This document shows positions 1 through 64,000 of a stretch of DNA of 64,000 bases, piece by piece. The stretch spans positions 22,935,419 through 22,999,418 of the forward strand of contig OY987243.1 of the NCBI GenBank assembly GCA_963920765.1. The letters are read 5' to 3'. This DNA is from Ulota crispa (Eukaryota; Streptophyta; Bryopsida; Orthotrichales; Orthotrichaceae). Under the pieces are notes generated by a model. That model saw only the letters and a program-made list of their open reading frames with translations. It was not told the origin of the DNA and made no database searches. A program made the translations under genes and the position numbers. Position 1 is the first letter of the stretch. Each line of letters begins with the position of its first letter.

Positions 1-239
1 CCTCCCATGGCAAGCTGGATTTACCCACAACCTTGCACAGAAGCCAACATGCTTTTGGTGTTCAAATAATTGATATTATTAAATAAGACACAAAAATTAG
101 CTTTCCAATGATATTTGGATTAATGGAATTTTGTCATCACATAAACAACACCAAGATGGCAAGTTTGTTAATAATCCAAATATTGGACACTAGCACTCTT
201 ACAATATCAGAAGGCGGATGAAGACGAGAGGTGTAAATC

Positions 240-480
240 AAAACCATGCTGGTATTTGGGGGATTTTGAAACATAATTCATGTGAGCATAAAACAAGTCC
301 CATAATTGAGAGCTCATTCACACAACAAGAGGAAATTTTTCCCATAAGGAGTGAGCATAGAACAAAGAGAAGCTGCCCCGCTCCATGCGGTTTATATATC
401 CTTACAACAACCTTCTAGTTTTTAAATACTTTGAAGATTATAATCATGTGGGAGCAATTTTTAATCCCAAGAGTACTATA
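240..480. repeat. Dispersed repeat, second copy at about 9645-9860
   Basis: The two segments share, in the same order, a GAGAGCTCATTCACACAA-like block, a CCCATAAGG/CCCTGTAGG block, a TATATCCTTACAA/TATACTTATCCT block and a TTTGAAGATT-ATAATC/GTGATCCCATG block. Divergence is high, so this is an old repeat of unknown class. No terminal structure can be fixed. Confidence 0.5.
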
Positions 481-1895
481 GGTTGGGAGCAGATTCGGCA
501 GGTTTCTGCAGAATCAATTATTTTTTGAGAAAAATTCATTTAGACATCTAATTTCATAATTAAACAAGATTAGGTACTTTCAAAAAAAGTTGTTATTATT
601 TGGTATTCAACCAAATTTTTTAGTAGAGTTAAGCCGTCTTCTAAGTATCTTTGACTTTCTAAAATTAGTCCTTGGTATAAAACTTCCAGTAGATTGAGCC
701 CTCTTGGAATCAACCTTAATCTTCCATTGTTAATAAGCTTAATGACTATTATAATATTTGATACATGGGAAGGGTCCGGTTGGGGTATCACTTTTTGGAC
801 ACACTAATTAGGCTATTTTTGTTTAAAACCTCCAAAGTTTGTCTAATTTGTTCATTTTGATCAAGTAAAAAGACCCTAAAATGAAAAGAAAAAAAATCGT
901 GCACCTCAATGGAATCAAGATTTATATGTCTAAAGAATTTTTATTAAATTTATTAAATTTTTTGGATCCATTCATAGGTGTCAAAAAAATCCTGAATTTT
1001 GGGATTTGCAGGCATTATAGTGCACAATTTATTATATTTTTATTGATAAAATAAATTATTTTGTACTCTACACAATTAATTGTAGGTCATATTCAAAAAT
1101 GATATTAAAATAAAATTGTTTGATATTCCAAATGCTTGATTTTGGGGATTCTAGGTAAGTGTGACAAAGCTTATTTTTGCAACTAAAAAATCAAATAAAA
1201 TTACTTAAAAATCTTTGGTTGTAATCAAACTTTTTCTCTTGATACATTATAAGTGTACAAAACTAAAATCACATTTGTTGAAGTCTTACTTTATTCTAAT
1301 TAAAAACTGGATGTGTTTGACACACCAATACATAGTGAAATTGTAAGTTGGACAACTTTTTTGGGTACCCCAACCAGACACTTGTATTTCAATTTTTTGA
1401 TTTGTTTGACATTGGGCATTTTTGGGGAATAATTTATAGAATAATTAGACAAAAAAATTGGAAATTATTTTATGCGGAATATGCTACCAACCTATATTAT
1501 AAGATACATCTTACCATCCATCTCATACACCACATTGAATTAGGATCAAAATTAAATTCTCATATTTAACAAGAAATTGGAAATCTTAACCTCATGAGTT
1601 TCATATTTCCTCTTTTGGTGTGAATGTACCCTTAGGGGGTTAAGACAGCTAGTATCAAAATGAGGTGAAATTTCGGTAAAGTTGGTCCAAATTTTATTTG
1701 CTTGCATCCACAACCTCTTGTTGTCATTGCCACATGGCACATGGCACATGGCAATTGGAAGGAGGGGAATGGTAGAGAGTCATAATCCTTTCTTTCACTT
1801 TTCAAGTGAGTCATAAATTTCTAAGATTGGGTTGTCTTAATCAAGTTTGTCAAGGATGGCTAAAATGTAAATTTCATTAACAAAAATAAGGACTG

Positions 1896-2000
1896 TTTCA
1901 CAAAAAACAAATCACTAAATTTTAATTTTGTTGTGAAAAAACAAAGTTTCTATTTCACAAAAAACAAATCGGTAAATTTTAATTTTGTGAAAAAACAAAG
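1896..2000. repeat. Tandem duplication, period about 57 bp
   Basis: A unit beginning TTTCACAAAAAACAAATC occurs at 1896 and again at 1953. The second unit is a few bases shorter near its end. Non-coding. Confidence 0.75.
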
Positions 2001-2499
2001 GTACTATTTTGCATTGTAGTCTCCTTCCTAATAGATAGTTTAGAGAAGCAATGAAACCCAATATTTACAAAAAAAAAAGGACTGCGGTGTTTCTTTTTTT
2101 CTTGTTTTTAACCTACTTTTGTTGGCTCCATTTTTCTTGGAATATTAATTTCATTTTTGTCAACTTTAACGTTAGGTGTTTTGTACCTTAACCGGCTAAA
2201 CTGGTCATGAAGCAGTACATGTTATCTACTGGAGCCTCGGTACAAAACAACACTGAAAGTTGAATTAGTCCAGGTGGGTGTTATCTTCAGCCTGACAGAG
2301 ATCTGTGGGGGAGAAGGTACATCCCCATGGCCAGGCCTAAGTTAGTGCTTTACTGCCTGCAACCCCCTTTCAATTGCCAGCCTGCTCTGCAAAAGAGTAC
2401 TACGAATTGCCATTTTCCTTTCACCAAAACAAATGTCCTTTTAAGGTCATTGAGATTTTGACCTTCACCGGCAAAAAAAATCAGGTATTTTTCATTTTA

Positions 2500-2610
2500 A
2501 ACCGGTTTTTCTTGTGCAAGAACCGGATGTTGCATACATTTAATTAGATACTTTTGAAATTCTAGCCAATTTTGATCTCGTAGATTCAACTTCAACTTGT
2601 TATCTTGCCA
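2500..2610. repeat. Dispersed repeat, relative at about 4550-4690
   Basis: Both copies carry ACCGGATGTT(G/C)CA, then TTTTGGAAA/TTTTGAAAT-TCTAGCCAAT and a TTCAACTTNGTTA block. They are diverged and of unknown class. Confidence 0.45.
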
Positions 2611-2921
2611 CTTAACTGAATTGTTTTGTCATTTCATGTGGCTGACTTTCTATGTAATTTGTACATGCTACCAGTACGCTCTTAGCCTTAGGACATCTTG
2701 AGTTCAGCACCGCGGTGAGGGTACATGAACAATATAATAAAATTGGTCCTAGCGTAATGGGAGAAAATTGTCCTCAATGCGTCCAAAAAAATAACAAGAT
2801 TCTCATAGCCCTGGCAAAGGAGCGGTCTTATTCCAACATATAAAGAAAATTGCACAACCCAAAGAGCTAATCGCTATTAGTTTGTTTGATAAGTGCAACT
2901 AATTCTCAAACATATCCTTTT

Positions 2922-3155
2922 TTAACCCTTAAACAACCGAAAGACCCTTTGCAATCAGTACAATACAAGGTATTTTTCTTGTATTTGGAATGGATCCACA
3001 CCTCTACTACATTTAAGACCAACAAAGAAGCTGGAGATTAGATCAATGTGATTCTAGTGAGCTACTTGAGATCCCAAATTAAAGTTTCTTATTGGTAACA
3101 AATGACAATTATACGTCAACTTATATACTGTTTCCTATGGTCGTTTAAGGGTTAA
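2922..3155 (+). mobile_element. piggyBac-type MITE, family A copy 1
   Basis: This 234-bp element is bounded by TTAA on both sides. The left end reads TTAACCCTTAAACAACCGAA and the right end, on the other strand, TTAACCCTTAAACGACCATAGG. The interior has no ORF. It contains the family-A core (TTTTCTTGTATTTGGAAT, then GATCCCAAATTAAA) that is also seen at 6293-6519, 6516-6757 and 8690-8916. TTAA duplication with CCC-initial inverted termini is the known signature of the piggyBac superfamily. The element itself is non-autonomous. Confidence 0.72.
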
Positions 3156-4967
3156 TGCTTCCATCTGTGTTGGAATCAACCTCCCCAACCGCGTGCTCCC
3201 ACATCCCTGATAGTTGTAAAAGCCAATTGCATGTTAGGACCGCAGACTCCTCTGCGAGGGTACTATAAGAATTACACATGTAACAAAGTCCTCCTTTTGC
3301 AGTTTTCAAGGCTCTTACTTTTGCCTCAACTCCTCTGTTTCCAAGGCTCTTACTTGTGTCTCAACTGAGTACACCCCAAAAGGTAAAGACAAGGCCCATA
3401 TCTGAAGGTGTTATACAAAATCTGACAAAGCAACCAATTGAGGAAAGATCAGGAAAAGGAGGATTAAGATTTGGAGAGATGGAGAAAGACCGTCTTCATT
3501 TGTCCTGACTCTAGTAGATATGCTCTGGTAATAATCTGTGCATAAATTGGATTTTCTTACTCATGCTTTCAAGCAAATTTCTCATAGAATTTTTTTGTCC
3601 TTGTTACAAAGCTTTGCTTTTTAGTTTTGTGCCACGTCCTTGCTTAAGTCAGTCGTACCGTATGGCAAAAACAACTCTCCTTGCTTGCTGGTGCTTGTAC
3701 TCTCTTTTTCTTTGACAATGAATTCTTCCTTTGGAGTCCTTGCCTAATGGACTGAATGCGAAAAGGGGCATATCCATGGCACAACCCCCGTTCAAATGAT
3801 TTCATCACTTTTGTTTTCAATGTATTTTCCTTTCACCCCCCGCCCCCCCCCCCCCCCCGGAAAGAAAAACGTTGACAGTAAAATCAAGGTAAAGGAAAAA
3901 TAATGACAAAATTCAATGTCCAATGGTTGTGGAGGTTTTTGTTAGGTTGCGCAATGCCTTTAGGGCATCCTTCCATGTGAGGGGGGGTGGGGATGGAGCT
4001 CACTAATAATCAGTCGGATGGGATTTTAGAAAAATCAAAATTTTCATTTGATTGATTATTGGTGAGCTATAGTGAGTTTCAATGGCCACTCCCCTCACAT
4101 GGAAGGAGGTCCTATATCCTGTCCCCCCTCCAAGTATCCATGTTTTAATGAATTTAAAATCTGAATTTGCAATTCCACTCTATGTTCTAATTTATTGATT
4201 TTCATTCAAATAAAAATACTTGTGTAGTAGCATTTTCTAGAAGTTTTGGTGCCAAAAAAAAAGGGGAACTTTGCTTCAAGAGTTAACTTCAACAAAAATA
4301 GATACCCAACTTGAGAGCCATATTTCAACTTTTTTTTCTTTGCAAAACAAATTTAATATGTGTTGTTTAAGCTATTCTAACTGTTATTTGGTAGAATTAG
4401 TAAGATCTTGAACAGACAAATTCTTGAATTCACTCTAACTCAAAAAGTAAAAGTGAGACTCAAATTTTCTAAGGAGGGAACGTATCTCTTATAGTCAGCT
4501 AGATTTGGGGAGAAATTTAGCTTCGCCAGCTAATATCTATCGTTTGCCATTTTCAACCAATTTATCTCTGGCATGCACCGGATGTTCCACACGTTTATAT
4601 TGCAATATACTAGAGTAAGTTCTTTTGGAAAAATCTAGCCAATATTTCATCTTACAGTTTCCGATTTCAACCTAGTTACAACGTTGATTCCCAGCGTTTG
4701 CCTTATGGACTATAGAATGGGGTAATGAGCAGGGAGATCCAAAAAACAACAGAAAGCTAGTGAAATGAAATGTCAAAAAACCTGTAGAAATTTGATATAA
4801 TCAGATAAAAATTGGCTGAGTTTTAGGGATAACTACTTGAAGTATAAGTATTTATGCAATATTTCATACATGCATAAAAAAAAACTAACTGAAAGTAGGA
4901 AATGTAGTATCTTTACCAAGGATGTTCAAAATCTCCCTACCTCATTCGATGGGCTAGGGTGAACTAA
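3156..4967. other. Intergenic DNA, no gene recognised
   Basis: No coding region is supported. The stretch holds a cytosine homopolymer run at about 3839-3858 (an assembly-risk site), a small inverted-repeat element at 3963-4112, and a diverged repeat near 4550-4690 (listed with its partner at 2500). Confidence 0.6.
3963..4112. mobile_element. Small MITE, about 150 bp, TA-flanked
   Basis: The inverted termini GGGCATCCTTCCATGTGAG and GGACCTCCTTCCATGTGAG face each other over 150 bp. TA lies immediately outside both ends, which fits a TA target duplication (mariner/Stowaway-like), although a Harbinger relative is possible because of the GGGCATCC end. There is no ORF. Confidence 0.5.
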
Positions 4968-5292
4968 GGTAAGAGGCTCATAAACCGACCATCTAAGAGC
5001 TGAAACTGAATTTTGGGAGGTGGAACTTCTTGAAATATTTTTCAGTAAATTTTTCTTGAAAAACAAGAGGAATTGGCATTTAACTCAAGTTATTTTGTAT
5101 TTTTTAGAGCAATGTGGAATTAGTTATGACATTTTGAAGTGGAAAGGTCATAGGGCTCTAAAATGGATCACTTCCTCAAATGTATGTCCATTGTACATTT
5201 TTGAAAGGCTATGAATAAGAGCATGTATTGGTAGAGTTCATTTGGGGAGGTGAGTGGTATTACTGCCCTAATAGAGTTTGAGCCTCTTACTT
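4968..5292. mobile_element. MITE family C copy 1 (GGTAAGAGGCTCA ends)
   Basis: An approximately 325-bp element whose left end GGTAAGAGGCTCATAAA is mirrored by GAGCCTCTTAC at the right. Its interior (GAGCTGAAACTGAATTTTGG, then GGAATTAGTTATGA) recurs at 7323-7646 and, more diverged, at 48641. Superfamily is not assigned because no clear target duplication is visible. Confidence 0.6.
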
Positions 5293-5358
5293 TAACCCCC
5301 TCCTTGCCCACTTGGATGAACGGGGCATAACCAAACGCTTGGTCAACTCCTTTAACCC

Positions 5359-6296
5359 TTAATCCCTAAGCGCCCATGCCGTTTTCACCAAAATCAAGGT
5401 TTCTAGAGACAAATAACTTTGATACATTGTATCTTAGTCAATTAGATGATCCACAAAAAGTGACCATTGAAAATAGTAGAACACCTATTTAGAAAATGGC
5501 TTACAAATTTTGCGAAGAGTTGACTCCGAGAGATGGGAGATTACACTAGAATAAAACTAGAAGAAGATATGTTAAAGTCAACATAACCAACTTGATAATG
5601 TTTTGTTCCTAACGCAAAATTTTGCATTGGAAATGCAAAATTTTGCGTTAGGAACAAAACATTATCAAGTTGGTTATGTTGACTTTGACGTATCTTCTTC
5701 TAGTTTCTTCTAGTATTATAACATTTGATCAAACAACATGTGATGGCAAAATCCCATTTTTGGGTAGGTAGTTGCTATTTGATAATTTTTACAAAATTCT
5801 ACAAGCCCCTAATTCATCTCAAATTTTGTGAGCAACAAGATTAGATGTGAATGCACACACTTGTAAATTATTGAAGATTGCACTTCTTTTTTTGTCAAGT
5901 TATTAGTGCTTCAAACCACTATTGCGCAAAAAACAATGACTAGCACAGTTAGTGACAATTGCCATAATAAGGGTCTAGAACATGCTTGAACCCTTGACAA
6001 CAAATTTCCCACTACCACAAAGCTTACACAAGGAAGCTTGTAAGGAATATTGATAGGTTGAAGCTTGAAAAACGCTGCTTGCTACCACGCCCTGTATGGT
6101 GTTTCACCCAATCAAATCTCTTGCAGCACTTGTACAACCTTTGACTTCCCTTGCCATTACTCCAATGGCATGGACAACTTAAGTGCCTTCATAATTGTAG
6201 TTTATAGCAAGATTAAGAAATTAGATCCAGTGCCTCAAACACACCTTTGAAATCATCAGCAACCAAAATCTAGTTGCTGGGGCGCTTAGGGGTTAA
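5359..6296. mobile_element. piggyBac-type MITE, family B copy 1
   Basis: The left end is TTAATCCCTAAGCGCCCATG, or four bases further out if the preceding TTAACCC is counted. The right end on the other strand is TTAACCCCTAAGCGCCCCAG. Length is about 940 bp with no ORF. It contains a near-perfect palindrome at 5557-5702. Its right TTAA is shared with the left end of the next element (6293-6519). Confidence 0.65.
5557..5702. repeat. Near-perfect palindrome (hairpin) inside family B element
   Basis: Two arms of roughly 70 bp (from ACTAGAAGAAGATA to GCAAAATTTTGCATT and back) are inverted copies with a centre of only a few bases near 5629. I see only a few mismatches, all near the outer ends, which suggests a recent origin or gene-conversion upkeep. 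The RNA would be a long double-stranded stem. Confidence 0.85.
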
Positions 6297-6519
6297 ATGA
6301 CCATAGGGCATAGTATATGCATTGCTGTATAATTGGCATTTGCTATCAATAAGAAGTTTTGATTTGGTATCTCAAGTAGATCACTAGAATTGCTTTTATC
6401 CATTCTCCGGTTTCTTTGTTGATCTCAAATGTAGTAAAGGTGTGAATCTATTCCAAATACAAGGAAAACACCTCGTATTGTACCGGTTAGAGCAGCACGC
6501 TCAGGCATTTAGGGGCTAA
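6293..6519 (-). mobile_element. piggyBac-type MITE, family A copy 2 (reverse)
   Basis: This is family A in reverse orientation. It begins TTAAATGACCATAGGG at the TTAA that ends the previous element and ends CATTTAGGGG-CTAA, a one-base variant of TTAA. The next element begins in the same CTAA, so two family-A copies sit head to head across one shared tetranucleotide. Confidence 0.68.
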
Positions 6520-6757
6520 CCCTTAAACGTCTGAGCTGCCCGTAGTAAGGAGTACAATACTATGTTTTTTTCTTGTGTATGGAATGCATCCACATCTTTA
6601 CTATATTTGAGATCAACAAAGAAGTTAGAATATAGATCAATGCACTTCTAGTGAGGTAGTCAAGATCCCAAATTGATTTTATTTGTAGCAATTAAATGCC
6701 AATTATACAACAGCGTACATACAATGTCTTATGGTTGCTTGGTTGTTTAAGGGTTAA
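6516..6757 (+). mobile_element. piggyBac-type MITE, family A copy 3
   Basis: The element starts CTAACCCTTAAACG and ends GTTTAAGGGTTAA (TTAA at 6754-6757). The core matches copies 1, 2 and 4. It is the third member of a 1.4-kb run of abutting TTAA-type elements. No ORF. Confidence 0.68.
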
Positions 6758-6890
6758 GAGTTTGTGGTGTCAAGGTGAAAAAGCTCTATTTTTCACATTT
6801 CAAAAGTTGTGAGAATTTGGAAATTCACCATCATGAAATTGAATTTGGAAATTCTGACTTCTCATTTGGATTTAGAGACTACTTTAATCT

Positions 6891-7200
6891 ATATTGAATA
6901 TTGCATTTAGGTTGCCTTGACAATTAGGTTGCCTTAACTTGGTAAGTTACCTCATGATTCATCACTTGGCCACTTGGAGGCGCATGTAACTCTCTAAACA
7001 TTTGGATTTCACATGGTTTACAACTTGGACGCTGCTAATTTGTTTTTCCGCAACTTCATTGTTGCTGCTAGGTCTGCCAAACCCTCTAAAAAAATTATTG
7101 CAATAAATTTTGATGAAATTCTTTGTAGCAATAGTAAATATTTGTATAGTGTAAAATGTCAAGAAATTAGTGTGGGACAACCTAAACGCAATATTTAGTG
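6891..7200. mobile_element. MITE family I copy 1 (CACTAAATATTGC ends)
   Basis: This 310-bp element has inverted termini ATTGCATTTAGGTTGCC at the left and GCAATATTTAGTG at the right. It shares its interior with 21044-21365 and 32169-32490. The outermost bases in the best-kept ends are CACTA/TAGTG, suggesting the CACTA (CMC) superfamily, but no 3-bp duplication is convincing. The short open frames on both strands inside it are incidental. Confidence 0.6.
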
Positions 7201-7322
7201 TAAAACCATGAAGGACAGTATTACTGAGCAATCCCAAAATAGGAGTTAAATTATTACTTTTACCTTGTTTATAAATATGCAAAACTTTTCCACGCTAGCC
7301 TCAAAACATGGATGTGCAATAA

Positions 7323-7646
7323 GGTAGGAGGCTCATAAATGGAGCATCTAAGGGCTGAAACTGAATTTTGGGTAGGTGAAACTCCTTAAAATGAATTTTA
7401 GTAAAGTTTCCTAGAAAGACAAGAAGAATTGGCATCTAACCCAAGCTATTTCATATTTTTTAAAACTTTGTGGAATTAGTTATGAATATTTAAAGTGGAA
7501 AGCCCATAGGGATTCTAAAATGGAGAACCTTCTCAAATATACATGACATATACATTATTAAAAGGTTATGAAAAACAACATATACTAAAAATGCATTTGA
7601 GAAGGTGCTCCATTTTAGAGCCTGCTCCTAATTAGAGCCTCTTACC
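7323..7646. mobile_element. MITE family C copy 2
   Basis: The left end GGTAGGAGGCTCATAAAT and the right end GAGCCTCTTACC form inverted termini, with the same interior order as 4968-5292. Near the right side a CTCCATTTTAGAGCC block mirrors a block in the left half. Non-coding. Confidence 0.62.
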
Positions 7647-8247
7647 TTAGACAGAGCCTTGCTATCCCATTCATCCAGGTAGAGGGGGTGGGCCAATGAG
7701 GGGGTCAGTTCACCCCGGCCTCATTCAATGGGGGTCATAAACAGCATTGAGTCAGGCACCGTGGGTCATACAGAGGGGTCCTTTCGCCTTTGTCCTCAAA
7801 GGGGGTCAAAGGGAATTCCTCCTGCCTGGCCCTGGCCTAGCCTGTTATTTTTTAAATAACTGCAGGCCAGGGAATGAAAAAATACCATAACGTCTGATCC
7901 AAGTGTCTGATCCTGCGGTCAGACTTGGAGATTTGGAGATCAAGTTGACCAGACAACCAGCCCCGGTCAAAGTAGAAAATTGCCTGTAACTTGGTGAACT
8001 TTGCATTCCAGCTTTTGTCATAAAAGCTTGAATTGTTTCAGTGAGTGACTGGGTCTTGCAGGACTGCTGCACCCTCTCAGAGCTGAAGCAAAAGCCCATT
8101 CATATGAGCATCCCAGATTCCCAGTTACCAGAAGTAACTCCATGCCCATTTTATTCCCTCCTGGAAGTAGAGTGGTGTGGTGGCCATCAAAACTTGGGGG
8201 CTATTTGAATCCAAACTTCAGGCCATACTGTCTTGACCACGGTCTCA

Positions 8248-8460
8248 AAAAGACACGTCACAAAAAAATGATCACAAAAAACATGGTCACAAAAAATATG
8301 ATCACAAAAAAACATGATCACAAAAAACATAATCTCCAATAGGGTTTCAAAAAACACTGTCACAGAAAATACAGTCCCGACAAACAGTCTCAAAGAACAT
8401 TGTCTTGAACATGGTCATAAACATGGACTCTAAAAACATGGTCTCAAACTTGGCTTGTAG
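8248..8460. repeat. Degenerate minisatellite, unit about 16-17 bp
   Basis: A unit of the form ACATGGTCACAAAAA (variants ATGATCACAAAAAAC, CATGGTCTCAAAC) recurs about a dozen times and becomes irregular to the right. It is open on both strands purely because the unit lacks stops in some frames. Spacing is too short and the units too irregular for CRISPR. Confidence 0.7.
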
Positions 8461-8518
8461 CACTCATTGTTTTAGTAGTGTAACATGAACCATAATTTAT
8501 TTTATGTCTCAAGGTCTT

Positions 8519-8641
8519 GAGGTCAAAAAGACGTTGAGGTCAAAAAGAAGTTGAGGTCATAACCATTAGGGTATGTCACCCCAACTGTGGTCAAAAAGAA
8601 GTTGAGGTCATAACCATTAGGGTATGTTCACCCCCAACTGT
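8519..8641. repeat. Compound tandem duplication (17-bp and about 57-bp periods)
   Basis: GAGGTCAAAAAGAAGTT-like units repeat at 17 bp. A larger unit that includes CATAACCATTAGGGTATG and CCCCAACTGTG is then duplicated once. Confidence 0.75.
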
Positions 8642-8689
8642 GATGAAAACGTAAGGTGCAAAACACAACCTTGCGCGTTCAAAAGGAGT

Positions 8690-8916
8690 TTAACCCTTAA
8701 AGGACGGAGTGTGCTGCTGCGACCAGTAGAATACAAGGTGTTTTTCTTGTATTTGGAATAGATTCACACCTTTACTGCATTTGAGATCAATAAAGAAGTT
8801 GGAGAATAAATCAAAGCGGTTCTAGTGAACTACTTGAGATCCCAAATTAAAACTTCTTATTGGTAGCAAATACCAATTATACGGCAGCGCATATACTACG
8901 CCCTATTGTCCCTTAA
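8690..8916 (+). mobile_element. piggyBac-type MITE, family A copy 4, right end clipped
   Basis: The left end TTAACCCTTAAAGGACGG and the full family-A core are present. The right terminus stops at CCTATTGTCCC-TTAA and lacks the GTTTAAGGG seen in copy 1. Its last TTAA is the first TTAA of the foldback element that follows, so the clipping probably relates to that insertion. Confidence 0.6.
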
Positions 8917-9638
8917 CCCCTAAAGGACCAAGTGTCCCCTCGGGGGACAAATGGGATTTTGGGCAGGTACTCACAACTAAACTACTTTGTATGATTTTCT
9001 AGATTTTTCACGGAAGATGGGGAATTCAAAGATCTATGTGGGCATCTAATTTTTTCCTCATTCCGACATTTATTGAAGAAGTTAAAAATGAATTTCTAGA
9101 AATAAGTTGAGATCAGGCAACCCAAATTATTCTTTAAAAATTGAGTTTAAAAAAAATAAAAATATGAAATAGGTTCTTTAGACTTATATATAGATGGGGA
9201 GCTTTGAATCATTCACTTTTGATTGATGAGATGAAAGTTATGAGAAGTTTTTGTTTGTGGGTAGGTGTGATTTTGACAAAAACCATACCTACCTGCAAAC
9301 AAAAACTTCTCATAACTTTCATCTCATTAATCAAAAGTGAATGATTCAAAGCTCCCCATCTATATATAAGTCTAAAGAACCTATTTCATATTTTTATTTT
9401 TTTTAAACTCAATTTTTAAAGAATAATTTGGGTTGCCTGATCTCAACTTATTTCTAGAAATTCATTTTTAACTTCTTCAATAAATGTCGGAATGAGGAAA
9501 AAATTAGATGCCCACATAGATCTTTGAATTCCCCATCTTCCGTGAAAAATCTAGAAAATCATACAAAGTAGTTTAGTTGTGAGTACATGCCCAAAATTCC
9601 ATTTATCCCCGAGGGGACAATGGTCCTTTCAGGGTTAA
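8913..9638. mobile_element. piggyBac-type foldback element (family D derivative)
   Basis: This 726-bp element is bounded by TTAA. The two halves are inverted copies of each other with about 355-bp arms and a short centre near 9275. Each arm corresponds to one end of the full-length family D elements (24972-25910, 35808-36757, 19304-20249), starting TTAACCCCTAAAGGACC and CCCCTCGGGGGACAA. It is therefore a head-to-head derivative that lost the other terminus. The arms differ at few positions. Confidence 0.75.
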
Positions 9639-10145
9639 GGATTAAATATGAACCATGGGACAATAAAAATGCCTCCCATAGTTGAGAACTCATTCACACA
9701 AAACGGGGAAAGATATCCCTGTAGGTATCGGCATGGCACAAGAAGATCCCACCATCTTTATGGTGTATACTTATCCTCAATTTCCCCTTCGAACATCTAA
9801 AGGTTTTGAAGATTTGAAGATTGTGATCCCATGAAAGAAAATATAATTCTCCCAAGTTTAAGATACAACTCTTTCAGTAATGTCATATACCACGTTGGAT
9901 AAGGGTTGTAATTAGCCCCTTGGTGCAAACACTCGATGAGAGTTTGAAATCTTAGTCGTAAGAGTTTTGTGCTTACTTGTTTTATGTGAACATATCTTTA
10001 AGGGATTTTTAAGTTGGGTACATTTGGAAGCTAAATTTGTTTTTCCGTTGGCCTCAATTTGTCAAGATTTTTTTTCTTGGCTGTTTTAAAGTTTTTTGGG
10101 GAGTTTTTATGTGCACATCCAGAGTTTGATCGAGAGTTTGATATA
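9639..10145. other. Intergenic DNA with a diverged repeat copy
   Basis: 9645-9860 resembles 240-480. The remainder (to 10145) shows no feature I can support. Confidence 0.5.
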
Positions 10146-10455
10146 TGCATACGGGGGATATTCACCATTAGTTGAATTTGAAAGTTTTGAATTTAGATAT
10201 GGATTTAGAGTCCTTTAGTCTAAAATCATAAAGGAGGTTACAATTAAATAACACGTAGTGGAAAAGCTTAATTTTTTATTATAAACAAGGGTAAAAGTAA
10301 TAATTTTCCCTCAACTAAGCTTTTTGGGACATTGTTCAACTGTAACCTCCTTTGTGGTTCTAGACTAAATCAAGGTCTTTCAATCCAAATCTGAATTCAA
10401 AATCTTCAAATTCATCTTTTTGATAGTAAATGTCTAAAATGTAATCCCCCATGCC
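10146..10455. mobile_element. Foldback element, about 310 bp
   Basis: GCATACGGGGGAT at the left pairs with ATCCCCCATGC at the right. Between them the order TTGAATTTAGATATGGATTT, then AAGGAGGTTAC, is mirrored by GTAACCTCCTTTG, then AAATCTGAATTCAAAATC. The arms are diverged. Its right end lies almost against the next hairpin element. No ORF. Confidence 0.6.
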
Positions 10456-10462
10456 CCCCTCA

Positions 10463-11337
10463 TGTACAATTGGGTACAAGAAACATACAAACCCTAATTT
10501 GAGCTAGTGAGGTTTCTTTATAAAAACATGGAGTCTAAGTGGTCCATTTTGGTAGGAAAAAATATTATTGCATCCTTATGCAATGTAAAGCAAGTATACT
10601 AAATTTCAGTTCCTAAAAACCAAAAATCCATTTTTGGTGAATTGTTTTGTAGTAAATTCATGATTTTACATGATAATTTATTGAAAAGTATTGGTGATGA
10701 ATTTTTGAGATTTGATTCCATGGATATGTAGGAAACATCTATATGCACATCTTCCATGCTAAAAAACCCCCTTAAGTAACAAAAACTTTACCAGCAAAAG
10801 ATTCAATGAAACTTGTAATAGGCCCAAATTTTGTAAAATACATATTTTTGTTTCTTAACTAGCTTTTCATCAAGTAAACAAAACATGATGTTTAGATATA
10901 CAAACTTAGCTACAGTGTTTGAGTCAAACAACAAAATTTGATTTTCATAAAAAAATATGTATTTTACAAAATTTGGGCCTATTACAAGTTTCATTGAATC
11001 TTTTGCTGGTAAAGTTTTTGTTACTTAAGGGGGTTTTTTAGCATGGAAGATGTGCATATAGATGTTTCCTACATATCCATGGAATCAAATCTCAAAAATT
11101 CATCACCAATACTTTTCAATAAATTATCATGTAAAATCATGAATTTACTACAAAACAATTCACCAAAAATGGATTTTTGGTTTTTAGGAACTAAAATTTA
11201 GTATACTTGCTTTACATTGCATAAGGATGCAATAATATTTTTTCCTACCAAAATGGACCACTTAGACTCCATGTTTTTATAAAAAAACCTCACTGGCTCA
11301 AATTAGGGTTTGTATGTTTCCTGTACGCGACTGTACA
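10463..11337. mobile_element. Long-hairpin element, family E copy 1 (TGTACA ends)
   Basis: Both ends are TGTACA. Arms of about 380 bp (TACAAACCCTAATTTGAGC and its complement at the outer ends, CAAATTTTGTAAAATACATA at the inner ends) are inverted copies with few differences, around a loop of about 110 bp. Arm blocks such as GTGATGAATTTTTGAGATTT recur in the elements at 21819, 33847 and 34753. Superfamily is unassigned because I see no target duplication. Confidence 0.75.
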
Positions 11338-12732
11338 TATATCAAACCTCAGGTGTGCACTTATCAATTTCCCTTTTCTTTTTGTCATTTTCCTCAATTA
11401 CTCACTTAGTAGAACTCACGTTTCTAGTTTATTTATACAAATGAGTCTATAATTGCACATTAGTGCACCTTGGTAGGTGTGCAAAACTCTTTTGTTTTCT
11501 CATTAGAAATTGCAATTTCGTGTGAGAAGTCTTCTTTATTCTCGTGCAGAAATGCATGTGAAAAACTTTGCTCTTGACAAATGTTTAAGATTTCCTATTA
11601 GTAGATGAATGGAGTCACAAAATGGCCATCCATCCATTTTGTGAAAAAGTTACTATATTGCCCAAAGAAGTCATTAGAGTGCTTCTAAAAGCAATCTTTT
11701 TTGTCATTAGACCACATTTACCACATTCCTAGATACACAAAAAGCCAAAACATTCTTGAAGTGGCACTCTCTTTACCAAGTTTTAAAACAACCAATCCAA
11801 AAAAACTTAAGGCCCGTTTGAAGAAAATACAAGCTTTGATAATTCTAGAAGAAAAGGAATAATTAGCAAGGCCACATAGATCATTGAAATTTTAGTTATA
11901 TCTTACAATGGTCATTCATTATACTTTCTCTTCTACAAAACAAATGTTTGCAAAACAAACTAGAAATGTGTGCATTTCAACAAGCATGTAGTCTCTCTAT
12001 TCTTATTAGTAAATGATTATTTTGATATTTTAAACAAAGAGTTTAAAATGATAACCTCATTCACCGCTAGTAATATTGTTTTGTAAAATTTTGTGAGTAC
12101 ATAGTAACTTCAATAGAACCAAGAATATAATCAATCTTTATCAAAAAATCAAGGTTTACTATTTTCAAATTTCTTTATGTCCTAAAGGATCAAGCCCATT
12201 TTTTCTTTAAAAACACTCAAAACTATCAAATCTAGTCATTTGATCCCAAAGACATGTTTGTTTTGTTATGTTTTGTACAAATCCAACCATAAGATTTTAC
12301 ACGAAATTAATGCAAGTGACACAATGTATATTTTATGACATGTAACCATATGAATTGGGAGATGTGATCATTTGAAGTCATTGTAAAAGTTTTTTTTTTT
12401 TTTATCTTTGTCTAAAATTTGCAAGTCCCTTTGCATGCTTGCTATAAGCATTTTTTTCACTATGGGTGCTAAAGGGGTTTGTTCAACATGTTTTAAATCA
12501 TGTTGGGAATATCTCCAAAAGTTTTTGTGGCCAAAAAACACATGGAACACACCTTACATGGGCATGCATTGCAAACATGTATTATCAAAGTCACACTACA
12601 TTGAGATTTTTTGCAAATTGTATTCTAAGGGACAATTTTAAGTTGGAAGATTCTAGCTTTATTGACAATCACCAAATTTTTGAAAACTAAACCAAATCTT
12701 TAGTAGCTATTGCAATTCAAAAGTGAATAGTT

Positions 12733-12795
<63 letters not shown>

Positions 12796-13204
12796 TATCT
12801 AATACACTATTGCTTTGAACATACTCTTATGAAGGGTCATACCTTTGTCGTTTGCCCTTGGGAGAAATTAATGGTAAATGGCATGCTTTACTTACCCCTC
12901 CAACTAACACTGCCTCAAAATCCCCCATAACTTTTGAATTATAAGTTTGATTTCAATAAATAAACAAATAAATCCCATATAGCTCTAGCAAAACTCTCTT
13001 TTGTAAAAAAAATCCAACAAAATTGGTCAAAATTTTCAATAGCACAAGCCTGCCCAAAATCCATGTTGTCCCAAGTAGGGACTTTGGTCTTTTGCAAGTT
13101 AAAAGCTCTTGGCTTACTTTATAAAAAGGTTGTTCTCAAAATTTAGAATTCTAGTATTTCTATCAAGCATTATTGAGTTTTTTTATAATAAACCTTCTAT
13201 TTTC
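11338..13204. other. AT-rich intergenic DNA
   Basis: No gene is recognised. The only distinct feature is an AT dinucleotide tract at 12739-12793. Confidence 0.6.
12739..12793. repeat. (TA)n microsatellite, about 27 units
   Basis: Uninterrupted alternating AT over roughly 55 bp. Confidence 0.95.
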
Positions 13205-13840
13205 TTAACCCCTAAATGCTTGAGGCCTTTTTTGAGCTTCTTTGAATTTTCTCTATCTTGAACAAAAAGGCAACATTTTATTAAGTTGTCTCAAGTTTTT
13301 TAAATGGTAATTGCACAAATTCAAACTAGATATGTTAGAGATTACACAAAAAAAGAAAACACACCAGTATCACTTATGGATTGAAAGATTACAATGTTTG
13401 ATCATGAGGGTATCAAAATTGCAGATATGACTTGCAGTCTTTCATTCTTCCTTTCACATGTTGGATCTAAAAAGTTAGGTCACTAAAAAAATATAAGATT
13501 AAAGAAGACAACATACATAACTCTAGTCACTTTAAGGCTTTTCAAAATCTCTTCAAAAAAATATTAAATTGAATTTCTAGTGTAAATTTTTCTCCAAGAT
13601 CTAGTGTATTTGAGGCTCATTTCCAAGAGCTCTCAACACTACAGAACGTCAAGATCCTTGTACAAAACCTTTAACAAAAAAATCAGATTCAATCATTTTC
13701 AAAATCCAATTTTGATTCTAAAAATAGACTTCAAGAAGAATACCTCAAAAATGTAAACTACTAAAAATAGTAAATTAATTAGATTTAATGATTCAAATTA
13801 TTATTAACAGCAAATGGTGCCTCAGGCATTTAGGGGTTAA
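13205..13840 (+). mobile_element. piggyBac-type MITE, family F copy 1
   Basis: This 636-bp element is bounded by TTAA. The left end TTAACCCCTAAATGCTTGAG matches the right end read on the other strand, TTAACCCCTAAATGCCTGAG. The interior block ATTGAAAGATTACAATGTTT occurs reversed in 20246-20894, so both belong to one family. No transposase frame. Confidence 0.72.
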
Positions 13841-14431
13841 GGTAGTATATAAAATTTCACTCTTGTTTAGAATTTATAGATGTCATCTACCTCTAATTTT
13901 TGGATGTAAAAATTCAATACTCTAGCCAAAGGAAGATAATATACCAAAAGAATACTTTGAGCGTCACAAATACCATACTCCAAATTTCTCTGTTTTCATA
14001 TATATATATTGGTGTAACTAGTGTACACAATCTTCAAAAGAAAAATACTCTACCATTTCAAGAAATTTATCTTAAACCAATATAACAACTGAAGTATTAG
14101 TACGCACAGAACACAAGTGTTTTTCACAAAAAAAAACAATGTCTCAATATAAAATTTGACGAGAATTTGTGTTTCCACAAATAAAACCTAGCTTTAAGAG
14201 ATGTAACAACTTTCAAACAACTATGTTAAAACTATATATGTTATATCATATAATTTATACTTTCATTGCTACTTAAATAATATCATTACAAGTAAAATAT
14301 TGTGCCAATATTTTGTTAATAATGATAGTACCTCAAATTCATTATGTTTATTAGAAATCAATTTATTATTTAAAAGCTACAACATTATCAATATGTAATA
14401 TGTATACAAAATCTATTAGTTCTATTTAAAA
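13841..14431. other. AT-rich intergenic DNA, nothing recognised
   Basis: No open frame of interest, repeat or structural signal could be supported. Confidence 0.6.
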
Positions 14432-14941
14432 CTAGTATAGGTGCCCGTCGGTCCAACGGTACGCAAAACAATTTCAAGCCCAATTAAGCAAAATATTTTT
14501 CTTGCAAGAAAATAATTCTTACTATTTTATTCACGCATTCCAATTTGAAACTTTACCCATGAAGAAAAACATCTGACTTTGTTTACAAAAAATTCCTTTG
14601 CATTAAAACAATTTTTGTTCTATACTCATAGAGTTATTTATCCACACAATCTAAGGAAAACCACCTTTTTCTCATGCAAAAAAATATTATTTATGTTTTA
14701 CCTACAAATTTTTTTACCCATATAAAAAATTATTCACATAATTTTTTAAAATATATTTAGTTTTACCCATGCAACTTTGTTACATATTTTATTATTTACC
14801 CACACATTTTTTGAAACATACAATTATTTACCCATTCATTTCCCCAAGCAAGTTTCCCAAGTAGGTTTATTTACCCTTATAGTAAAAAGTTTGTGGTAAA
14901 AGGATCGCCACACGATCAATCATGTTCTATTATTATATAGA
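14432..14941 (-). mobile_element. Non-autonomous Helitron
   Basis: Read on the minus strand, the element starts TCTATATAATAATAGAAC at 14941, which matches plant Helitron 5' ends. It finishes GGCACCTATACTAG at 14432, a CTAG (CTRR) 3' end. A short hairpin (CCGT...ACGG) lies about 15 bases before the 3' end. The base before the 5' end is A and the base after CTAG is T, the expected AT insertion site with no duplication. The 510-bp interior is full of TTTACCCA-type short repeats and has no Rep/helicase coding. Confidence 0.75.
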
Positions 14942-16589
14942 TTGCTAAAGAAGGGTTTTATTGTTTGATCTTCAGAAATTAACAGTGACTTTACAAAAAA
15001 CCTTGTTTCCAACTTTCCAACATAGTTAGTCAGTGCAACATCTATCGATGCATGCTTTGAATTGAAGTCAAAATAACAAAATCTTGCAGCATTAAAGAGT
15101 CAAAGTGAATGCTAACAATTTGTTGATACACTAATTGTAATACTGCCATTTAAATTGTTTCACTATCTTCATGTCCATTGTTTACTGCTTCATTAAAAAC
15201 TTTAGTTGCTATTTGCTAACCTATTTGATATCGCGGATTTTAAATTGTTAATGGATTGCAAAAATGGAAACCTTCATCTTCATTATCGTAAGCCATACAA
15301 AACAAGCCTCTATTATGGAACAACAAATTCCAAATACATACAATAAGTGAATAGTAAATTGTTTTTGAAACTTTTATGAGAGGTGCTACGTGTAATTTTG
15401 GTGATCTTATTTATCAATTCAAATAATTTAGAGTATAAACCTTCAATTCTAGAAACTTAGACTTACCGTCACAAACATCTAAAGTCAAATCCATCTAGAG
15501 AATTGTTAAAGTTGGAATTGTTGGATTACTTGGATATGATTAACTATGCCTGGTGAAGCCTTTAAATTTTGAATGCTTTGATTCTTGAAGGATTGAGAAA
15601 TGATTTTTGGTCTTTTTATTTTTGGCATAGCAATTAATGAGTTTTTTCGTTAATTGGTTTTTATAACTTCACGATTAAATGACAAATTTGTATTATAATA
15701 AAACTCGTTGCAAAACATAAATTCGGGGAAATTTATCTTATGAAAAAGGATTTTTTCTTGAAAGAACCGTGAAAAGTAAAGGCGTCTAATTACACTATGT
15801 TTATTTTTATATTCAAAAGAAACTATTTATGACTCAATCTAGAAAAGGATGAAGGAAGGCTAGATTCAAAACAAATGAATGCTGAGAATCCAAAAATCGA
15901 TGGTTTTTATGACGGTTTTATGTTCGTTATAAAAATCATGTGCTTACATTTCAAAGTTCGATTTTGAATATATGATAAGCTCTAGTTTCTTTTAGCTTGT
16001 TTATAGGTATTTTTTGGAATTCTAAAACCCCAATATTTGAAGAAGGAATGAGAATACAAGGAATAGATAGGAAAAACGTTACTTAACAATATCATTACAA
16101 AACTTGTTTTAATACATATGTATTGTTTTTGTAATATTGTTTAAAGTATAAGCAAACATGACTATAAAATCACGAGTACAAACATTTCATTTAAAAATCC
16201 ATGTTGGAAGCTGAGACCATCATGTGCGTTTCACATGATTTTCTGAGATTTTTCTAAAAGAAGTAAAGCTTTTCCTTTGCATTATTATTACTAAAGTATT
16301 TGATGAATTTTTTATATATTAATGTCCTTGGGCTACTAGAACAAACTAGAAGTCATTAATGAGCATCAAAGTAACACGTCAAACCTTTATTCGATACATT
16401 TTTGTATTAAAGGTCAGCACAGTCAACATTTAAATTGAATTACCTGATTATCTTACCTTAAACTCTAAAATCTTTCTGTGTTTACATGCTCAAATGGGTT
16501 GAAACTGATCTCTCTTAATAAAATGATTTAATAAAATGATTAGTGGATCAAATTTTTGAAATTTTTCATTAATTTAATCATAAGGTCTA
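14942..16589. other. AT-rich intergenic DNA, nothing recognised
   Basis: No coding, RNA or repeat feature could be supported in this stretch. Confidence 0.55.
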
Positions 16590-17123
16590 AGAAAAATATC
16601 TAAAATAGTCCTTGATTCTTTCAAAATATCAAATATTCTTGTATTTTTTGGAATAACATTAATGTTCCTAGTTTTGTGTAAGAACATCAATTATACCCTT
16701 AGTTATTTTTGAAAACATCTACTATCCTTAGTTTTCTTGTGCATATTTATTGAAATTTTTGTAAGTCACATTTGCACTAAAGATATTGGCAAAGAAAAGC
16801 TTGTTCTAAAGTTTATGCAATGGCTTTGGCCACAATAAACTTAAATGCAAAAACCCTATATAGAGCTTGAAGAGCTTGCCTCTAAGATTTTACTTACATT
16901 CAACATGTAATTAGTTTTTGTAATTTCCATTGTCATTCCAAAATTTACAAAAATTTGCACTAAAGTGGTACAAGAAAAATAAGGGTATCCAAATGATTTT
17001 AGAGATGACGAGGGGTATAATTGATATTCTTACACAAAATCAAGGGTATTTTTAATATTTCAAATAACATAGGGGTATATTTGATATTTTGAAAGAATTA
17101 AGGGGCATTTTTGGTATTTCCCC
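16590..17123. mobile_element. Mutator-type MITE with 9-bp target duplication
   Basis: The element is 534 bp with inverted ends over 150 bp long. The block CTTTCAAAATATCAAATAT at the left is mirrored at the right, as are TTTTGTGTAAGAA and ATCAATTATACCC. It is flanked by TAAGGTCTA (16581-16589) and TAAGATCTA (17124-17132), an 8/9 match. Long inverted termini with a 9-bp duplication are typical of Mutator-like elements. Confidence 0.7.
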
Positions 17124-19303
17124 TAAGATCTATTGTATCACTTACCTATGTACACCCTTTCAAAATTTCAAACTTTGCCAAGGCATGTTTCATTAGATCA
17201 TAACATTCAAAGTAGGGTCAAAACTTTTTTTGAAGCTTGTCCAAGGTGTCAAATTTTTTTGGTCATCCAAAATAATATCTTACACCTTATGAATTGCTTG
17301 CGTAATTTGAATTTCTTATAGAGCATGAAGTTGGCTATATGCCTTACAAATTTCATGTTCACCCAATGCTTAAAACATAGTGGGAAAAATTTGGAAGCAA
17401 AATTTCTCCACTTAAATTGTCATAATGTTGAGGAATCTTCATGGAAGAAATCTATATAACGTTAAACCTCAATTACATAATCCATACAATGTAAACCTAG
17501 AACATCATGTGGAGTACTTGCTTGAGTTATTTTTTTTAAAGTTAAAAATAAAATGGAAGTTATTATGTAGTCAAGAGGAGTTGATTGCAAATTTTACCTT
17601 TGACCAAGTCATTTTAAAGTGCATTTGAGCAACACCCTTCCCCAAATGCCTTTATTTCTAATTTTTTTAAGAATGCTCATTTTGACATCTAAATTGCATA
17701 TGGTACCATATTTCACTCAAAAATCATTCAATTTTACATTTTTTGGGAAAAATGCAAGCTTTTCAATATGAGCTCATATACTTTTTCTTTTTTCTTTTTT
17801 TTTCTTTTTTTTTCTTTTTTCTTTTTTTTCACAATTTAATCTCATGTATTCTCATGAGAAGTGCTTGCCCAAATGTCTGTAAAGCCCACACTTGTAAAGT
17901 TCCAAAGACCCATTGCAACTATTTTGTCCATGGAATAAACACTTAGATCCTTGAGTTTATTGTTAGAAAACCAAAAAATGATTAAATTAATCTCTCGATG
18001 TCTCAAGATGTACTTTCAATTTTCAAAAAATACAGAGGTTTATTACTAAGGGCATACAATCGAACGATGTCTTTCAAATAAAAGTTTTAGGTTATGATAT
18101 ACAATGCATGGGCCATAGGTCATACTCATAATTCCATAAGTCCATATTTTTGATCTCCTATTACATTCACCAATATTTAAGAAAAAAATTCAAAATAAAA
18201 AATTCAAATTTCCTTTTAGATTTAACTACAAACTTAAAAATAGTGAAATTTATAAGATTTTTTAACGTCATTTCTTGCTTTTTATTATTGATTTCAAAAA
18301 CTAAAAAAACTTTTTTTTGAACTAGAAAAGTCAAATTCTAAGATGAAATACACTTGTGCTTTTATGACTTTTGAAAATGTTGTCAACGGAAACTCATAAA
18401 GATGTATATTATATACATATTAAAAACCTAATATAAGAATTTACTAACATGTGAATGTATGAAAAACTAAAAGCTTATGTATGCATACACATTCAGTTTT
18501 TGTTCTTTTTTGAAACGCATGATATGTAAACAAAAAGAATAAACGAGACGGTGTGATCAAAATTCCACAAAATTTCAAAGAGTTGACCAAATTTGACAAA
18601 TTTCCTACTAAATACCTATCAAGAAAATGTGAACACCACACTAGTTCCACATTTTATCTATGTATAAACTATTCATGGAATCCTAGACTTTCTAGATTTT
18701 CATTTAATTTTGAACTATACAAAACATGAGGTCAAGAGTTCTTCCAAAATTTAGGCAAAATATCAACACATCTCCCAAAATGTAAGCAACATTGAGAGAT
18801 CTTTTGTTGTTTTGCATGTATGTCTAAAAAATAGCAACCAAAATATTGTTTCTTAGACTTGAAACTGTTAAAGTTTAGTAAATATGGCTTGGTATGAAGG
18901 TTTAGCGCATCAACTCACCAAGGAGTTTTACATTTACTTTTGGAAGCTAGTAACTAAAAAGGGCCACTAAGTTACTCTAACCATGATACCAGTATTGGTA
19001 CTTGTTATTACAAACTATCACACTAAATGTCAACAACACTAGTAATGTTGCCAACACTAATTGTCAACACAAACACTAATTATAATTGTCAACACAAACA
19101 CTAATTATTGAATAAATTTTCACCAAAAATATAAAATTAGTACATAGTGAACAATAATTATCAACAAAATGAGAATGAGAGAGACTTATGCAATAAATGC
19201 CACTATTGGTACTATAACACTAAATTTCATTGTTAGTGTAGTGTGAGCCCTAAGCCTAAAGTTAAATCTTGTGCTTAGATCTTGAATATGTGATTCATAA
19301 TGG
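17124..19303. other. AT-rich intergenic DNA with a pyrimidine tract
   Basis: A C(T)6-9 tract spans about 17782-17830 and creates a meaningless Phe-rich frame. Around 19020-19110 short ACACTAATTNTCAACACAAA units are repeated two to three times. No gene recognised. Confidence 0.55.
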
Positions 19304-20249
19304 TTAATCCTTAAAGAACCAAGCCCTTCGTTTTGTGTGAGAATCGCTAAAAATTGCCACTTCTAGGAGGTTTAGTAAAAATAGATTTTATGTTTTGTTT
19401 TTGGGAAATCCATTTATAGGGTCTTGCCCCAAAATAGAAGAGGTACTTGTGGGGAAAAAATCAGCTCATTCTAGATGGAGAGGAGGGAGATATTTACATT
19501 TGAAGTGAAGAGAGAAGTTTTTTTTCCCTACTTTCCATAAATTTTTGAACTCTTTGACCACTCTTACATGAAAAAATTGCTCTACCCAAAGTTGTGCTTT
19601 TAATTTACCATGTAGGAGATCAAGTTAGGTGTATGTGGGAGAATTTTCAAATCAATTGGAACTATACAACACATGGGACAAAAATAGTATATATAAAGAA
19701 ACAAAGAATGAGTCAAAACACTAAATTGTTAAGAATTGAATTATTGAGATGAAAAATACAAATTCCAACAGTTATAATGTTGTGATAAACAATTTGCTTC
19801 CTTTGGTTTAATTTTTTTCCAAAATTTTGAAAATTGAGTAAAATAAAGGACTTCAAAGTTTATTTTAGAGTAGTGAATCCACAACTACCCGCAAACAAAA
19901 ATTCCTCATGACTTTCATGTCATTGATTGAAATTGAATGATTCAAAGCTTCCCATGTATAAAAAATATATCTAAAGAACCAATTTCAAAAGTTTAATTAA
20001 ACAAAAAGTGAATTTTAAAGAAGTTTTTGGGTTGCCCAAATAGGCAATTGTACCCAAATTTTCATAAATTTGTGCATAACTTCTTTGTCAAATGTTAGAA
20101 TGAAGAAAAAGTTAGATGCCCACATAGATCTTTGAATTCCTCATCCTCCATAAAAGTTTCAAAAAATCACACAAAGTAGTTTAGCTATAGGCACATATGC
20201 TTGAAGTCCAACCTGTCCCCCAAAGGAACAATGGTCCTTTAGGGGTTAA
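19304..20249 (+). mobile_element. piggyBac-type MITE, family D full-length copy
   Basis: This 946-bp element runs from TTAATCCTTAAAGAACC to TCCTTTAGGGGTTAA. It is in the same orientation and internal order as 35808-36757. Its right TTAA is also the left TTAA of the next element (20246-20894). No transposase frame. The outer left end is more decayed than the right. Confidence 0.7.
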
Positions 20250-20894
20250 CCCCTCACCGCCCAGGGGACTCAAATTGGGCCCCTTTGAATCTTATTCAAA
20301 GATGTGCTACCTTTTTTTAAGCTTTTTTTAGTGATTATTATTATTTTTCAATTCTTATTGAAGTCTAGTTTCAGAATTAGGAGTCTGATTTTGAAAATGA
20401 ATTAAAGGGATTTTTCTATTCAAGATTTTGTGCAAGGGTGTCCATTGCAAATCTTCACTTTCTAGTGCTGAAGGCTCTTGGAAATGAGCCTCAAGTACAC
20501 TAGAACTTGGAGAAAAAATTACATTAAAAATTCAATTAAAAAAAATTGTAGAATAGATTTTGAGAAGCCGTAAATTGAATAGGGTTATGCATGTTATACT
20601 TTACACACTATTTTTTTGGTACCTTTAATTTTAGGTTTGAGATGCAAAAGGAGGATTGAAAGACTTTAAACCACTTTCGCAATTTTAACACCTTATGATC
20701 AAACATTATAATCTTTCAATCCGTAAGTGATATTGTTGTGATTTTTTTCCTATGCAATCTATAACATGTCTACTTTGAATTTGTATGGTTGCTCTTTAGA
20801 GAAAATTGATGAGATTGATCAAAAAGCAGACATTTTGTTCACTTTCAAGCAAATTTTGAGATACTCAAAAACAGCATGGGCGGTGAGGGGTTAA
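20246..20894 (-). mobile_element. piggyBac-type MITE, family F copy 2 (reverse)
   Basis: The ends are TTAACCCCTCACCGCCCA at the left and, on the other strand, TTAACCCCTCACCGCCCATG at the right, over 649 bp. The interior is the reverse of 13205-13840 for at least 150 bp (AATCTTTCAAT block). Terminal sequences differ between the two copies while the interior is shared, so the termini have diverged or been exchanged. Confidence 0.7.
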
Positions 20895-21043
20895 AGAAGG
20901 GTGGTGCAAATGAAGGTGGTCATGATTTTGGCAAAACCTTTGCCTAAAACCTTGTCCTCCTAGTATCTAAAGAAATTGAGAAAATTGCATTGTAAAAGTT
21001 GAAGATTTAGCAAAGTTGACAATCTTTTTAGCCACTTGAACTA

Positions 21044-21365
21044 TACTAAATATTGCATTTAGGTTGTCTTAAAAATTTGATTGCTTTATCCTAAAAAGTT
21101 ACCTCACAACTCATTGCTAAGTCACTTGAAAGCACATGTAACTCTCTAGATACTAAGATTTCACATGATTTGGAGCATTGACATTACTATATTTTTTTGA
21201 CAACTTTGTTGTTGTTAGCCCCTTTATTTTATATTATATTATATTATTTATTGTAATAATTACTAATGAAAATTATTGTAATATCAATAAATATTTACAT
21301 AATGCAAAATGTCAAGGAATTAATCAAAAAATTAGTTTAGGACAACCCAAATGCAATTCTTAGTG
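21044..21365. mobile_element. MITE family I copy 2
   Basis: The left end TACTAAATATTGCATTTAGG and right end AATGCAATTCTTAGTG are inverted. The interior is colinear with 6891-7200 (CACATGTAACTCTCTA block, AATGTCAAGGAATTA block). Tentatively CACTA-like. Confidence 0.6.
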
Positions 21366-21426
21366 TAGTTAAGAAATTCAAAGTCAGGATGATTGAAGAG
21401 GTGCCATTAAACTAGACACATCCAAT

Positions 21427-21727
21427 TCAGAACCAATGTCGTAATGAAAATCACGGCATATGGTAAAAATAAATAAAGTAATTAGATTATAGTTTGTATG
21501 AGGTTGTTGCCTCATCAAAACCTTATTTGAAAAAATCTTGTTAATCATGTGCAAAATTGCGGGTAAAAGAAAAAGAGTTCAACACCTCACACATATTATA
21601 ATATAATTACTTTACTTATTTTTATCATATGCCGTGATTTATATCACAACATTGGTTCTAAATCTGACCCTATGTACCCAATTTGTTCATTGTAGAATTG
21701 AAATGAACAATTTGGGTACATAGGGTA
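21427..21727. repeat. Inverted-repeat element followed by a short perfect hairpin
   Basis: AGAACCAATGTCGTAATG at 21429 pairs with CACAACATTGGTTCT at 21646, with about 70-bp arms rich in TAAATAAAGTAATTA, so this is a MITE of about 240 bp. Directly beside it, 21669-21727 is a second palindrome (ACCCTATGTACCCAAATTG and its complement) with a loop of about 10 bases. Confidence 0.65.
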
Positions 21728-22111
21728 ACATTTCTTAAAAGTTCCGTTATGATATGTCTACCTTAATAATGTCACTTATGCACCTCTCATCAAGTACAAT
21801 CCTTGGAAGAAAGCTACGTACCCTATTATGCTACTCAAATGACATTGCATAATATACAATATATAATCGGCAATCTATTTTCTTACATCACTGGTATTTG
21901 ATTTTTATGCAAAGCTAATGAAGCATATCAAATTTCAATTCCCAAATATCAAAACTCCATTTTTGATGAAATTATTATGCATTAATATTGTAGATTACGT
22001 AGATTACATGATAACTGATTAAAAAACACAGGTGATGAATTTTTGAGATTTGATTGCATCTAAATGTAAAAAACATCCATACACTCATTTTTCATGTTAA
22101 GAAAAATCCCA

Positions 22112-22662
22112 TTGACCTTTGAACATTCAAGGGGGTAAGGTCAAAACATAAATGCATTATAAAATGATATTTTTGTAATTTCAATGAAGTTTATTTTTAA
22201 AAAGAAAACAAGAATAATAATGTTTAGTAATTATCCATATGGTCAAACATTCAAAAAAGTTTTGTACTTTTCTGTAATAAATTTAGAAGTATTTATCATT
22301 TAATATTCATCAAATTTACAAATTTTATTCATAGAGTCTAAGATTTGGTATGATTGGTTAAAATAGAAATTCTATTTGAAAGTTAAAAAATGCAACATTG
22401 ATGATGGAGAGAACATTAGTAGTTTCCCAAAATAGTAAATTTTGTAACACTAGCAAATATTGAAGTGTTATTCTTTGAAAAATTCTCCTTGGTAGAGTTT
22501 AACTTGGATTGACATGATTCAAGTTGGATTGGAAAGTAAACTTGCTTTCCTATTTGAAAATATTTTTAATTTTTTCAAATTTTTTTTTTTTTTTTTCATT
22601 TTAGGCAGCTTGCAAAAAAGGATAACAACTAGAAAATGGTTGATTGGGCATTTAGGGGTTAA
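22112..22662. mobile_element. piggyBac-type element, strongly decayed at left
   Basis: The right end on the other strand is TTAACCCCTAAATGCCCAAT. The left end reads TTGACCTTTGAACATTCAA, which differs mostly by transitions. Colinearity of the host hairpin element across this interval supports it as an insertion of 551 bp. The right TTAA is followed by GTAAC exactly as in the empty site at 10775. Confidence 0.5.
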
Positions 22663-23012
22663 GTAACATATTTATGAATTATGAAGATTTTGATGTGAGT
22701 TGTAGTATGACCCACTTTGTAAAGTATATATTTTTACTTTTTAACTAGCTTTTGGTAAATTAAATATATTGTCATGCTTAAAGGTACAAACTCAATCATA
22801 GTGTATGTGTCAAATAGCAACATCTCATCACCATAAAGCAATGTTTGTTTTATGAAATTTGAACATAGTCACTCCAACATAGAAATTTTTGTAAAAAAGA
22901 AATTTGAAACTTCTAGAAAATGCTTGTTAGAAAGAAAGATGTGCAAAACTGCAAATGGTTTTGTCCTATAGATCTATGCAAGCAAATCTTAAAAATTCAT
23001 CACAGATGCTTT

Positions 23013-23244
23013 TTAACCCCTAAAGGGCCTGAATGCCCTTTGCGGCCATATGTATGACCGTATATATAAATGTATTTGAGTTGCTCTAAGGGTTTTTCAA
23101 AAAATTTAATGCACCCATCATCATACAACCCTTCAATATGTATGGTTGTAACACTTAATTTCTAGATGATTCAAACTTTTGAATATTGGTTGCGATTATA
23201 TTTGGTACCGTAGCTCTAGAGCCCAAGGGCCCTTCAAGGGTTAA
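23013..23244. mobile_element. piggyBac-type MITE, 232 bp, nested
   Basis: The ends are TTAACCCCTAAAGGGCCTGA and, on the other strand, TTAACCCTTGAAGGGCCCTT. It sits in the hairpin element at a TTAA. Flanks CATCACAGATGC and CAGTTACCATGTAAA continue one another as in the related copy at 11101-11135. Confidence 0.7.
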
Positions 23245-23356
23245 TCAGTTACCATGTAAATCCATGAGTTTTGCAAATAGGAATTCACCAAAAATGAGGT
23301 TTTGATTTTTAGGAATAAAAATTTGGCATGCTTGATTGACATTGCATAAGAATTAA

Positions 23357-23676
23357 GGAAAATTTTATAGATACCCTTGAAGTTTGCAATATTTGTATAG
23401 ATACCCCTAGTCTTTTAGAAACTGCACAAATATCTTTGGACCATAATTTTCAATTGTTTGTTCTATTGTGCATACCACTTCTTTCTCCCTTGTACCCAAG
23501 CTGCTCTTTTCTATTTTGTTGCACTCCTTGCTTTGACATTGGTTACAAAGGAAATAGTGTGCATAACACAACAAATTTCTAAAAAATGTGATCCAAGAAT
23601 ATTTGTGCAATTTCTGGAAAACCTGGGGTATCTATACAAATATGATAAACTTCAAAGATATCCATCAAAATTTCCC
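23357..23676. mobile_element. Mutator-type MITE, family K copy 1
   Basis: This 320-bp element has about 95-bp inverted ends (GGAAAATTTTATAGATACCC at the left, mirrored at the right by GGTATCTATACAAATATG and TCAAAATTTCCC). It is flanked by AAGAATTAA and AATAATTAA, an 8/9 match to a 9-bp duplication. A second copy is at 39433-39728. Confidence 0.7.
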
Positions 23677-23762
23677 AATAATTAAATATCAATGATGCAA
23701 GATAATAAAATACCAATTATATTATGTATTATTGACTGTTCATTGAATGACATAATAGGGTA

Positions 23763-24544
23763 AAAAACTCATACTTTATCCCGGGATTGTACAGTACAGT
23801 CCTGAATTATTAGCTGAAATAAGCTCAGGTTTCTGGCTATGAAGCTCCAGGGGGGGAACTGACTGAGAATCACATAAATTTTCATGTGACCAGGCCCTGC
23901 AAACGCTTCGTACCTGCTAAAGAGTAAGTTCAGTTGATATCAGTCCTCAGTCCTCACAGAGCTCCCAATCTTGCCAAAACCTGGCATACCAATCCAAAGG
24001 CTTAGCCTTAGCCTTAGCCTTCACAGTTCACACACAAGTCTACAGACCCTGAGCAACTCCCAACCAAAGGGGTTCCTTTCGAATTCAATATTTGTATTCA
24101 CTCCCATTTTGTCAGATTGTACTTCTCTGTTTTTCAAGGAAAACCTGACCATTTTTTGAGGCTATAGTACAAACTCCCCCATTCCTGACTCATATTTATC
24201 AATCTCTACTGAATCTCTGGTTGTAAGTAGATTCTGCTTGTGAGAATCTACCCCTTCCGAACATGGAAATCCAATCTGGATTTTGAGTACTTTTACCCCC
24301 CTTGTCTAATCCTACAAAGTGTTGTTGTACCGGTAGATCTTGACTTTGTTTGGTTTTAGAGGTTTAATGCCTTTTTGGGCTGTGTGAGGTCACGTCCCCA
24401 GACCTGCCATTGGCGGTTTCATTAAGTGAAATGCGTGAAAAAGGGGGGAGGGGAGTAGTGGTCGACACCATTCCCTCCGGTACAAAAATAGGGCGACCAT
24501 TCCCCATTGAACACTAACTCTAGTTCAGCTATCTTATCTTAATT
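23763..24544. other. Intergenic or LINE 3' flank, nothing recognised
   Basis: GC content is higher than in the surroundings. Short TTAGCC repeats at 24001 and a G-rich patch at 24440-24460 are present. Part of this may be the LINE 3' untranslated region, but no poly-A tail or target duplication could be found. Confidence 0.45.
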
Positions 24545-24971
24545 CTTCATTGCCATATGCATGGCTTTCCATAAGTCTGCCCCTGCGTGTAACGTGTTGA
24601 CCCATGCGGAGCCCATAATTTGTTAGCCAGTGAAGGTTTTTTGGGAGAAGCACGCGCCACATCTGGCCGCCCATATTTTCCACAGGATGCTTGTGCGAAG
24701 GAGATCCCAGGGCTAGAAGTGATAGACATACTTGTTTAGAGGACCCGTTTTGCTAACTTGAAACTGCCCTAGGAGTACGAGTTCAAAATTCGGTACCTCA
24801 GGTTTATTGCATCTTCTGGCAAAATTGTTGAATCTTCTCCAAATTTCTATTGCAATTGGGCATTCCCAAAAGAGGTGGTGTTCGGTCTCCATAGGATGAT
24901 TGCACATGGAGCAATTAGTTGCGTATTTGCCAGCTGCATTCCTCAGCCTTTTCCCCGTGGAGAGTCCTTTG

Positions 24972-25910
24972 TTAACCCCTAAAGGACCAACTGTCCCCTC
25001 GGGGGACAATTGGGATTTCGGGCATGTACTTACAACTAAACTACTTTGCATGATTTTTTGAAACTTTTATAGAAGATGAGGAATTCAAAAACCTACGAGG
25101 GCATCTAATTTTTTCTTCATTTTGACATTTATTGAAGAAATTATGCATGAATTTCTGCAAAAAGGTGGAGATTGGGTAGCCAAAAACTTTTCTAAAAATA
25201 ACATTTTTTCAAAATAAAAATCTGAAATTGGTTCTTTAGATTTATACATATGTGGGGAGCTTTGAATCATTCAATTCCAATATAAAATTGAAAAGTTTTA
25301 GTTTGCGGGCAGGTACGGAACTCCCATACTTCCATTCCTTTTGCCTTTGGTGCTATACTTTTTGTGCTCTTTGTGAATTTGTTTTTTGACTTTTTTTTTC
25401 CATATTGTAGTAGACTAAGATTCCTTGGTTTTCTCCATTTGGATCAAAGTAATTCACATTTCACAATTTTACATAAATCCTCCAATTTTGCCTAGTGTAT
25501 ATGCAAATTTGATGGCCTTACGGCATTGCAGGATTTTACAAAATGTGATTCACACCTCCAATTCATTTGAAAATTCTCCCACACTTACCTAACTTGGTCT
25601 TCTACATGGGAAAAATAAACCTCACATTTGCGTAGAGCAATTTTTTAGATATAGGAGGCATCAAAGGCTTCTAAAAATTTGGGCAGCAGGGAAAAAAACT
25701 TTTTTTTTCACTTCAAAAGTCAATATCTCACTCCTCTACATCTAGAATGAGCAAATTTTTTTCCCACAATTACCTCCCATAGTCTAGGGCAAGATCTTAT
25801 GGTTGGATTTCCAAAAATAATTATTTTTCCTACCTTTGTACTCATTCCCCCAAAAGTGGGAGTTTTCAGTAACTTTCACTAAAAAAAGGGCTTGGTCCTT
25901 TAGGGGTTAA
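24972..25910 (-). mobile_element. piggyBac-type MITE, family D, inserted in LINE ORF2
   Basis: This 939-bp element is bounded by TTAA. The ends are TTAACCCCTAAAGGACCAAC and, on the other strand, TTAACCCCTAAAGGACCAAG. It is reverse to 19304-20249 and 35808-36757. The LINE reading frame continues across it if the element and one TTAA are taken away: WLMLNKGLSTGKR spans the junction, the normal sequence type just before the zf-RVT cysteines. This is direct evidence of a 4-bp TTAA duplication. Confidence 0.85.
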
Positions 25911-27897
25911 GCATGAGCCATGTGAACATTGTTTCTTTCCTTGGTTTGGCCGCATGCCAAATGAAGGAATATAGTGATTTTGTGTGGTTAGGCAAATATC
26001 CCCAGGCTCTCATCACTTGTGCACATGGCGGAGGTTCTCCAGTGTCTTGCAAGCGGCCACTGTGGCCTCTTTTGACCGAGTATTGGAAGAAGGGGGCTTT
26101 CTTGATTTTTCCAATTTTCCCCCAAGACCATTTTGCTTGGTCCCAAGTTAGGTCTTTTATTGCATTGCCTGGGTACTCCCATATTCTATTCTAGCCTTGT
26201 GGCTTCTCCGGTGGATTGCAAATTGTGAAAGATTTGTGGAAGGGTTCCCACATCACCACCCTTGCTGGTTGTAGATCGGCTGTGGGAGGTGGCTGCCTAT
26301 AGATGTAATTGGTTAGCAACTTTGAGTTGTTGAGTTTGCCGAACCTTGTGGCTATTTCTACTTTTGAGTTTGGATCTTCAATCAAGTAGAAGCAATTGTC
26401 CCTTTCACAAAAAGCCCAATCCCCCTTCTTCCAAGACTAGTCTCGCCTTCTTGGCTCCCAAGGAATGTGGCTGATAACTTTGAGTTTGCGTGCTATTCCC
26501 CTTGCTCTGATTGGGCCGCGCGGTATGCCACCAAGTAGAATGTCTCTAAGGGGTTTTCAATCGTCACTTTGTTTGCTCTAGAGGTCAAAGATTTTACAAA
26601 TCCCTGCTTTGGCCCATAGATGTAGGCTTGAGTCCTCTCCAAACCCTAATGGTGTGCTTGGAGCTTCCAAGATGAAGGGATTGCCAAAGAGCTGTTGCCC
26701 TAGGATTTGCTCCAAGGTGACTAGTTCCTCTCTTGTTAGGTGTTTCTTGATGTCAGTAAATGCTTTGAAACATGTTGCTACCAGGGATGAGAGTGTTTTA
26801 TCCTTGCGGACCCCTTTTCCAAAGAAAAGCCAATAGGGTGAGTTATGCCATTTTGCGTTCCCTATGGATCTAATGGCTTGGATTTTGTCTTTCATCAACG
26901 CCTTCCAAGGTTCCTGACCTGGTGCAAGCCCCTTGACAACCAGTTTAGATAATAGGGCTTGCATTTGAAGATGAGGATCAATGAGTTTGATTCCTCCCTC
27001 TGTCATGGGAAGGATGGTTGAGTTCCACCTCAATTTTGTTGCCCCGGCGCCCTCTAATTTGCCTGACCATAGAAATGATCTGATGATTGCTTGTATCTAA
27101 TTACTCGTTTGCTTGTGCAGGCCACAGCACGCCGCGCTGTACCAACATGTGGCTAGGAGGATTTGGTTGCTAATTAGCACTCTTCCTGCCATCGAGAGTT
27201 GCTTGGTTGCCCATACTCTTAGTTTCTTTTGTAAGGATTTCATGAAGGATTTAGTGTTTGGGCCTGCATTGAGATGGAATCCAATGAGTGGGCCAAAGTA
27301 GCAGACACCCTGTCCCTCTTTGACCCACTTGAGGCCAATCTGTTCTCCCCAATCAAAGTTTTTAGGGTTTGAAGATGCCCAAATTGCGTATGATTTTCCC
27401 CAATTCACCCTCAAACCACATGCAATGCAGTATGTCTCTAGAATCCTGTACGTTTTCTCTAGATTTTTCTTGGTGCCTTGTAAATATAAAGCTTTGCCAT
27501 CCACATAGGATGAGTCAATTATTGTCTTGCCATTGGGGAGGGTGAATCCTTGTATTCCATGTTGTTCATTTGTGAGGAGACATCCTAGGGAGTCTAGCAC
27601 AATTATGAAGAAGAAGGGTGCTAGAGGGCAGCCTTGGCGGACGGATCTAGAGAGATTGAAAGTTTTCCCAACTTCGCCGTTGACCACCACTGCCGATGAT
27701 GCATCTTTGTAGAGTGCTCTCACACTCCTAATGAATTTGGTTTGGAAGCCTTGAGCTTCAAGGACTTCTCCCATGAATTGCCAGCTGATCTAATCAAAGG
27801 CTTTTTCAAAGTCCAAGAGTAAAAGGGTAAGGTCTTGTCTTGATTGTTCTGTCCACTGCATGGATTCTAGTGCCATGAAAATGTTATCAATGACGTG

Positions 27898-28008
27898 CAC
27901 TACAACATGGCAAATCTACAGAAATTGTCCAATTTGACAATCTTTTTGTCATTTTGGACACATTTAGTCAATTTGGACATGTCAATTAGGACACAATTTC
28001 TTGTAGTG
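27898..28008. mobile_element. CACTA MITE inserted in LINE reverse transcriptase
   Basis: This 111-bp element begins CACTACAACATGG and ends TTTCTTGTAGTG, with inner blocks GAAATTGTCC and GGACACAATTTC mirrored. It is flanked by GTG on both sides (27895-27897 and 28009-28011), the 3-bp duplication of CACTA elements. It splits the RT domain between the FIQGK and DNIFMALE blocks. Confidence 0.82.
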
Positions 28009-29800
28009 GTGTTTTCCTTGAATAAATCCAATTTGGTTGGGTCAAATCAATTCAAGGAGGATCGCTTGGATTTGCTTGGCTAGGATCTTGGCCATGATTT
28101 TGTAGTAGGATCCCAAGAGGGTGATTGGCCAGTAGTTCATGATGAGGGTTGTGTCGCCTCCCTTAGAGATGAGCACAATCAAGCCCCTGCTGAGCTCCGC
28201 CCCTAGTTCTCCTGTCTCAAAGGATTCCTTAATGGTCTCAAATAGGTCCATTTCCACCTTGGCCGAGCAAGTTGAGAAGAATTCAGAGGGTATGCCATCT
28301 ATGCTTGAGGACCTTCCAAGGGCAACTGCTTTGAGGGCCCGCTTGAATTCCATGTATGATAGTGGTTCCGTCAAAAGAATATTGTGTCTGTGGGTTACTA
28401 CTTGTTGAACGGACTGAATCATTGCTCATCTGGCTGCCCTTATGGGGTCCATTTCTATGTCGGCCATGTAGAGTTCTCTGTAGAACTCTGATATTGCTCT
28501 CAATTTCCTTGCTTGGTCATTTAGTAGTCTCCCCTCTACTAGGAGCTGGGTCTTGTTGGAGCTGGAGTGCTAGTCTCCTACAATTCTAAAAAACTCTTTA
28601 TTGCAATGGTCACCTTTCCTGCTCCATTGTGCTACGATTGAGTGATACCTCTTGTCAAGTAGGTCCACTAAGGTCTCATGGAGCTTGGTTCTAGCTTCAT
28701 TGAGGGTGAGTTCTGCAAGGGCGTCGCCTAGGTTCTGATGGAGGTATGACTTTGATTTACTAATGCGTTTTATCAGATCCCTTTCTTTTTTGTATGTGAC
28801 TGCTTTTTGCTCCTTGTGAATGCCTTGGGCCATGTGTAGGACCCTTGTTTGAGCCGCGACAACCCAATTTGGCCAGCACCGTTTGTCGGGTGGTCTTGGA
28901 ATCTTGCTCCATGCTATGTCAAGTTTACTCTTCACCTCCTTGTCTTTGAGGATGGAATCAGTCATGCTCTTGCGGAGGATTTGGCCTCTCCTGCCTGGGA
29001 GTAAAGTGAGGGAAATAGGGGAGTGGTTGGACACCTTGGTATGCGGATGCGTACACAGTGTTCCTCCTTGGTCGCATATAAGCTGAGATGCATATATTTT
29101 GTCGATCCTACCTGCTCTCCTATTTGTGCCTTAGTGCCCGTTTTTCCAAATGAAGCGTTTGTCTAAGTCGTATTGGATATTGTCTGAGTCGCGTCGGATA
29201 TTGTCTTACTATGTTGTATCTAAGAGGCCGTAATGGTTCAGCAGCCGCATCTACCAGGTTTTTTCTCTCTGATTCTGGGTGCTGCAAGATCTAGATTGTA
29301 CTAGCCAATCGGATGGGTCTTCAACCATGTTGAAGTTCCCAGCCAGCAGTAAAGCCTCTTTTAGTATATCCGCCTCTACAATTTGTTCCCAGAGTTGCGC
29401 TCTGTCGCTAGATGAGCAGGGTGCGTACACATTAATGATGGTCAGGGTGAGATTCCCATCCACCTTGATGTATTGGGCCCTTCCTAGGACAATGATAGCT
29501 CCTTTCGTAAGTTGCTGTGCATGTTTTTGTGCCATTAGTATGGCCAAACCACCCCTCTAGGGCGTATTGTTACCTTCTATGGTAGCTAGGTTCTAGGCCT
29601 TGTGCCCACCTGCAAAAGGAAAGCTTCTGGTGTTGTGCTTGCATCTATCTTCATTGAGCCAGTGCTCTTGAAGCAAGATCACTTGAGGAGGGTAGGGCAT
29701 TCTTTCGAACATCCACCTAATATGTACTTGTTTTTAGATTTGTGACTACCAGTACCTAAGCCACGGATGTTCATGGATGCAATATGTAGACCGCACTCCA

Positions 29801-32013
29801 TCAAGAAGATGTGGAGTTTGCCAGATTGATTGGAGTATTAGCTTCACTTGGGGCTATTGAGATTGCTATGGCTGATGTGGAGGGCGCTTTGGAAAGGCGC
29901 TCCAGGAGTCTAGTTTTCTTGAGGGGTTGTGTTGGCAATGCATGCATGCTTGGATGCCAGCCAGCTTCAAGTTCTGTGGTGGTGGTCAGATTGGTCCATT
30001 TACGTAGGAGGCAATTTGCCTTAGATCTTCCTCTCCATGCTGCAAGTTTCTTGAGGTTGGCGCATTCTTGCCATGTTGTTGTTGTGTCCTTTATGGCCTT
30101 TGCTATTGGTGCCGCTTTAGTCACTGCTAAAACTGTTAGCTTTTGCGCCTCCTCATCTCCATCCCATCTCAAAGACCATGAGATCACTTCCCAGTTGTCT
30201 ACCTTTGGTGGCTTCTTAAGGTTTGCCCTTAGATGGTTGCTGATCCTAGTTAGTATCCTGCCTTTGGTTGTGTCAAGCTCAAGCTTGTCTAGGGCAAATG
30301 TCACAGAGACCAAATCCAAGAGACCGTGGGCTGCCCCTTTTGTGTCAAGGAGCAGCTATTTCCCTTTATATGTGCATTTGCATACTACAGGCCAGATTGT
30401 CAAGAATTTGGGTCCATCTGCAAGCGAGGGCACATTTTTGGTGTTGAATGTGTCATACGCTTTAGTTGTGGTAAGGGGTTCTAGAATCCACCTTGAGAAT
30501 GGGTCAATGATCTGCTTGATCTCTTCTTAGAGTCCCAAAATTTCCCTTTAATAGGGGTGTAGTTTGAGGTGCTACCCTTTCTGGTTCCCATACTTTTCTA
30601 TGTTGAGGAGGGTACTAGGGGTATGCCTCTGTGCGATGGGGTGGGTGTTGTTGCCTTTGTTGCTGCAAGTTCTAGTGCTAGGAATTCTGAGTCCTTGGCC
30701 ACTCCTTGAATTGCTTTGGATGGGGCTGGTTCGTTTGCTTAGAGAGAGGTCGGTTCCAGACTAATTGTCCTTGCTTTGGGGGTATATGTGGGCGTTCCAG
30801 AGGGGCCGCTGCCCTTTGTTGCGGTGCCGTTGTATGCTTATGTATCTTAGGTGAGCGCTGCAGCCTCCGCTTTGAGTTTTTGTTGAGCACGTGCTCAAAT
30901 CCATCCTCATCTATTCTCTTGTTGAGGTCCGTTGTTTCTCGCTATCATTTCCTTAGTGGGTAGTCTATGGTTGCATGTCCGAATTGCCTACAGCAATTGC
31001 ACTGCCCCTGAAGGCCAGCGTAAAGTACTCTCTGGTTGTATGTCTCTCTACTGCCAGCTCCTTCTCTAAGTACAAGAACTTTGAGGCTGCCAGGGAGTTT
31101 GGAGAGTTTGGTTATTACGTGGACTATGGGTCTGGCGGGTCTTTTGCTAGCTGTATAGGAGCTTTCTATTAAAATGACCTGTCCAATCATAGAGCCTAAG
31201 TGGCATAGCCATGGTTCTACTTGGAGCATTGAGTCCAGTCAAGAATTGCACCCGGATCGAAGACTCGGGTTTCAAGTTAGGGTTAGGGTTCTCTGCTGAG
31301 AGGCCATCTTTCTAGCGTAAGAAACTGAGTGTGCATCCATCCCAATTGATGTAGGCCTTGATGATGCATTTGGTAGCTCCTTCCTCATCTAGAAACACCA
31401 TTTTGAAGTATCCACGGGCTAACATTTGAACTGAAAGAAAGGAATTAGCTATGTGCGTTCTAAGGAAATTGAGGAGGTTAGGGAAACCTAGAGAGGCGCC
31501 CAGATCTCTGCCCAGAACCATGCACTTATTTTTTTTGATTCACTCCATTTGCATTTTTTCCAGCTGCTCCGTTGTAAAATTCACCAACGGCTTCTAGCTT
31601 GGGTCCATGAAGGTGTCTGCGGTTTCCTCCTGCTGTATCTAAGGTACTTCTGGCTTGCAAGTCAATGTTGGGGAGTTTGCTGCGCCTCAGCCTATCTCAT
31701 GTGTTGAAGGGAGTCTGATTCTCCTGTCTTTTGTGTGCTGTCCCGCTGGAGTTTCTTCCATGGGAGCCGTGTCTTCCTCCCGAGGCGCAAGGGACATCTA
31801 TTTAGTTCAAGAGTCATCAATCAAGTTGAACAAAGGGTCTCCCATTTGGCTTCTCGTGCAGTCTCCAGCGGTGTGGGTTACGAGCGATTGAGTAATACAC
31901 ATGGGGCCTTAGTAGGAGCCATCCCACTATTAGCAATGAGAAAAACCTCTTGAGCTGCCCTATCCCTGTCAGGATCTGTCTTCCTCACAAAGTTCCGTGT
32001 GCTTTTCTCTCAT
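29801..32013 (-). pseudogene. LINE ORF1 (RNA-binding protein), broken
   Basis: The first ATG in a plausible context is at 32013. A segment near 31521-31312 contains GYFKMVFLDEEGATKCI followed by a Trp, resembling the DUF4283 domain of plant L1 ORF1. Further on, CNCCRQFGHATIDY is a CX2CX4HX4C knuckle whose last Cys is Tyr. A basic C-terminal part runs to 29801. The frame is broken in several places, so no intact protein is made. ORF1 proteins coat LINE RNA. Confidence 0.7.
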
Positions 32014-32168
32014 GCAAATTCCTCCAATGGTCGCTAGAGTATTCTACACGATGATTGCAAACAAAGCTTGAGATCTACAGTAGACTACATTTGATTGTCA
32101 AAGCTACTCCGCCTGCTCAGGTGCCCTAGCCAACGGAGAGGAAAAGATGTTTGGTTTTAGAGGGGCTA

Positions 32169-32490
32169 CACTAAATATTGCATTTAGGTTGCCTCGATAA
32201 GTAGGTTGCCTCAATAATTCTAGTACATTGGAAAGTTATCTCATACCCAATTGCTTGGCCACTTGGATGTGCATGCAATTCTTTACATAGTAAGATTTCA
32301 CATGGTTTATGGCCCTAGCCAATGCTAATTTTTTTTTTTTGCAATGCTGATGTTCTTGCCTAGTCTTTGTTGTTGTTGATTTTTTTAATGCCATAATTAT
32401 TGATGAAAATTAGTGTAATATTGATAAGTATTTCTATAGTGTAAAATATGAAGGAATTAGTATGGGGCAACCAAAATGCCATATTCAATA
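32169..32490. mobile_element. MITE family I copy 3
   Basis: It begins CACTAAATATTGCATTTAGG and ends CCAAAATGCCATATTCAATA. It is colinear with 6891-7200 and 21044-21365. It lies at the 5' side of the LINE. The left end is the best-preserved of the three copies. Confidence 0.6.
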
Positions 32491-32763
32491 TATGCTATTG
32501 AAGTCTTGGTAAAGTCTTGAAGTGAGAACTTGTAAATAGAACAATAAGGAGCAGTTCACACTACATCCCACATCCCAATTTTGCAAGTCCCACCTCAATA
32601 TGAGATCCCAATTTTATTGGATTATTGAGGGAGAAAAAAACACACAAAAGAAAGCTATGAATACTTCATGAAAATATATTGGTGGGACTTGGGTAAAAAG
32701 TTGGGTTTAGCAAAATGGTTGACCCAAACCTTGAGTGAAGTACCACCTTCTTTGGCGCCATAA

Positions 32764-33184
32764 GGGCATCCCCAATGCAGCCGTAAAAGAGGTAGGCAAA
32801 AGCTTGTGCAGTGCTTTAAACCGGACTTGAGCAAAAACACGGGCTCCAATGCAAGAGTTAAACCATATTGCATTTTTCAGGGCCCCCCACAAAAGAGCCC
32901 CTCCCCTGCAAATTTCCACTATTTGGAGAGTCTTGCATACCACTCCAACTCTGACACTGACGCAATTTCAGAGAATTTCAGATACTTCTAACATGGATCA
33001 GCCACACATAAGCACTTAAAAAAGGCATAAACTAATAAAAAAAATTGTGGTTAGTGAGTGTCATAAGGTATGTGCATTGGGAGGTGGTGGTTTGGGAAAA
33101 GGCCTTGCTTTGCAAGAGAGCCGCAATCAGACCTTGTCTCACACAATTGGTGGGGCTAAAATACTTGCTAGATTGGGGATGCCC
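32764..33184. mobile_element. Harbinger-type MITE, 421 bp
   Basis: The ends are GGGCATCCCCAATGCAG and, on the other strand, GGGCATCCCCAATCTAG. TAA lies directly outside both ends (32761-32763 and 33185-33187), the 3-bp TWA duplication of PIF/Harbinger elements. The interior is less AT-rich than surrounding DNA and has only incidental frames. Confidence 0.75.
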
Positions 33185-33305
33185 TAACATTCAAAAAATG
33201 TTATCATGTAAACAAAATGTAGTGAATTGGGAGATTGGACTTGAAACTTAGTGTGAAGAGCTTAGTTCCAACTTTTAGCTCAACACCAATTAAATTCTAG
33301 GATGT

Positions 33306-33541
33306 TGCTATTTTGTGAGCATAAAATGGTGAGCCCGTGAGCAGTGCCCCAAGACTTGGTGAGCAAGAACCAATTTTGAGCTCAAAATCAATGGAACAAC
33401 TTAAAAAATAGCAAGTTTTTCAAGAGATGAATGTTTATAATGCACAAAAGTAATGCCTTGTATACACATTTGTAAATGAAATTTAATATTTTGACAAAAA
33501 AACCTACTCACAACTCATAGATCCCTGCTCATAATTTAACA
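33306..33541. mobile_element. MITE family M copy 1 (TGCTATTTTGTGAGCA ends)
   Basis: The left end TGCTATTTTGTGAGCA and right end TGCTCATAATTTAACA are inverted. The interior (GAGCTCAAAATCAAT, TCAAGAGATGAA, TATACACATTT) occurs reversed at 43012-43259. Superfamily not assigned. Confidence 0.6.
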
Positions 33542-33846
33542 TTCCCCAGTCTTAAAGAAGATTCATAAATAGCAAGCACCTAAAACCATGTTGAATATTT
33601 GTGTAAAGTTTGAAGATGTCCATTGTGATAAGTTTTTGGTAATATTATTTGATAAATTGCCAAGAGGTTTTTTGTTTGTCATTGTTGGTAAGAGTAACAA
33701 AATTTCGTAGCTTTTGTTAGAAAGGCATGAAGATTAGGAAGTTTGGTCTGATTTTTTAAAATGTTGGTGTATTTGGAGACTTGTTGGTTCAAGATGAAAA
33801 ACCAAGGTGAAAGTTTTGTTGCCTTAGAAGATTCAATCACAAGAGC
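33542..33846. other. Intergenic DNA, nothing recognised
   Basis: Between two MITEs. No coding or repeat signal could be supported. Confidence 0.55.
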
Positions 33847-34716
33847 TGTATAGTACCAGTTAGTATTGATAGGTAGAACTTGTTTTGGCATTTCAAAGAA
33901 GTTTGTGTACCAAAAAATGTAAAGGTCATTTTAATCTCATATTTTTGGCATGTGATTCTCATGTAATTTCAATGAACCATATCAAAATTTGGTTACTAAA
34001 AATAAAAATCTTATTTTTGGTAAGTTGTTTTGTGTCAAAATTGCAGTTTTACAAGAAAGTTGATTAAAACACATTGGTGATGAATTTTTGAGATTTGATA
34101 ACATGGATGCATAGGAGACATCCGTGCGCACATCTTTCCTTCTAACAAACATCTTCAAAAAGTTCAAAATTCCTTCAATGGAGACTTGAAAGTTGGTGTA
34201 ATCATGACCAAATTTAGTAAAATAAATCCTTCTTCATAATAATAAAATTGTGCTATTTGACTCATACATTATGATCTATACCATTGAACATAGTGATATG
34301 TTTATTTTGCCAAAAACTAATTAAAAAGTAAAAATGTTTATTTAACTAAATTTGGTCATGATTACACCAACTTTCAAGTCTCCATTGAAGGAATTTTGAA
34401 CTTTTTGAAGATGTTTGTTAGAAGGAAAGATGTGCGCACGGATGTCTCCTACGCATCCATGTTATCAAATCTCAAAAATTCATCACCAATGTGTTTTAAT
34501 CAACTTTCTTGTAAAACTGCAATTTTGACACAAAACAATTTATCAAAAATAGGACTTTTATTTTTAGTAACCAAAATTTGGTATGGTTCATTGAAATTGC
34601 ATGGGAATTACATGCCAAAAACATGAGATTAAAATGACCTGTACAATTTTTGGTATTCAAACTTCTTTGGAATGCCAAAACAAGTTCTACCTATCAATAC
34701 TAACTAGTATTGTACA
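33847..34716. mobile_element. Long-hairpin element, family E copy 3
   Basis: The ends TGTATAGTACCAGTTAGTAT and, on the other strand, TGTACAATACTAGTTAGTAT bound arms of about 370 bp. The arms are mirrored with few differences around a centre near 34280. E-type arm block GTGATGAATTTTTGAGATTT is present. The mirror frames encoding MNFLKMFVRRKDVRTDVSYA on both strands are a by-product of the palindrome. Confidence 0.75.
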
Positions 34717-34752
34717 GAAAGAAACCAAAGATTGAGGCAAGAGGGAGGCTCA

Positions 34753-35694
34753 TGTACAGTGGCCTCCAACAAAGATTGTTGGGCTCTCATTTGCAATGTA
34801 GAGGTCAAGTCACATTGTGATATGAAGTTGAGGTCAATTGGCCTCTTTTTATCTTGAATTTTTTGAATTTTATTCTTACCCCAATTCCAACCAAGTATGC
34901 CAAAATTCAACCTCAAAAAACTAAAATTCAAGTATTGATAAATTGTTTTGTGTCACAAATCATGGCTTTACATGGTTTTACAAGAAAACTGATTGATAAA
35001 TATTGATGATGAATTTTGGAGCTTTGATTGCGTGGGTATATAGGTAACATTCATACGCACATGCATACACAAATCTTCCAAGCTAAAAAACCCCTCAAGT
35101 AAAACAAAATTGATCTTCAAAAGGCTTAGTGTGACCTATGATATGTCCAAATTCTGTAAAATAGATACTTTTATTTTTTGGTTAGCTTTTCACCAAATAA
35201 ACACAACAACATGTTCAAAGGTACAAACTTAGTCACAATGTATGAGCCAAATAGCAAAATTTGATTATCATAAGAAGAAATCTGTTTTACAAAACTTGGA
35301 CATATCATAGGTCACACTATGCCTTTTGAAGATCAATTTTGTTTTACTTGAGGGGTTTTTTTAGCTTGAAAGATTTGTGTATGCATGTGCGTATGAATGT
35401 TACCTATATACCCATGCAATCAAAGCTCCAAAATTCATCATCAATATTTTTCAATCAGCTTTCTTGTAAAACCATGTAAAACCATGATTTGTGACACAAA
35501 ACAATTTATCAATACTTGAATTTTAGTATTTTGAGGTTGAATTTTGGCATGCTTGGTTGGAATTGGGGTAATAATAAAATTCAAAAAATTCAAGATAAAA
35601 AGAGGCCAATTGACCTCAACTTCATATCACAATGTGACTTGACCTCTACATTGCAAATGAGAGCCCGACAATCTTTGTTGGAGGTCATTGTACA
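34753..35694. mobile_element. Long-hairpin element, family E copy 4
   Basis: TGTACAGTGGCCTCCAACAA at the left is mirrored by TTGTTGGAGGTCATTGTACA at the right. The arms are over 400 bp. The inner part (TAGCTTTTCACCAAATAAAC, GTACAAACTTAGTCACAATG) matches the loop of 10463-11337. It lies 36 bp from the previous hairpin element. Confidence 0.75.
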
Positions 35695-35807
35695 AGAAGA
35701 TGCCATCCAAAACTCATAAAACCTTCACCTTAAAATCTTGACTAATTCTTTTTCTTTTTATTTATTTATTTACTTGTTTGTTTAGCCTAAAATCAATTAT
35801 TTTCATT

Positions 35808-36757
35808 TTAACCCCTAAAGGACCAAGCCCTTTTTTTTTGTGAAAATCACTCAAAACTGCCACTTTTGAGGGAATGAATAGAAATGTAGGAAATAAAGTT
35901 TTTTTGGAAATCCAACCATAAGATCTTGCCCTAGACTATGGTGGGTACTTGTGGGAAAAAAATCAGCTCATTCTAGTAGTAGAGGAGTGAGATATTCACA
36001 TCTGAAGTGAAAAAAAAAAGTTTTCTTCATTGCAGCCCATAAATTTCAAAAGCCTTTGACGGCTCCTATATCAAAAAATTGCTCTATGCAAAGTTGAGGT
36101 TTATTTTTCCCATGTAGAAAACCAAGTTAGGTATGTGTGGGAGAATTTTCAAATGAAATGGAGGTTTGGATCATACTTTGTAAAATCCTACAATGCCATA
36201 AGGTCATGAAATTTTCATATACACTAGGCAAAATTGGAGGATTTAAGTAAAACTCAAAAACCCAAATTACTTTGATCCAAATGGAGAAAACCAAGGAATC
36301 TTAGTCTATTACAACTTGCCAAAAAAAAGTCAAAAAACAAATACACAAACAGCTCTAAAAAGTAAAGCAACAAATTTTACAAGGGGGAAAAGGAATGGAG
36401 GTTTGGGAGTCCCATACCTACCCGCAAACTAAAACTTCTCATAACTTCCATCTCATCTATCAAAATTGAATGATACAAAGCTTTCCAAATACATAAAAAT
36501 TCAAAAAACCAGTTTCAAAATTTTATTTAAAAAAATTGCATTTTTTTCATTGCCCAATTCTCCCATGTTTTTCAGTTATTCATGCATAACTTCTTCAATA
36601 ATTGTTAGAATGAAGGAAAAGTTAGATTCCCACGCAGATCTTATAATTCCTCATCTTTAATAAAAGTTTCAAAAAATCACACAAAGTAGTGTAACCATAA
36701 GTACATGCTTGAAATCTCAATTGTCCCCTGAAGGGATAATGGTCCTTTAGGGGTTAA
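35808..36757 (+). mobile_element. piggyBac-type MITE, family D full-length copy
   Basis: This 950-bp element has TTAACCCCTAAAGGACCAAG at the left and, on the other strand, TTAACCCCTAAAGGACCATT at the right. It is the best-preserved family D copy in this orientation. A subterminal CCCCTGAAGGG block at the right corresponds to the CCCCTCGGGGG of other copies. No ORF of transposase size. Confidence 0.78.
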
Positions 36758-36933
36758 TTTGGCTTTGTTACACAAAAGAGAGGATTCCAAAAGGTCACCA
36801 TTTAAAAAAACCTAATTTATTATGTAGTCTTGACACCCACTGTTAGTGCATGCAAGAACTCAACATTCATCTTTTATTGCAGCTCTCATTTGTTTGAAAA
36901 TAAAATCATACTGATCTCAAGCACATGATATTG

Positions 36934-36970
36934 TTAACCCCTAATTGGAAGGTCCTTCGAGGGAACTTTT
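36934..36970 (+). mobile_element. Orphan piggyBac-type left end
   Basis: TTAACCCCTAATTGGAAGGT with a following CCTTCGAGGGAAC resembles a left terminus. No matching right end lies before the next element at 37020, so this is a truncated remnant or a chance match. Confidence 0.35.
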
Positions 36971-37019
36971 GGTAGGCAATTTTTTGTTATAATCTTGCTT
37001 CATTTTGACACTAGTCACT

Positions 37020-37904
37020 TTAACCCCTGAACGACCAAGGCATCAAATTTTGGTGTTCAGGAAACTTTGAGACCTTCCTAAAGGCAAAGATTTAAAAAAT
37101 TTAATTTTTGAAGAAGTTAGGGTTTGAAATTAGCTTCAATGTTCAATTTGAATGTCTTCCATACTACATTCCAATTATTTTTTGGGGAAACTAAATTGCA
37201 AGCATGCCTACTATGAATTGAAAAGTGTGATGAATAGTGGCATTGAAGAGCTTATTTCAAGCTTCCACGTTAGAAAATGGGTTACAAATTGAAAATAAAG
37301 TCATGAACTCCCCCTAGGCATTGAAGGGCTTTATATTGAAAACTCATCATCTAATAAAATTTAGGTGTGTTTTAACATTAATTTCACTTGCAATGTCTCT
37401 CATAGAGATCAAAATACATTCACCATTGAATTCTCTTTCATTCATAATGATTTTTGGTCAATAATGGGAGCTAAATTTTTTCTTTGTATAAGGTGGTGGC
37501 TCTTTGACAATTGCATTGCAAGCTCATTTGTGAAATTGTGATCATGGATTTGGAAGAAGAGTCATTAGTTTTGAATTAACAACAATAAACACTAAATCAT
37601 CAAGAGTGATTATTTCTAAAATTTATACCCAAAAGTTGCCATTTTTGCATTAGAAGTTTTGGGTGACTTAAAAAGAAAATAGTAAAATTTGGATTCATCC
37701 TGATTCAATCACTAGTATCTTGACATCCACTTGACTCATTTGGATGTTTTGTTTGATAGCACCATCTAGAATCCTTGGAGTTCAAGATCTTACATACACC
37801 ATTATGTTTCAATGTTTAAAAGTAATCTTACAACGACAATTCAAAAACTTCAAAAATGCATTCTGAAAACAAGAAAAAAGTACCCTTGGACACTTAGGGG
37901 TTAA
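37020..37904. mobile_element. piggyBac-type MITE, 885 bp (family J)
   Basis: The ends are TTAACCCCTGAACGACCAAG and, on the other strand, TTAACCCCTAAGTGTCCAAG. Both outer tetranucleotides are TTAA. The interior shares no obvious block with the other families and has no ORF. Confidence 0.65.
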
Positions 37905-37924
37905 CATTAAAATCAAATTGGTGT

Positions 37925-38110
37925 AGAATGGGATGAAATTTGCCAAAAACTTCTCATATATGCACAACGTGGGCCAAACTTTGGATGAAAGCTAATTATA
38001 CTAGCTGATTTGAGAAATGAATATACAACTGATTTTTCTATCCACTTTTTTCTTACCTGCTTGCATTCTAGGGTGTACGTTGCTTGACCCATGAAAATCT
38101 GAAGAACCCC
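37925..38110. repeat. Dispersed repeat N, relatives at 46640-46910, 49140-49330 and 50220-50310
   Basis: Shared blocks are GATGAATTTGCCAAAT, TTTTGGATGAAAGTAG/CTAA, and CTTACCTGCTTGCATT-TGGGTG. Copies are partial in different ways. Unknown class. Confidence 0.5.
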
Positions 38111-38304
38111 CCGGTCCTTGCATGTCAAAAATAAAGGAAGAACCCAAGAATACAAGGAGAAAGACAAGATTTAACAATTCATTTTAGGAATCCACGGAGC
38201 AAATAGAATGTGCTACATTATAGATTCTAACTGCAAGATCTTGGGAGGTATCGCGCAAAGGAATATTCTCCATTTGTCCATTGCCTTGGGATGCATCTCA
38301 GCTG

Positions 38305-38859
38305 TTATTGCATGTTGTTTATACAAAAGTGCAACATCCTCAGTTTCTCTCTACCAAACCCAATGAGGCACGAGCAGCAATGCAACACTGGTCTGTTTCT
38401 CGAAAAAGTACTGATAGATACCTCTGTATCTTGGGAACTATTGATGAATATCCTTGTTTTTTTGGAAATTGTAAAGATTTTTTTATTAGGAGTTTTGGAG
38501 ATGAAACAACTATCAACATTTCCATTTGTCACAATACAAGTAGCTTGTGTGTGTACATCAATGACAAGGACGTGATGGGCACTTGATGAGGTTGCAAGAG
38601 CTACCCAAGTTTTATTGTTTGTCACATGACAAGTAATGGTTGATGCTTGTGTGTGCGACAAACACAATTTTGGAACAATGATGCGCACATGAAAATACCG
38701 TCTCATGCCAAACCAAAAAAAAATGATAACAATACAACCAAAAATGTGACTGCCAAAACCTGCAAGCACATCATTCCCAAAGCTCTCCGCAACCCCTACC
38801 TTCTCAAGGATATTCCCACAACTTCTAAAAACACAGAGACACCCATCATAATATTGCAA
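38305..38859 (-). CDS. Unrecognised 184-aa open frame (doubtful)
   Basis: The frame starts at an alternative codon context, not a strong ATG, and has a hydrophobic stretch near residues 35-52 (GCIVIIFFWFG). No family motif is seen. Overlapping plus-strand frames of 94-101 aa have similar quality. No neighbours support a gene here. Listed because it is the longest open frame in a 7-kb gene-free stretch. It may be chance. Confidence 0.15.
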   Translation of the reverse strand: MQYYDGCLCVFRSCGNILEKVGVAESFGNDVLAGFGSHIFGCIVIIFFWFGMRRYFHVRIIVPKLCLSHTQASTITCHVTNNKTWVALATSSSAHHVLVIDVHTQATCIVTNGNVDSCFISKTPNKKIFTISKKTRIFINSSQDTEVSISTFSRNRPVLHCCSCLIGFGREKLRMLHFCINNMQ

Positions 38860-39432
38860 AATACAGAGGTGTCTATCTGTTTTCCTTTGTTTCTAACTTG
38901 GTTACACTCAATGGTGGGACATGTACTCGACTGAAATCTTTACCCTGGTAATGTACTTACAAGCAGCAGCAGAAGGTGGCCAGGAAGATGAAATCTCCAT
39001 GATGGTAAACACCAGTAACGAGCTCAGAAAAGAACAAAAACCGACATAAAACACAATAAGTTTGTCACTGATGCAATTGTCTTCATGACACTGTTGTGGA
39101 TCCCATTGACGGATGTTGTTAAGAGATTGTCCAACAGAAACATGTGGTGCTTAATTCAGAACTATTGCAGTCATGGTGGATACTCCAGTGCCCAGGGCTG
39201 TGTACTGTCTACCTCGAAAACATTGTCAAACATGATGTTCAAAGACTTCTACTAGATCCCACTAAGCCTAACACAATCAGCCACATATTTGACCTCAAAA
39301 AACTACTTTTCATGAAGGATTGTAAGGTGTAGGGGCGACAAGGCTACCACCTGGTTATCTTCAACGTGCATATGTTTTTTAAATGATGAAAGATTGCTCT
39401 TTAACATGTATTAGATTTAGGGTTTGAACTTT

Positions 39433-39728
39433 GGAAAATTTAATGGATACTTCTGAAGTTTGTGATATTTGTACAAATGCCCTTGATTTTTCAGAAATTG
39501 CAGAAATACTCTTGAACCATAATTTTCAGGCATTTGTTCTACTATGTTTATCAATCCTTTTTCCCCTTGTGCCATTGTGCGTACGTTGCTTCTTACTTAT
39601 TCTGCGTGCACACAAAGGGAGAAAGAAGTGGCGTGCACAAAAGAATAAATGCTTGCCCAAGTGTATTTGTGCACTTTTAACATTTGTACAAATATTGCAA
39701 ACTTCATGGATATTCATCGAATTTTCCC
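39433..39728. mobile_element. Mutator-type MITE, family K copy 2
   Basis: The ends are GGAAAATTTAATGGATAC and CATCGAATTTTCCC, flanked by TTGAACTTT (39424-39432) and TTGAATTTT (39729-39737), an 8/9 match to a 9-bp duplication. Its interior is colinear with 23357-23676 near both ends. Its right half was later copied in tandem. Confidence 0.68.
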
Positions 39729-40078
39729 TTGAATTTTTAAGTTTGGAGTTTAGAATCTAGTGTAGTCAATGTCCTATCTGGTTTAACATCAAGTGCAACA
39801 TCAAGTTGAGAAAATGTGTGTAAGATGACAATCGTGATACGTGCACACAAAGGAAGAAAGAAGTGGCGTGCACAACAGTATGCCTGAATATAATGGTCCA
39901 AGGGTATTTGTGCAATTTCTGAAAAACTACGGGCTTTTGTACAAATATATTGCAAACTTCATGAGTATCCATCAACATTTCCCTTGAATTTTTAGGTTTG
40001 GAGTTTAGAGCCTAGAATACTCAACGTCCCGTCTGGTTTGACATCCAATTGAGAAAATGTGTGTAAGATGACAATCTT
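39604..40078. repeat. Tandem segmental duplication, period about 236 bp
   Basis: 39604-39836 and 39840-40078 are direct copies, starting CGTGCACACAAAGG and running through the right end of the Mutator MITE, its flank GAATTTTTAAGTTTGGAG and on to AAAATGTGTGTAAGATG. The copied unit includes both element and flank, so it arose after insertion by unequal exchange rather than by transposition. Confidence 0.75.
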
Positions 40079-43011
40079 GGTAGACACAAGCGGATTGATC
40101 TGGTGAGCATTCATCCCAAACATCCATTACTAGCGTTTCAATCAGCTTTTTGTGGGTGCGTTTCGCATTTGCAGCGCTGAAATTAGGGTTTGAAGCGGAG
40201 GCTCCTTGCACCGAAGATGCGGGTGACAATGCTTGTGGAGTTAGAGTTCTAGAAATTTTTTGATGCAGAAAACAAGACACTTTTCTATTTTGGTATTGAA
40301 TTACTGAGGTTCCAGTCTTTGAGTAAATCAATGAGATGAATTCCTGAATAGGGCCATGAGGTGAACACCCCCACTCAAATACTAAAACTCACAAAAAACT
40401 CATTATCATTGATTTACGCATATATATATATTCTCATGCTTTTCAAGTATCTCTTCATGTTTTGCAAGTATCTTTCATTTCATATGCATTAGCAAACCAA
40501 AGTAGATTTTGGATTCCTACTTTTGAAATTTAGATAGTTCATAATTAGTTCTATTTTAATCTTCTTATTTTACTTTGTATATGCCCTACATATGCACTTC
40601 CAAAAACTCTATAATTGATTTTTCTGCACTTCTAACTTAATGGAAAAAGCTTGCGTATATTCCTTACCCAATCCTCATCCAAATTTTGTATGCTTGTCAT
40701 GAAATTTTTCACTAGAATTGTGTAATTGGTCAATTTGAATCCAAATTGCCGAAGATAAACTCCACATTACTCCTCTTTCAAGTGAGCACAAACGCAAGTT
40801 CAACAAGCATTTGGGCTTTGCAATCCGTCCTCTTGTAGGGTTTGTAATCATGCAATTTGTCCTTGAACAATTGGAAAAGCAAAACAGAAACAATTTCAAA
40901 AACTTCTTCATGAAAATTATTGGCTACAAGGGCAGAAATAAGTCGTTGTAGACCTGTAAGCGTCAAAATCCTCCAGAATTTCAAGTATTTTGCAAAAGAG
41001 CAGATATATTTTTACTTTGTACAAAAATAAATCAGCACAAAGTGTCTTTAGCTAACTTTAAAATTAGTAAACTTATATTTCTTTTTTCATGTCATTGATA
41101 GAGACCTTTTCATAAGACATTTTTGTATTCCTTATAACGTAATTTATTTATAACTTGGATAAATTATGTTAAAATCAACCTAGAAATACCATCTAATGTA
41201 AGTGATCTTATCTAATGAACTGTTGTTGATATACAAGGACTCGACTTCTATACTATCAGAAGAGGTCATCTTATGAAATGTTTGCTGTGGTTTGATTAGT
41301 TATTGATTAATGTACACAATATTTACAATATAAAGTGATTTCAATAAGGTTTGAAATCCTCTAATGAAAGCTATGTTTGGTGAATGAGGAAATGGAAGTA
41401 CGTGTGGACATTGAAATGCTCAATGACCACCCTAAAATGCTCTAATAACCCATATTCATTCTGCTTATCTTTACAAACAAGAAATTGTGTCTTTCCATGA
41501 TGTTCAATTTCATTTACTTAAGGTTTTTAATAGAAATTTATGATTATTCAAATATTTTTACCATCATTGTATTCGTTTTCAAAACTCAACTTTTTGAATA
41601 CTCTATGATTTCTAAATAGTTTTATTTAAAATAAAATTGAAAACTACATTTTTGAGTTCCAAAATTGACCCTTCAAATACGACTTTAATGAATTAACCTT
41701 CTAAATACTATACTAAGTCAACATGATTCAAAAAAAATTCATTTAAAATTTTTAGGAAGAACACTCTTAGAGAATATTGACATTTGATTCACAATTTTAG
41801 AAGAAATCATAAAAAAATAAAATTACTTTTTCATTGGTATGTAGTGACTTGTGCCATAGTGAAGCCAATAGCATGAATATGATCAATATGTCACTATTTA
41901 CACTCTTTTTTAAAACCATCACCAAATTCTTTTTCCTAGTTGCATCTTATTACAAACACTCCATTCACAAAACAATCAAATTTGAATCTCAACATTTTGG
42001 AAGGCACATCAAGATTGACCCTTGTACACAATGGATGTGATTGTTGACCAAGAAGAAAGAATAGGTTCACAATGGCTCTACAATGACAAAATAGTGACCC
42101 TAAAGGATGTTGCTGACCAAAAATATTGGCTATATTCATACCAAGACCATTTAGTACTTAAAGAAATGACTTTCTAACAAATGCCAAAAATTCCCCAAAA
42201 AATCCTAGTTGACTAATAGTATGTTTGAGACTTGGCTTAAAATTTACAACTCCCATAAGATTCATGTGCTACCCAAATACCCCATCCATATACAAGAGAG
42301 AGTGTACAATACAACAATATCAAAATGAGTCTTGTACATGGTTTTCCTTGTAGTAATTCAAATTCAAAATATCTCATTTTTTATGCCAAAGAATAGCTTT
42401 CAATTTAAAGAACTTTTATTTTATATTATAATGCACACCAAATGTGTTTCAAATTGCTATTACTGTAGTTTTTGTGGAAAAGTTTCTCTTATTATGATGA
42501 CATTTACATATGCCAGTGGACATTTTCGTGGACGTTTCATGAATATGATTCATACTCGTATTCTCATTTTTGATGAAGAAACTATGCCAATTAAACATAG
42601 ATGCCGAGATTGGAGAGAGGTGCAAAATCTTTTAATTCTAAATGAACCAATCAAAATGACCGACAAATGGTTGAATTCTTAATGCAAAGAATGTAGATTT
42701 TCATGCAAAATTTAGTAGAATGAAACATAAATTAAAGATTGAAATTTTTGTAGGAATTGCTTGGAAATAATTGATTTGGAAGAACTGTTTTGAGAGAATC
42801 GTTTTAGGGAAATTTTTATTGAATAAAATTGTAAGGGAGGTGGATGGTAATTCAAGAACAAGTAAGGGCAATTGTTGATTGGTTTGCGGTCAGAAATATT
42901 GGTTAATACCAAAAGCATAAGAGGCTGGTATTGGTAAGAATATGAGAGGGAGAGTAAGTAATTGTTAAGAAGAACCGGTATTGATAGTATATTTGAGATT
43001 GGGAGGGGGAA
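40079..43011. other. Intergenic DNA, no gene recognised
   Basis: A 108-aa minus frame at 40331-40005 and a 116-aa plus frame starting near 42332 look slightly protein-like at places but have no domain, no ATG of good context and no support. The rest is AT-rich unique DNA. Confidence 0.45.
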
Positions 43012-43259
43012 TGCTAAATTGTGAACAGGGATCCATAATCCGCGAGCAATGAGTTTAATTTTTTATGGTCAAAATATTAAATTTCACCTAAAAATATGTA
43101 TATTGGGCCTTATAATTGTGCATTTTAAATGTTCATCTCTTGAAAAATTTGTTATTTTTTAAGTTTTTTTTTATTGATTTTGAGCTCAAAATTAGTTGTT
43201 GCTCACAAATTCTTGGCTCACTACTCAAGGGCTCACCATTTCTTGCTCACAAAATAGCA
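43012..43259. mobile_element. MITE family M copy 2 (reverse)
   Basis: TGCTAAATTGTGAACAGG at the left and CTTGCTCACAAAATAGCA at the right are inverted. The interior is the reverse of 33306-33541 (ATTGATTTTGAGCTCAAAAT block). Confidence 0.6.
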
Positions 43260-44979
43260 TATTGAGAGAGGGTTGAACAAAAATTGGATAGTAACCTAAT
43301 GAATGTTGAACTAGCTCCTTTATTATATTGGTCTCAATGTTCAATTGCGCCACCACGTTCTAATTTTTCTTGAGTTATTTTGGTGCTTGAATTACAATCT
43401 GTAGGGGAATTTATGAAGAAGGGTACAAAATTGCAAATTAAGGGCACCATCATTTTGTTGCCACAATATTATTGAATGACAATTCAACAAACCAAGGAAA
43501 CATGGAAAATATAGTAGACAATCACGTGCGTTGTAGAAAGCATAACTAGGAAGGACACAATGTGCGCACGAATGAACAACATTATCTCTCATAGATTCTT
43601 GGAAGTACCAAAAGTTAGACAATGACTAGCAAGCAATTTTCACCCCAACACCAATTGACAAATGAAAAACCTCAACACCCATGAACACAAGAGGCATCCA
43701 CAAGTGAATATCAATGATATTGTGAGTGTGCCCTAATTTATAATTAATTTCAAACTACCCCTTTTTTATAATCATTTTGCAATTTTCTCAAGTTTTTAAT
43801 AGTTTGAGGCTTCTAATTAGTACAAATTTTGGTTGCAAGAAATAGAACTTGAATGAGAATATCAAAGGTGTTCTGAGATTCAAACGATCAAACCAACAAC
43901 TTTCATGAGTAAAAATTATCTACTTTCATGAAACAAAGAAAATCTATAGTGAAGCTTCAAAAACTCCCCAAAAGGTTGGGCGGGAGTAACCCAACGGTGA
44001 TGCATTAGAAACATGTCAATCTTCAAAAATCCGAAAACCTCTCTATTATCGCCTACTTTACATTAACATTTTCAGCTTGTAAAGGTGAAAAGGTTGCATT
44101 CAACAGTTTGGAGTACATACACATAGCTCTCTCCAAAACAAGTGCTCAAGAGCTAGAAACGATACTCAAACGTCTGAATAAGAGCCAACTTACATGGTAG
44201 CACAAAATTGTCCAGAAAAGTCAGAATGCAAAATCTGAAACTTCGAGCTTTGTTTTACGTAGTTTTCCTATCATACTACTAAAATCACAGTGATCTTTTT
44301 AATATCACATCCTATCTCTGTAATATCACATATTTAGTCTTTGTAATATTATAGGAAATGAGGAGATAGCTGTTTAAGTTGAGGTGATATTAAAGAGGGT
44401 GCAGAAAGTGATATTAAAGAGGTCGTAGTTTTATTGCTTCTCTTTGCTTCACACTTCATTGTTTTTTGTAATTTTGAGGTGTAATATATTTTCATTTTCA
44501 ATTTTTGTATTGCTATTACCAAATGAGTTGAAACATTTGTTGTATTGAAGCAATTTTACATTTCACAGCAATTTTAATGATGAATGCATAGCGTAGCAAG
44601 CAACATCCACAAGTGTATATAAAAGGATATAGTAGAAAAGAATAGGTAGTGAAAACCTAAAATTGACAAACAAGTCTGTAATGTTACATTGTTTGTCATT
44701 TTAGGAGATTTAAACCAACATGGAAACTTTTTCTAATAGTCTTCAATATAAATAGCATTGGAATGTTTCAACCCACATTAAGGGTTTCAAACTTTAACAT
44801 GCCAAATTAATATAGTCCCGTACATAGACTAAATATTGGGTATTTCAAAGTTGAAACCTTCTTGTTTAGACCATTTCAACTAAACAACTATATGAACATC
44901 AAATACACTTGGGTGAAGTTTCTTTGCATTATCACCACCTCTGCTTTTTTTGAATTTTTGAAGTAGGGTTTGAAGTTCT
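43260..44979. other. Intergenic DNA, no gene recognised
   Basis: One small inverted repeat lies at 44276-44432 (listed separately). Otherwise AT-rich with no supportable feature. Confidence 0.5.
44276..44432. repeat. Small inverted repeat, MITE-like, about 155 bp
   Basis: TCACAGTGATCTTTTTAATA at the left is answered by GTGATATTAAAGAGG twice at the right, with CTACTAAAA and CGTAGTTTT at the outer ends. Class unknown. Confidence 0.45.
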
Positions 44980-45344
44980 TTAGCCCTTGAATGCCGGGTT
45001 GGTCACTATGACCAGCCCGGCTACAGTTCTCTCTACAGTAGTAGAGATTGGCCACCCTATCAGATTGTTTCTTGAAGTTGCAAAAGTCAACAATGCATGG
45101 TGCCCTCATGAAAATTTCAAGAAGGGCAGCTTGGGACCTAACACTGTGTTTTTGAATCATATCACAATTTGGGTTACCTAAAAATATGAGTGCATTTAAT
45201 GAAATAATATTTTGCATTCCATGATGGATCATGTGTTTATGATCACTTCTGAAAAAAAGCAAATGAAAAACAGTTTTTTCTCGTAGCACAAAATCTTTTT
45301 TCAGAGCTAGAGGACAAAAAATGTCCTCCATGTTTAAGGATTAG
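44980..45344 (-). mobile_element. piggyBac-type element, family G copy 1, TTAG on both sides
   Basis: The element has left end TTAGCCCTTGAATGCCGG and right end TTTAAGGATTAG. The flanking tetranucleotide is TTAG at both sides instead of TTAA. Read on the minus strand it is colinear with 54766-55136 (shared TTACCTAAAAATATGAGTGC and TGAAAATTTCAAGAAG blocks). An open minus frame spans it, but comparison with the other copy argues against coding. Confidence 0.62.
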
Positions 45345-45419
45345 ATTAAAGTTCCATGTGGCTAAGTTGGAGGCAATAATTCTACTGATTGAGTGAGCAA
45401 GCAGGCTCAAGTATTTGAC

Positions 45420-45657
45420 TTAACCCTTGAGCGCCCAGAGTTATTGTAGGATTTAGGAGAAAATGGAGGGTTTAATGGCCACCACAGCTTGGAAAATTAT
45501 ATCTAGTAAAAGTGGCCATAGGATTTGAAAAAAGATTACCTTCTCTGCTGATGGGGACCAGGCATGATTGTTTTCACAATACAAATTAAGAGAAAAAATG
45601 ATATAAAGTTGTGGGCCCCAATAACAGGATCCTATTGTTGGGGCGCTTAAGGGTTAA
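45420..45657. mobile_element. piggyBac-type MITE, 238 bp, family B-type termini
   Basis: TTAACCCTTGAGCGCCCAGA at the left and, on the other strand, TTAACCCTTAAGCGCCCCAA at the right. Both ends carry TTAA. Termini resemble 5359-6296 (CTAAGCGCCC) while the interior does not. Confidence 0.72.
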
Positions 45658-46891
45658 GTGGATAATAGTGGCAAAGAAAATAAGATGAAACTAGTTAGCT
45701 TTATTTGACCACAGAAACCCATGTAGAAAAGTCTTTACTTTGCTAGACCATGTAAGAATTTGCATTTGTATGGGTTAGAGTGCATATATCCATTGTGAAT
45801 CCAATATTCTTGTAGCTTGCACTCATGTGCCTAAGAGTCGCTTTGCACTATGGCCGACCAAGTCAATAGGTAAGTTAGTGGATTGAGTGACTAAACTTTG
45901 TTAAGAGGTTAAAAAAATGGGTTGAAAATATGTAATAAAAAATCATTTTTGAAAGCTTTGGTCCACCTAGGTGTGAAGTCTCCAAAGGCCAAGATCAAAG
46001 TCCAAACTCTTAGTAATGAATTTTCATGGCCTCTTGACTTCAACAATCATAGAGTGAAGCCTCCAAAGGCCAAGCCCCGAAATTCAAACCTTCTAATCTA
46101 ATGTCCAAGATTTTGTCACTTCTTTTGAGAGGCTATTGCTTTGATTGAAAAAGTGATACCATATAAGGAATTTAGAGGTGACAAAACTTTAGCCTTTAGT
46201 GTGAAGGGTTGCAAAAACCAAAAGCTTAATTTTTTGCAATCTAATTGGTGAAAATTGTGGACCCCTCAATCTTTAGACATAATGTGAAGTGGCCCTAATG
46301 CTCGTGGAGAGCAGTGAAAGAGGCATAATTGTGGAAGACAAATGTTGCGTTGAAAAGAAAGGAGTCACATTGTTGCGACTTACAACTTGCCAACCAATGT
46401 GCGAGGAGAACCGGCATTTGACGTATTACCAACCGGTTTAAATTGCAAAAAGCCTGTTGAACTTGAAACTACCGACTAAAAGCCTGTTAAATTTTACAAA
46501 AACCTTTTCATAGTATACTATGGCATAAATACAGAAAATATATGGCGCAATCCGGTGAAATACCGCATGAAATAGTAAATACTTGATTAGTTGATGAAGT
46601 CAAAGTTTGTCCTCAAACGTTGCTTGTGACTAGGGGTCTTTTTCTTGACAAAATTCTGCCTAAATCCTGCGTATATCTTACCTCAATCTGACACGGACAA
46701 CCCTTACACTAAAAATCTGGGTGAAAAAGTGGATGAATTTGCCAAATCCCTCCTTAGACAAACACCCGGTTTGTCATATTTTGGATGAAAGTAGCTTATA
46801 TGAATAAATTTATTGAATGAAAGTGCACTTATTGTTCCTTCTTTTCACTTTTAACCAATTTTTTTTGCTTGCTTGCATTCTTGGGTGCAAG
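45658..46891. other. Intergenic DNA with repeat N and a duplicated motif
   Basis: A CCAAAGGCCAAG motif with GTGAAG(T/C)CT before it occurs near 45975 and 46062. 46640-46910 is a copy of repeat N. No gene. Confidence 0.5.
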
Positions 46892-47680
46892 TCACTCTAC
46901 CTTGACCAATACAATGGTGCTTGGATAATGCCAACCTTTGTAAGAGACAGGTTTTGATAGTATCACAGCCCCACTTCCTTTTTCTCCAAAAATGTGTGTT
47001 GTGGGTCCATTTATAATCAAGCGCTTGCATATAATCAATGTTTGTTCTTTATCAATAGCCATTTTGACATAGCAATCAATACCACATTTGGTTAATGTCC
47101 ACTTTGCCCTATCCACCTCCTTTGCGCCACTAATCTCATGCACCTTGGCACATGCGCGTCTTGCATCTTGTGTGTTTGTTTACAATCAATGCCTCAGAGC
47201 ATTGCCACGGCAAACGCAACAACAAACACAAACAAGAGTGTTGCAAGAAGGGAGAACTTATGGGCTCCACTGCATCCACGCCAAAGCCTTTCCTAAGTTC
47301 TTGGGCAACGCTACAAGCTCCCATCCACACCACTTTCAAGTTCAATTCCGGCCCAGGCAAGAGCTCTTGCAACAACTTTATCCTTTGATAATGGAGGAAG
47401 TATTCTCCTTCATGACGTCATTAATGATGTACAAGCAATTGGACGAGGCTTTAGTGAGGAGTATTACGCAAATTGGAGTGGGGCACTTCTCGAAGAAGGG
47501 GAGACAAAAAGGCAACGTTCTTGCAACTACACTCAAAAAAACCCTTTTTCCGTTCCCAGTCAAGGCACGTTGGCACGGTGGCTATGCTCTCAATAGGGGG
47601 TTTCAGATATCTACAAAATTCAAGGAACGAGTGGACGTGAACGAGTTTTCATTCACTGCGGTGAACGTGCTATCATGACC
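46892..47680. other. GC-richer island with unassigned open frames
   Basis: Base composition changes abruptly here. A minus-strand frame at 47143-46892 encodes an 83-aa stretch with a plausible protein texture (KWTLTKCGIDCYVKMAID, then FGEKGSGAVILSKP), and a plus-strand frame at 47088-47678 is open for 196 aa. I recognise neither. The minus frame could be a terminal exon or a transposon-captured gene piece. The plus frame may be a shadow. Confidence 0.35.
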
Positions 47681-47817
47681 TCCGGAGGTCGTCATGGCTT
47701 GTTCACTCTGATTTTTCACGGATCTTATTCACATGAACGATTTTGGTACAAAACGCCATAATTGAAACCCCTAATAAGGTCAATGTTTTCCTCTAGCCCG
47801 AGAGCGTTACGTTGATC

Positions 47818-48500
47818 TTATCCAAGCACCACTCTATAAAAAACCGTGCTTGCGACTGGCGCTTGTGTCAGCTGGTGACGCTCGCAAGTTTCCATACAGT
47901 GTTGGAATGACAGAGATCGACCTTTCCAGTCCTTTCCAGTCCTTTCCGTTACAAACGACCCCGGCAGCAGCAGCCATGCAAAGTTGCAAACACCACAAGT
48001 CCACGACGACGCAGGTAGTGGATGAATGGACGAATGAATGGAGAAATGGATGAGTAGATGAGTAGATGAATGGATGAGTGGACCCTCATCAACGGAGACG
48101 TTCGCTGCCACCCGCTCGCACCGAGTCACCGACTCCACCGAGTCCCATGCGTAACGCGTGGCGCACTGCAGCAGCACCAGCCCCAGCACACGCCACATCA
48201 GCCAGCGCGGCGCCATTCAATTCAATCCAACTCTATGCGCCAAGTCCACGCCACACCCATTCAACCTTCCCCCAATTCTACTCTCTCAAAGCGACCAACT
48301 ACCGTAACAACAAATGTAGGCGTGAACACAGTACGATTTACCATTAACTTACTAGCTTCTCATGCACGACTCTTGCTGTGGAGAAGTACAATCGTGTGTT
48401 GTCAAAAGAAGCAAAATGGTAAAAGCTGGGCAACAAAGTCTCAGTTGCAAAGGTTGAACGTCGTATGATATGGTATGATATCATATGATACGATACAGAC
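47818..48500. other. GC-rich segment with short tandem repeats, no gene assigned
   Basis: A TATAAAA motif lies at about 47835. TCCTTTCCAG is repeated three times (47921-47949) and ATGAATGG/ATGAGTAG units repeat at 48017-48078. Both strands are open for 132 aa over parts of it. It could be the 5' region of an unresolved gene, but no splice-consistent coding model emerges. Confidence 0.3.
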
Positions 48501-48640
48501 ATGTGACATGTCAAAAGTCGACAAAAGTGTAAACCCCTGGCTATCAAAAACCTTAGCCATTTGTACACGTAATTTTCTGCCGTCACAAGAGAGCTTTCTT
48601 CCTAACAAACATTCCCCTTTTCAGAGGGAATGCAATTAAT

Positions 48641-48975
48641 GTAGGAGGCTCAAAATGCGTCACTTTAAGAGCTGATTGCATTTGGGAAGAAGTTAAACTT
48701 CTTGAAACAATTTTTAGTAGATTTTGGTAGGGAGAACAATGGAATTGGCATCTAATCCAAGTAGTTTCATATTTTTTGAACCTTCATGGAATTAGTTATG
48801 AATTTTTCAAGTTGAAACCTAGTGGTTACTAAAAGCGACCCCCTCCTGGATTGTACATCCTAGGATTGGAAAAAACAAAATGTACCTCTATTTTAGAGTT
48901 TGCTTTTAGAACCGGGTCGATTTAGAACCAGGTCGCTTTTAGAACTGGGTCGCTTTTATGGCACCCTATCTTAGA
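48641..48975. mobile_element. MITE family C copy 3, with internal tandem repeat
   Basis: The left end GTAGGAGGCTCAAAATGC and the interior TTAAGAGCTGATTGCATTTGG, GGAATTAGTTATGAAT match family C. The right third is taken over by three CTTTTAGAACCGGGTCG-type units (about 48902-48958), so the right terminus is not clear. Confidence 0.5.
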
Positions 48976-50642
48976 GAGCTATGGATATTAGGGCATTTTA
49001 TTTCAACCTGATAGTTTTTGCTAGACCACAGCTACACACAATCCATTGGAGACTAAATGGAGGGATCATCTCCAAAATGTCCAAATTTGATAGAATCTGA
49101 CAAAGGTATTGCTAGTTTGGCTTCCTTTTGCCACAAAAAAAATGCACTGATAGATATATCTAGGGTTTTTTTTCTGGGCTAAAATTTGCCTAAATCTTAT
49201 TTTAGATACTTAGTAGCTCCCATAACATTGAAAAAATAATGTGAAAAATAGATGAAATAGCCAAATCCCTCCCCAAGCCAACACTAAGTTTGCCAAATTT
49301 TGGATGAAGTTTATTAACATTACAATAATGCCTGGCTAAGATGAAGGTGTCTAGGCATGAAAAAAGTTCATCTTAAGAAAGCATTCATTGTAGCCAAATA
49401 CCCCTTATAGCTCCTACAATACTGAACCTGTTGGGCTACTTCCAAGTCAAGGACATTGATCTTGCCCAAACATTTCATCTTAGCCAGGCACTACTGTAGT
49501 AGCTGTAATAAATCTAGCTAAATTTAGAAAAATTTCTATCTCAAAATTGGTTACGCTAAAATTGTTTTGTAAAAACAAAGAGGAAAATTTAAAAAGTAGC
49601 CAAAGTTTCAAGATGCAAAATTGCTTTTGAGATGAGGTGCAATTTGACGTGCTACCTTGTCGTTGATGGGACCTTGGATTAAGACAACTTGAGTAGCCAT
49701 TAATCATATTTGATTTCCCCCCACCTAGCTATAATGCGAAGTGTAAATGCGCTATTTATTTACCTGCCCTCCCTCAAACAATTGCTTGTTATTATTGTAT
49801 CATGGCAAGGTTTGGCGCTTGTACAAATGCACTAAATAGTTTTTTAGTGGCTTCTTGACAAAATTGTTAATGTACACTTTGCAAATGTCCAAGTTTAGTA
49901 TTATAATTAACAAAATAAAACAACTATTAAAGATTGATGTTAGATATCACCAATTCACTTAATTGAAGAATATAAGAATTAAACTTAAAAGTTGCCATTT
50001 ATAACCTAATAAGCTGCCACTCATGTAACTAAAAGTTCTTAGGCAAGAAAAAACTTGTAAACATAATACTAAACTAAACGAGAAAGTATTGTAACTTGCC
50101 TACTACCAAAATTCAAGGTAGGTTGCAAAAAATTCAACCTACAACCCATGTTTTTGCCAAGTAAAGATAAAAACTAAAAATGAAAATAATAGCCTTGTAG
50201 TATAGTTTATGGATGAACAAGCACATGTTGACAATTCTATCCAATTCTGTCCATTTTCTTCTTTTCTTCTTACCTGCTTGCATTGTTGGGTGCGACTCGC
50301 TCTGCCCTCGTAAAATGAAAAAAAACAATAATTCTGGATACTGTACCTTCCAGATTTCTTTTTTTCTTTTTTTTTCCTCTTCGAAATTCGAGTCGCCGAC
50401 AGGCAGAACGGGAAAAGTGGTCTGGACGGATGTCACAACGTGCGGCTCTCGATGCGGTGGTTGGATGCCCGTTAATTCCGTTGCCGAATCGTTACAAGGA
50501 AAAACGCGAAAAATGCGAAAAACCTCGTGGTTGCACCTGTCAATGTGATGAGGCGACCAGAATTGGCTGGGAAATCAAGGTCGCACGATGTCTCTCCTAA
50601 TGTTTGAATGGCGATTGCGAGTAAGTTAATGCGCACTTTAGG
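48976..50642. other. Intergenic DNA with partial copies of repeat N
   Basis: 49140-49330 and 50220-50310 match different parts of the repeat at 46640-46910. From about 50380 the GC content rises towards the genes on the right. A 111-aa plus frame across 50213-50548 straddles the repeat and is not believed. Confidence 0.5.
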
Positions 50643-51116
50643 TTATAAGCTTGTGGTGTGGAGTTCCCTGATTGCTGGGGTTGGTGATTGGAGGGGCGAG
50701 GATTGTTCACTCGGAGATAGCCACGTGGAGGAAAAGGCGCGCTTACCGGGTGGCGATGTCGATGACTCGATGTGTATCGATTGAATGGAAGACAATGTAT
50801 TCCGGCGTTCACGCTGCAGTGTCCAAATCGATGACACCGTGAACGTGTCGTTTTGAATTCGGATCAGCTGGCCACGAGCATCTTCCCGTGTGGACTGTAG
50901 AGGTTGTGCGGATTCGCAGGAGGATATCTTATTTTTTACGCCGGCGACCGACGTGCGCGGGGTTCCAGGGAAGCAGCGTTTTGACTCACCAAGAGGTGTA
51001 GGTAGCCTCTTGGGAAGCTCGCAAGAATTGCTTCCAAGTTCCAAGCTAGTCTGACGCTGGTGCTGTTTCAGATGGGTAGCACACCGGACGCCGTCCACGA
51101 GGAACTTCTTTTGCAT
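50643..51116 (-). CDS. Hypothetical small protein, divergent from the kinase
   Basis: A single open frame of 157 codons starts at ATG (51116) and ends at 50643. The product is Ser/Thr/Gln/Arg-rich and probably disordered (SPSEQSSPLQSPTPAIREL near the C-terminus), with no membrane segment or known domain. It lies in the GC-rich gene zone 430 bp from, and opposite to, the kinase start, so a shared promoter is possible. A competing frame of 71 aa covers part of it. Whether it is a real gene, an exon, or chance cannot be told from sequence alone. Confidence 0.35.
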   Translation of the reverse strand: MQKKFLVDGVRCATHLKQHQRQTSLELGSNSCELPKRLPTPLGESKRCFPGTPRTSVAGVKNKISSCESAQPLQSTREDARGQLIRIQNDTFTVSSIWTLQRERRNTLSSIQSIHIESSTSPPGKRAFSSTWLSPSEQSSPLQSPTPAIRELHTTSL

Positions 51117-51228
51117 TGTTGAATAAAATGGAGGAGCCCTTGCAGCACGAGTGATTGATTGTGCACTACTACGACTTAACTTACGACCATTCTGTAGTAT
51201 TTTCTTGCAAAGCGTGTTGTTGTTGTTG

Positions 51229-51235
51229 TATAAAC
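51229..51235 (+). promoter_or_regulatory. TATA-like box upstream of the kinase gene
   Basis: TATAAAC follows a GTTGTTGTTG run, 310 bp before the kinase ATG. A transcript starting about 30 bases later would have a leader near 285 nt that contains the three upstream ORFs. Confidence 0.4.
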
Positions 51236-51292
51236 ACTTAGCGTCGTTGTGTCTGAGGAGACGTGAAACATTTTAGTTGACTTCATGTCAAG

Positions 51293-51394
51293 ATGTTCGA
51301 GGTAGTGAAAGTGGGGAGGTATAAAGCTATGGAAGACGGTGATGATGGAATTGGTGGTGAGACGGAGAAGATAACCTCGGTGGTGCTCTTGTAA
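51293..51394 (+). promoter_or_regulatory. Upstream ORF of 33 codons in the kinase leader
   Basis: It starts MFEVVKVGRYKAMEDGDDG and ends at TAA. A second in-frame ATG lies at 51329. Two further small upstream ORFs flank it: six codons at 51285-51305 (different frame) and five codons at 51485-51502, which ends 43 nt before the kinase ATG. If transcription begins near the TATA box all three would be read before the main ORF and would lower or condition kinase translation. Confidence 0.4.
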
Positions 51395-51545
51395 CGACGT
51401 GACAAATTTCTAAAGACCCATTTCGATTGCGTAATATATCAGAGCTCTCCGCGATTCTGAGGTGCTGAGATTTCGAGACGAGTGATGTTGGTGAGGTTTT
51501 AAGACAGATTTAGTACAATTGTGTGTGTGACGCTTGAATTTCAAG

Positions 51546-52868
51546 ATGGCGAGGCACCGCGAGAAATTGACGATCACGGAGCAGGTGCACCCGTCGACAA
51601 AACACGGAATCTTGAACTTCGGCGGACGAGGATTTCATCCCAAATTGCCGTTCCTAGCAGGACACAACAAGACGAAGACGATTCCACTCGGCCCGCACTT
51701 CACGGGGCCGCAGAAGCGGGACGATGGCTTCGGTGGTGAGATAGATACCATACCAAAGTCGAGGTCGCAGGGAAGCAGTCCGGAGAAAATAGGAATGACC
51801 GGATCCAACCATGAATCACACGGGCTTCACCACTGGTTGGCGAAGCAGATTCATCATGAAGAACCGGAAGCGGAGGTGGCGTTGCCGAGGGTTAGCAGCA
51901 TGAACGACCATTCAACGACGTCGACGGAGCACAAGAAGGTCAAGTTTCCGGACATGAAGAAATCCGCCTCGTGGGGGCACTTCGTGGAGACTGTCTCGCA
52001 GGCCGATTTGGCGCCGCATCTGGAAATGGAGGTCCCGGAGGATTGGGCGTGTGACATGTCCTGCCTCTTCCTCGGGCACAAATTCGCCACAGGGAACCAT
52101 TCTCGTCTCTACCAAGGCGTGTATCAAGATCAAGACGTCGCGGTGAAGCTTTTGCGTCTTGATAGTTGCGAGGACGCGACCATCGCCAGCAACCTCGAGC
52201 GTCAATTCATGCAAGAAGTGCACTGTTTATCCCAATTGCACCACCCTAACATCGTCAAGTTCATGGCCGCCTCGTGGAAGCCGCCAGTGTGTTGTATTAT
52301 TATGGAGTACGTCCCGGGAGGATGTCTCCGATCGTTTCTGCATCGGAACGAATCCGGGTCGCTGTCGATGAAGACGATCTTGTCCATGGCTCGCGACGTC
52401 GCGATGGGAATGGAGTATTTGCATTCGCAGCACGTCGTCCACCGCGATTTGAAGTCGGAGAATCTGGTACTGACTGAGGATTTGCATGTGAAATTGACTG
52501 ATTTTGGCGTGGGTTGTTTGGAAACGGAGTGCGATTCGAAGAATGCGGATACTGGCACGTACCGATGGATGGCTCCGGAGATGATCAGTCGCAAGCATTG
52601 CTCTAAGAAAGTGGATGTTTACAGCTTCGGCATCATTCTGTGGGAGCTCGTCACCGGTCAAGTGCCGTTCCGTGACATGACTCCCGTGCAAGTTGCGTTC
52701 GCCGTGGTGAACAAGAATGCGCGGCCAAGCATTCCGGACACGTGCCCGTTGCCTCTCCGACACTTGATGGAGCATTGCTGGACTGAGAACCCCGATCGGC
52801 GTCCCAACTTCTACCAAATTGTACAAACCCTCGAAGACTTGGACAATCCGTTGTCCGAGGAGCCCTGA
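51546..52868 (+). CDS. HT1-like: HT1-like Raf-type MAPKKK (protein kinase, group C)
   Basis: A single-exon 440-aa Ser/Thr kinase. Residues 1-165 form a low-complexity basic N-terminus. The kinase domain starts near 175 with a relaxed glycine loop (GHKFATGNHSRLYQG, 177-191), VAVK lysine at 201, HRDLKSEN at 299-306 (catalytic Asp301), DFG at 319-321, GTYRWMAPE at 337-345 and DVYSFGIILWEL at 357-368. LETECD after DFG and MTPVQVAFAV are hallmarks of Arabidopsis HT1 and its group C Raf-like relatives. HT1 controls CO2-regulated stomatal opening; the role here is inferred only as cytosolic MAPKKK-type signalling. All catalytic residues are present. I chose ATG 51546 because the frame upstream has only a TTG before a stop. 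No introns are needed, unlike most flowering-plant homologues. Confidence 0.92.
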   Translation: MARHREKLTITEQVHPSTKHGILNFGGRGFHPKLPFLAGHNKTKTIPLGPHFTGPQKRDDGFGGEIDTIPKSRSQGSSPEKIGMTGSNHESHGLHHWLAKQIHHEEPEAEVALPRVSSMNDHSTTSTEHKKVKFPDMKKSASWGHFVETVSQADLAPHLEMEVPEDWACDMSCLFLGHKFATGNHSRLYQGVYQDQDVAVKLLRLDSCEDATIASNLERQFMQEVHCLSQLHHPNIVKFMAASWKPPVCCIIMEYVPGGCLRSFLHRNESGSLSMKTILSMARDVAMGMEYLHSQHVVHRDLKSENLVLTEDLHVKLTDFGVGCLETECDSKNADTGTYRWMAPEMISRKHCSKKVDVYSFGIILWELVTGQVPFRDMTPVQVAFAVVNKNARPSIPDTCPLPLRHLMEHCWTENPDRRPNFYQIVQTLEDLDNPLSEEP

Positions 52869-52910
52869 TGCCGATCACCGCCGCCACCTTCACCACCCAT
52901 TCGCAATTTA

Positions 52911-53112
52911 AATGCTGGGTGGGAGACGATGACGAAACATTCCTTGCCTTGATTTCTCCGCGAGTTTGCTCATTTGAAAATGCTGGGTGAGTGACGATGC
53001 TGAAACTGTCCTTGCCTTGGTTTCTCCGGAGCGTGCTCATTTGAAAATGCTGGGTGGGAGACGATGATGCAACAGTCCTTGCCTTGTTTTTTCTCCGAAG
53101 CATGCTCTTGTG
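52911..53112 (+). repeat. Three tandem 67-bp repeats in the kinase 3' flank
   Basis: Units starting AATGCTGGGTGGGAGACGAT occur at 52911, 52979 and 53046, each containing CCTTGCCTTG and TTTCTCCG. The first begins 42 bp after the stop codon, so they probably lie in the 3' untranslated region. Confidence 0.85.
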
Positions 53113-54033
53113 TAGTTTAGCGATTCAAATTCCTATTTTTTCGTAGAAACATCTTTCATTTGGAAAAGCATCTAGACGAGAATTCTTTGTATCACCAATG
53201 TGGGTCTTGGGTTTACCTTGGTACTGTCGTACCAACACCTTTGTAATATGTATCCATTATCAATGCAAAATTGAAACTATTGATGATAGTAGTGATTGAG
53301 GTGTTCTCCAATTGAGCCTTCTTCTCATTGCAACTTGGTTGCAATGAGTGGGCTTTTGTCCCTTGTCCCTTTTTGTGTACTTCTTCTTGCTCTTCTATGC
53401 AATCATGTACATATGCATGTTCTTTTTCATTATTTTGCTCCTATTGCTCGTGTTGTTTTCATCATCTTTGTTGGCTTTTGGTATTTTTTGTTGTAGTTGC
53501 TTGCATGCTTGGTTGTATTGATCATTTTGTTGTTTTTGTCTTGTCTTATTGAGTGTATCTTGTTGATTATGTAGTTGTCCTTATTTTCACCATTATCTTG
53601 TTTTGCTTGTCTTGCAACTTTTTCTTTTTTGGTTACCTTTCAAGTTCTTTCTTGTGATGTTTTGTTTGATAGTGTCCATTCTCACTAGGATTGAACTTTG
53701 ATGCTAGAAGACCAGAATACTTAAAGTCTTTAATAAAAATCTGGCAAAATATTAATTTCCAATTTGTAGACGTGTCTTCAAACATTGAACATATGTGTGT
53801 TTTTATAATTTTATAACAGTCTTGCATGCTTGGAAAGCTTGTAAAAGCATGCATTGTATGAGTTTGAAAAATGGAAGGTCCCAAGTTGCAAGTCAAATAC
53901 TAATAGCTCTTCGAAGTTGGTAGTGTGTTGTTTGCTATTGCAAAGATTGAATGTTGATAGAACTGATTGAGTGCAATGGATACGCTAGAAAGATTCAAGG
54001 TAGAGTACTTTCAATCAAAGATTAGAACAAGTC
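53113..54033. other. Intergenic DNA downstream of the kinase
   Basis: 53290-53640 is T-rich and G-poor on the plus strand, giving hydrophobic frames without meaning. No second gene is visible. Confidence 0.5.
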
Positions 54034-54294
54034 TTAACCCGTGGGCGCCCAAAGTTGAAACGAAAGAAGCCTGACTTGTGTGCAATTAAAGTGTGCAATC
54101 AAAATGCCCTTATGGACTGACAAATACAATTTAGAAGATCTGACCATATGTATTGTTAGTGGAAAGAGTCTCCATCATGCTAGGCTTGATTGGAAGTTGT
54201 TTCACCAAACGTGCAATGAGATTATAACGGTCAAAATTGAGTTGACTTAGCTTTTTGAGCGACAGTATATTGTCGCTTGGGCGCTTCGGGTTAA
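54034..54294. mobile_element. piggyBac-type MITE, 261 bp, family B-type termini
   Basis: TTAACCCGTGGGCGCCCAAA at the left and, on the other strand, TTAACCCGAAGCGCCCAAGC at the right. TTAA on both sides. The interior is unlike the two other elements with GCGCCC termini. Confidence 0.68.
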
Positions 54295-54356
54295 TACAAT
54301 ATCGATTGGTTTTTGAGGGCATGAATGTGTATTGATGTCACATTACTAGAATCATC

Positions 54357-54769
54357 TTAAACCTTTAACGAGTGGTCGACCACTTTGTGGTCGATCCGGC
54401 CCCTTTTCCTTGTGTCGGAAGAGAATGACAATGAATGTGGTGATTAGCCAAAGGGGACGTTTTTGGTGAATTGGGAAGTGAAGAGTTTAGGACAATAACC
54501 AGGTTGATTTGAGGTGGCATGTGGACAGAGGGTTGAAAAAACTAAAAGAGTATCGGCTAAAAATACACCAATGAATGCAAGAAGATGGCCATAACAACTA
54601 AAGAGTGAGCATAATTCATGATGCATAACACTAAACCTTGCAAGATACTTCCATCTATACGGTCAGATATGTGATAGACATCTGTATTCAATAGTTTTAA
54701 AATTTCCCCCAAATAGCCATACAAAGGATTGCCCACCCCTAGAATCGACCACGGTTGTTAAAGGGTTAA
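54357..54769. mobile_element. piggyBac-type MITE, 413 bp (family H)
   Basis: TTAAACCTTTAACGAGTGG at the left and, on the other strand, TTAACCCTTTAACAACCGTG at the right. A perfect palindrome GTGGTCGACCAC lies just inside the left end and GTGGTCGAT inside the right. Its right TTAA is also the left TTAA of the next element. Confidence 0.7.
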
Positions 54770-55136
54770 CCCTTAAACGCATAGGCAGATGTTTTGCATG
54801 TGCTGCCCCTAAAAATGTTGTGCATAATGGATTTTTTTTGTTTTTCATATGATTTTTTTCAAAAGTGACCATAACACATAGACCATTGCAAAAAGAAAAA
54901 GAAAATGATCTTGTTAGATGCACTCATATTTTTAGGTAACCTAAATTGTGAGACAATTCAAAGACACAGTGATAGGTCCCATACTTCACTTCTTGTAATT
55001 TTCATGAGGGCACCATGCATTGCTGACTTTCGCAGCTTTTAAAAACAATATTATAATGGCTAGGCCCTTGCCACACCACTATAGAACAACTATACTTGGG
55101 TAGCCATGGAGACTAGCCCAATGTTCAAGGATTTAA
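54766..55136 (+). mobile_element. piggyBac-type element, family G copy 2
   Basis: TTAACCCTTAAACGCATAGG at the left. The right end on the other strand is TTAAATCCTTGAACATTGGG, with one extra base. Colinear with the reverse of 44980-45344. The open frame found in copy 1 is only partly open here. Confidence 0.65.
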
Positions 55137-55830
55137 AACAATCCAAAAAATTAATTTTAGTTTTCAAGGATGCATTTTTGAGATCAAGAATCCTTCAAAT
55201 TTAAATTCTATATATTCTTCTAACAATTAGCAATTGCACACTTTATATTTATGTTATGTCTTTGTAGTATTGAGCAAAAGCTTTACTCATAGCTTTTGCT
55301 TTGTTCAAGGAGATCTTGCAAGTATTTTTTATTCAACAAAGCTTCTCAATATCATTTCTTGAAACTTTTTTATGTTTCTAGAGGATTTCATTGAAGAAAT
55401 TTGTACAATTTTTTTGCTAGTGTTATAAACTTGTAGGTTAATGACAATGGAATTGGAACTTTTTATGAAAATATATCAAGTTGTATATAGTTGAGAAGCT
55501 AAGGAGATAAAAATAAGGATCCTTGATCACAAAAACTATCATTTCAGATTTAAGACCAAGGAAAAAAAACCTTGTCTTCTTCACCTTCTAAGTTATTAAA
55601 TTTTTTGTATGGCTGTTAATTGTGTGATACATGTGTAAAATACTTGCTCAAGTATTAGATTATGATTTGTTGATCAAGTAAATGGGAAAACAAAATTGTT
55701 TGTTTTGGTTGAAGACTAAAGCTAAACATCATTTTTGGGGAAAGGTTGAGAGTGCTTTGAAAACCTATTTCAAAATTTAAGGTCAAAACTTCAAGGAGTG
55801 CTTGACAATTAAAAGACACCTAATTAAAAA
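55137..55830. other. AT-rich intergenic DNA, nothing recognised
   Basis: No supportable coding or repeat feature. Confidence 0.5.
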
Positions 55831-56235
55831 AGGGAATGACTTGGGGACACCCCTAGTTCCTACGTGGACAATCTATAGCCCAATCTATTAAATTTGAGAT
55901 TATTATTACATTGAAATATGAAATAAAATCACAACAATATTTTAGCGCACATTTATTTTTACAAGCGTTGCAAACATACAACAAATATGTCTCATTTGTG
56001 ACATGGTCAAGAGTTAAACTTATAAATGAAAAGAGCCATTGGTTTAACACTTGACCATGTCACAAATGAGACATGTTTGTTGTATGTTTACAATGCTTGT
56101 AGTTGCAAATGTGCACTAAAATACTATTTTGATTTTATGTCATATTTCAACATAATAATAATCTCAAATTTAATAGGTTGAGCTACAGGGGGTGTCCACT
56201 TAGCAACTGTGGGGTGTCCCCCTAGTCATTCCCTT
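55831..56235. mobile_element. Foldback element, 405 bp (AGGGAATGACT ends)
   Basis: AGGGAATGACTTGGGGACAC at the left is mirrored by GGTGTCCCCCTAGTCATTCCCT at the right within 20-base blocks. The arms of about 185 bp continue through AATTTGAGATTATTATTA and CACAAATGAGACATG. The centre is near 56030. Class unknown; the flanks are A-rich and hide any target duplication. Confidence 0.68.
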
Positions 56236-57785
56236 AAAAAGTACTATAAGTAGTGTAGCCATCTTCTTCACCTTACAGTAGGTTAGGGGGATGATGATGT
56301 TGGAGCCTCACAACTACTTTCATTACAGAAGTTGTTCTTGTGTCCCTTTTTACTGGTTGAGTAATGTTATAGTCATTGCTAAACCATAATCACTAAATTG
56401 ATGAATCATGACTAGAGTGAGAGGAATGTGAGCTTGGAATTGAGATTAGAATGAGAGTTAACATTAGATGTACAGTACATGAGTATTATCTGCAAGCCAT
56501 GGCCTATGAAGAAACTAATATTGGAAAGAAGCTCATTTGCAAAAATTAACAAGTTTATAAGAGGAAAGTTGCAAAAAGAAAAAACTAGAAATCCTAAACC
56601 ATAATGTGACATCATGCAATCTAGTTGGCTACTTTAGTCACAGCATGTGAGATAATATTTAAACATTGTAACCAAAAAATACTAAATTAACCTACTGTCA
56701 ACCACCTTTTAGTGCGCATCATTATTTCACTTATTTCTTGAATTAATGCAAGTTAGCAATCTTAATACAAGGTGCAATAATTGAAATAGCTTGTGTGCTC
56801 TTTCCCTAGCATGTTCAAGAATGGTAAATTTTCAAAGAAATGTGCATATACACTCACATAAGCCCCACTATTTACGATGATACTGAATTACTTCAAATGA
56901 TTATGGATCATCTTCAATTGACCCATTACAAAAGGCACCCAATTACTTCAAATCCTTGGCAGGGGATGATTGGAAGAGACACAATTGACCGCAAAAACCA
57001 TACTGCACACAAATGGATGCATTTGATGCAAAATCATTTATAAACAAGTGTCCAGATTCCTCTTAATTAAATATTCGAATATCATAAGCTCAAGTAATCA
57101 CTCTCTAAGGATTTTTTTGGAAACATCCCTCCATCTAGGCTTCACAAATCTCAGCCGGATTATCCCCCCTACAAGCATGGCACTAAACTGAAAAAACCTC
57201 GCCTGCAAATCTGGTGATATCAAATTTTGTAATAAGAATGTACGAAGATCTGATAAAAAAAACTCCTGGAGCAAGGCACATGCACCTGGCAAAGTTCATT
57301 AAACGAGGAAGGCACTTACTAGATTCCAAGGCATGCCGAAAATGCAGGCGGCTATGAATTCGATTGAAGACCAAAAAAACTAGACCTGTAAGATCAAATG
57401 AAGTTGGAACAATATGAGTTAAGGGGCATAGGCTGGTCTAAGAAAAACAGAAGAAAAATCATATCCCAAAATTATGAACAATAAAGAACTGTAGTTACGA
57501 CTACGGTGCAAGACAGCATAAACCAACAAAGTTGTTCATAACACCCCTCAATAAGTTGACACTCTTTGTAATTGCAAGCAAGAAGGTCTCAGGGTAAATG
57601 TTACAGAAACAGATTGGAACCATCATTTGCCAAAAATTAGCTACTGGCATTCAAAAGTCGGCAACTCTTTGACATTTTTGGCCAGAAATTTGTTGGTTTA
57701 TGGTGTTAACTTCAAAAGTGGGAATTTTGGGCACTTACGGGGTTGGACAACACCCTGGAGTTTGGTTGTATAGCACGGTGATATA
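56236..57785. other. Intergenic DNA 3' of the TPR gene
   Basis: 57090-57380 is less AT-rich with two overlapping minus-strand frames of 63-64 aa. These may be part of the TPR gene's 3' untranslated region. Nothing else is supported. Confidence 0.45.
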
Positions 57786-60700
57786 TCATTGAGTACCCTG
57801 TGGTGAGGAGATGCTCTGAGATTCTTCCTCGAGCGTCGCCAAGTCTTTTTCTGCTTCAGCTAAGGCACTCATTGCTGGTTCACCTTGTTTCTCTAATTCA
57901 GTTACAATATGCTTTGCATTTGCAATTGCTTCCTCCTTCCTGCACAGAAAAAACCAACCAACCAACCAAAAACATTAATACGCAAATCATAATTCCACGT
58001 AACTTAAGCCATTGGGTTTTAAAACCTTATCTCCACACAAGTAGAGAAACCGTCTTGATGAATAAGCAAGCAATAGCATCAAGAGCTACTACAATCCACC
58101 ACTACCTTCCAAAGTAGACTCTTTCTTTCTCTTTTTGGCTTGGTTTAAACACAAAAGAAAGAACCACCAAAGGCACCGAAATACATGTTTGAGATATGCA
58201 CCATTCCATTACCTTCCCATACTCGCATAAACCTTCATAAGATTGTAAAAGATGGCAAGCGTGTCTTGCTGGCCAGGGCCATGGGTTTTGGTGTATATAG
58301 ATTTAGCCTCTTCAAAAAGTTCAACAGCCTTCGACATATTCTTAACCTCCACATGAGCAACCGCCAAGTGATTCAGCACAAGCGCAAGAGAGAAATGCCC
58401 AGCACCAAAGCTCTGTCGCAGATTCGCGGCAGCCTCTTCCATGAAAGGTAAAGCCTCGTTCGCTTTCCCATTGAAAAGCAGAAGCATACCAATTTGAGCT
58501 TGAGAACCTGCCATTGATCCAATCATAACCTTTTTAATATCCTTATAACACTAAGCATCGCCATATGAGCTGAAAATTTCGAAACTTTCAAAACAATGGA
58601 AAATTAGAGAAACGCTATTAACCTTTTAACTTTCATACTCTTGGATTATTGGATACACAAATGGCAACGTTTCTAGCTTTTCTGGGTGGACAACTTCAAG
58701 GCAGTGCCAAGCAAATTCTAGAATAATGTTTACAATTCCGACCGTACCAATGACTGCATTGAATCGGCTATATTTGAACATCAAATCTTGTGACTGATCC
58801 ACTGTCCACTTTCTTAGATTTAATTTAATTTGCCAAGCAAACTTCCTGTACATCAAGGTTTATAGAGGTCTGAGTTTCATACCTGCAGTTGCATTCAGTT
58901 GCTGCGGCAACTGCTGGTAAATGGCAAGACCCTTCTGAAGAAGAGCTATGGCTTCATCAGGTTGGTTCATCTGCTGGTGGATTGCAGCTAATTCTGTGTA
59001 GCATTCCCCTGCCGTGAGCAACTCCGTGTCTCCTCCAGTGGCCCCTTCAAGCTTCGATTCCAGGAGTGCAATGGCCGCACTGCAGCCAACAGTCAGTTGA
59101 CACGTAAGGGCAGGTTTTCATGAAAATAGCAAAATCGAAACCGACTCCAGGAACCCCTGAGAGAACCCGTATCGATGAATATATTCAAACGAGCCGTATG
59201 AAATGAATGAAGTACATCCAAGTACAAGAAAGCAACTATTTGTCTATCCTTCAACACAATGATTAGTTTGATCATTAATGTGCTTCATAGTTTTTGTGCA
59301 AAGCTCTGAATCAGTACATGTAGAGACGAAAGGAAGCACAAGAAAAACTTTGCAAAAATGAAGATCTTATGTCTGGAATCATCTTACGCCATGGTTTCTA
59401 TTGGCTCAAAGGCTCCAGGTCTACATGCTTCATCCTCCAAGGCACTCTTAGGGGTGAAGGAATACCAGTGTAAAATTACTCACTGAAGTACGCTACTGGG
59501 AGAACTCCTTGACACTCACAATAACCTCAAGTGACATGTTGTACACTTCAGCTAGTAAGAAGTCATCAGGCTTGTTTCCATGCTATTTTTTCTACTCCTA
59601 TAAAACTACCAACATGGCATTGAAAAAGACCATCAAGGGAAACTGATTTCAAGTGAGGCTACATTTTCAGAAAGGCTTGTGTATTCTTCATTACCAGTCC
59701 GCTTCAAATGCATTTTCTACTTGAGAATTTCAAAGGGAAAGCTCTGTAAACAAAGTTCTGATAAATTTGCAAGAATGTGAAGACAGATTACCTTGATTGC
59801 TCTTGAGCTTTGTCGGTGCTCCCCTGCTGCATGTACGCCTTGGCAAGATTCACAGTTGCAAGGGCCCTCATGGAGTTCCCTTCGTCCAGCTGGGAGGTGG
59901 CGTTCTGGAGAGTGGCAATGGCATCGTCAAACCTGCCCAAGGTCACTTGCGTGTCGGCAATGGCAATCTCCACAAACAGCGCTTCCGAGTCCAGATGCTT
60001 TTCCTTCAAAATGGACCTCACAGCTTGTTGCTCTTCCAGGGCTCTCTCATACTCTTCCAGTCCACTACAAATCACCGACAGAAGCCGCCGGTCTATGGCT
60101 TCGTCCATCGAGCCTTTGCCGTTGCTTTTGATGTGCGCCTCCAGCGCTCTCTCCACCAAAGCTTTTGCTTCGTCAAACAGCATCACTTGCGTGAATGCCT
60201 CCGCCACCTGCTCACATCATACAACAGACACGTTTTGCCCTCAGTTACACCCACCAATAACGCTCACACAAATTTATACGAAACTCTAAACCACCAAAGC
60301 TCATCATCATATACCATAATAAGCAACACCGCCTTGGCAATCAGTGACCTCAAACATGCATTTGCATAATCAGCTCAAGTGACTGAAAACACTGCTAAAC
60401 ATGCTAAAAACTTCAATTTTTACACTCCTGGAGGTGAAACATGAAGATCTAGAGCTTTTGAGGCAAAATAAACTATGGCGTAAGAAGATTCCAGACATAA
60501 AATCATTATTTTATCAAAGGTGTTTTTCTTCTTCTTCTTTCCATCTCTACATGAAGTGATTCAGAGCTTTGCACGAAAACCAGGAAGCACCCAATGATCA
60601 AACTAGTCACATAGTTGAAGAATAGACAAAAATTTCTTTCTAAGCATACTTACTTGGATGTAATTATTCATTTCATACAACTTCTACAGTAAGCGTTTGA

Positions 60701-62238
60701 AAACAATCGTCAATGCTAGCTCTCTTAGGGATTATTCTAAGCTAAAAAGGAGTACTTGGTAGAAATAGTTGGTAAAAATTTAGCCACATTTGTGAGCACT
60801 GCTTGGCACTGCAACTCTGTTGTCACACAAAGTGGCAAAATTTACAGAACCGCTGAGATTATGCAAGTGCCTGAGATTAAGATGATACTGGCAATTGTCA
60901 CTTTCTTATCAATTTAAAATACTGATAAAGGCAATGTAACACCTTCCTATCAACCAAAGCTGATATTTCCTATGATTATGTAAATAATTAGTAGTATAAC
61001 AAGGAATGTAGACTACCCGGAATTTTGAAAAACTGAAGATATTACAGGGGGAGAAAGAAGAACAAACCTGCCGATAATTGTTGGCGAGTTGCGGATGGCC
61101 CTCTTCCAAAATAGTCTCTTGAACAGCCAAGCCTTCCACATAATGCTGGAGGGCCTCCTCATGTTTCCCCAACGAGGACAAGGTATCCCCAAGCAGAAAC
61201 TGCACGGCAAATTTGACAGGCGCGCTCTCTTTTCCTTGCTTCCCTTGCAGAAGCGCCAGCGCCTTTTCCAGATTCTCAAGGCTTCGTTCCTGTTGCCCCT
61301 GTCGGTGGTGAGCCAAGGCAATGAGGTGATGGCACATGCCAATCTCCAACGAAAACTCTCCTGCGGTCTGAAAGATACCGAGGGCTTGCTCTCCCAGTTT
61401 CAAAAACGTCTTGGGATCTTCGCGCTGGGCTTCATATTCCTGGCCTAATCTCAAGGAAATGATGGCAATCCGTGGATCCTTTGGGCCTGCTACAGCTTGC
61501 AACTCTTTCAGCATTTCCTGAATACTTTCCACGCTCACTGCCTCCTCTGCAACGACAAATCAAAACACACACACATTCCAAACCTTCACTATGACACAGA
61601 TGTGCCTGTCAAAGCTGAGGTTTATGCAGACTTGAAGCGGTATTTGCAAGCAAGCACAGAAAACATGAGAAGTTCTGAACTATCACAGCAACACAAAAAT
61701 GCCTGTCAATGTCGAAGCTGAGGTTTATGCAGACTTGGAGCAGTATCTGCATGCAAGCAAGCACTGAAAACATGAGAAGTGAAGAACAGGGGTGATGGAG
61801 CACCTTTGGTTTGCTGAGCACTTTCAAACTCTGCCTCTGCATCCTTCAAGATGGCTTCCTCCTCTGAAGACAGAGTCTCACCGTCTGCAAGTTTCAATCC
61901 TGCACCTCCGGACGATGCCTGGTTTGGAGCCTCGGACAAAAGCTCCTCCCCGATCTGATTCTCCAGCAGACCTTTTCTTTCAGGATCCGATTGCGCATCA
62001 GCGTTGAAGAATCGTTGTCTCTCTCGCATGCCAGGGATGCTCCGCCACCTCTGACATTCAAAATTCCGCGTGTCTTGCACACCATTTGAAGTCCTTACCG
62101 TGGAAAACGGTGCACGAAGAGAATGCTTCTGCTGCGAGTTCACTTCCTGTGAACTTCTGTTCTCATCGCAACTCCCAGCACAGCTTCTTCCGATCTGGCG
62201 AGTGCTAGCAAAACCTCCGTTACGCGCAGCTGCGGCCG
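57786..62238 (-). CDS. TPR protein, kinesin-light-chain type (multi-exon)
   Basis: Six exons on the minus strand, in order 62238-61804, 61546-61068, 60207-59792, 59079-58883, 58507-58213 and 57939-57786 (stop TGA at 57788-57786). All introns are GT-AG and the phases agree at every junction, giving about 657 residues without the first exon. The protein is a run of paired helices with 34-42-residue spacing, the kinesin-light-chain/nephrocystin kind of TPR (for example LLGDTLSSLGKHEEALQHY, then ATVNLAKAYMQQGSTDKA). The C-terminus is acidic and coiled-coil-like. TPR arrays bind partner proteins; the partner is unknown. The nearest plant relatives I recall are kinesin-light-chain-related TPR proteins, some organelle-directed. 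Exon 1 is not settled; see the next entry. Confidence 0.85.
59190..59460 (+). repeat. Intronic repeat, inverted partner at 60425-60690
   Basis: The intron 3' of exon 60207-59792 carries GTATGAAATGAATGAAGTAC, GTGCAAAGCTCTGAATCA and TTATGTCTGGAATCATCTTA in plus orientation. The intron on the exon's other side carries the same blocks reversed. The two are complementary in the transcript over roughly 260 nt with moderate divergence. Confidence 0.8.
61593..61781. repeat. Tandem duplication in a TPR-gene intron, period about 104 bp
   Basis: GCTGAGGTTTATGCAGACTT with the following GCAAGCAAGCAC and GAAAACATGAGAAGT occurs twice, first from about 61610 and again from about 61715. It lies in the intron between exons 61804 and 61546. 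Confidence 0.8.
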
Positions 62239-62626
62239 CTTAACAACAACGTGCAAAAAAAAGGGTCAGGTATATCCGAAGCGGCTAAACCCTAAATTGT
62301 TGATAGAAAAGTGTTGAGGAGCAATGAGAGTGACAAAAAAAAACGCAAGATATTTACTCAGAAACGAGGAAAGCAGACCAAAGTTGTGACTGTTGAAGCG
62401 ATTTTCAACCAATGATGAAAAAAAACTGGATCAATGTAACAAAATGGTTCTTCAAAGCTTCCTCTGAACGGATCAATTCTCGGTTCTTGACGCTACGAGC
62501 TTTAGACTTTTGAAAAGGAAGCATTCATAGGTGCAGTGACGATTGTTTACCAGAAGTTAGTGGTGCATTAGATGAACAGCATCGTCCAGATAAGACGAAG
62601 TCTTAAACCCTAACCCTTGCCATAGT

Positions 62627-62860
62627 TTACAAACACTTCGAAGAGCAGTATTGCGAAGAGGACAGAGGTTTTTGAGCGTCACGACATTGCGATTGATCCG
62701 CGAACACTGAAAAGCATCTGATTTTCCAGTGGCGGGAGCGACTCGATGGGGGGAGTGGTGAGGGGAAACGAGAGTGCGTACATGTGTGGTGATGCCGAGT
62801 TGCGGCCGCGTTGCGGAAGAACGGCATCAGCCGGCTGGAAGCCTGCCTAGCGCCCCCCAT
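62627..62860 (-). CDS. Candidate first exon of the TPR gene (transit-peptide-like)
   Basis: From ATG 62860 on the minus strand an open frame of 77 codons runs to a stop at 62627. Its product is rich in Arg, Ser, Ala and His and nearly free of acids (MGGARQASSRLMPFFRNAAA at the start), as in mitochondrial or plastid presequences. The splice joining it to the exon at 62238 is ambiguous. A GTAAAC donor near 62630 fits an acceptor inside the next exon (after GGTTTTGCTAG), while the acceptor at 62239 would need a weaker donor. Translation might instead start inside the next exon. Confidence 0.45.
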   Translation of the reverse strand: MGGARQASSRLMPFFRNAAATRHHHTCTHSRFPSPLPPSSRSRHWKIRCFSVFADQSQCRDAQKPLSSSQYCSSKCL

Positions 62861-62905
62861 TCTTCTCTCCAAATCAAACACGGGTGCTCCGTCACCGAGG
62901 CCGAC

Positions 62906-62913
62906 TATAAAAG
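62906..62913 (+). promoter_or_regulatory. TATA box pointing to the right-edge gene
   Basis: TATAAAAG in GC-rich surroundings, 46 bp outside the TPR gene's candidate start and about 590 bp before the right-hand ORF. The interval up to 63505 would be a long leader, possibly with an intron. The two genes appear to share a divergent promoter region. Confidence 0.4.
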
Positions 62914-63504
62914 CTTTGATATCGACACAATAAGCTCCGAAACCAAGACCTCATGCAACTCAAAACAGGCCTAACTTAGAGACACTGGTTGCAAGTCCGG
63001 TTCACAATTGCAGCAGACCTCCAGATCTTGATCGCAGATGAGGTACGAACACGAATGCAATCGAATCATAAATGCAACTGCTCGATCGTCCCTGAATCCT
63101 GCACATGCCGAAGTGAAGCACAAAACGAGGCACGCAAATGAAACAGGGTGTCATGTTGAACGATTTGTTAGGGTTAGGGCTTCGGAGGCCTGGCAGAAAT
63201 GGTCACATTTTCTCACCATGAATAGCCTTCTGGACAGTTACAAGGGAGTCTCAAAGTTCCAGACTTACGGAAGCCAGTTAAACAATGGATCTGAAGTTCT
63301 TTCAAGGGCCTATTAGTCTGAGACGCGAGGCTCAAAGTGCCGAATTTGGAAACAGAGGACGGACTCTGGCGGTTGAAATCGTGGACTGTGACACCCGTGC
63401 TGTGGCGACGATGATGGCTTTTGCTGGTGCGTGAGGTCTCCATGAGGAAGTGAGGATTGGTAAGCACGACATGGTGTTCGTCGATTATGTCGGCAATTGA
63501 AGCG

Positions 63505-64000
63505 ATGGTGATTAGGGTTTGTGGTGCAATTCGGGGTACAGTGGGAGGCGTCACGCGGAGCCTCTCGACGAGCACCATCCGTGGCGCGTCAGGCCCGATT
63601 CGCTACAATCCGCAGGTGCCTGGGAGTGCGAAGCCCGTGCGGCGGGAGACCAGCACTGATTCAGCAGCAGCAGAGGTTTCTCATTCTCGGCCGTTGTTGC
63701 CCAAATGGAAGCAACGAGTACCCCAGACGGACCAGGACTGGGGTTTGCGCAAAAAGGAGGAGCAGAAACGGTACTGGAACGAGCAGGGCGACGGCAATGG
63801 GAGCGATGCCAGTGCCGAACTGCAGCGCTTGAAAACGGAGATGAAATTGAGGGAATCATCATCGACACAATCCTCACAAGCTCCACCTCCTCCTTCCTCG
63901 CAGAAGAAGAATCTCCCAGTCCACGTTGAAGAGGAAGAAGAAAACCTTGCAGACCAACCAGTTCTACCAATTGCGGACTTGGAGAAGCTTTCTGCTGGGG
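63505..64000 (+). CDS. Unrecognised protein with mitochondrial-type N-terminus, runs off the right edge
   Basis: From ATG 63505 the frame is open to the end of the window (165 codons, no stop). An in-frame ATG at 63487 would add six residues (MSAIEA) and is less typical for a presequence. The first 35 residues are basic with Ser/Thr and no acids (MVIRVCGAIRGTVGG, then TRSLSTSTIRGASG). A charged, Trp-containing stretch follows (LPKWKQRVPQTDQDWGLRKK), then a Pro/Ser linker and an acidic run. The codon pattern and GC content match a real gene. I do not recognise the family; only the N-terminal part is in view. Confidence 0.7.
   Translation, partial: MVIRVCGAIRGTVGGVTRSLSTSTIRGASGPIRYNPQVPGSAKPVRRETSTDSAAAEVSHSRPLLPKWKQRVPQTDQDWGLRKKEEQKRYWNEQGDGNGSDASAELQRLKTEMKLRESSSTQSSQAPPPPSSQKKNLPVHVEEEEENLADQPVLPIADLEKLSAG

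What the first reader, a model, noticed from the sequence alone, without database searches (positions are those of the whole stretch)
2922..55136. About 20 short TTAA-bounded elements with piggyBac-type ends in what looks like a plant genome
Elements at 2922, 5359, 6293, 6516, 8690, 8913, 13205, 19304, 20246, 22112, 23013, 24972, 35808, 37020, 44980, 45420, 54034, 54357 and 54766, plus an orphan end at 36934, all start TTAA-CCC(C/T)T or a close variant and end with its complement. At least eight interiors are unrelated, so several non-autonomous lineages are mobilised by one terminal code. TTAA duplication with CCC-initial ends is the piggyBac superfamily signature, known mainly from animals, fungi and protists; to my knowledge land-plant cases are sparse. 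No DDE transposase of that family is in the window. This is the most unusual signal here and may represent an undescribed plant MITE expansion.
Basis: partly seen in the sequence, partly recalled or inferred. Interest (0 to 1): 0.78.

Follow-up and report, generated by a model that had tools for sequence, protein, structure and literature searches.

The report
piggyBac mini-transposon swarm in a moss
A moss genome holds tens of thousands of perfect end sequences of short, gene-less jumping DNAs of the piggyBac type, a kind that plant surveys rarely list, and one such short DNA seems to have changed its end code several times, perhaps to ride on different enzymes.

Summary
The window carries about 18 short TTAA-bounded elements with CCCYT ends; 14 of the 20 listed starts have paired ends. 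Two listed starts (6293, 8690) are pieces of 234-bp elements interrupted by others; rejoining their flanks gives intact relatives with one TTAA. Genome-wide, TTAACCCYTNANNGNCC occurs 31,318 times (reversed control 9), and 83.5% of 15,309 longer ends follow TTAA. The genome has at least 120 piggyBac-type (PF13843) transposase matches, none scored in the window. In 19 of 25 loci read a CCCYT end pair flanks the transposase, against a high background (219 of 600); one window element (37020-37904) looks like an internal-deletion derivative of such an element. A LEAFY exon points to a moss. I read this as MITEs re-coding their ends to follow different transposases. Mechanism is ordinary piggyBac; host, scale and end-recoding are the new parts.

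The parts
2922..3155 (.). 234-bp MITE, ends CCCTTAAACRACC, TTAA both sides
5352..6519 (.). 234-bp MITE of the 2922 family (5352-5358 + 6293-6519, reverse orientation), interrupted in the second TTAA of its own end
5359..6296 (.). 938-bp element, ends YCCCTAAGCGCCC, nested in the preceding host with TTAA duplicated
   Evidence: similar end type at transposase locus L021
6516..6757 (.). 242-bp MITE of the 2922 family, CTAA at the left and TTAA at the right, abutting the preceding host
8690..9645 (.). 234-bp MITE of the 2922 family (8690-8912 + 9635-9645), interrupted in the second TTAA of its own end
8913..9638 (.). 726-bp foldback MITE: two 332-nt arms 98% complementary, both arms similar to one end of the 24972/35808 family
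13205..13840 (.). 636-bp MITE, end code TAAATGCC; first-look candidates 4,931, 40 scored, the other scored full copies 82-86% identical to the window copy
19304..20249 (.). 946-bp element related to the 35808 family (75% over both end regions)
20246..20894 (.). 649-bp MITE, end code TCACCGCC, interior homologous to 13205 but other ends; shares its TTAA with 19304-20249
22112..22662 (.). 551-bp element, left end degenerate (TTGACCTTTGA), right end CCCCTAAATGCCC
23013..23244 (.). 232-bp MITE, ends CCCYTRAAGGGCC
24972..25910 (.). 939-bp element, ends CCCCTAAAGGACC pairing 18/18, 82% identical to the 35808 element
35808..36757 (.). 950-bp element, ends CCCCTAAAGGACC pairing 18/18; first-look candidates 9,154, 40 scored, best other copy 91%
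36934..36952 (+). orphan end TTAACCCCTAATTGG, no convincing partner
37020..37904 (.). 885-bp element that looks like an internal-deletion derivative of a transposase-bearing element (L023): 591 bp at 74.6% at one end, 182 bp at 66% at the other
44980..45344 (.). element with degenerate ends, 80% identical over 218 bp to the 54766 element
45420..45657 (.). 238-bp MITE, ends CCCTTRAGCGCCC
54034..54360 (.). possible element, left end TTAACCCGTGGGCGCCC, no right end found
54357..54769 (.). 413-bp element, right end 34 bp at 88% to an end of transposase-bearing element L024
54766..55136 (.). 371-bp element, right end degenerate, shares TTAA with 54357-54769

Best explanation
The elements are non-autonomous piggyBac-superfamily transposons (MITEs and at least one apparent internal-deletion derivative) in a moss genome. 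SHOWN: they sit in TTAA, duplicate it, have CCCYT.A..G.CC inverted ends, and share ends, in one case long end regions, with elements of about 5-7.5 kb that carry a DDE_Tnp_1_7 transposase. INFERRED: a transposase made elsewhere in the genome bound the MITE ends, cut them out at TTAA and pasted them into other TTAA sites, including the TTAA at, and inside, the ends of earlier elements, which gives nested and back-to-back clusters. The tip is common to nearly all ends seen; the next ten or so bases vary by lineage and tend to be alike on both ends of one element. INFERRED: this block is the address read by each transposase lineage, and MITE families have moved from one lineage to another by changing both addresses. 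The bursts are probably past: copies read are 4-10% from their family majority, and I recognised no full-length unbroken transposase frame among the 25 loci read (introns not modelled).
For: Counts: TTAACCCYTNANNGNCC 15,685 + 15,633 = 31,318 against 9 for the reversed pattern; CCCYTNANNGNCCNAG 15,309 against 46, of which 12,784 (83.5%) follow TTAA, where window base composition predicts about 1%. Empty sites: two nested hosts with insert and one TTAA removed are each 234 bp and align end to end with the uninterrupted 2922-3155. Flanks: the 8 best-scoring 20246-family copies have TTAA on both sides; of 11 copies of the 13205 family (window plus 10 fetched from the best 11 others, one left out because its match began at base 11) 6 have both and 5 have one side changed by a base or two (judged by eye past my trimming). 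Transposase: 120 PF13843 matches; L023 pieces match PF13843 (E 2.6e-59 and 3.7e-7), piggyBat 9c0f (1.7e-16) and piggyBac 6x67 (3e-13), with D268 and D346 (named in PMC7351741) aligned to D. End pairs of 11/16 or more flank 19 of 25 transposase loci against 219 of 600 combinations of ends from different loci (Fisher p=1.8e-4); 13/16 or more, 8 of 25 against 41 of 600 (p=3.1e-4). Link: 37020-37904 matches both end regions of L023. Codes: Mantel r=0.474, p=0.0001, n=19; 11 collapsed lineages r=0.36, p=0.046. Core: a 39-mer with 319 exact copies; 16 loci read, 12 with both ends under the stricter rule; left and right codes differ by 3.0 of 11 on average against 5.3 permuted (p=0.0001). Host.
Against: End pairs near transposases are partly chance because MITEs are dense: 36.5% of mismatched combinations also reach 11/16, so several of the 19 pairs may be neighbouring MITEs (L019 probably is). 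6 of 25 loci gave no pair. The codes that look commonest in the places listed (CCCCTAAAGGACC, CCCCTAAATGCCC; by eye) have no clear transposase partner among the 25 loci. The first Mantel result is carried largely by close relatives; collapsed, it is weak. The 16 core loci were chosen by an exact core match, so their low core divergence is partly built in. Of those 12 with both ends, L066 has unlike ends (7 of 11 differ) and three others differ at 4. No transposition was observed.
Confidence: 0.93

Rival explanations
1. Another TTAA-duplicating superfamily (Kolobok, recalled) mobilises the elements, and the piggyBac transposases are unrelated neighbours.
For: TTAA duplication alone does not separate the two; 36.5% of end combinations from different loci reach the pairing threshold. 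I did not search for a Kolobok transposase.
Against: An 885-bp window element matches both end regions of a PF13843-bearing element over 591 and 182 bp; end types follow transposase lineages; CC[C/T]T ends with TTAA are given as the piggyBac hallmark in PMC2872659 (passage).
Confidence: 0.03
2. Ends are read promiscuously, by one or a few transposases through the tip alone, and the variable block is noise inherited with each element family.
For: The tip TTAACCCC is nearly invariant (divergence 0.042 left, 0.076 right) and could be all that is read; the Mantel signal is weak after collapsing lineages.
Against: In elements that share a core the blocks are the most diverged part (0.50 left, 0.52 right) and yet alike on both ends of one element (3.0 against 5.3 differences, p=0.0001); neutral change would hit the two ends independently. 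The piggyBac structure paper describes contacts at bp 2-6 and bp 9-14 (PMC7351741, passages).
Confidence: 0.2
3. The shared core with different ends arose by slow co-divergence of MITE and transposase rather than by switching.
For: Between-family divergence is uneven along the element and interior stretches also reach 36-38%; there is no sharp breakpoint.
Against: The majority sequences of the two MITE families differ at 24.6% of bases, while the transposases with matching ends (L023, L027) differ at 66% of residues, which looks too much for the same time span. The match of code to transposase is itself only by end sequence.
Confidence: 0.25
4. The counts are an artefact of contamination or of a non-plant contig.
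Against: Element ends or copies are listed on contigs C1 to C10, in a genome with 56 light-harvesting matches and a LEAFY gene close to the moss chain.
Confidence: 0.01

Closest known systems
piggyBac superfamily transposons (piggyBac of Trichoplusia ni, piggyBat of Myotis)
   Same: TTAA target, CCCYT ends, DDE_Tnp_1_7 transposase with D268 and D346 aligned, C-terminal cysteine-rich stretch seen by eye
   Different: Host is a moss; the transposase-bearing elements with paired ends are about 5.0-6.3 kb in the nine measured and up to about 7.5 kb by the rule, against about 2,472 bp for a well-defined piggyBac (PMC10813416, passage); four long frames (255-539 aa) beside the transposase match no Pfam family
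Coral CMITEs (PMC2872659)
   Same: TTAA, CCCTTT/CCCCTC ends, piggyBac-like partner, well conserved interior with less conserved ends across families (passages)
   Different: CMITEs are about 100 bp and 18 to 737 per family (bracketed figures of its Table 1, which I take for genome estimates); here elements are 230-950 bp with 31,318 exact ends genome-wide, and the link between end code and transposase lineage was tested
Pokey and its MITEs mPok1/mPok2 in Daphnia (PMC3849761, PMC4912750; start of abstract in the search listing)
   Same: piggyBac-superfamily element with MITEs
   Different: inserts at an rDNA site as well as elsewhere; two MITE groups; animal host
Plant MITEs of Mutator, hAT, CACTA, PIF/Harbinger, Tc1/Mariner (PMC12550479, PMC2528002; passages)
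   Same: short inverted-repeat elements moved in trans
   Different: different target duplication, ends and transposase (recalled for each superfamily)

Membership tests
piggyBac superfamily | TTAA target site duplication | tested here: met
   83.5% of 15,309 ends after TTAA; two empty sites; 8 of 8 copies, 6 of 11 copies exact on both sides
piggyBac superfamily | 12-19 bp inverted ends with CC[C/T]T tip | tested here: met
   definition from a passage of PMC2872659
piggyBac superfamily | DDE_Tnp_1_7 transposase in elements with the same ends | tested here: met
   one long link (37020-37904); the end-pair background is high
piggyBac superfamily | catalytic triad D268/D346/D447 | tested here: inconclusive
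   first two aligned to D in L023; the third not aligned, seen by eye in a GVDVADQ stretch, which I recall as the region of D447
piggyBac superfamily | C-terminal cysteine-rich domain | tested here: inconclusive
   cysteine pattern seen by eye in L023, L019 and L016 translations; no model for it was run
piggyBac superfamily | seamless excision | not testable with these tools
   needs alleles or an excision assay
Kolobok superfamily | Kolobok transposase in elements with these ends | not tested
   no model for it was searched
MITE | short, gene-less, high-copy, with inverted ends | tested here: met
   no ORF of 150 aa or more inside an element; (copy numbers are first-look candidates, 40 scored each)

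The most novel reading that the evidence does not exclude
In this moss a coexisting set of at least eleven piggyBac transposase lineages has evolved private end addresses, and MITEs survive by re-coding both ends while keeping a conserved core, so that one non-coding cargo has been passed among several transposase lineages: an arms-race-like 'address switching' that makes transposase-end recognition readable from natural sequence.
Probability: 0.45. Interest if true: 0.75.

Novelty: new variant of a known kind. Interest (0 to 1): 0.62.

Why it matters
The plant MITE survey seen here sorts MITEs into five superfamilies without piggyBac (PMC12550479); in this moss piggyBac-type ends reach 31,318 exact copies in 275 Mb. 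If the address reading is right, the natural pairing of about a dozen transposase lineages with variant end codes, and of one core with about five codes, is a data set from which the recognition rules of piggyBac, a widely used gene-delivery tool, could be read and tested.

Tried and rejected
Loose end matches (two mismatches in 12) were dropped as evidence because random sequences give 23 against 50 observed. A first TIR search on 20 loci was replaced by a rule with a between-locus control, which showed a high chance background. Transposase frames without stops in the matched part (6 of 25 loci: L009-L013 and L019) were considered as domesticated genes and not pursued: in each the match is partial, in two pieces, or goes on in another frame, and all but L010 gained an end pair under the second rule. 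Hairpins 10462-11338, 33846-34717 and 34750-35697 were checked as further members and rejected: ends are TGTACA-like, without TTAA. The Niphotrichum moss paper was rejected: the word there is 'piggybacking'. Rfam gave nothing in the window at gathering scores. PMC10175614, checked for plant piggyBac, showed none in its passages. Genome fraction: window coverage (15.3%) scaled by exact ends per Mb (window 17 per 64 kb; genome 31,318 per 274.8 Mb) gives about 6-7% and about 33,000 elements; this is my rough extrapolation, not a count. Dropped rows: 4 of 16 core loci (L056-L058 without a right end, L071 without a left end), one of the best copies whose match began at base 11.
Full report
WHAT IS THERE. 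The listed coordinates were read directly. Strict ends TTAACCCYTAAA occur 15 times in the window and not once in 20 Markov-1 random sequences. 14 of the 20 listed starts have a partner end at 13 or more of 18 bases within 1.3 kb (the pairing itself had no shuffle control). Three have degenerate ends (22112, 44980, 54766), one has no partner found (54034), one is an orphan (36934), and 6293 is not a start. The elements together, hosts included, cover 9,763 bases, 15.3% of the window.

NESTING GIVES EMPTY SITES. Element 5359-6296 lies inside a 234-bp element (5352-5358 + 6293-6519), and 8913-9638 inside another (8690-8912 + 9635-9645). Taking out the insert and one TTAA gives 234 bp each time, and both align end to end with the uninterrupted 2922-3155, also 234 bp. 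In both cases the insertion used the second TTAA inside the host's own end (TTAACCCTTAA or a variant). Genome-wide, TTAACCC directly before a full end occurs 113 times among 12,784, where base composition predicts about one; the end of another element (TNARGGG) directly before TTAA occurs 697 times (some junctions are counted from both sides), where composition predicts about four. Element ends themselves supply TTAA sites: 393 TTAA in the window scale to about 1.7 million in the genome, of which 31,318 exact ends are about 2%, so 5.5% shared ends is only a few-fold more than availability. This is a rough figure.

GENOME-WIDE TEST. CCCYTNANNGNCCNAG occurs 15,309 times against 46 for the pattern read backwards. 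The same preceded by TTAA occurs 12,784 times against 1. The shorter TTAACCCYTNANNGNCC occurs 31,318 times against 9. The window is richer than the genome (17 such ends in 64 kb, against 114 per Mb). The window families are large: first-look candidates 4,931 (13205), 4,379 (20246) and 9,154 (35808), of which 40 each were scored, most of them full length; candidates are not confirmed copies. Divergence from the family majority is 6-10% for 11 copies of the 13205 family and 4-6% for 9 copies of the 20246 family, all taken from the best-scoring copies, so typical copies may be older.

HOST. 56 chlorophyll a/b-binding matches show a green plant. A LEAFY exon is identical at 104 of 106 residues to PDB 4bhk_A and much less so to the four other LEAFY sequences found. 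The table names 4bhk_A 'FLORICAULA/LEAFY homolog 1'; that it is from the moss Physcomitrium patens is recalled. In a search with one light-harvesting protein the best hit was a 620-residue chain matched in two stretches (9vfj_2), followed by 8htu_U and 7xqp_a, which I recall as Physcomitrium. The host is therefore most likely a moss; the species is not known.

TRANSPOSASES. PF13843 has at least 120 matches; 116 of 528 candidates were scored, and a few loci give two matches. None of them lies in the window. 25 loci were read with flanks. Under one rule, 19 of 25 have a left and right end that agree at 11 or more of 16 bases; for ends taken from different loci it is 219 of 600 (Fisher p=1.8e-4). 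The background is high because MITEs are dense, so single pairs are not proof. The better ones are L023 (15/16), L018 and L051 (14/16), and L009, L015, L019, L027, L052 (13/16); the L019 pair has unlike codes and its left end region matches the 24972 MITE family, so it is probably a neighbour. L023 pieces match PF13843 and the solved piggyBat and piggyBac transposases, with the aspartates of positions 268 and 346 aligned. 19 of the 25 loci have stops inside the domain match and 6 have none in the matched part; in those 6 the match is partial, in two pieces or continues in another frame. I recognised no full-length unbroken frame, but did not model introns. Four long frames beside transposases match no Pfam family.

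LINK BETWEEN MITES AND TRANSPOSASES. 37020-37904 matches 591 bp of one end region and 182 bp of the other end region of L023, as an internal-deletion derivative would. 20246-20894 matches L027 only at its ends (32 and 22 bp, about 91%), 13205-13840 matches L023 only at ends (32 and 21 bp), and 54357-54769 matches L024 over 34 bp at one end.

MANY CODES, NOT ONE. Across 19 paired loci the distance between transposase domains and the distance between ends correlate (Mantel r=0.474, p=0.0001). Collapsing lineages closer than 40% leaves 11, with r=0.36, p=0.046. The nine close pairs differ by 4.0 of 22 end positions on average, all other pairs by 9.1. In the piggyBac structure the tip (bp 2-6) and a second block (bp 9-14) are contacted by different parts of the protein (PMC7351741, passages), which fits a constant tip and a variable block.

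ONE CORE, SEVERAL CODES. 13205 and 20246 have homologous interiors (531 bp at 74%) but different ends. Between the family majorities divergence is 24.6% overall, 2.5-10% in columns 160-240 and 400-440, and 30-61% near the ends; other interior stretches also reach 36-38%, and divergence within the families is lower in those core columns too. A 39-base core piece occurs 319 times. The first 16 places listed were read. 15 of 16 have a left end 167-170 bases from the core and 13 of 16 have a right end called, at 469-494 bases. By eye the codes are TAAATGCC and near variants (L057, L062, L065), TCACCGCC (L056, L068, L069), TCAAYGCC and near variants (L058, L063, L067, L070, right end of L071), AAAGYGAC (L059, L060) and AGAA..AC and near variants (L061, L064, left end of L066); for L056-L058 only the left end was called. 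Under the stricter rule 12 loci have both ends; left and right codes differ by 3.0 of 11 on average against 5.3 when shuffled (p=0.0001); L066 has unlike ends (7 of 11). Among these 12 the block of bases 9-18 diverges by 0.50 (left) and 0.52 (right) and the tip by 0.042 and 0.076. Three codes match transposase loci L023, L027 and L051, whose domains differ at 50-66% of residues, much more than the MITEs do. I therefore infer switching between transposase lineages rather than joint descent. Choosing loci by an exact core builds in some of the low core divergence; the two-family comparison was not chosen that way.

MECHANISM. Shown: target, duplication, ends, gene-less interiors, transposase-bearing elements with matching ends, nesting. 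Inferred: cut-and-paste in trans by piggyBac transposase; lineage-specific reading of the second end block; re-coding of both ends, perhaps by recombination or conversion between elements. How both ends change together is not known.

LITERATURE. Nine searches of the held library were made. I read passages only, no whole paper. [quoted passage not shown] A 2025 survey of 207 plant genomes, four of them bryophytes, uses five superfamilies plus Micron, and neither piggyBac nor TTAA occurs in its main text (PMC12550479). Against novelty: PiggyBac in a table of superfamilies found in all groups studied (PMC4438587), named among superfamilies in a plant review (PMC10794571), said to have been isolated from plants among others (PMC10813416), and 1,230 calls in a fern (PMC6890710). 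No paper on piggyBac MITEs in a moss appeared in these searches; most subscription journals are not in the library, and I had no access to Repbase. The closest parallel is the coral CMITEs, with conserved interiors and less conserved ends (PMC2872659).

VERDICT. Membership in piggyBac is met on target, ends and transposase family. New relative to the held literature are host, scale, and the evidence that end codes track transposase lineages and differ among MITEs with one core.

Noticed in passing
window 10462-11338, 33846-34717, 34750-35697: Three long hairpins (arms 345-407 nt, 92-98% complementary) with TGTACA-like ends and no TTAA; a different family of hairpin elements, superfamily not identified.
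   Followed up: partly
window 8913-9638; L020 30-755: Foldback MITE whose two arms both resemble one end of the 24972/35808 family; another copy about 80% identical stands in L020. Transcripts would fold into long double strands and could feed silencing.
   Followed up: partly
window 27097-27774, minus strand: Frame with a reverse transcriptase domain (PF00078, E 8e-9) among other minus-strand frames between 26578 and 30319, probably a decayed retroelement.
   Followed up: no
window 51534-52868, plus; 60909-61538, minus: Open frame of 444 aa with a protein kinase domain (PF07714) and a 209-aa frame with TPR repeats, probably ordinary genes or exons between the elements.
   Followed up: no
L023, L024, L025, L028: Frames of 255-539 aa beside the transposase inside elements match no Pfam family; possibly first exons or a second gene.
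   Followed up: partly
G000 C7:18203169 and C7:18223004; C2:36765124 and C2:36779670; C10:676128 and C10:785346: Pairs of transposase matches with equal or nearly equal scores in opposite orientation, about 15-110 kb apart, suggesting inverted segmental duplications.
   Followed up: no
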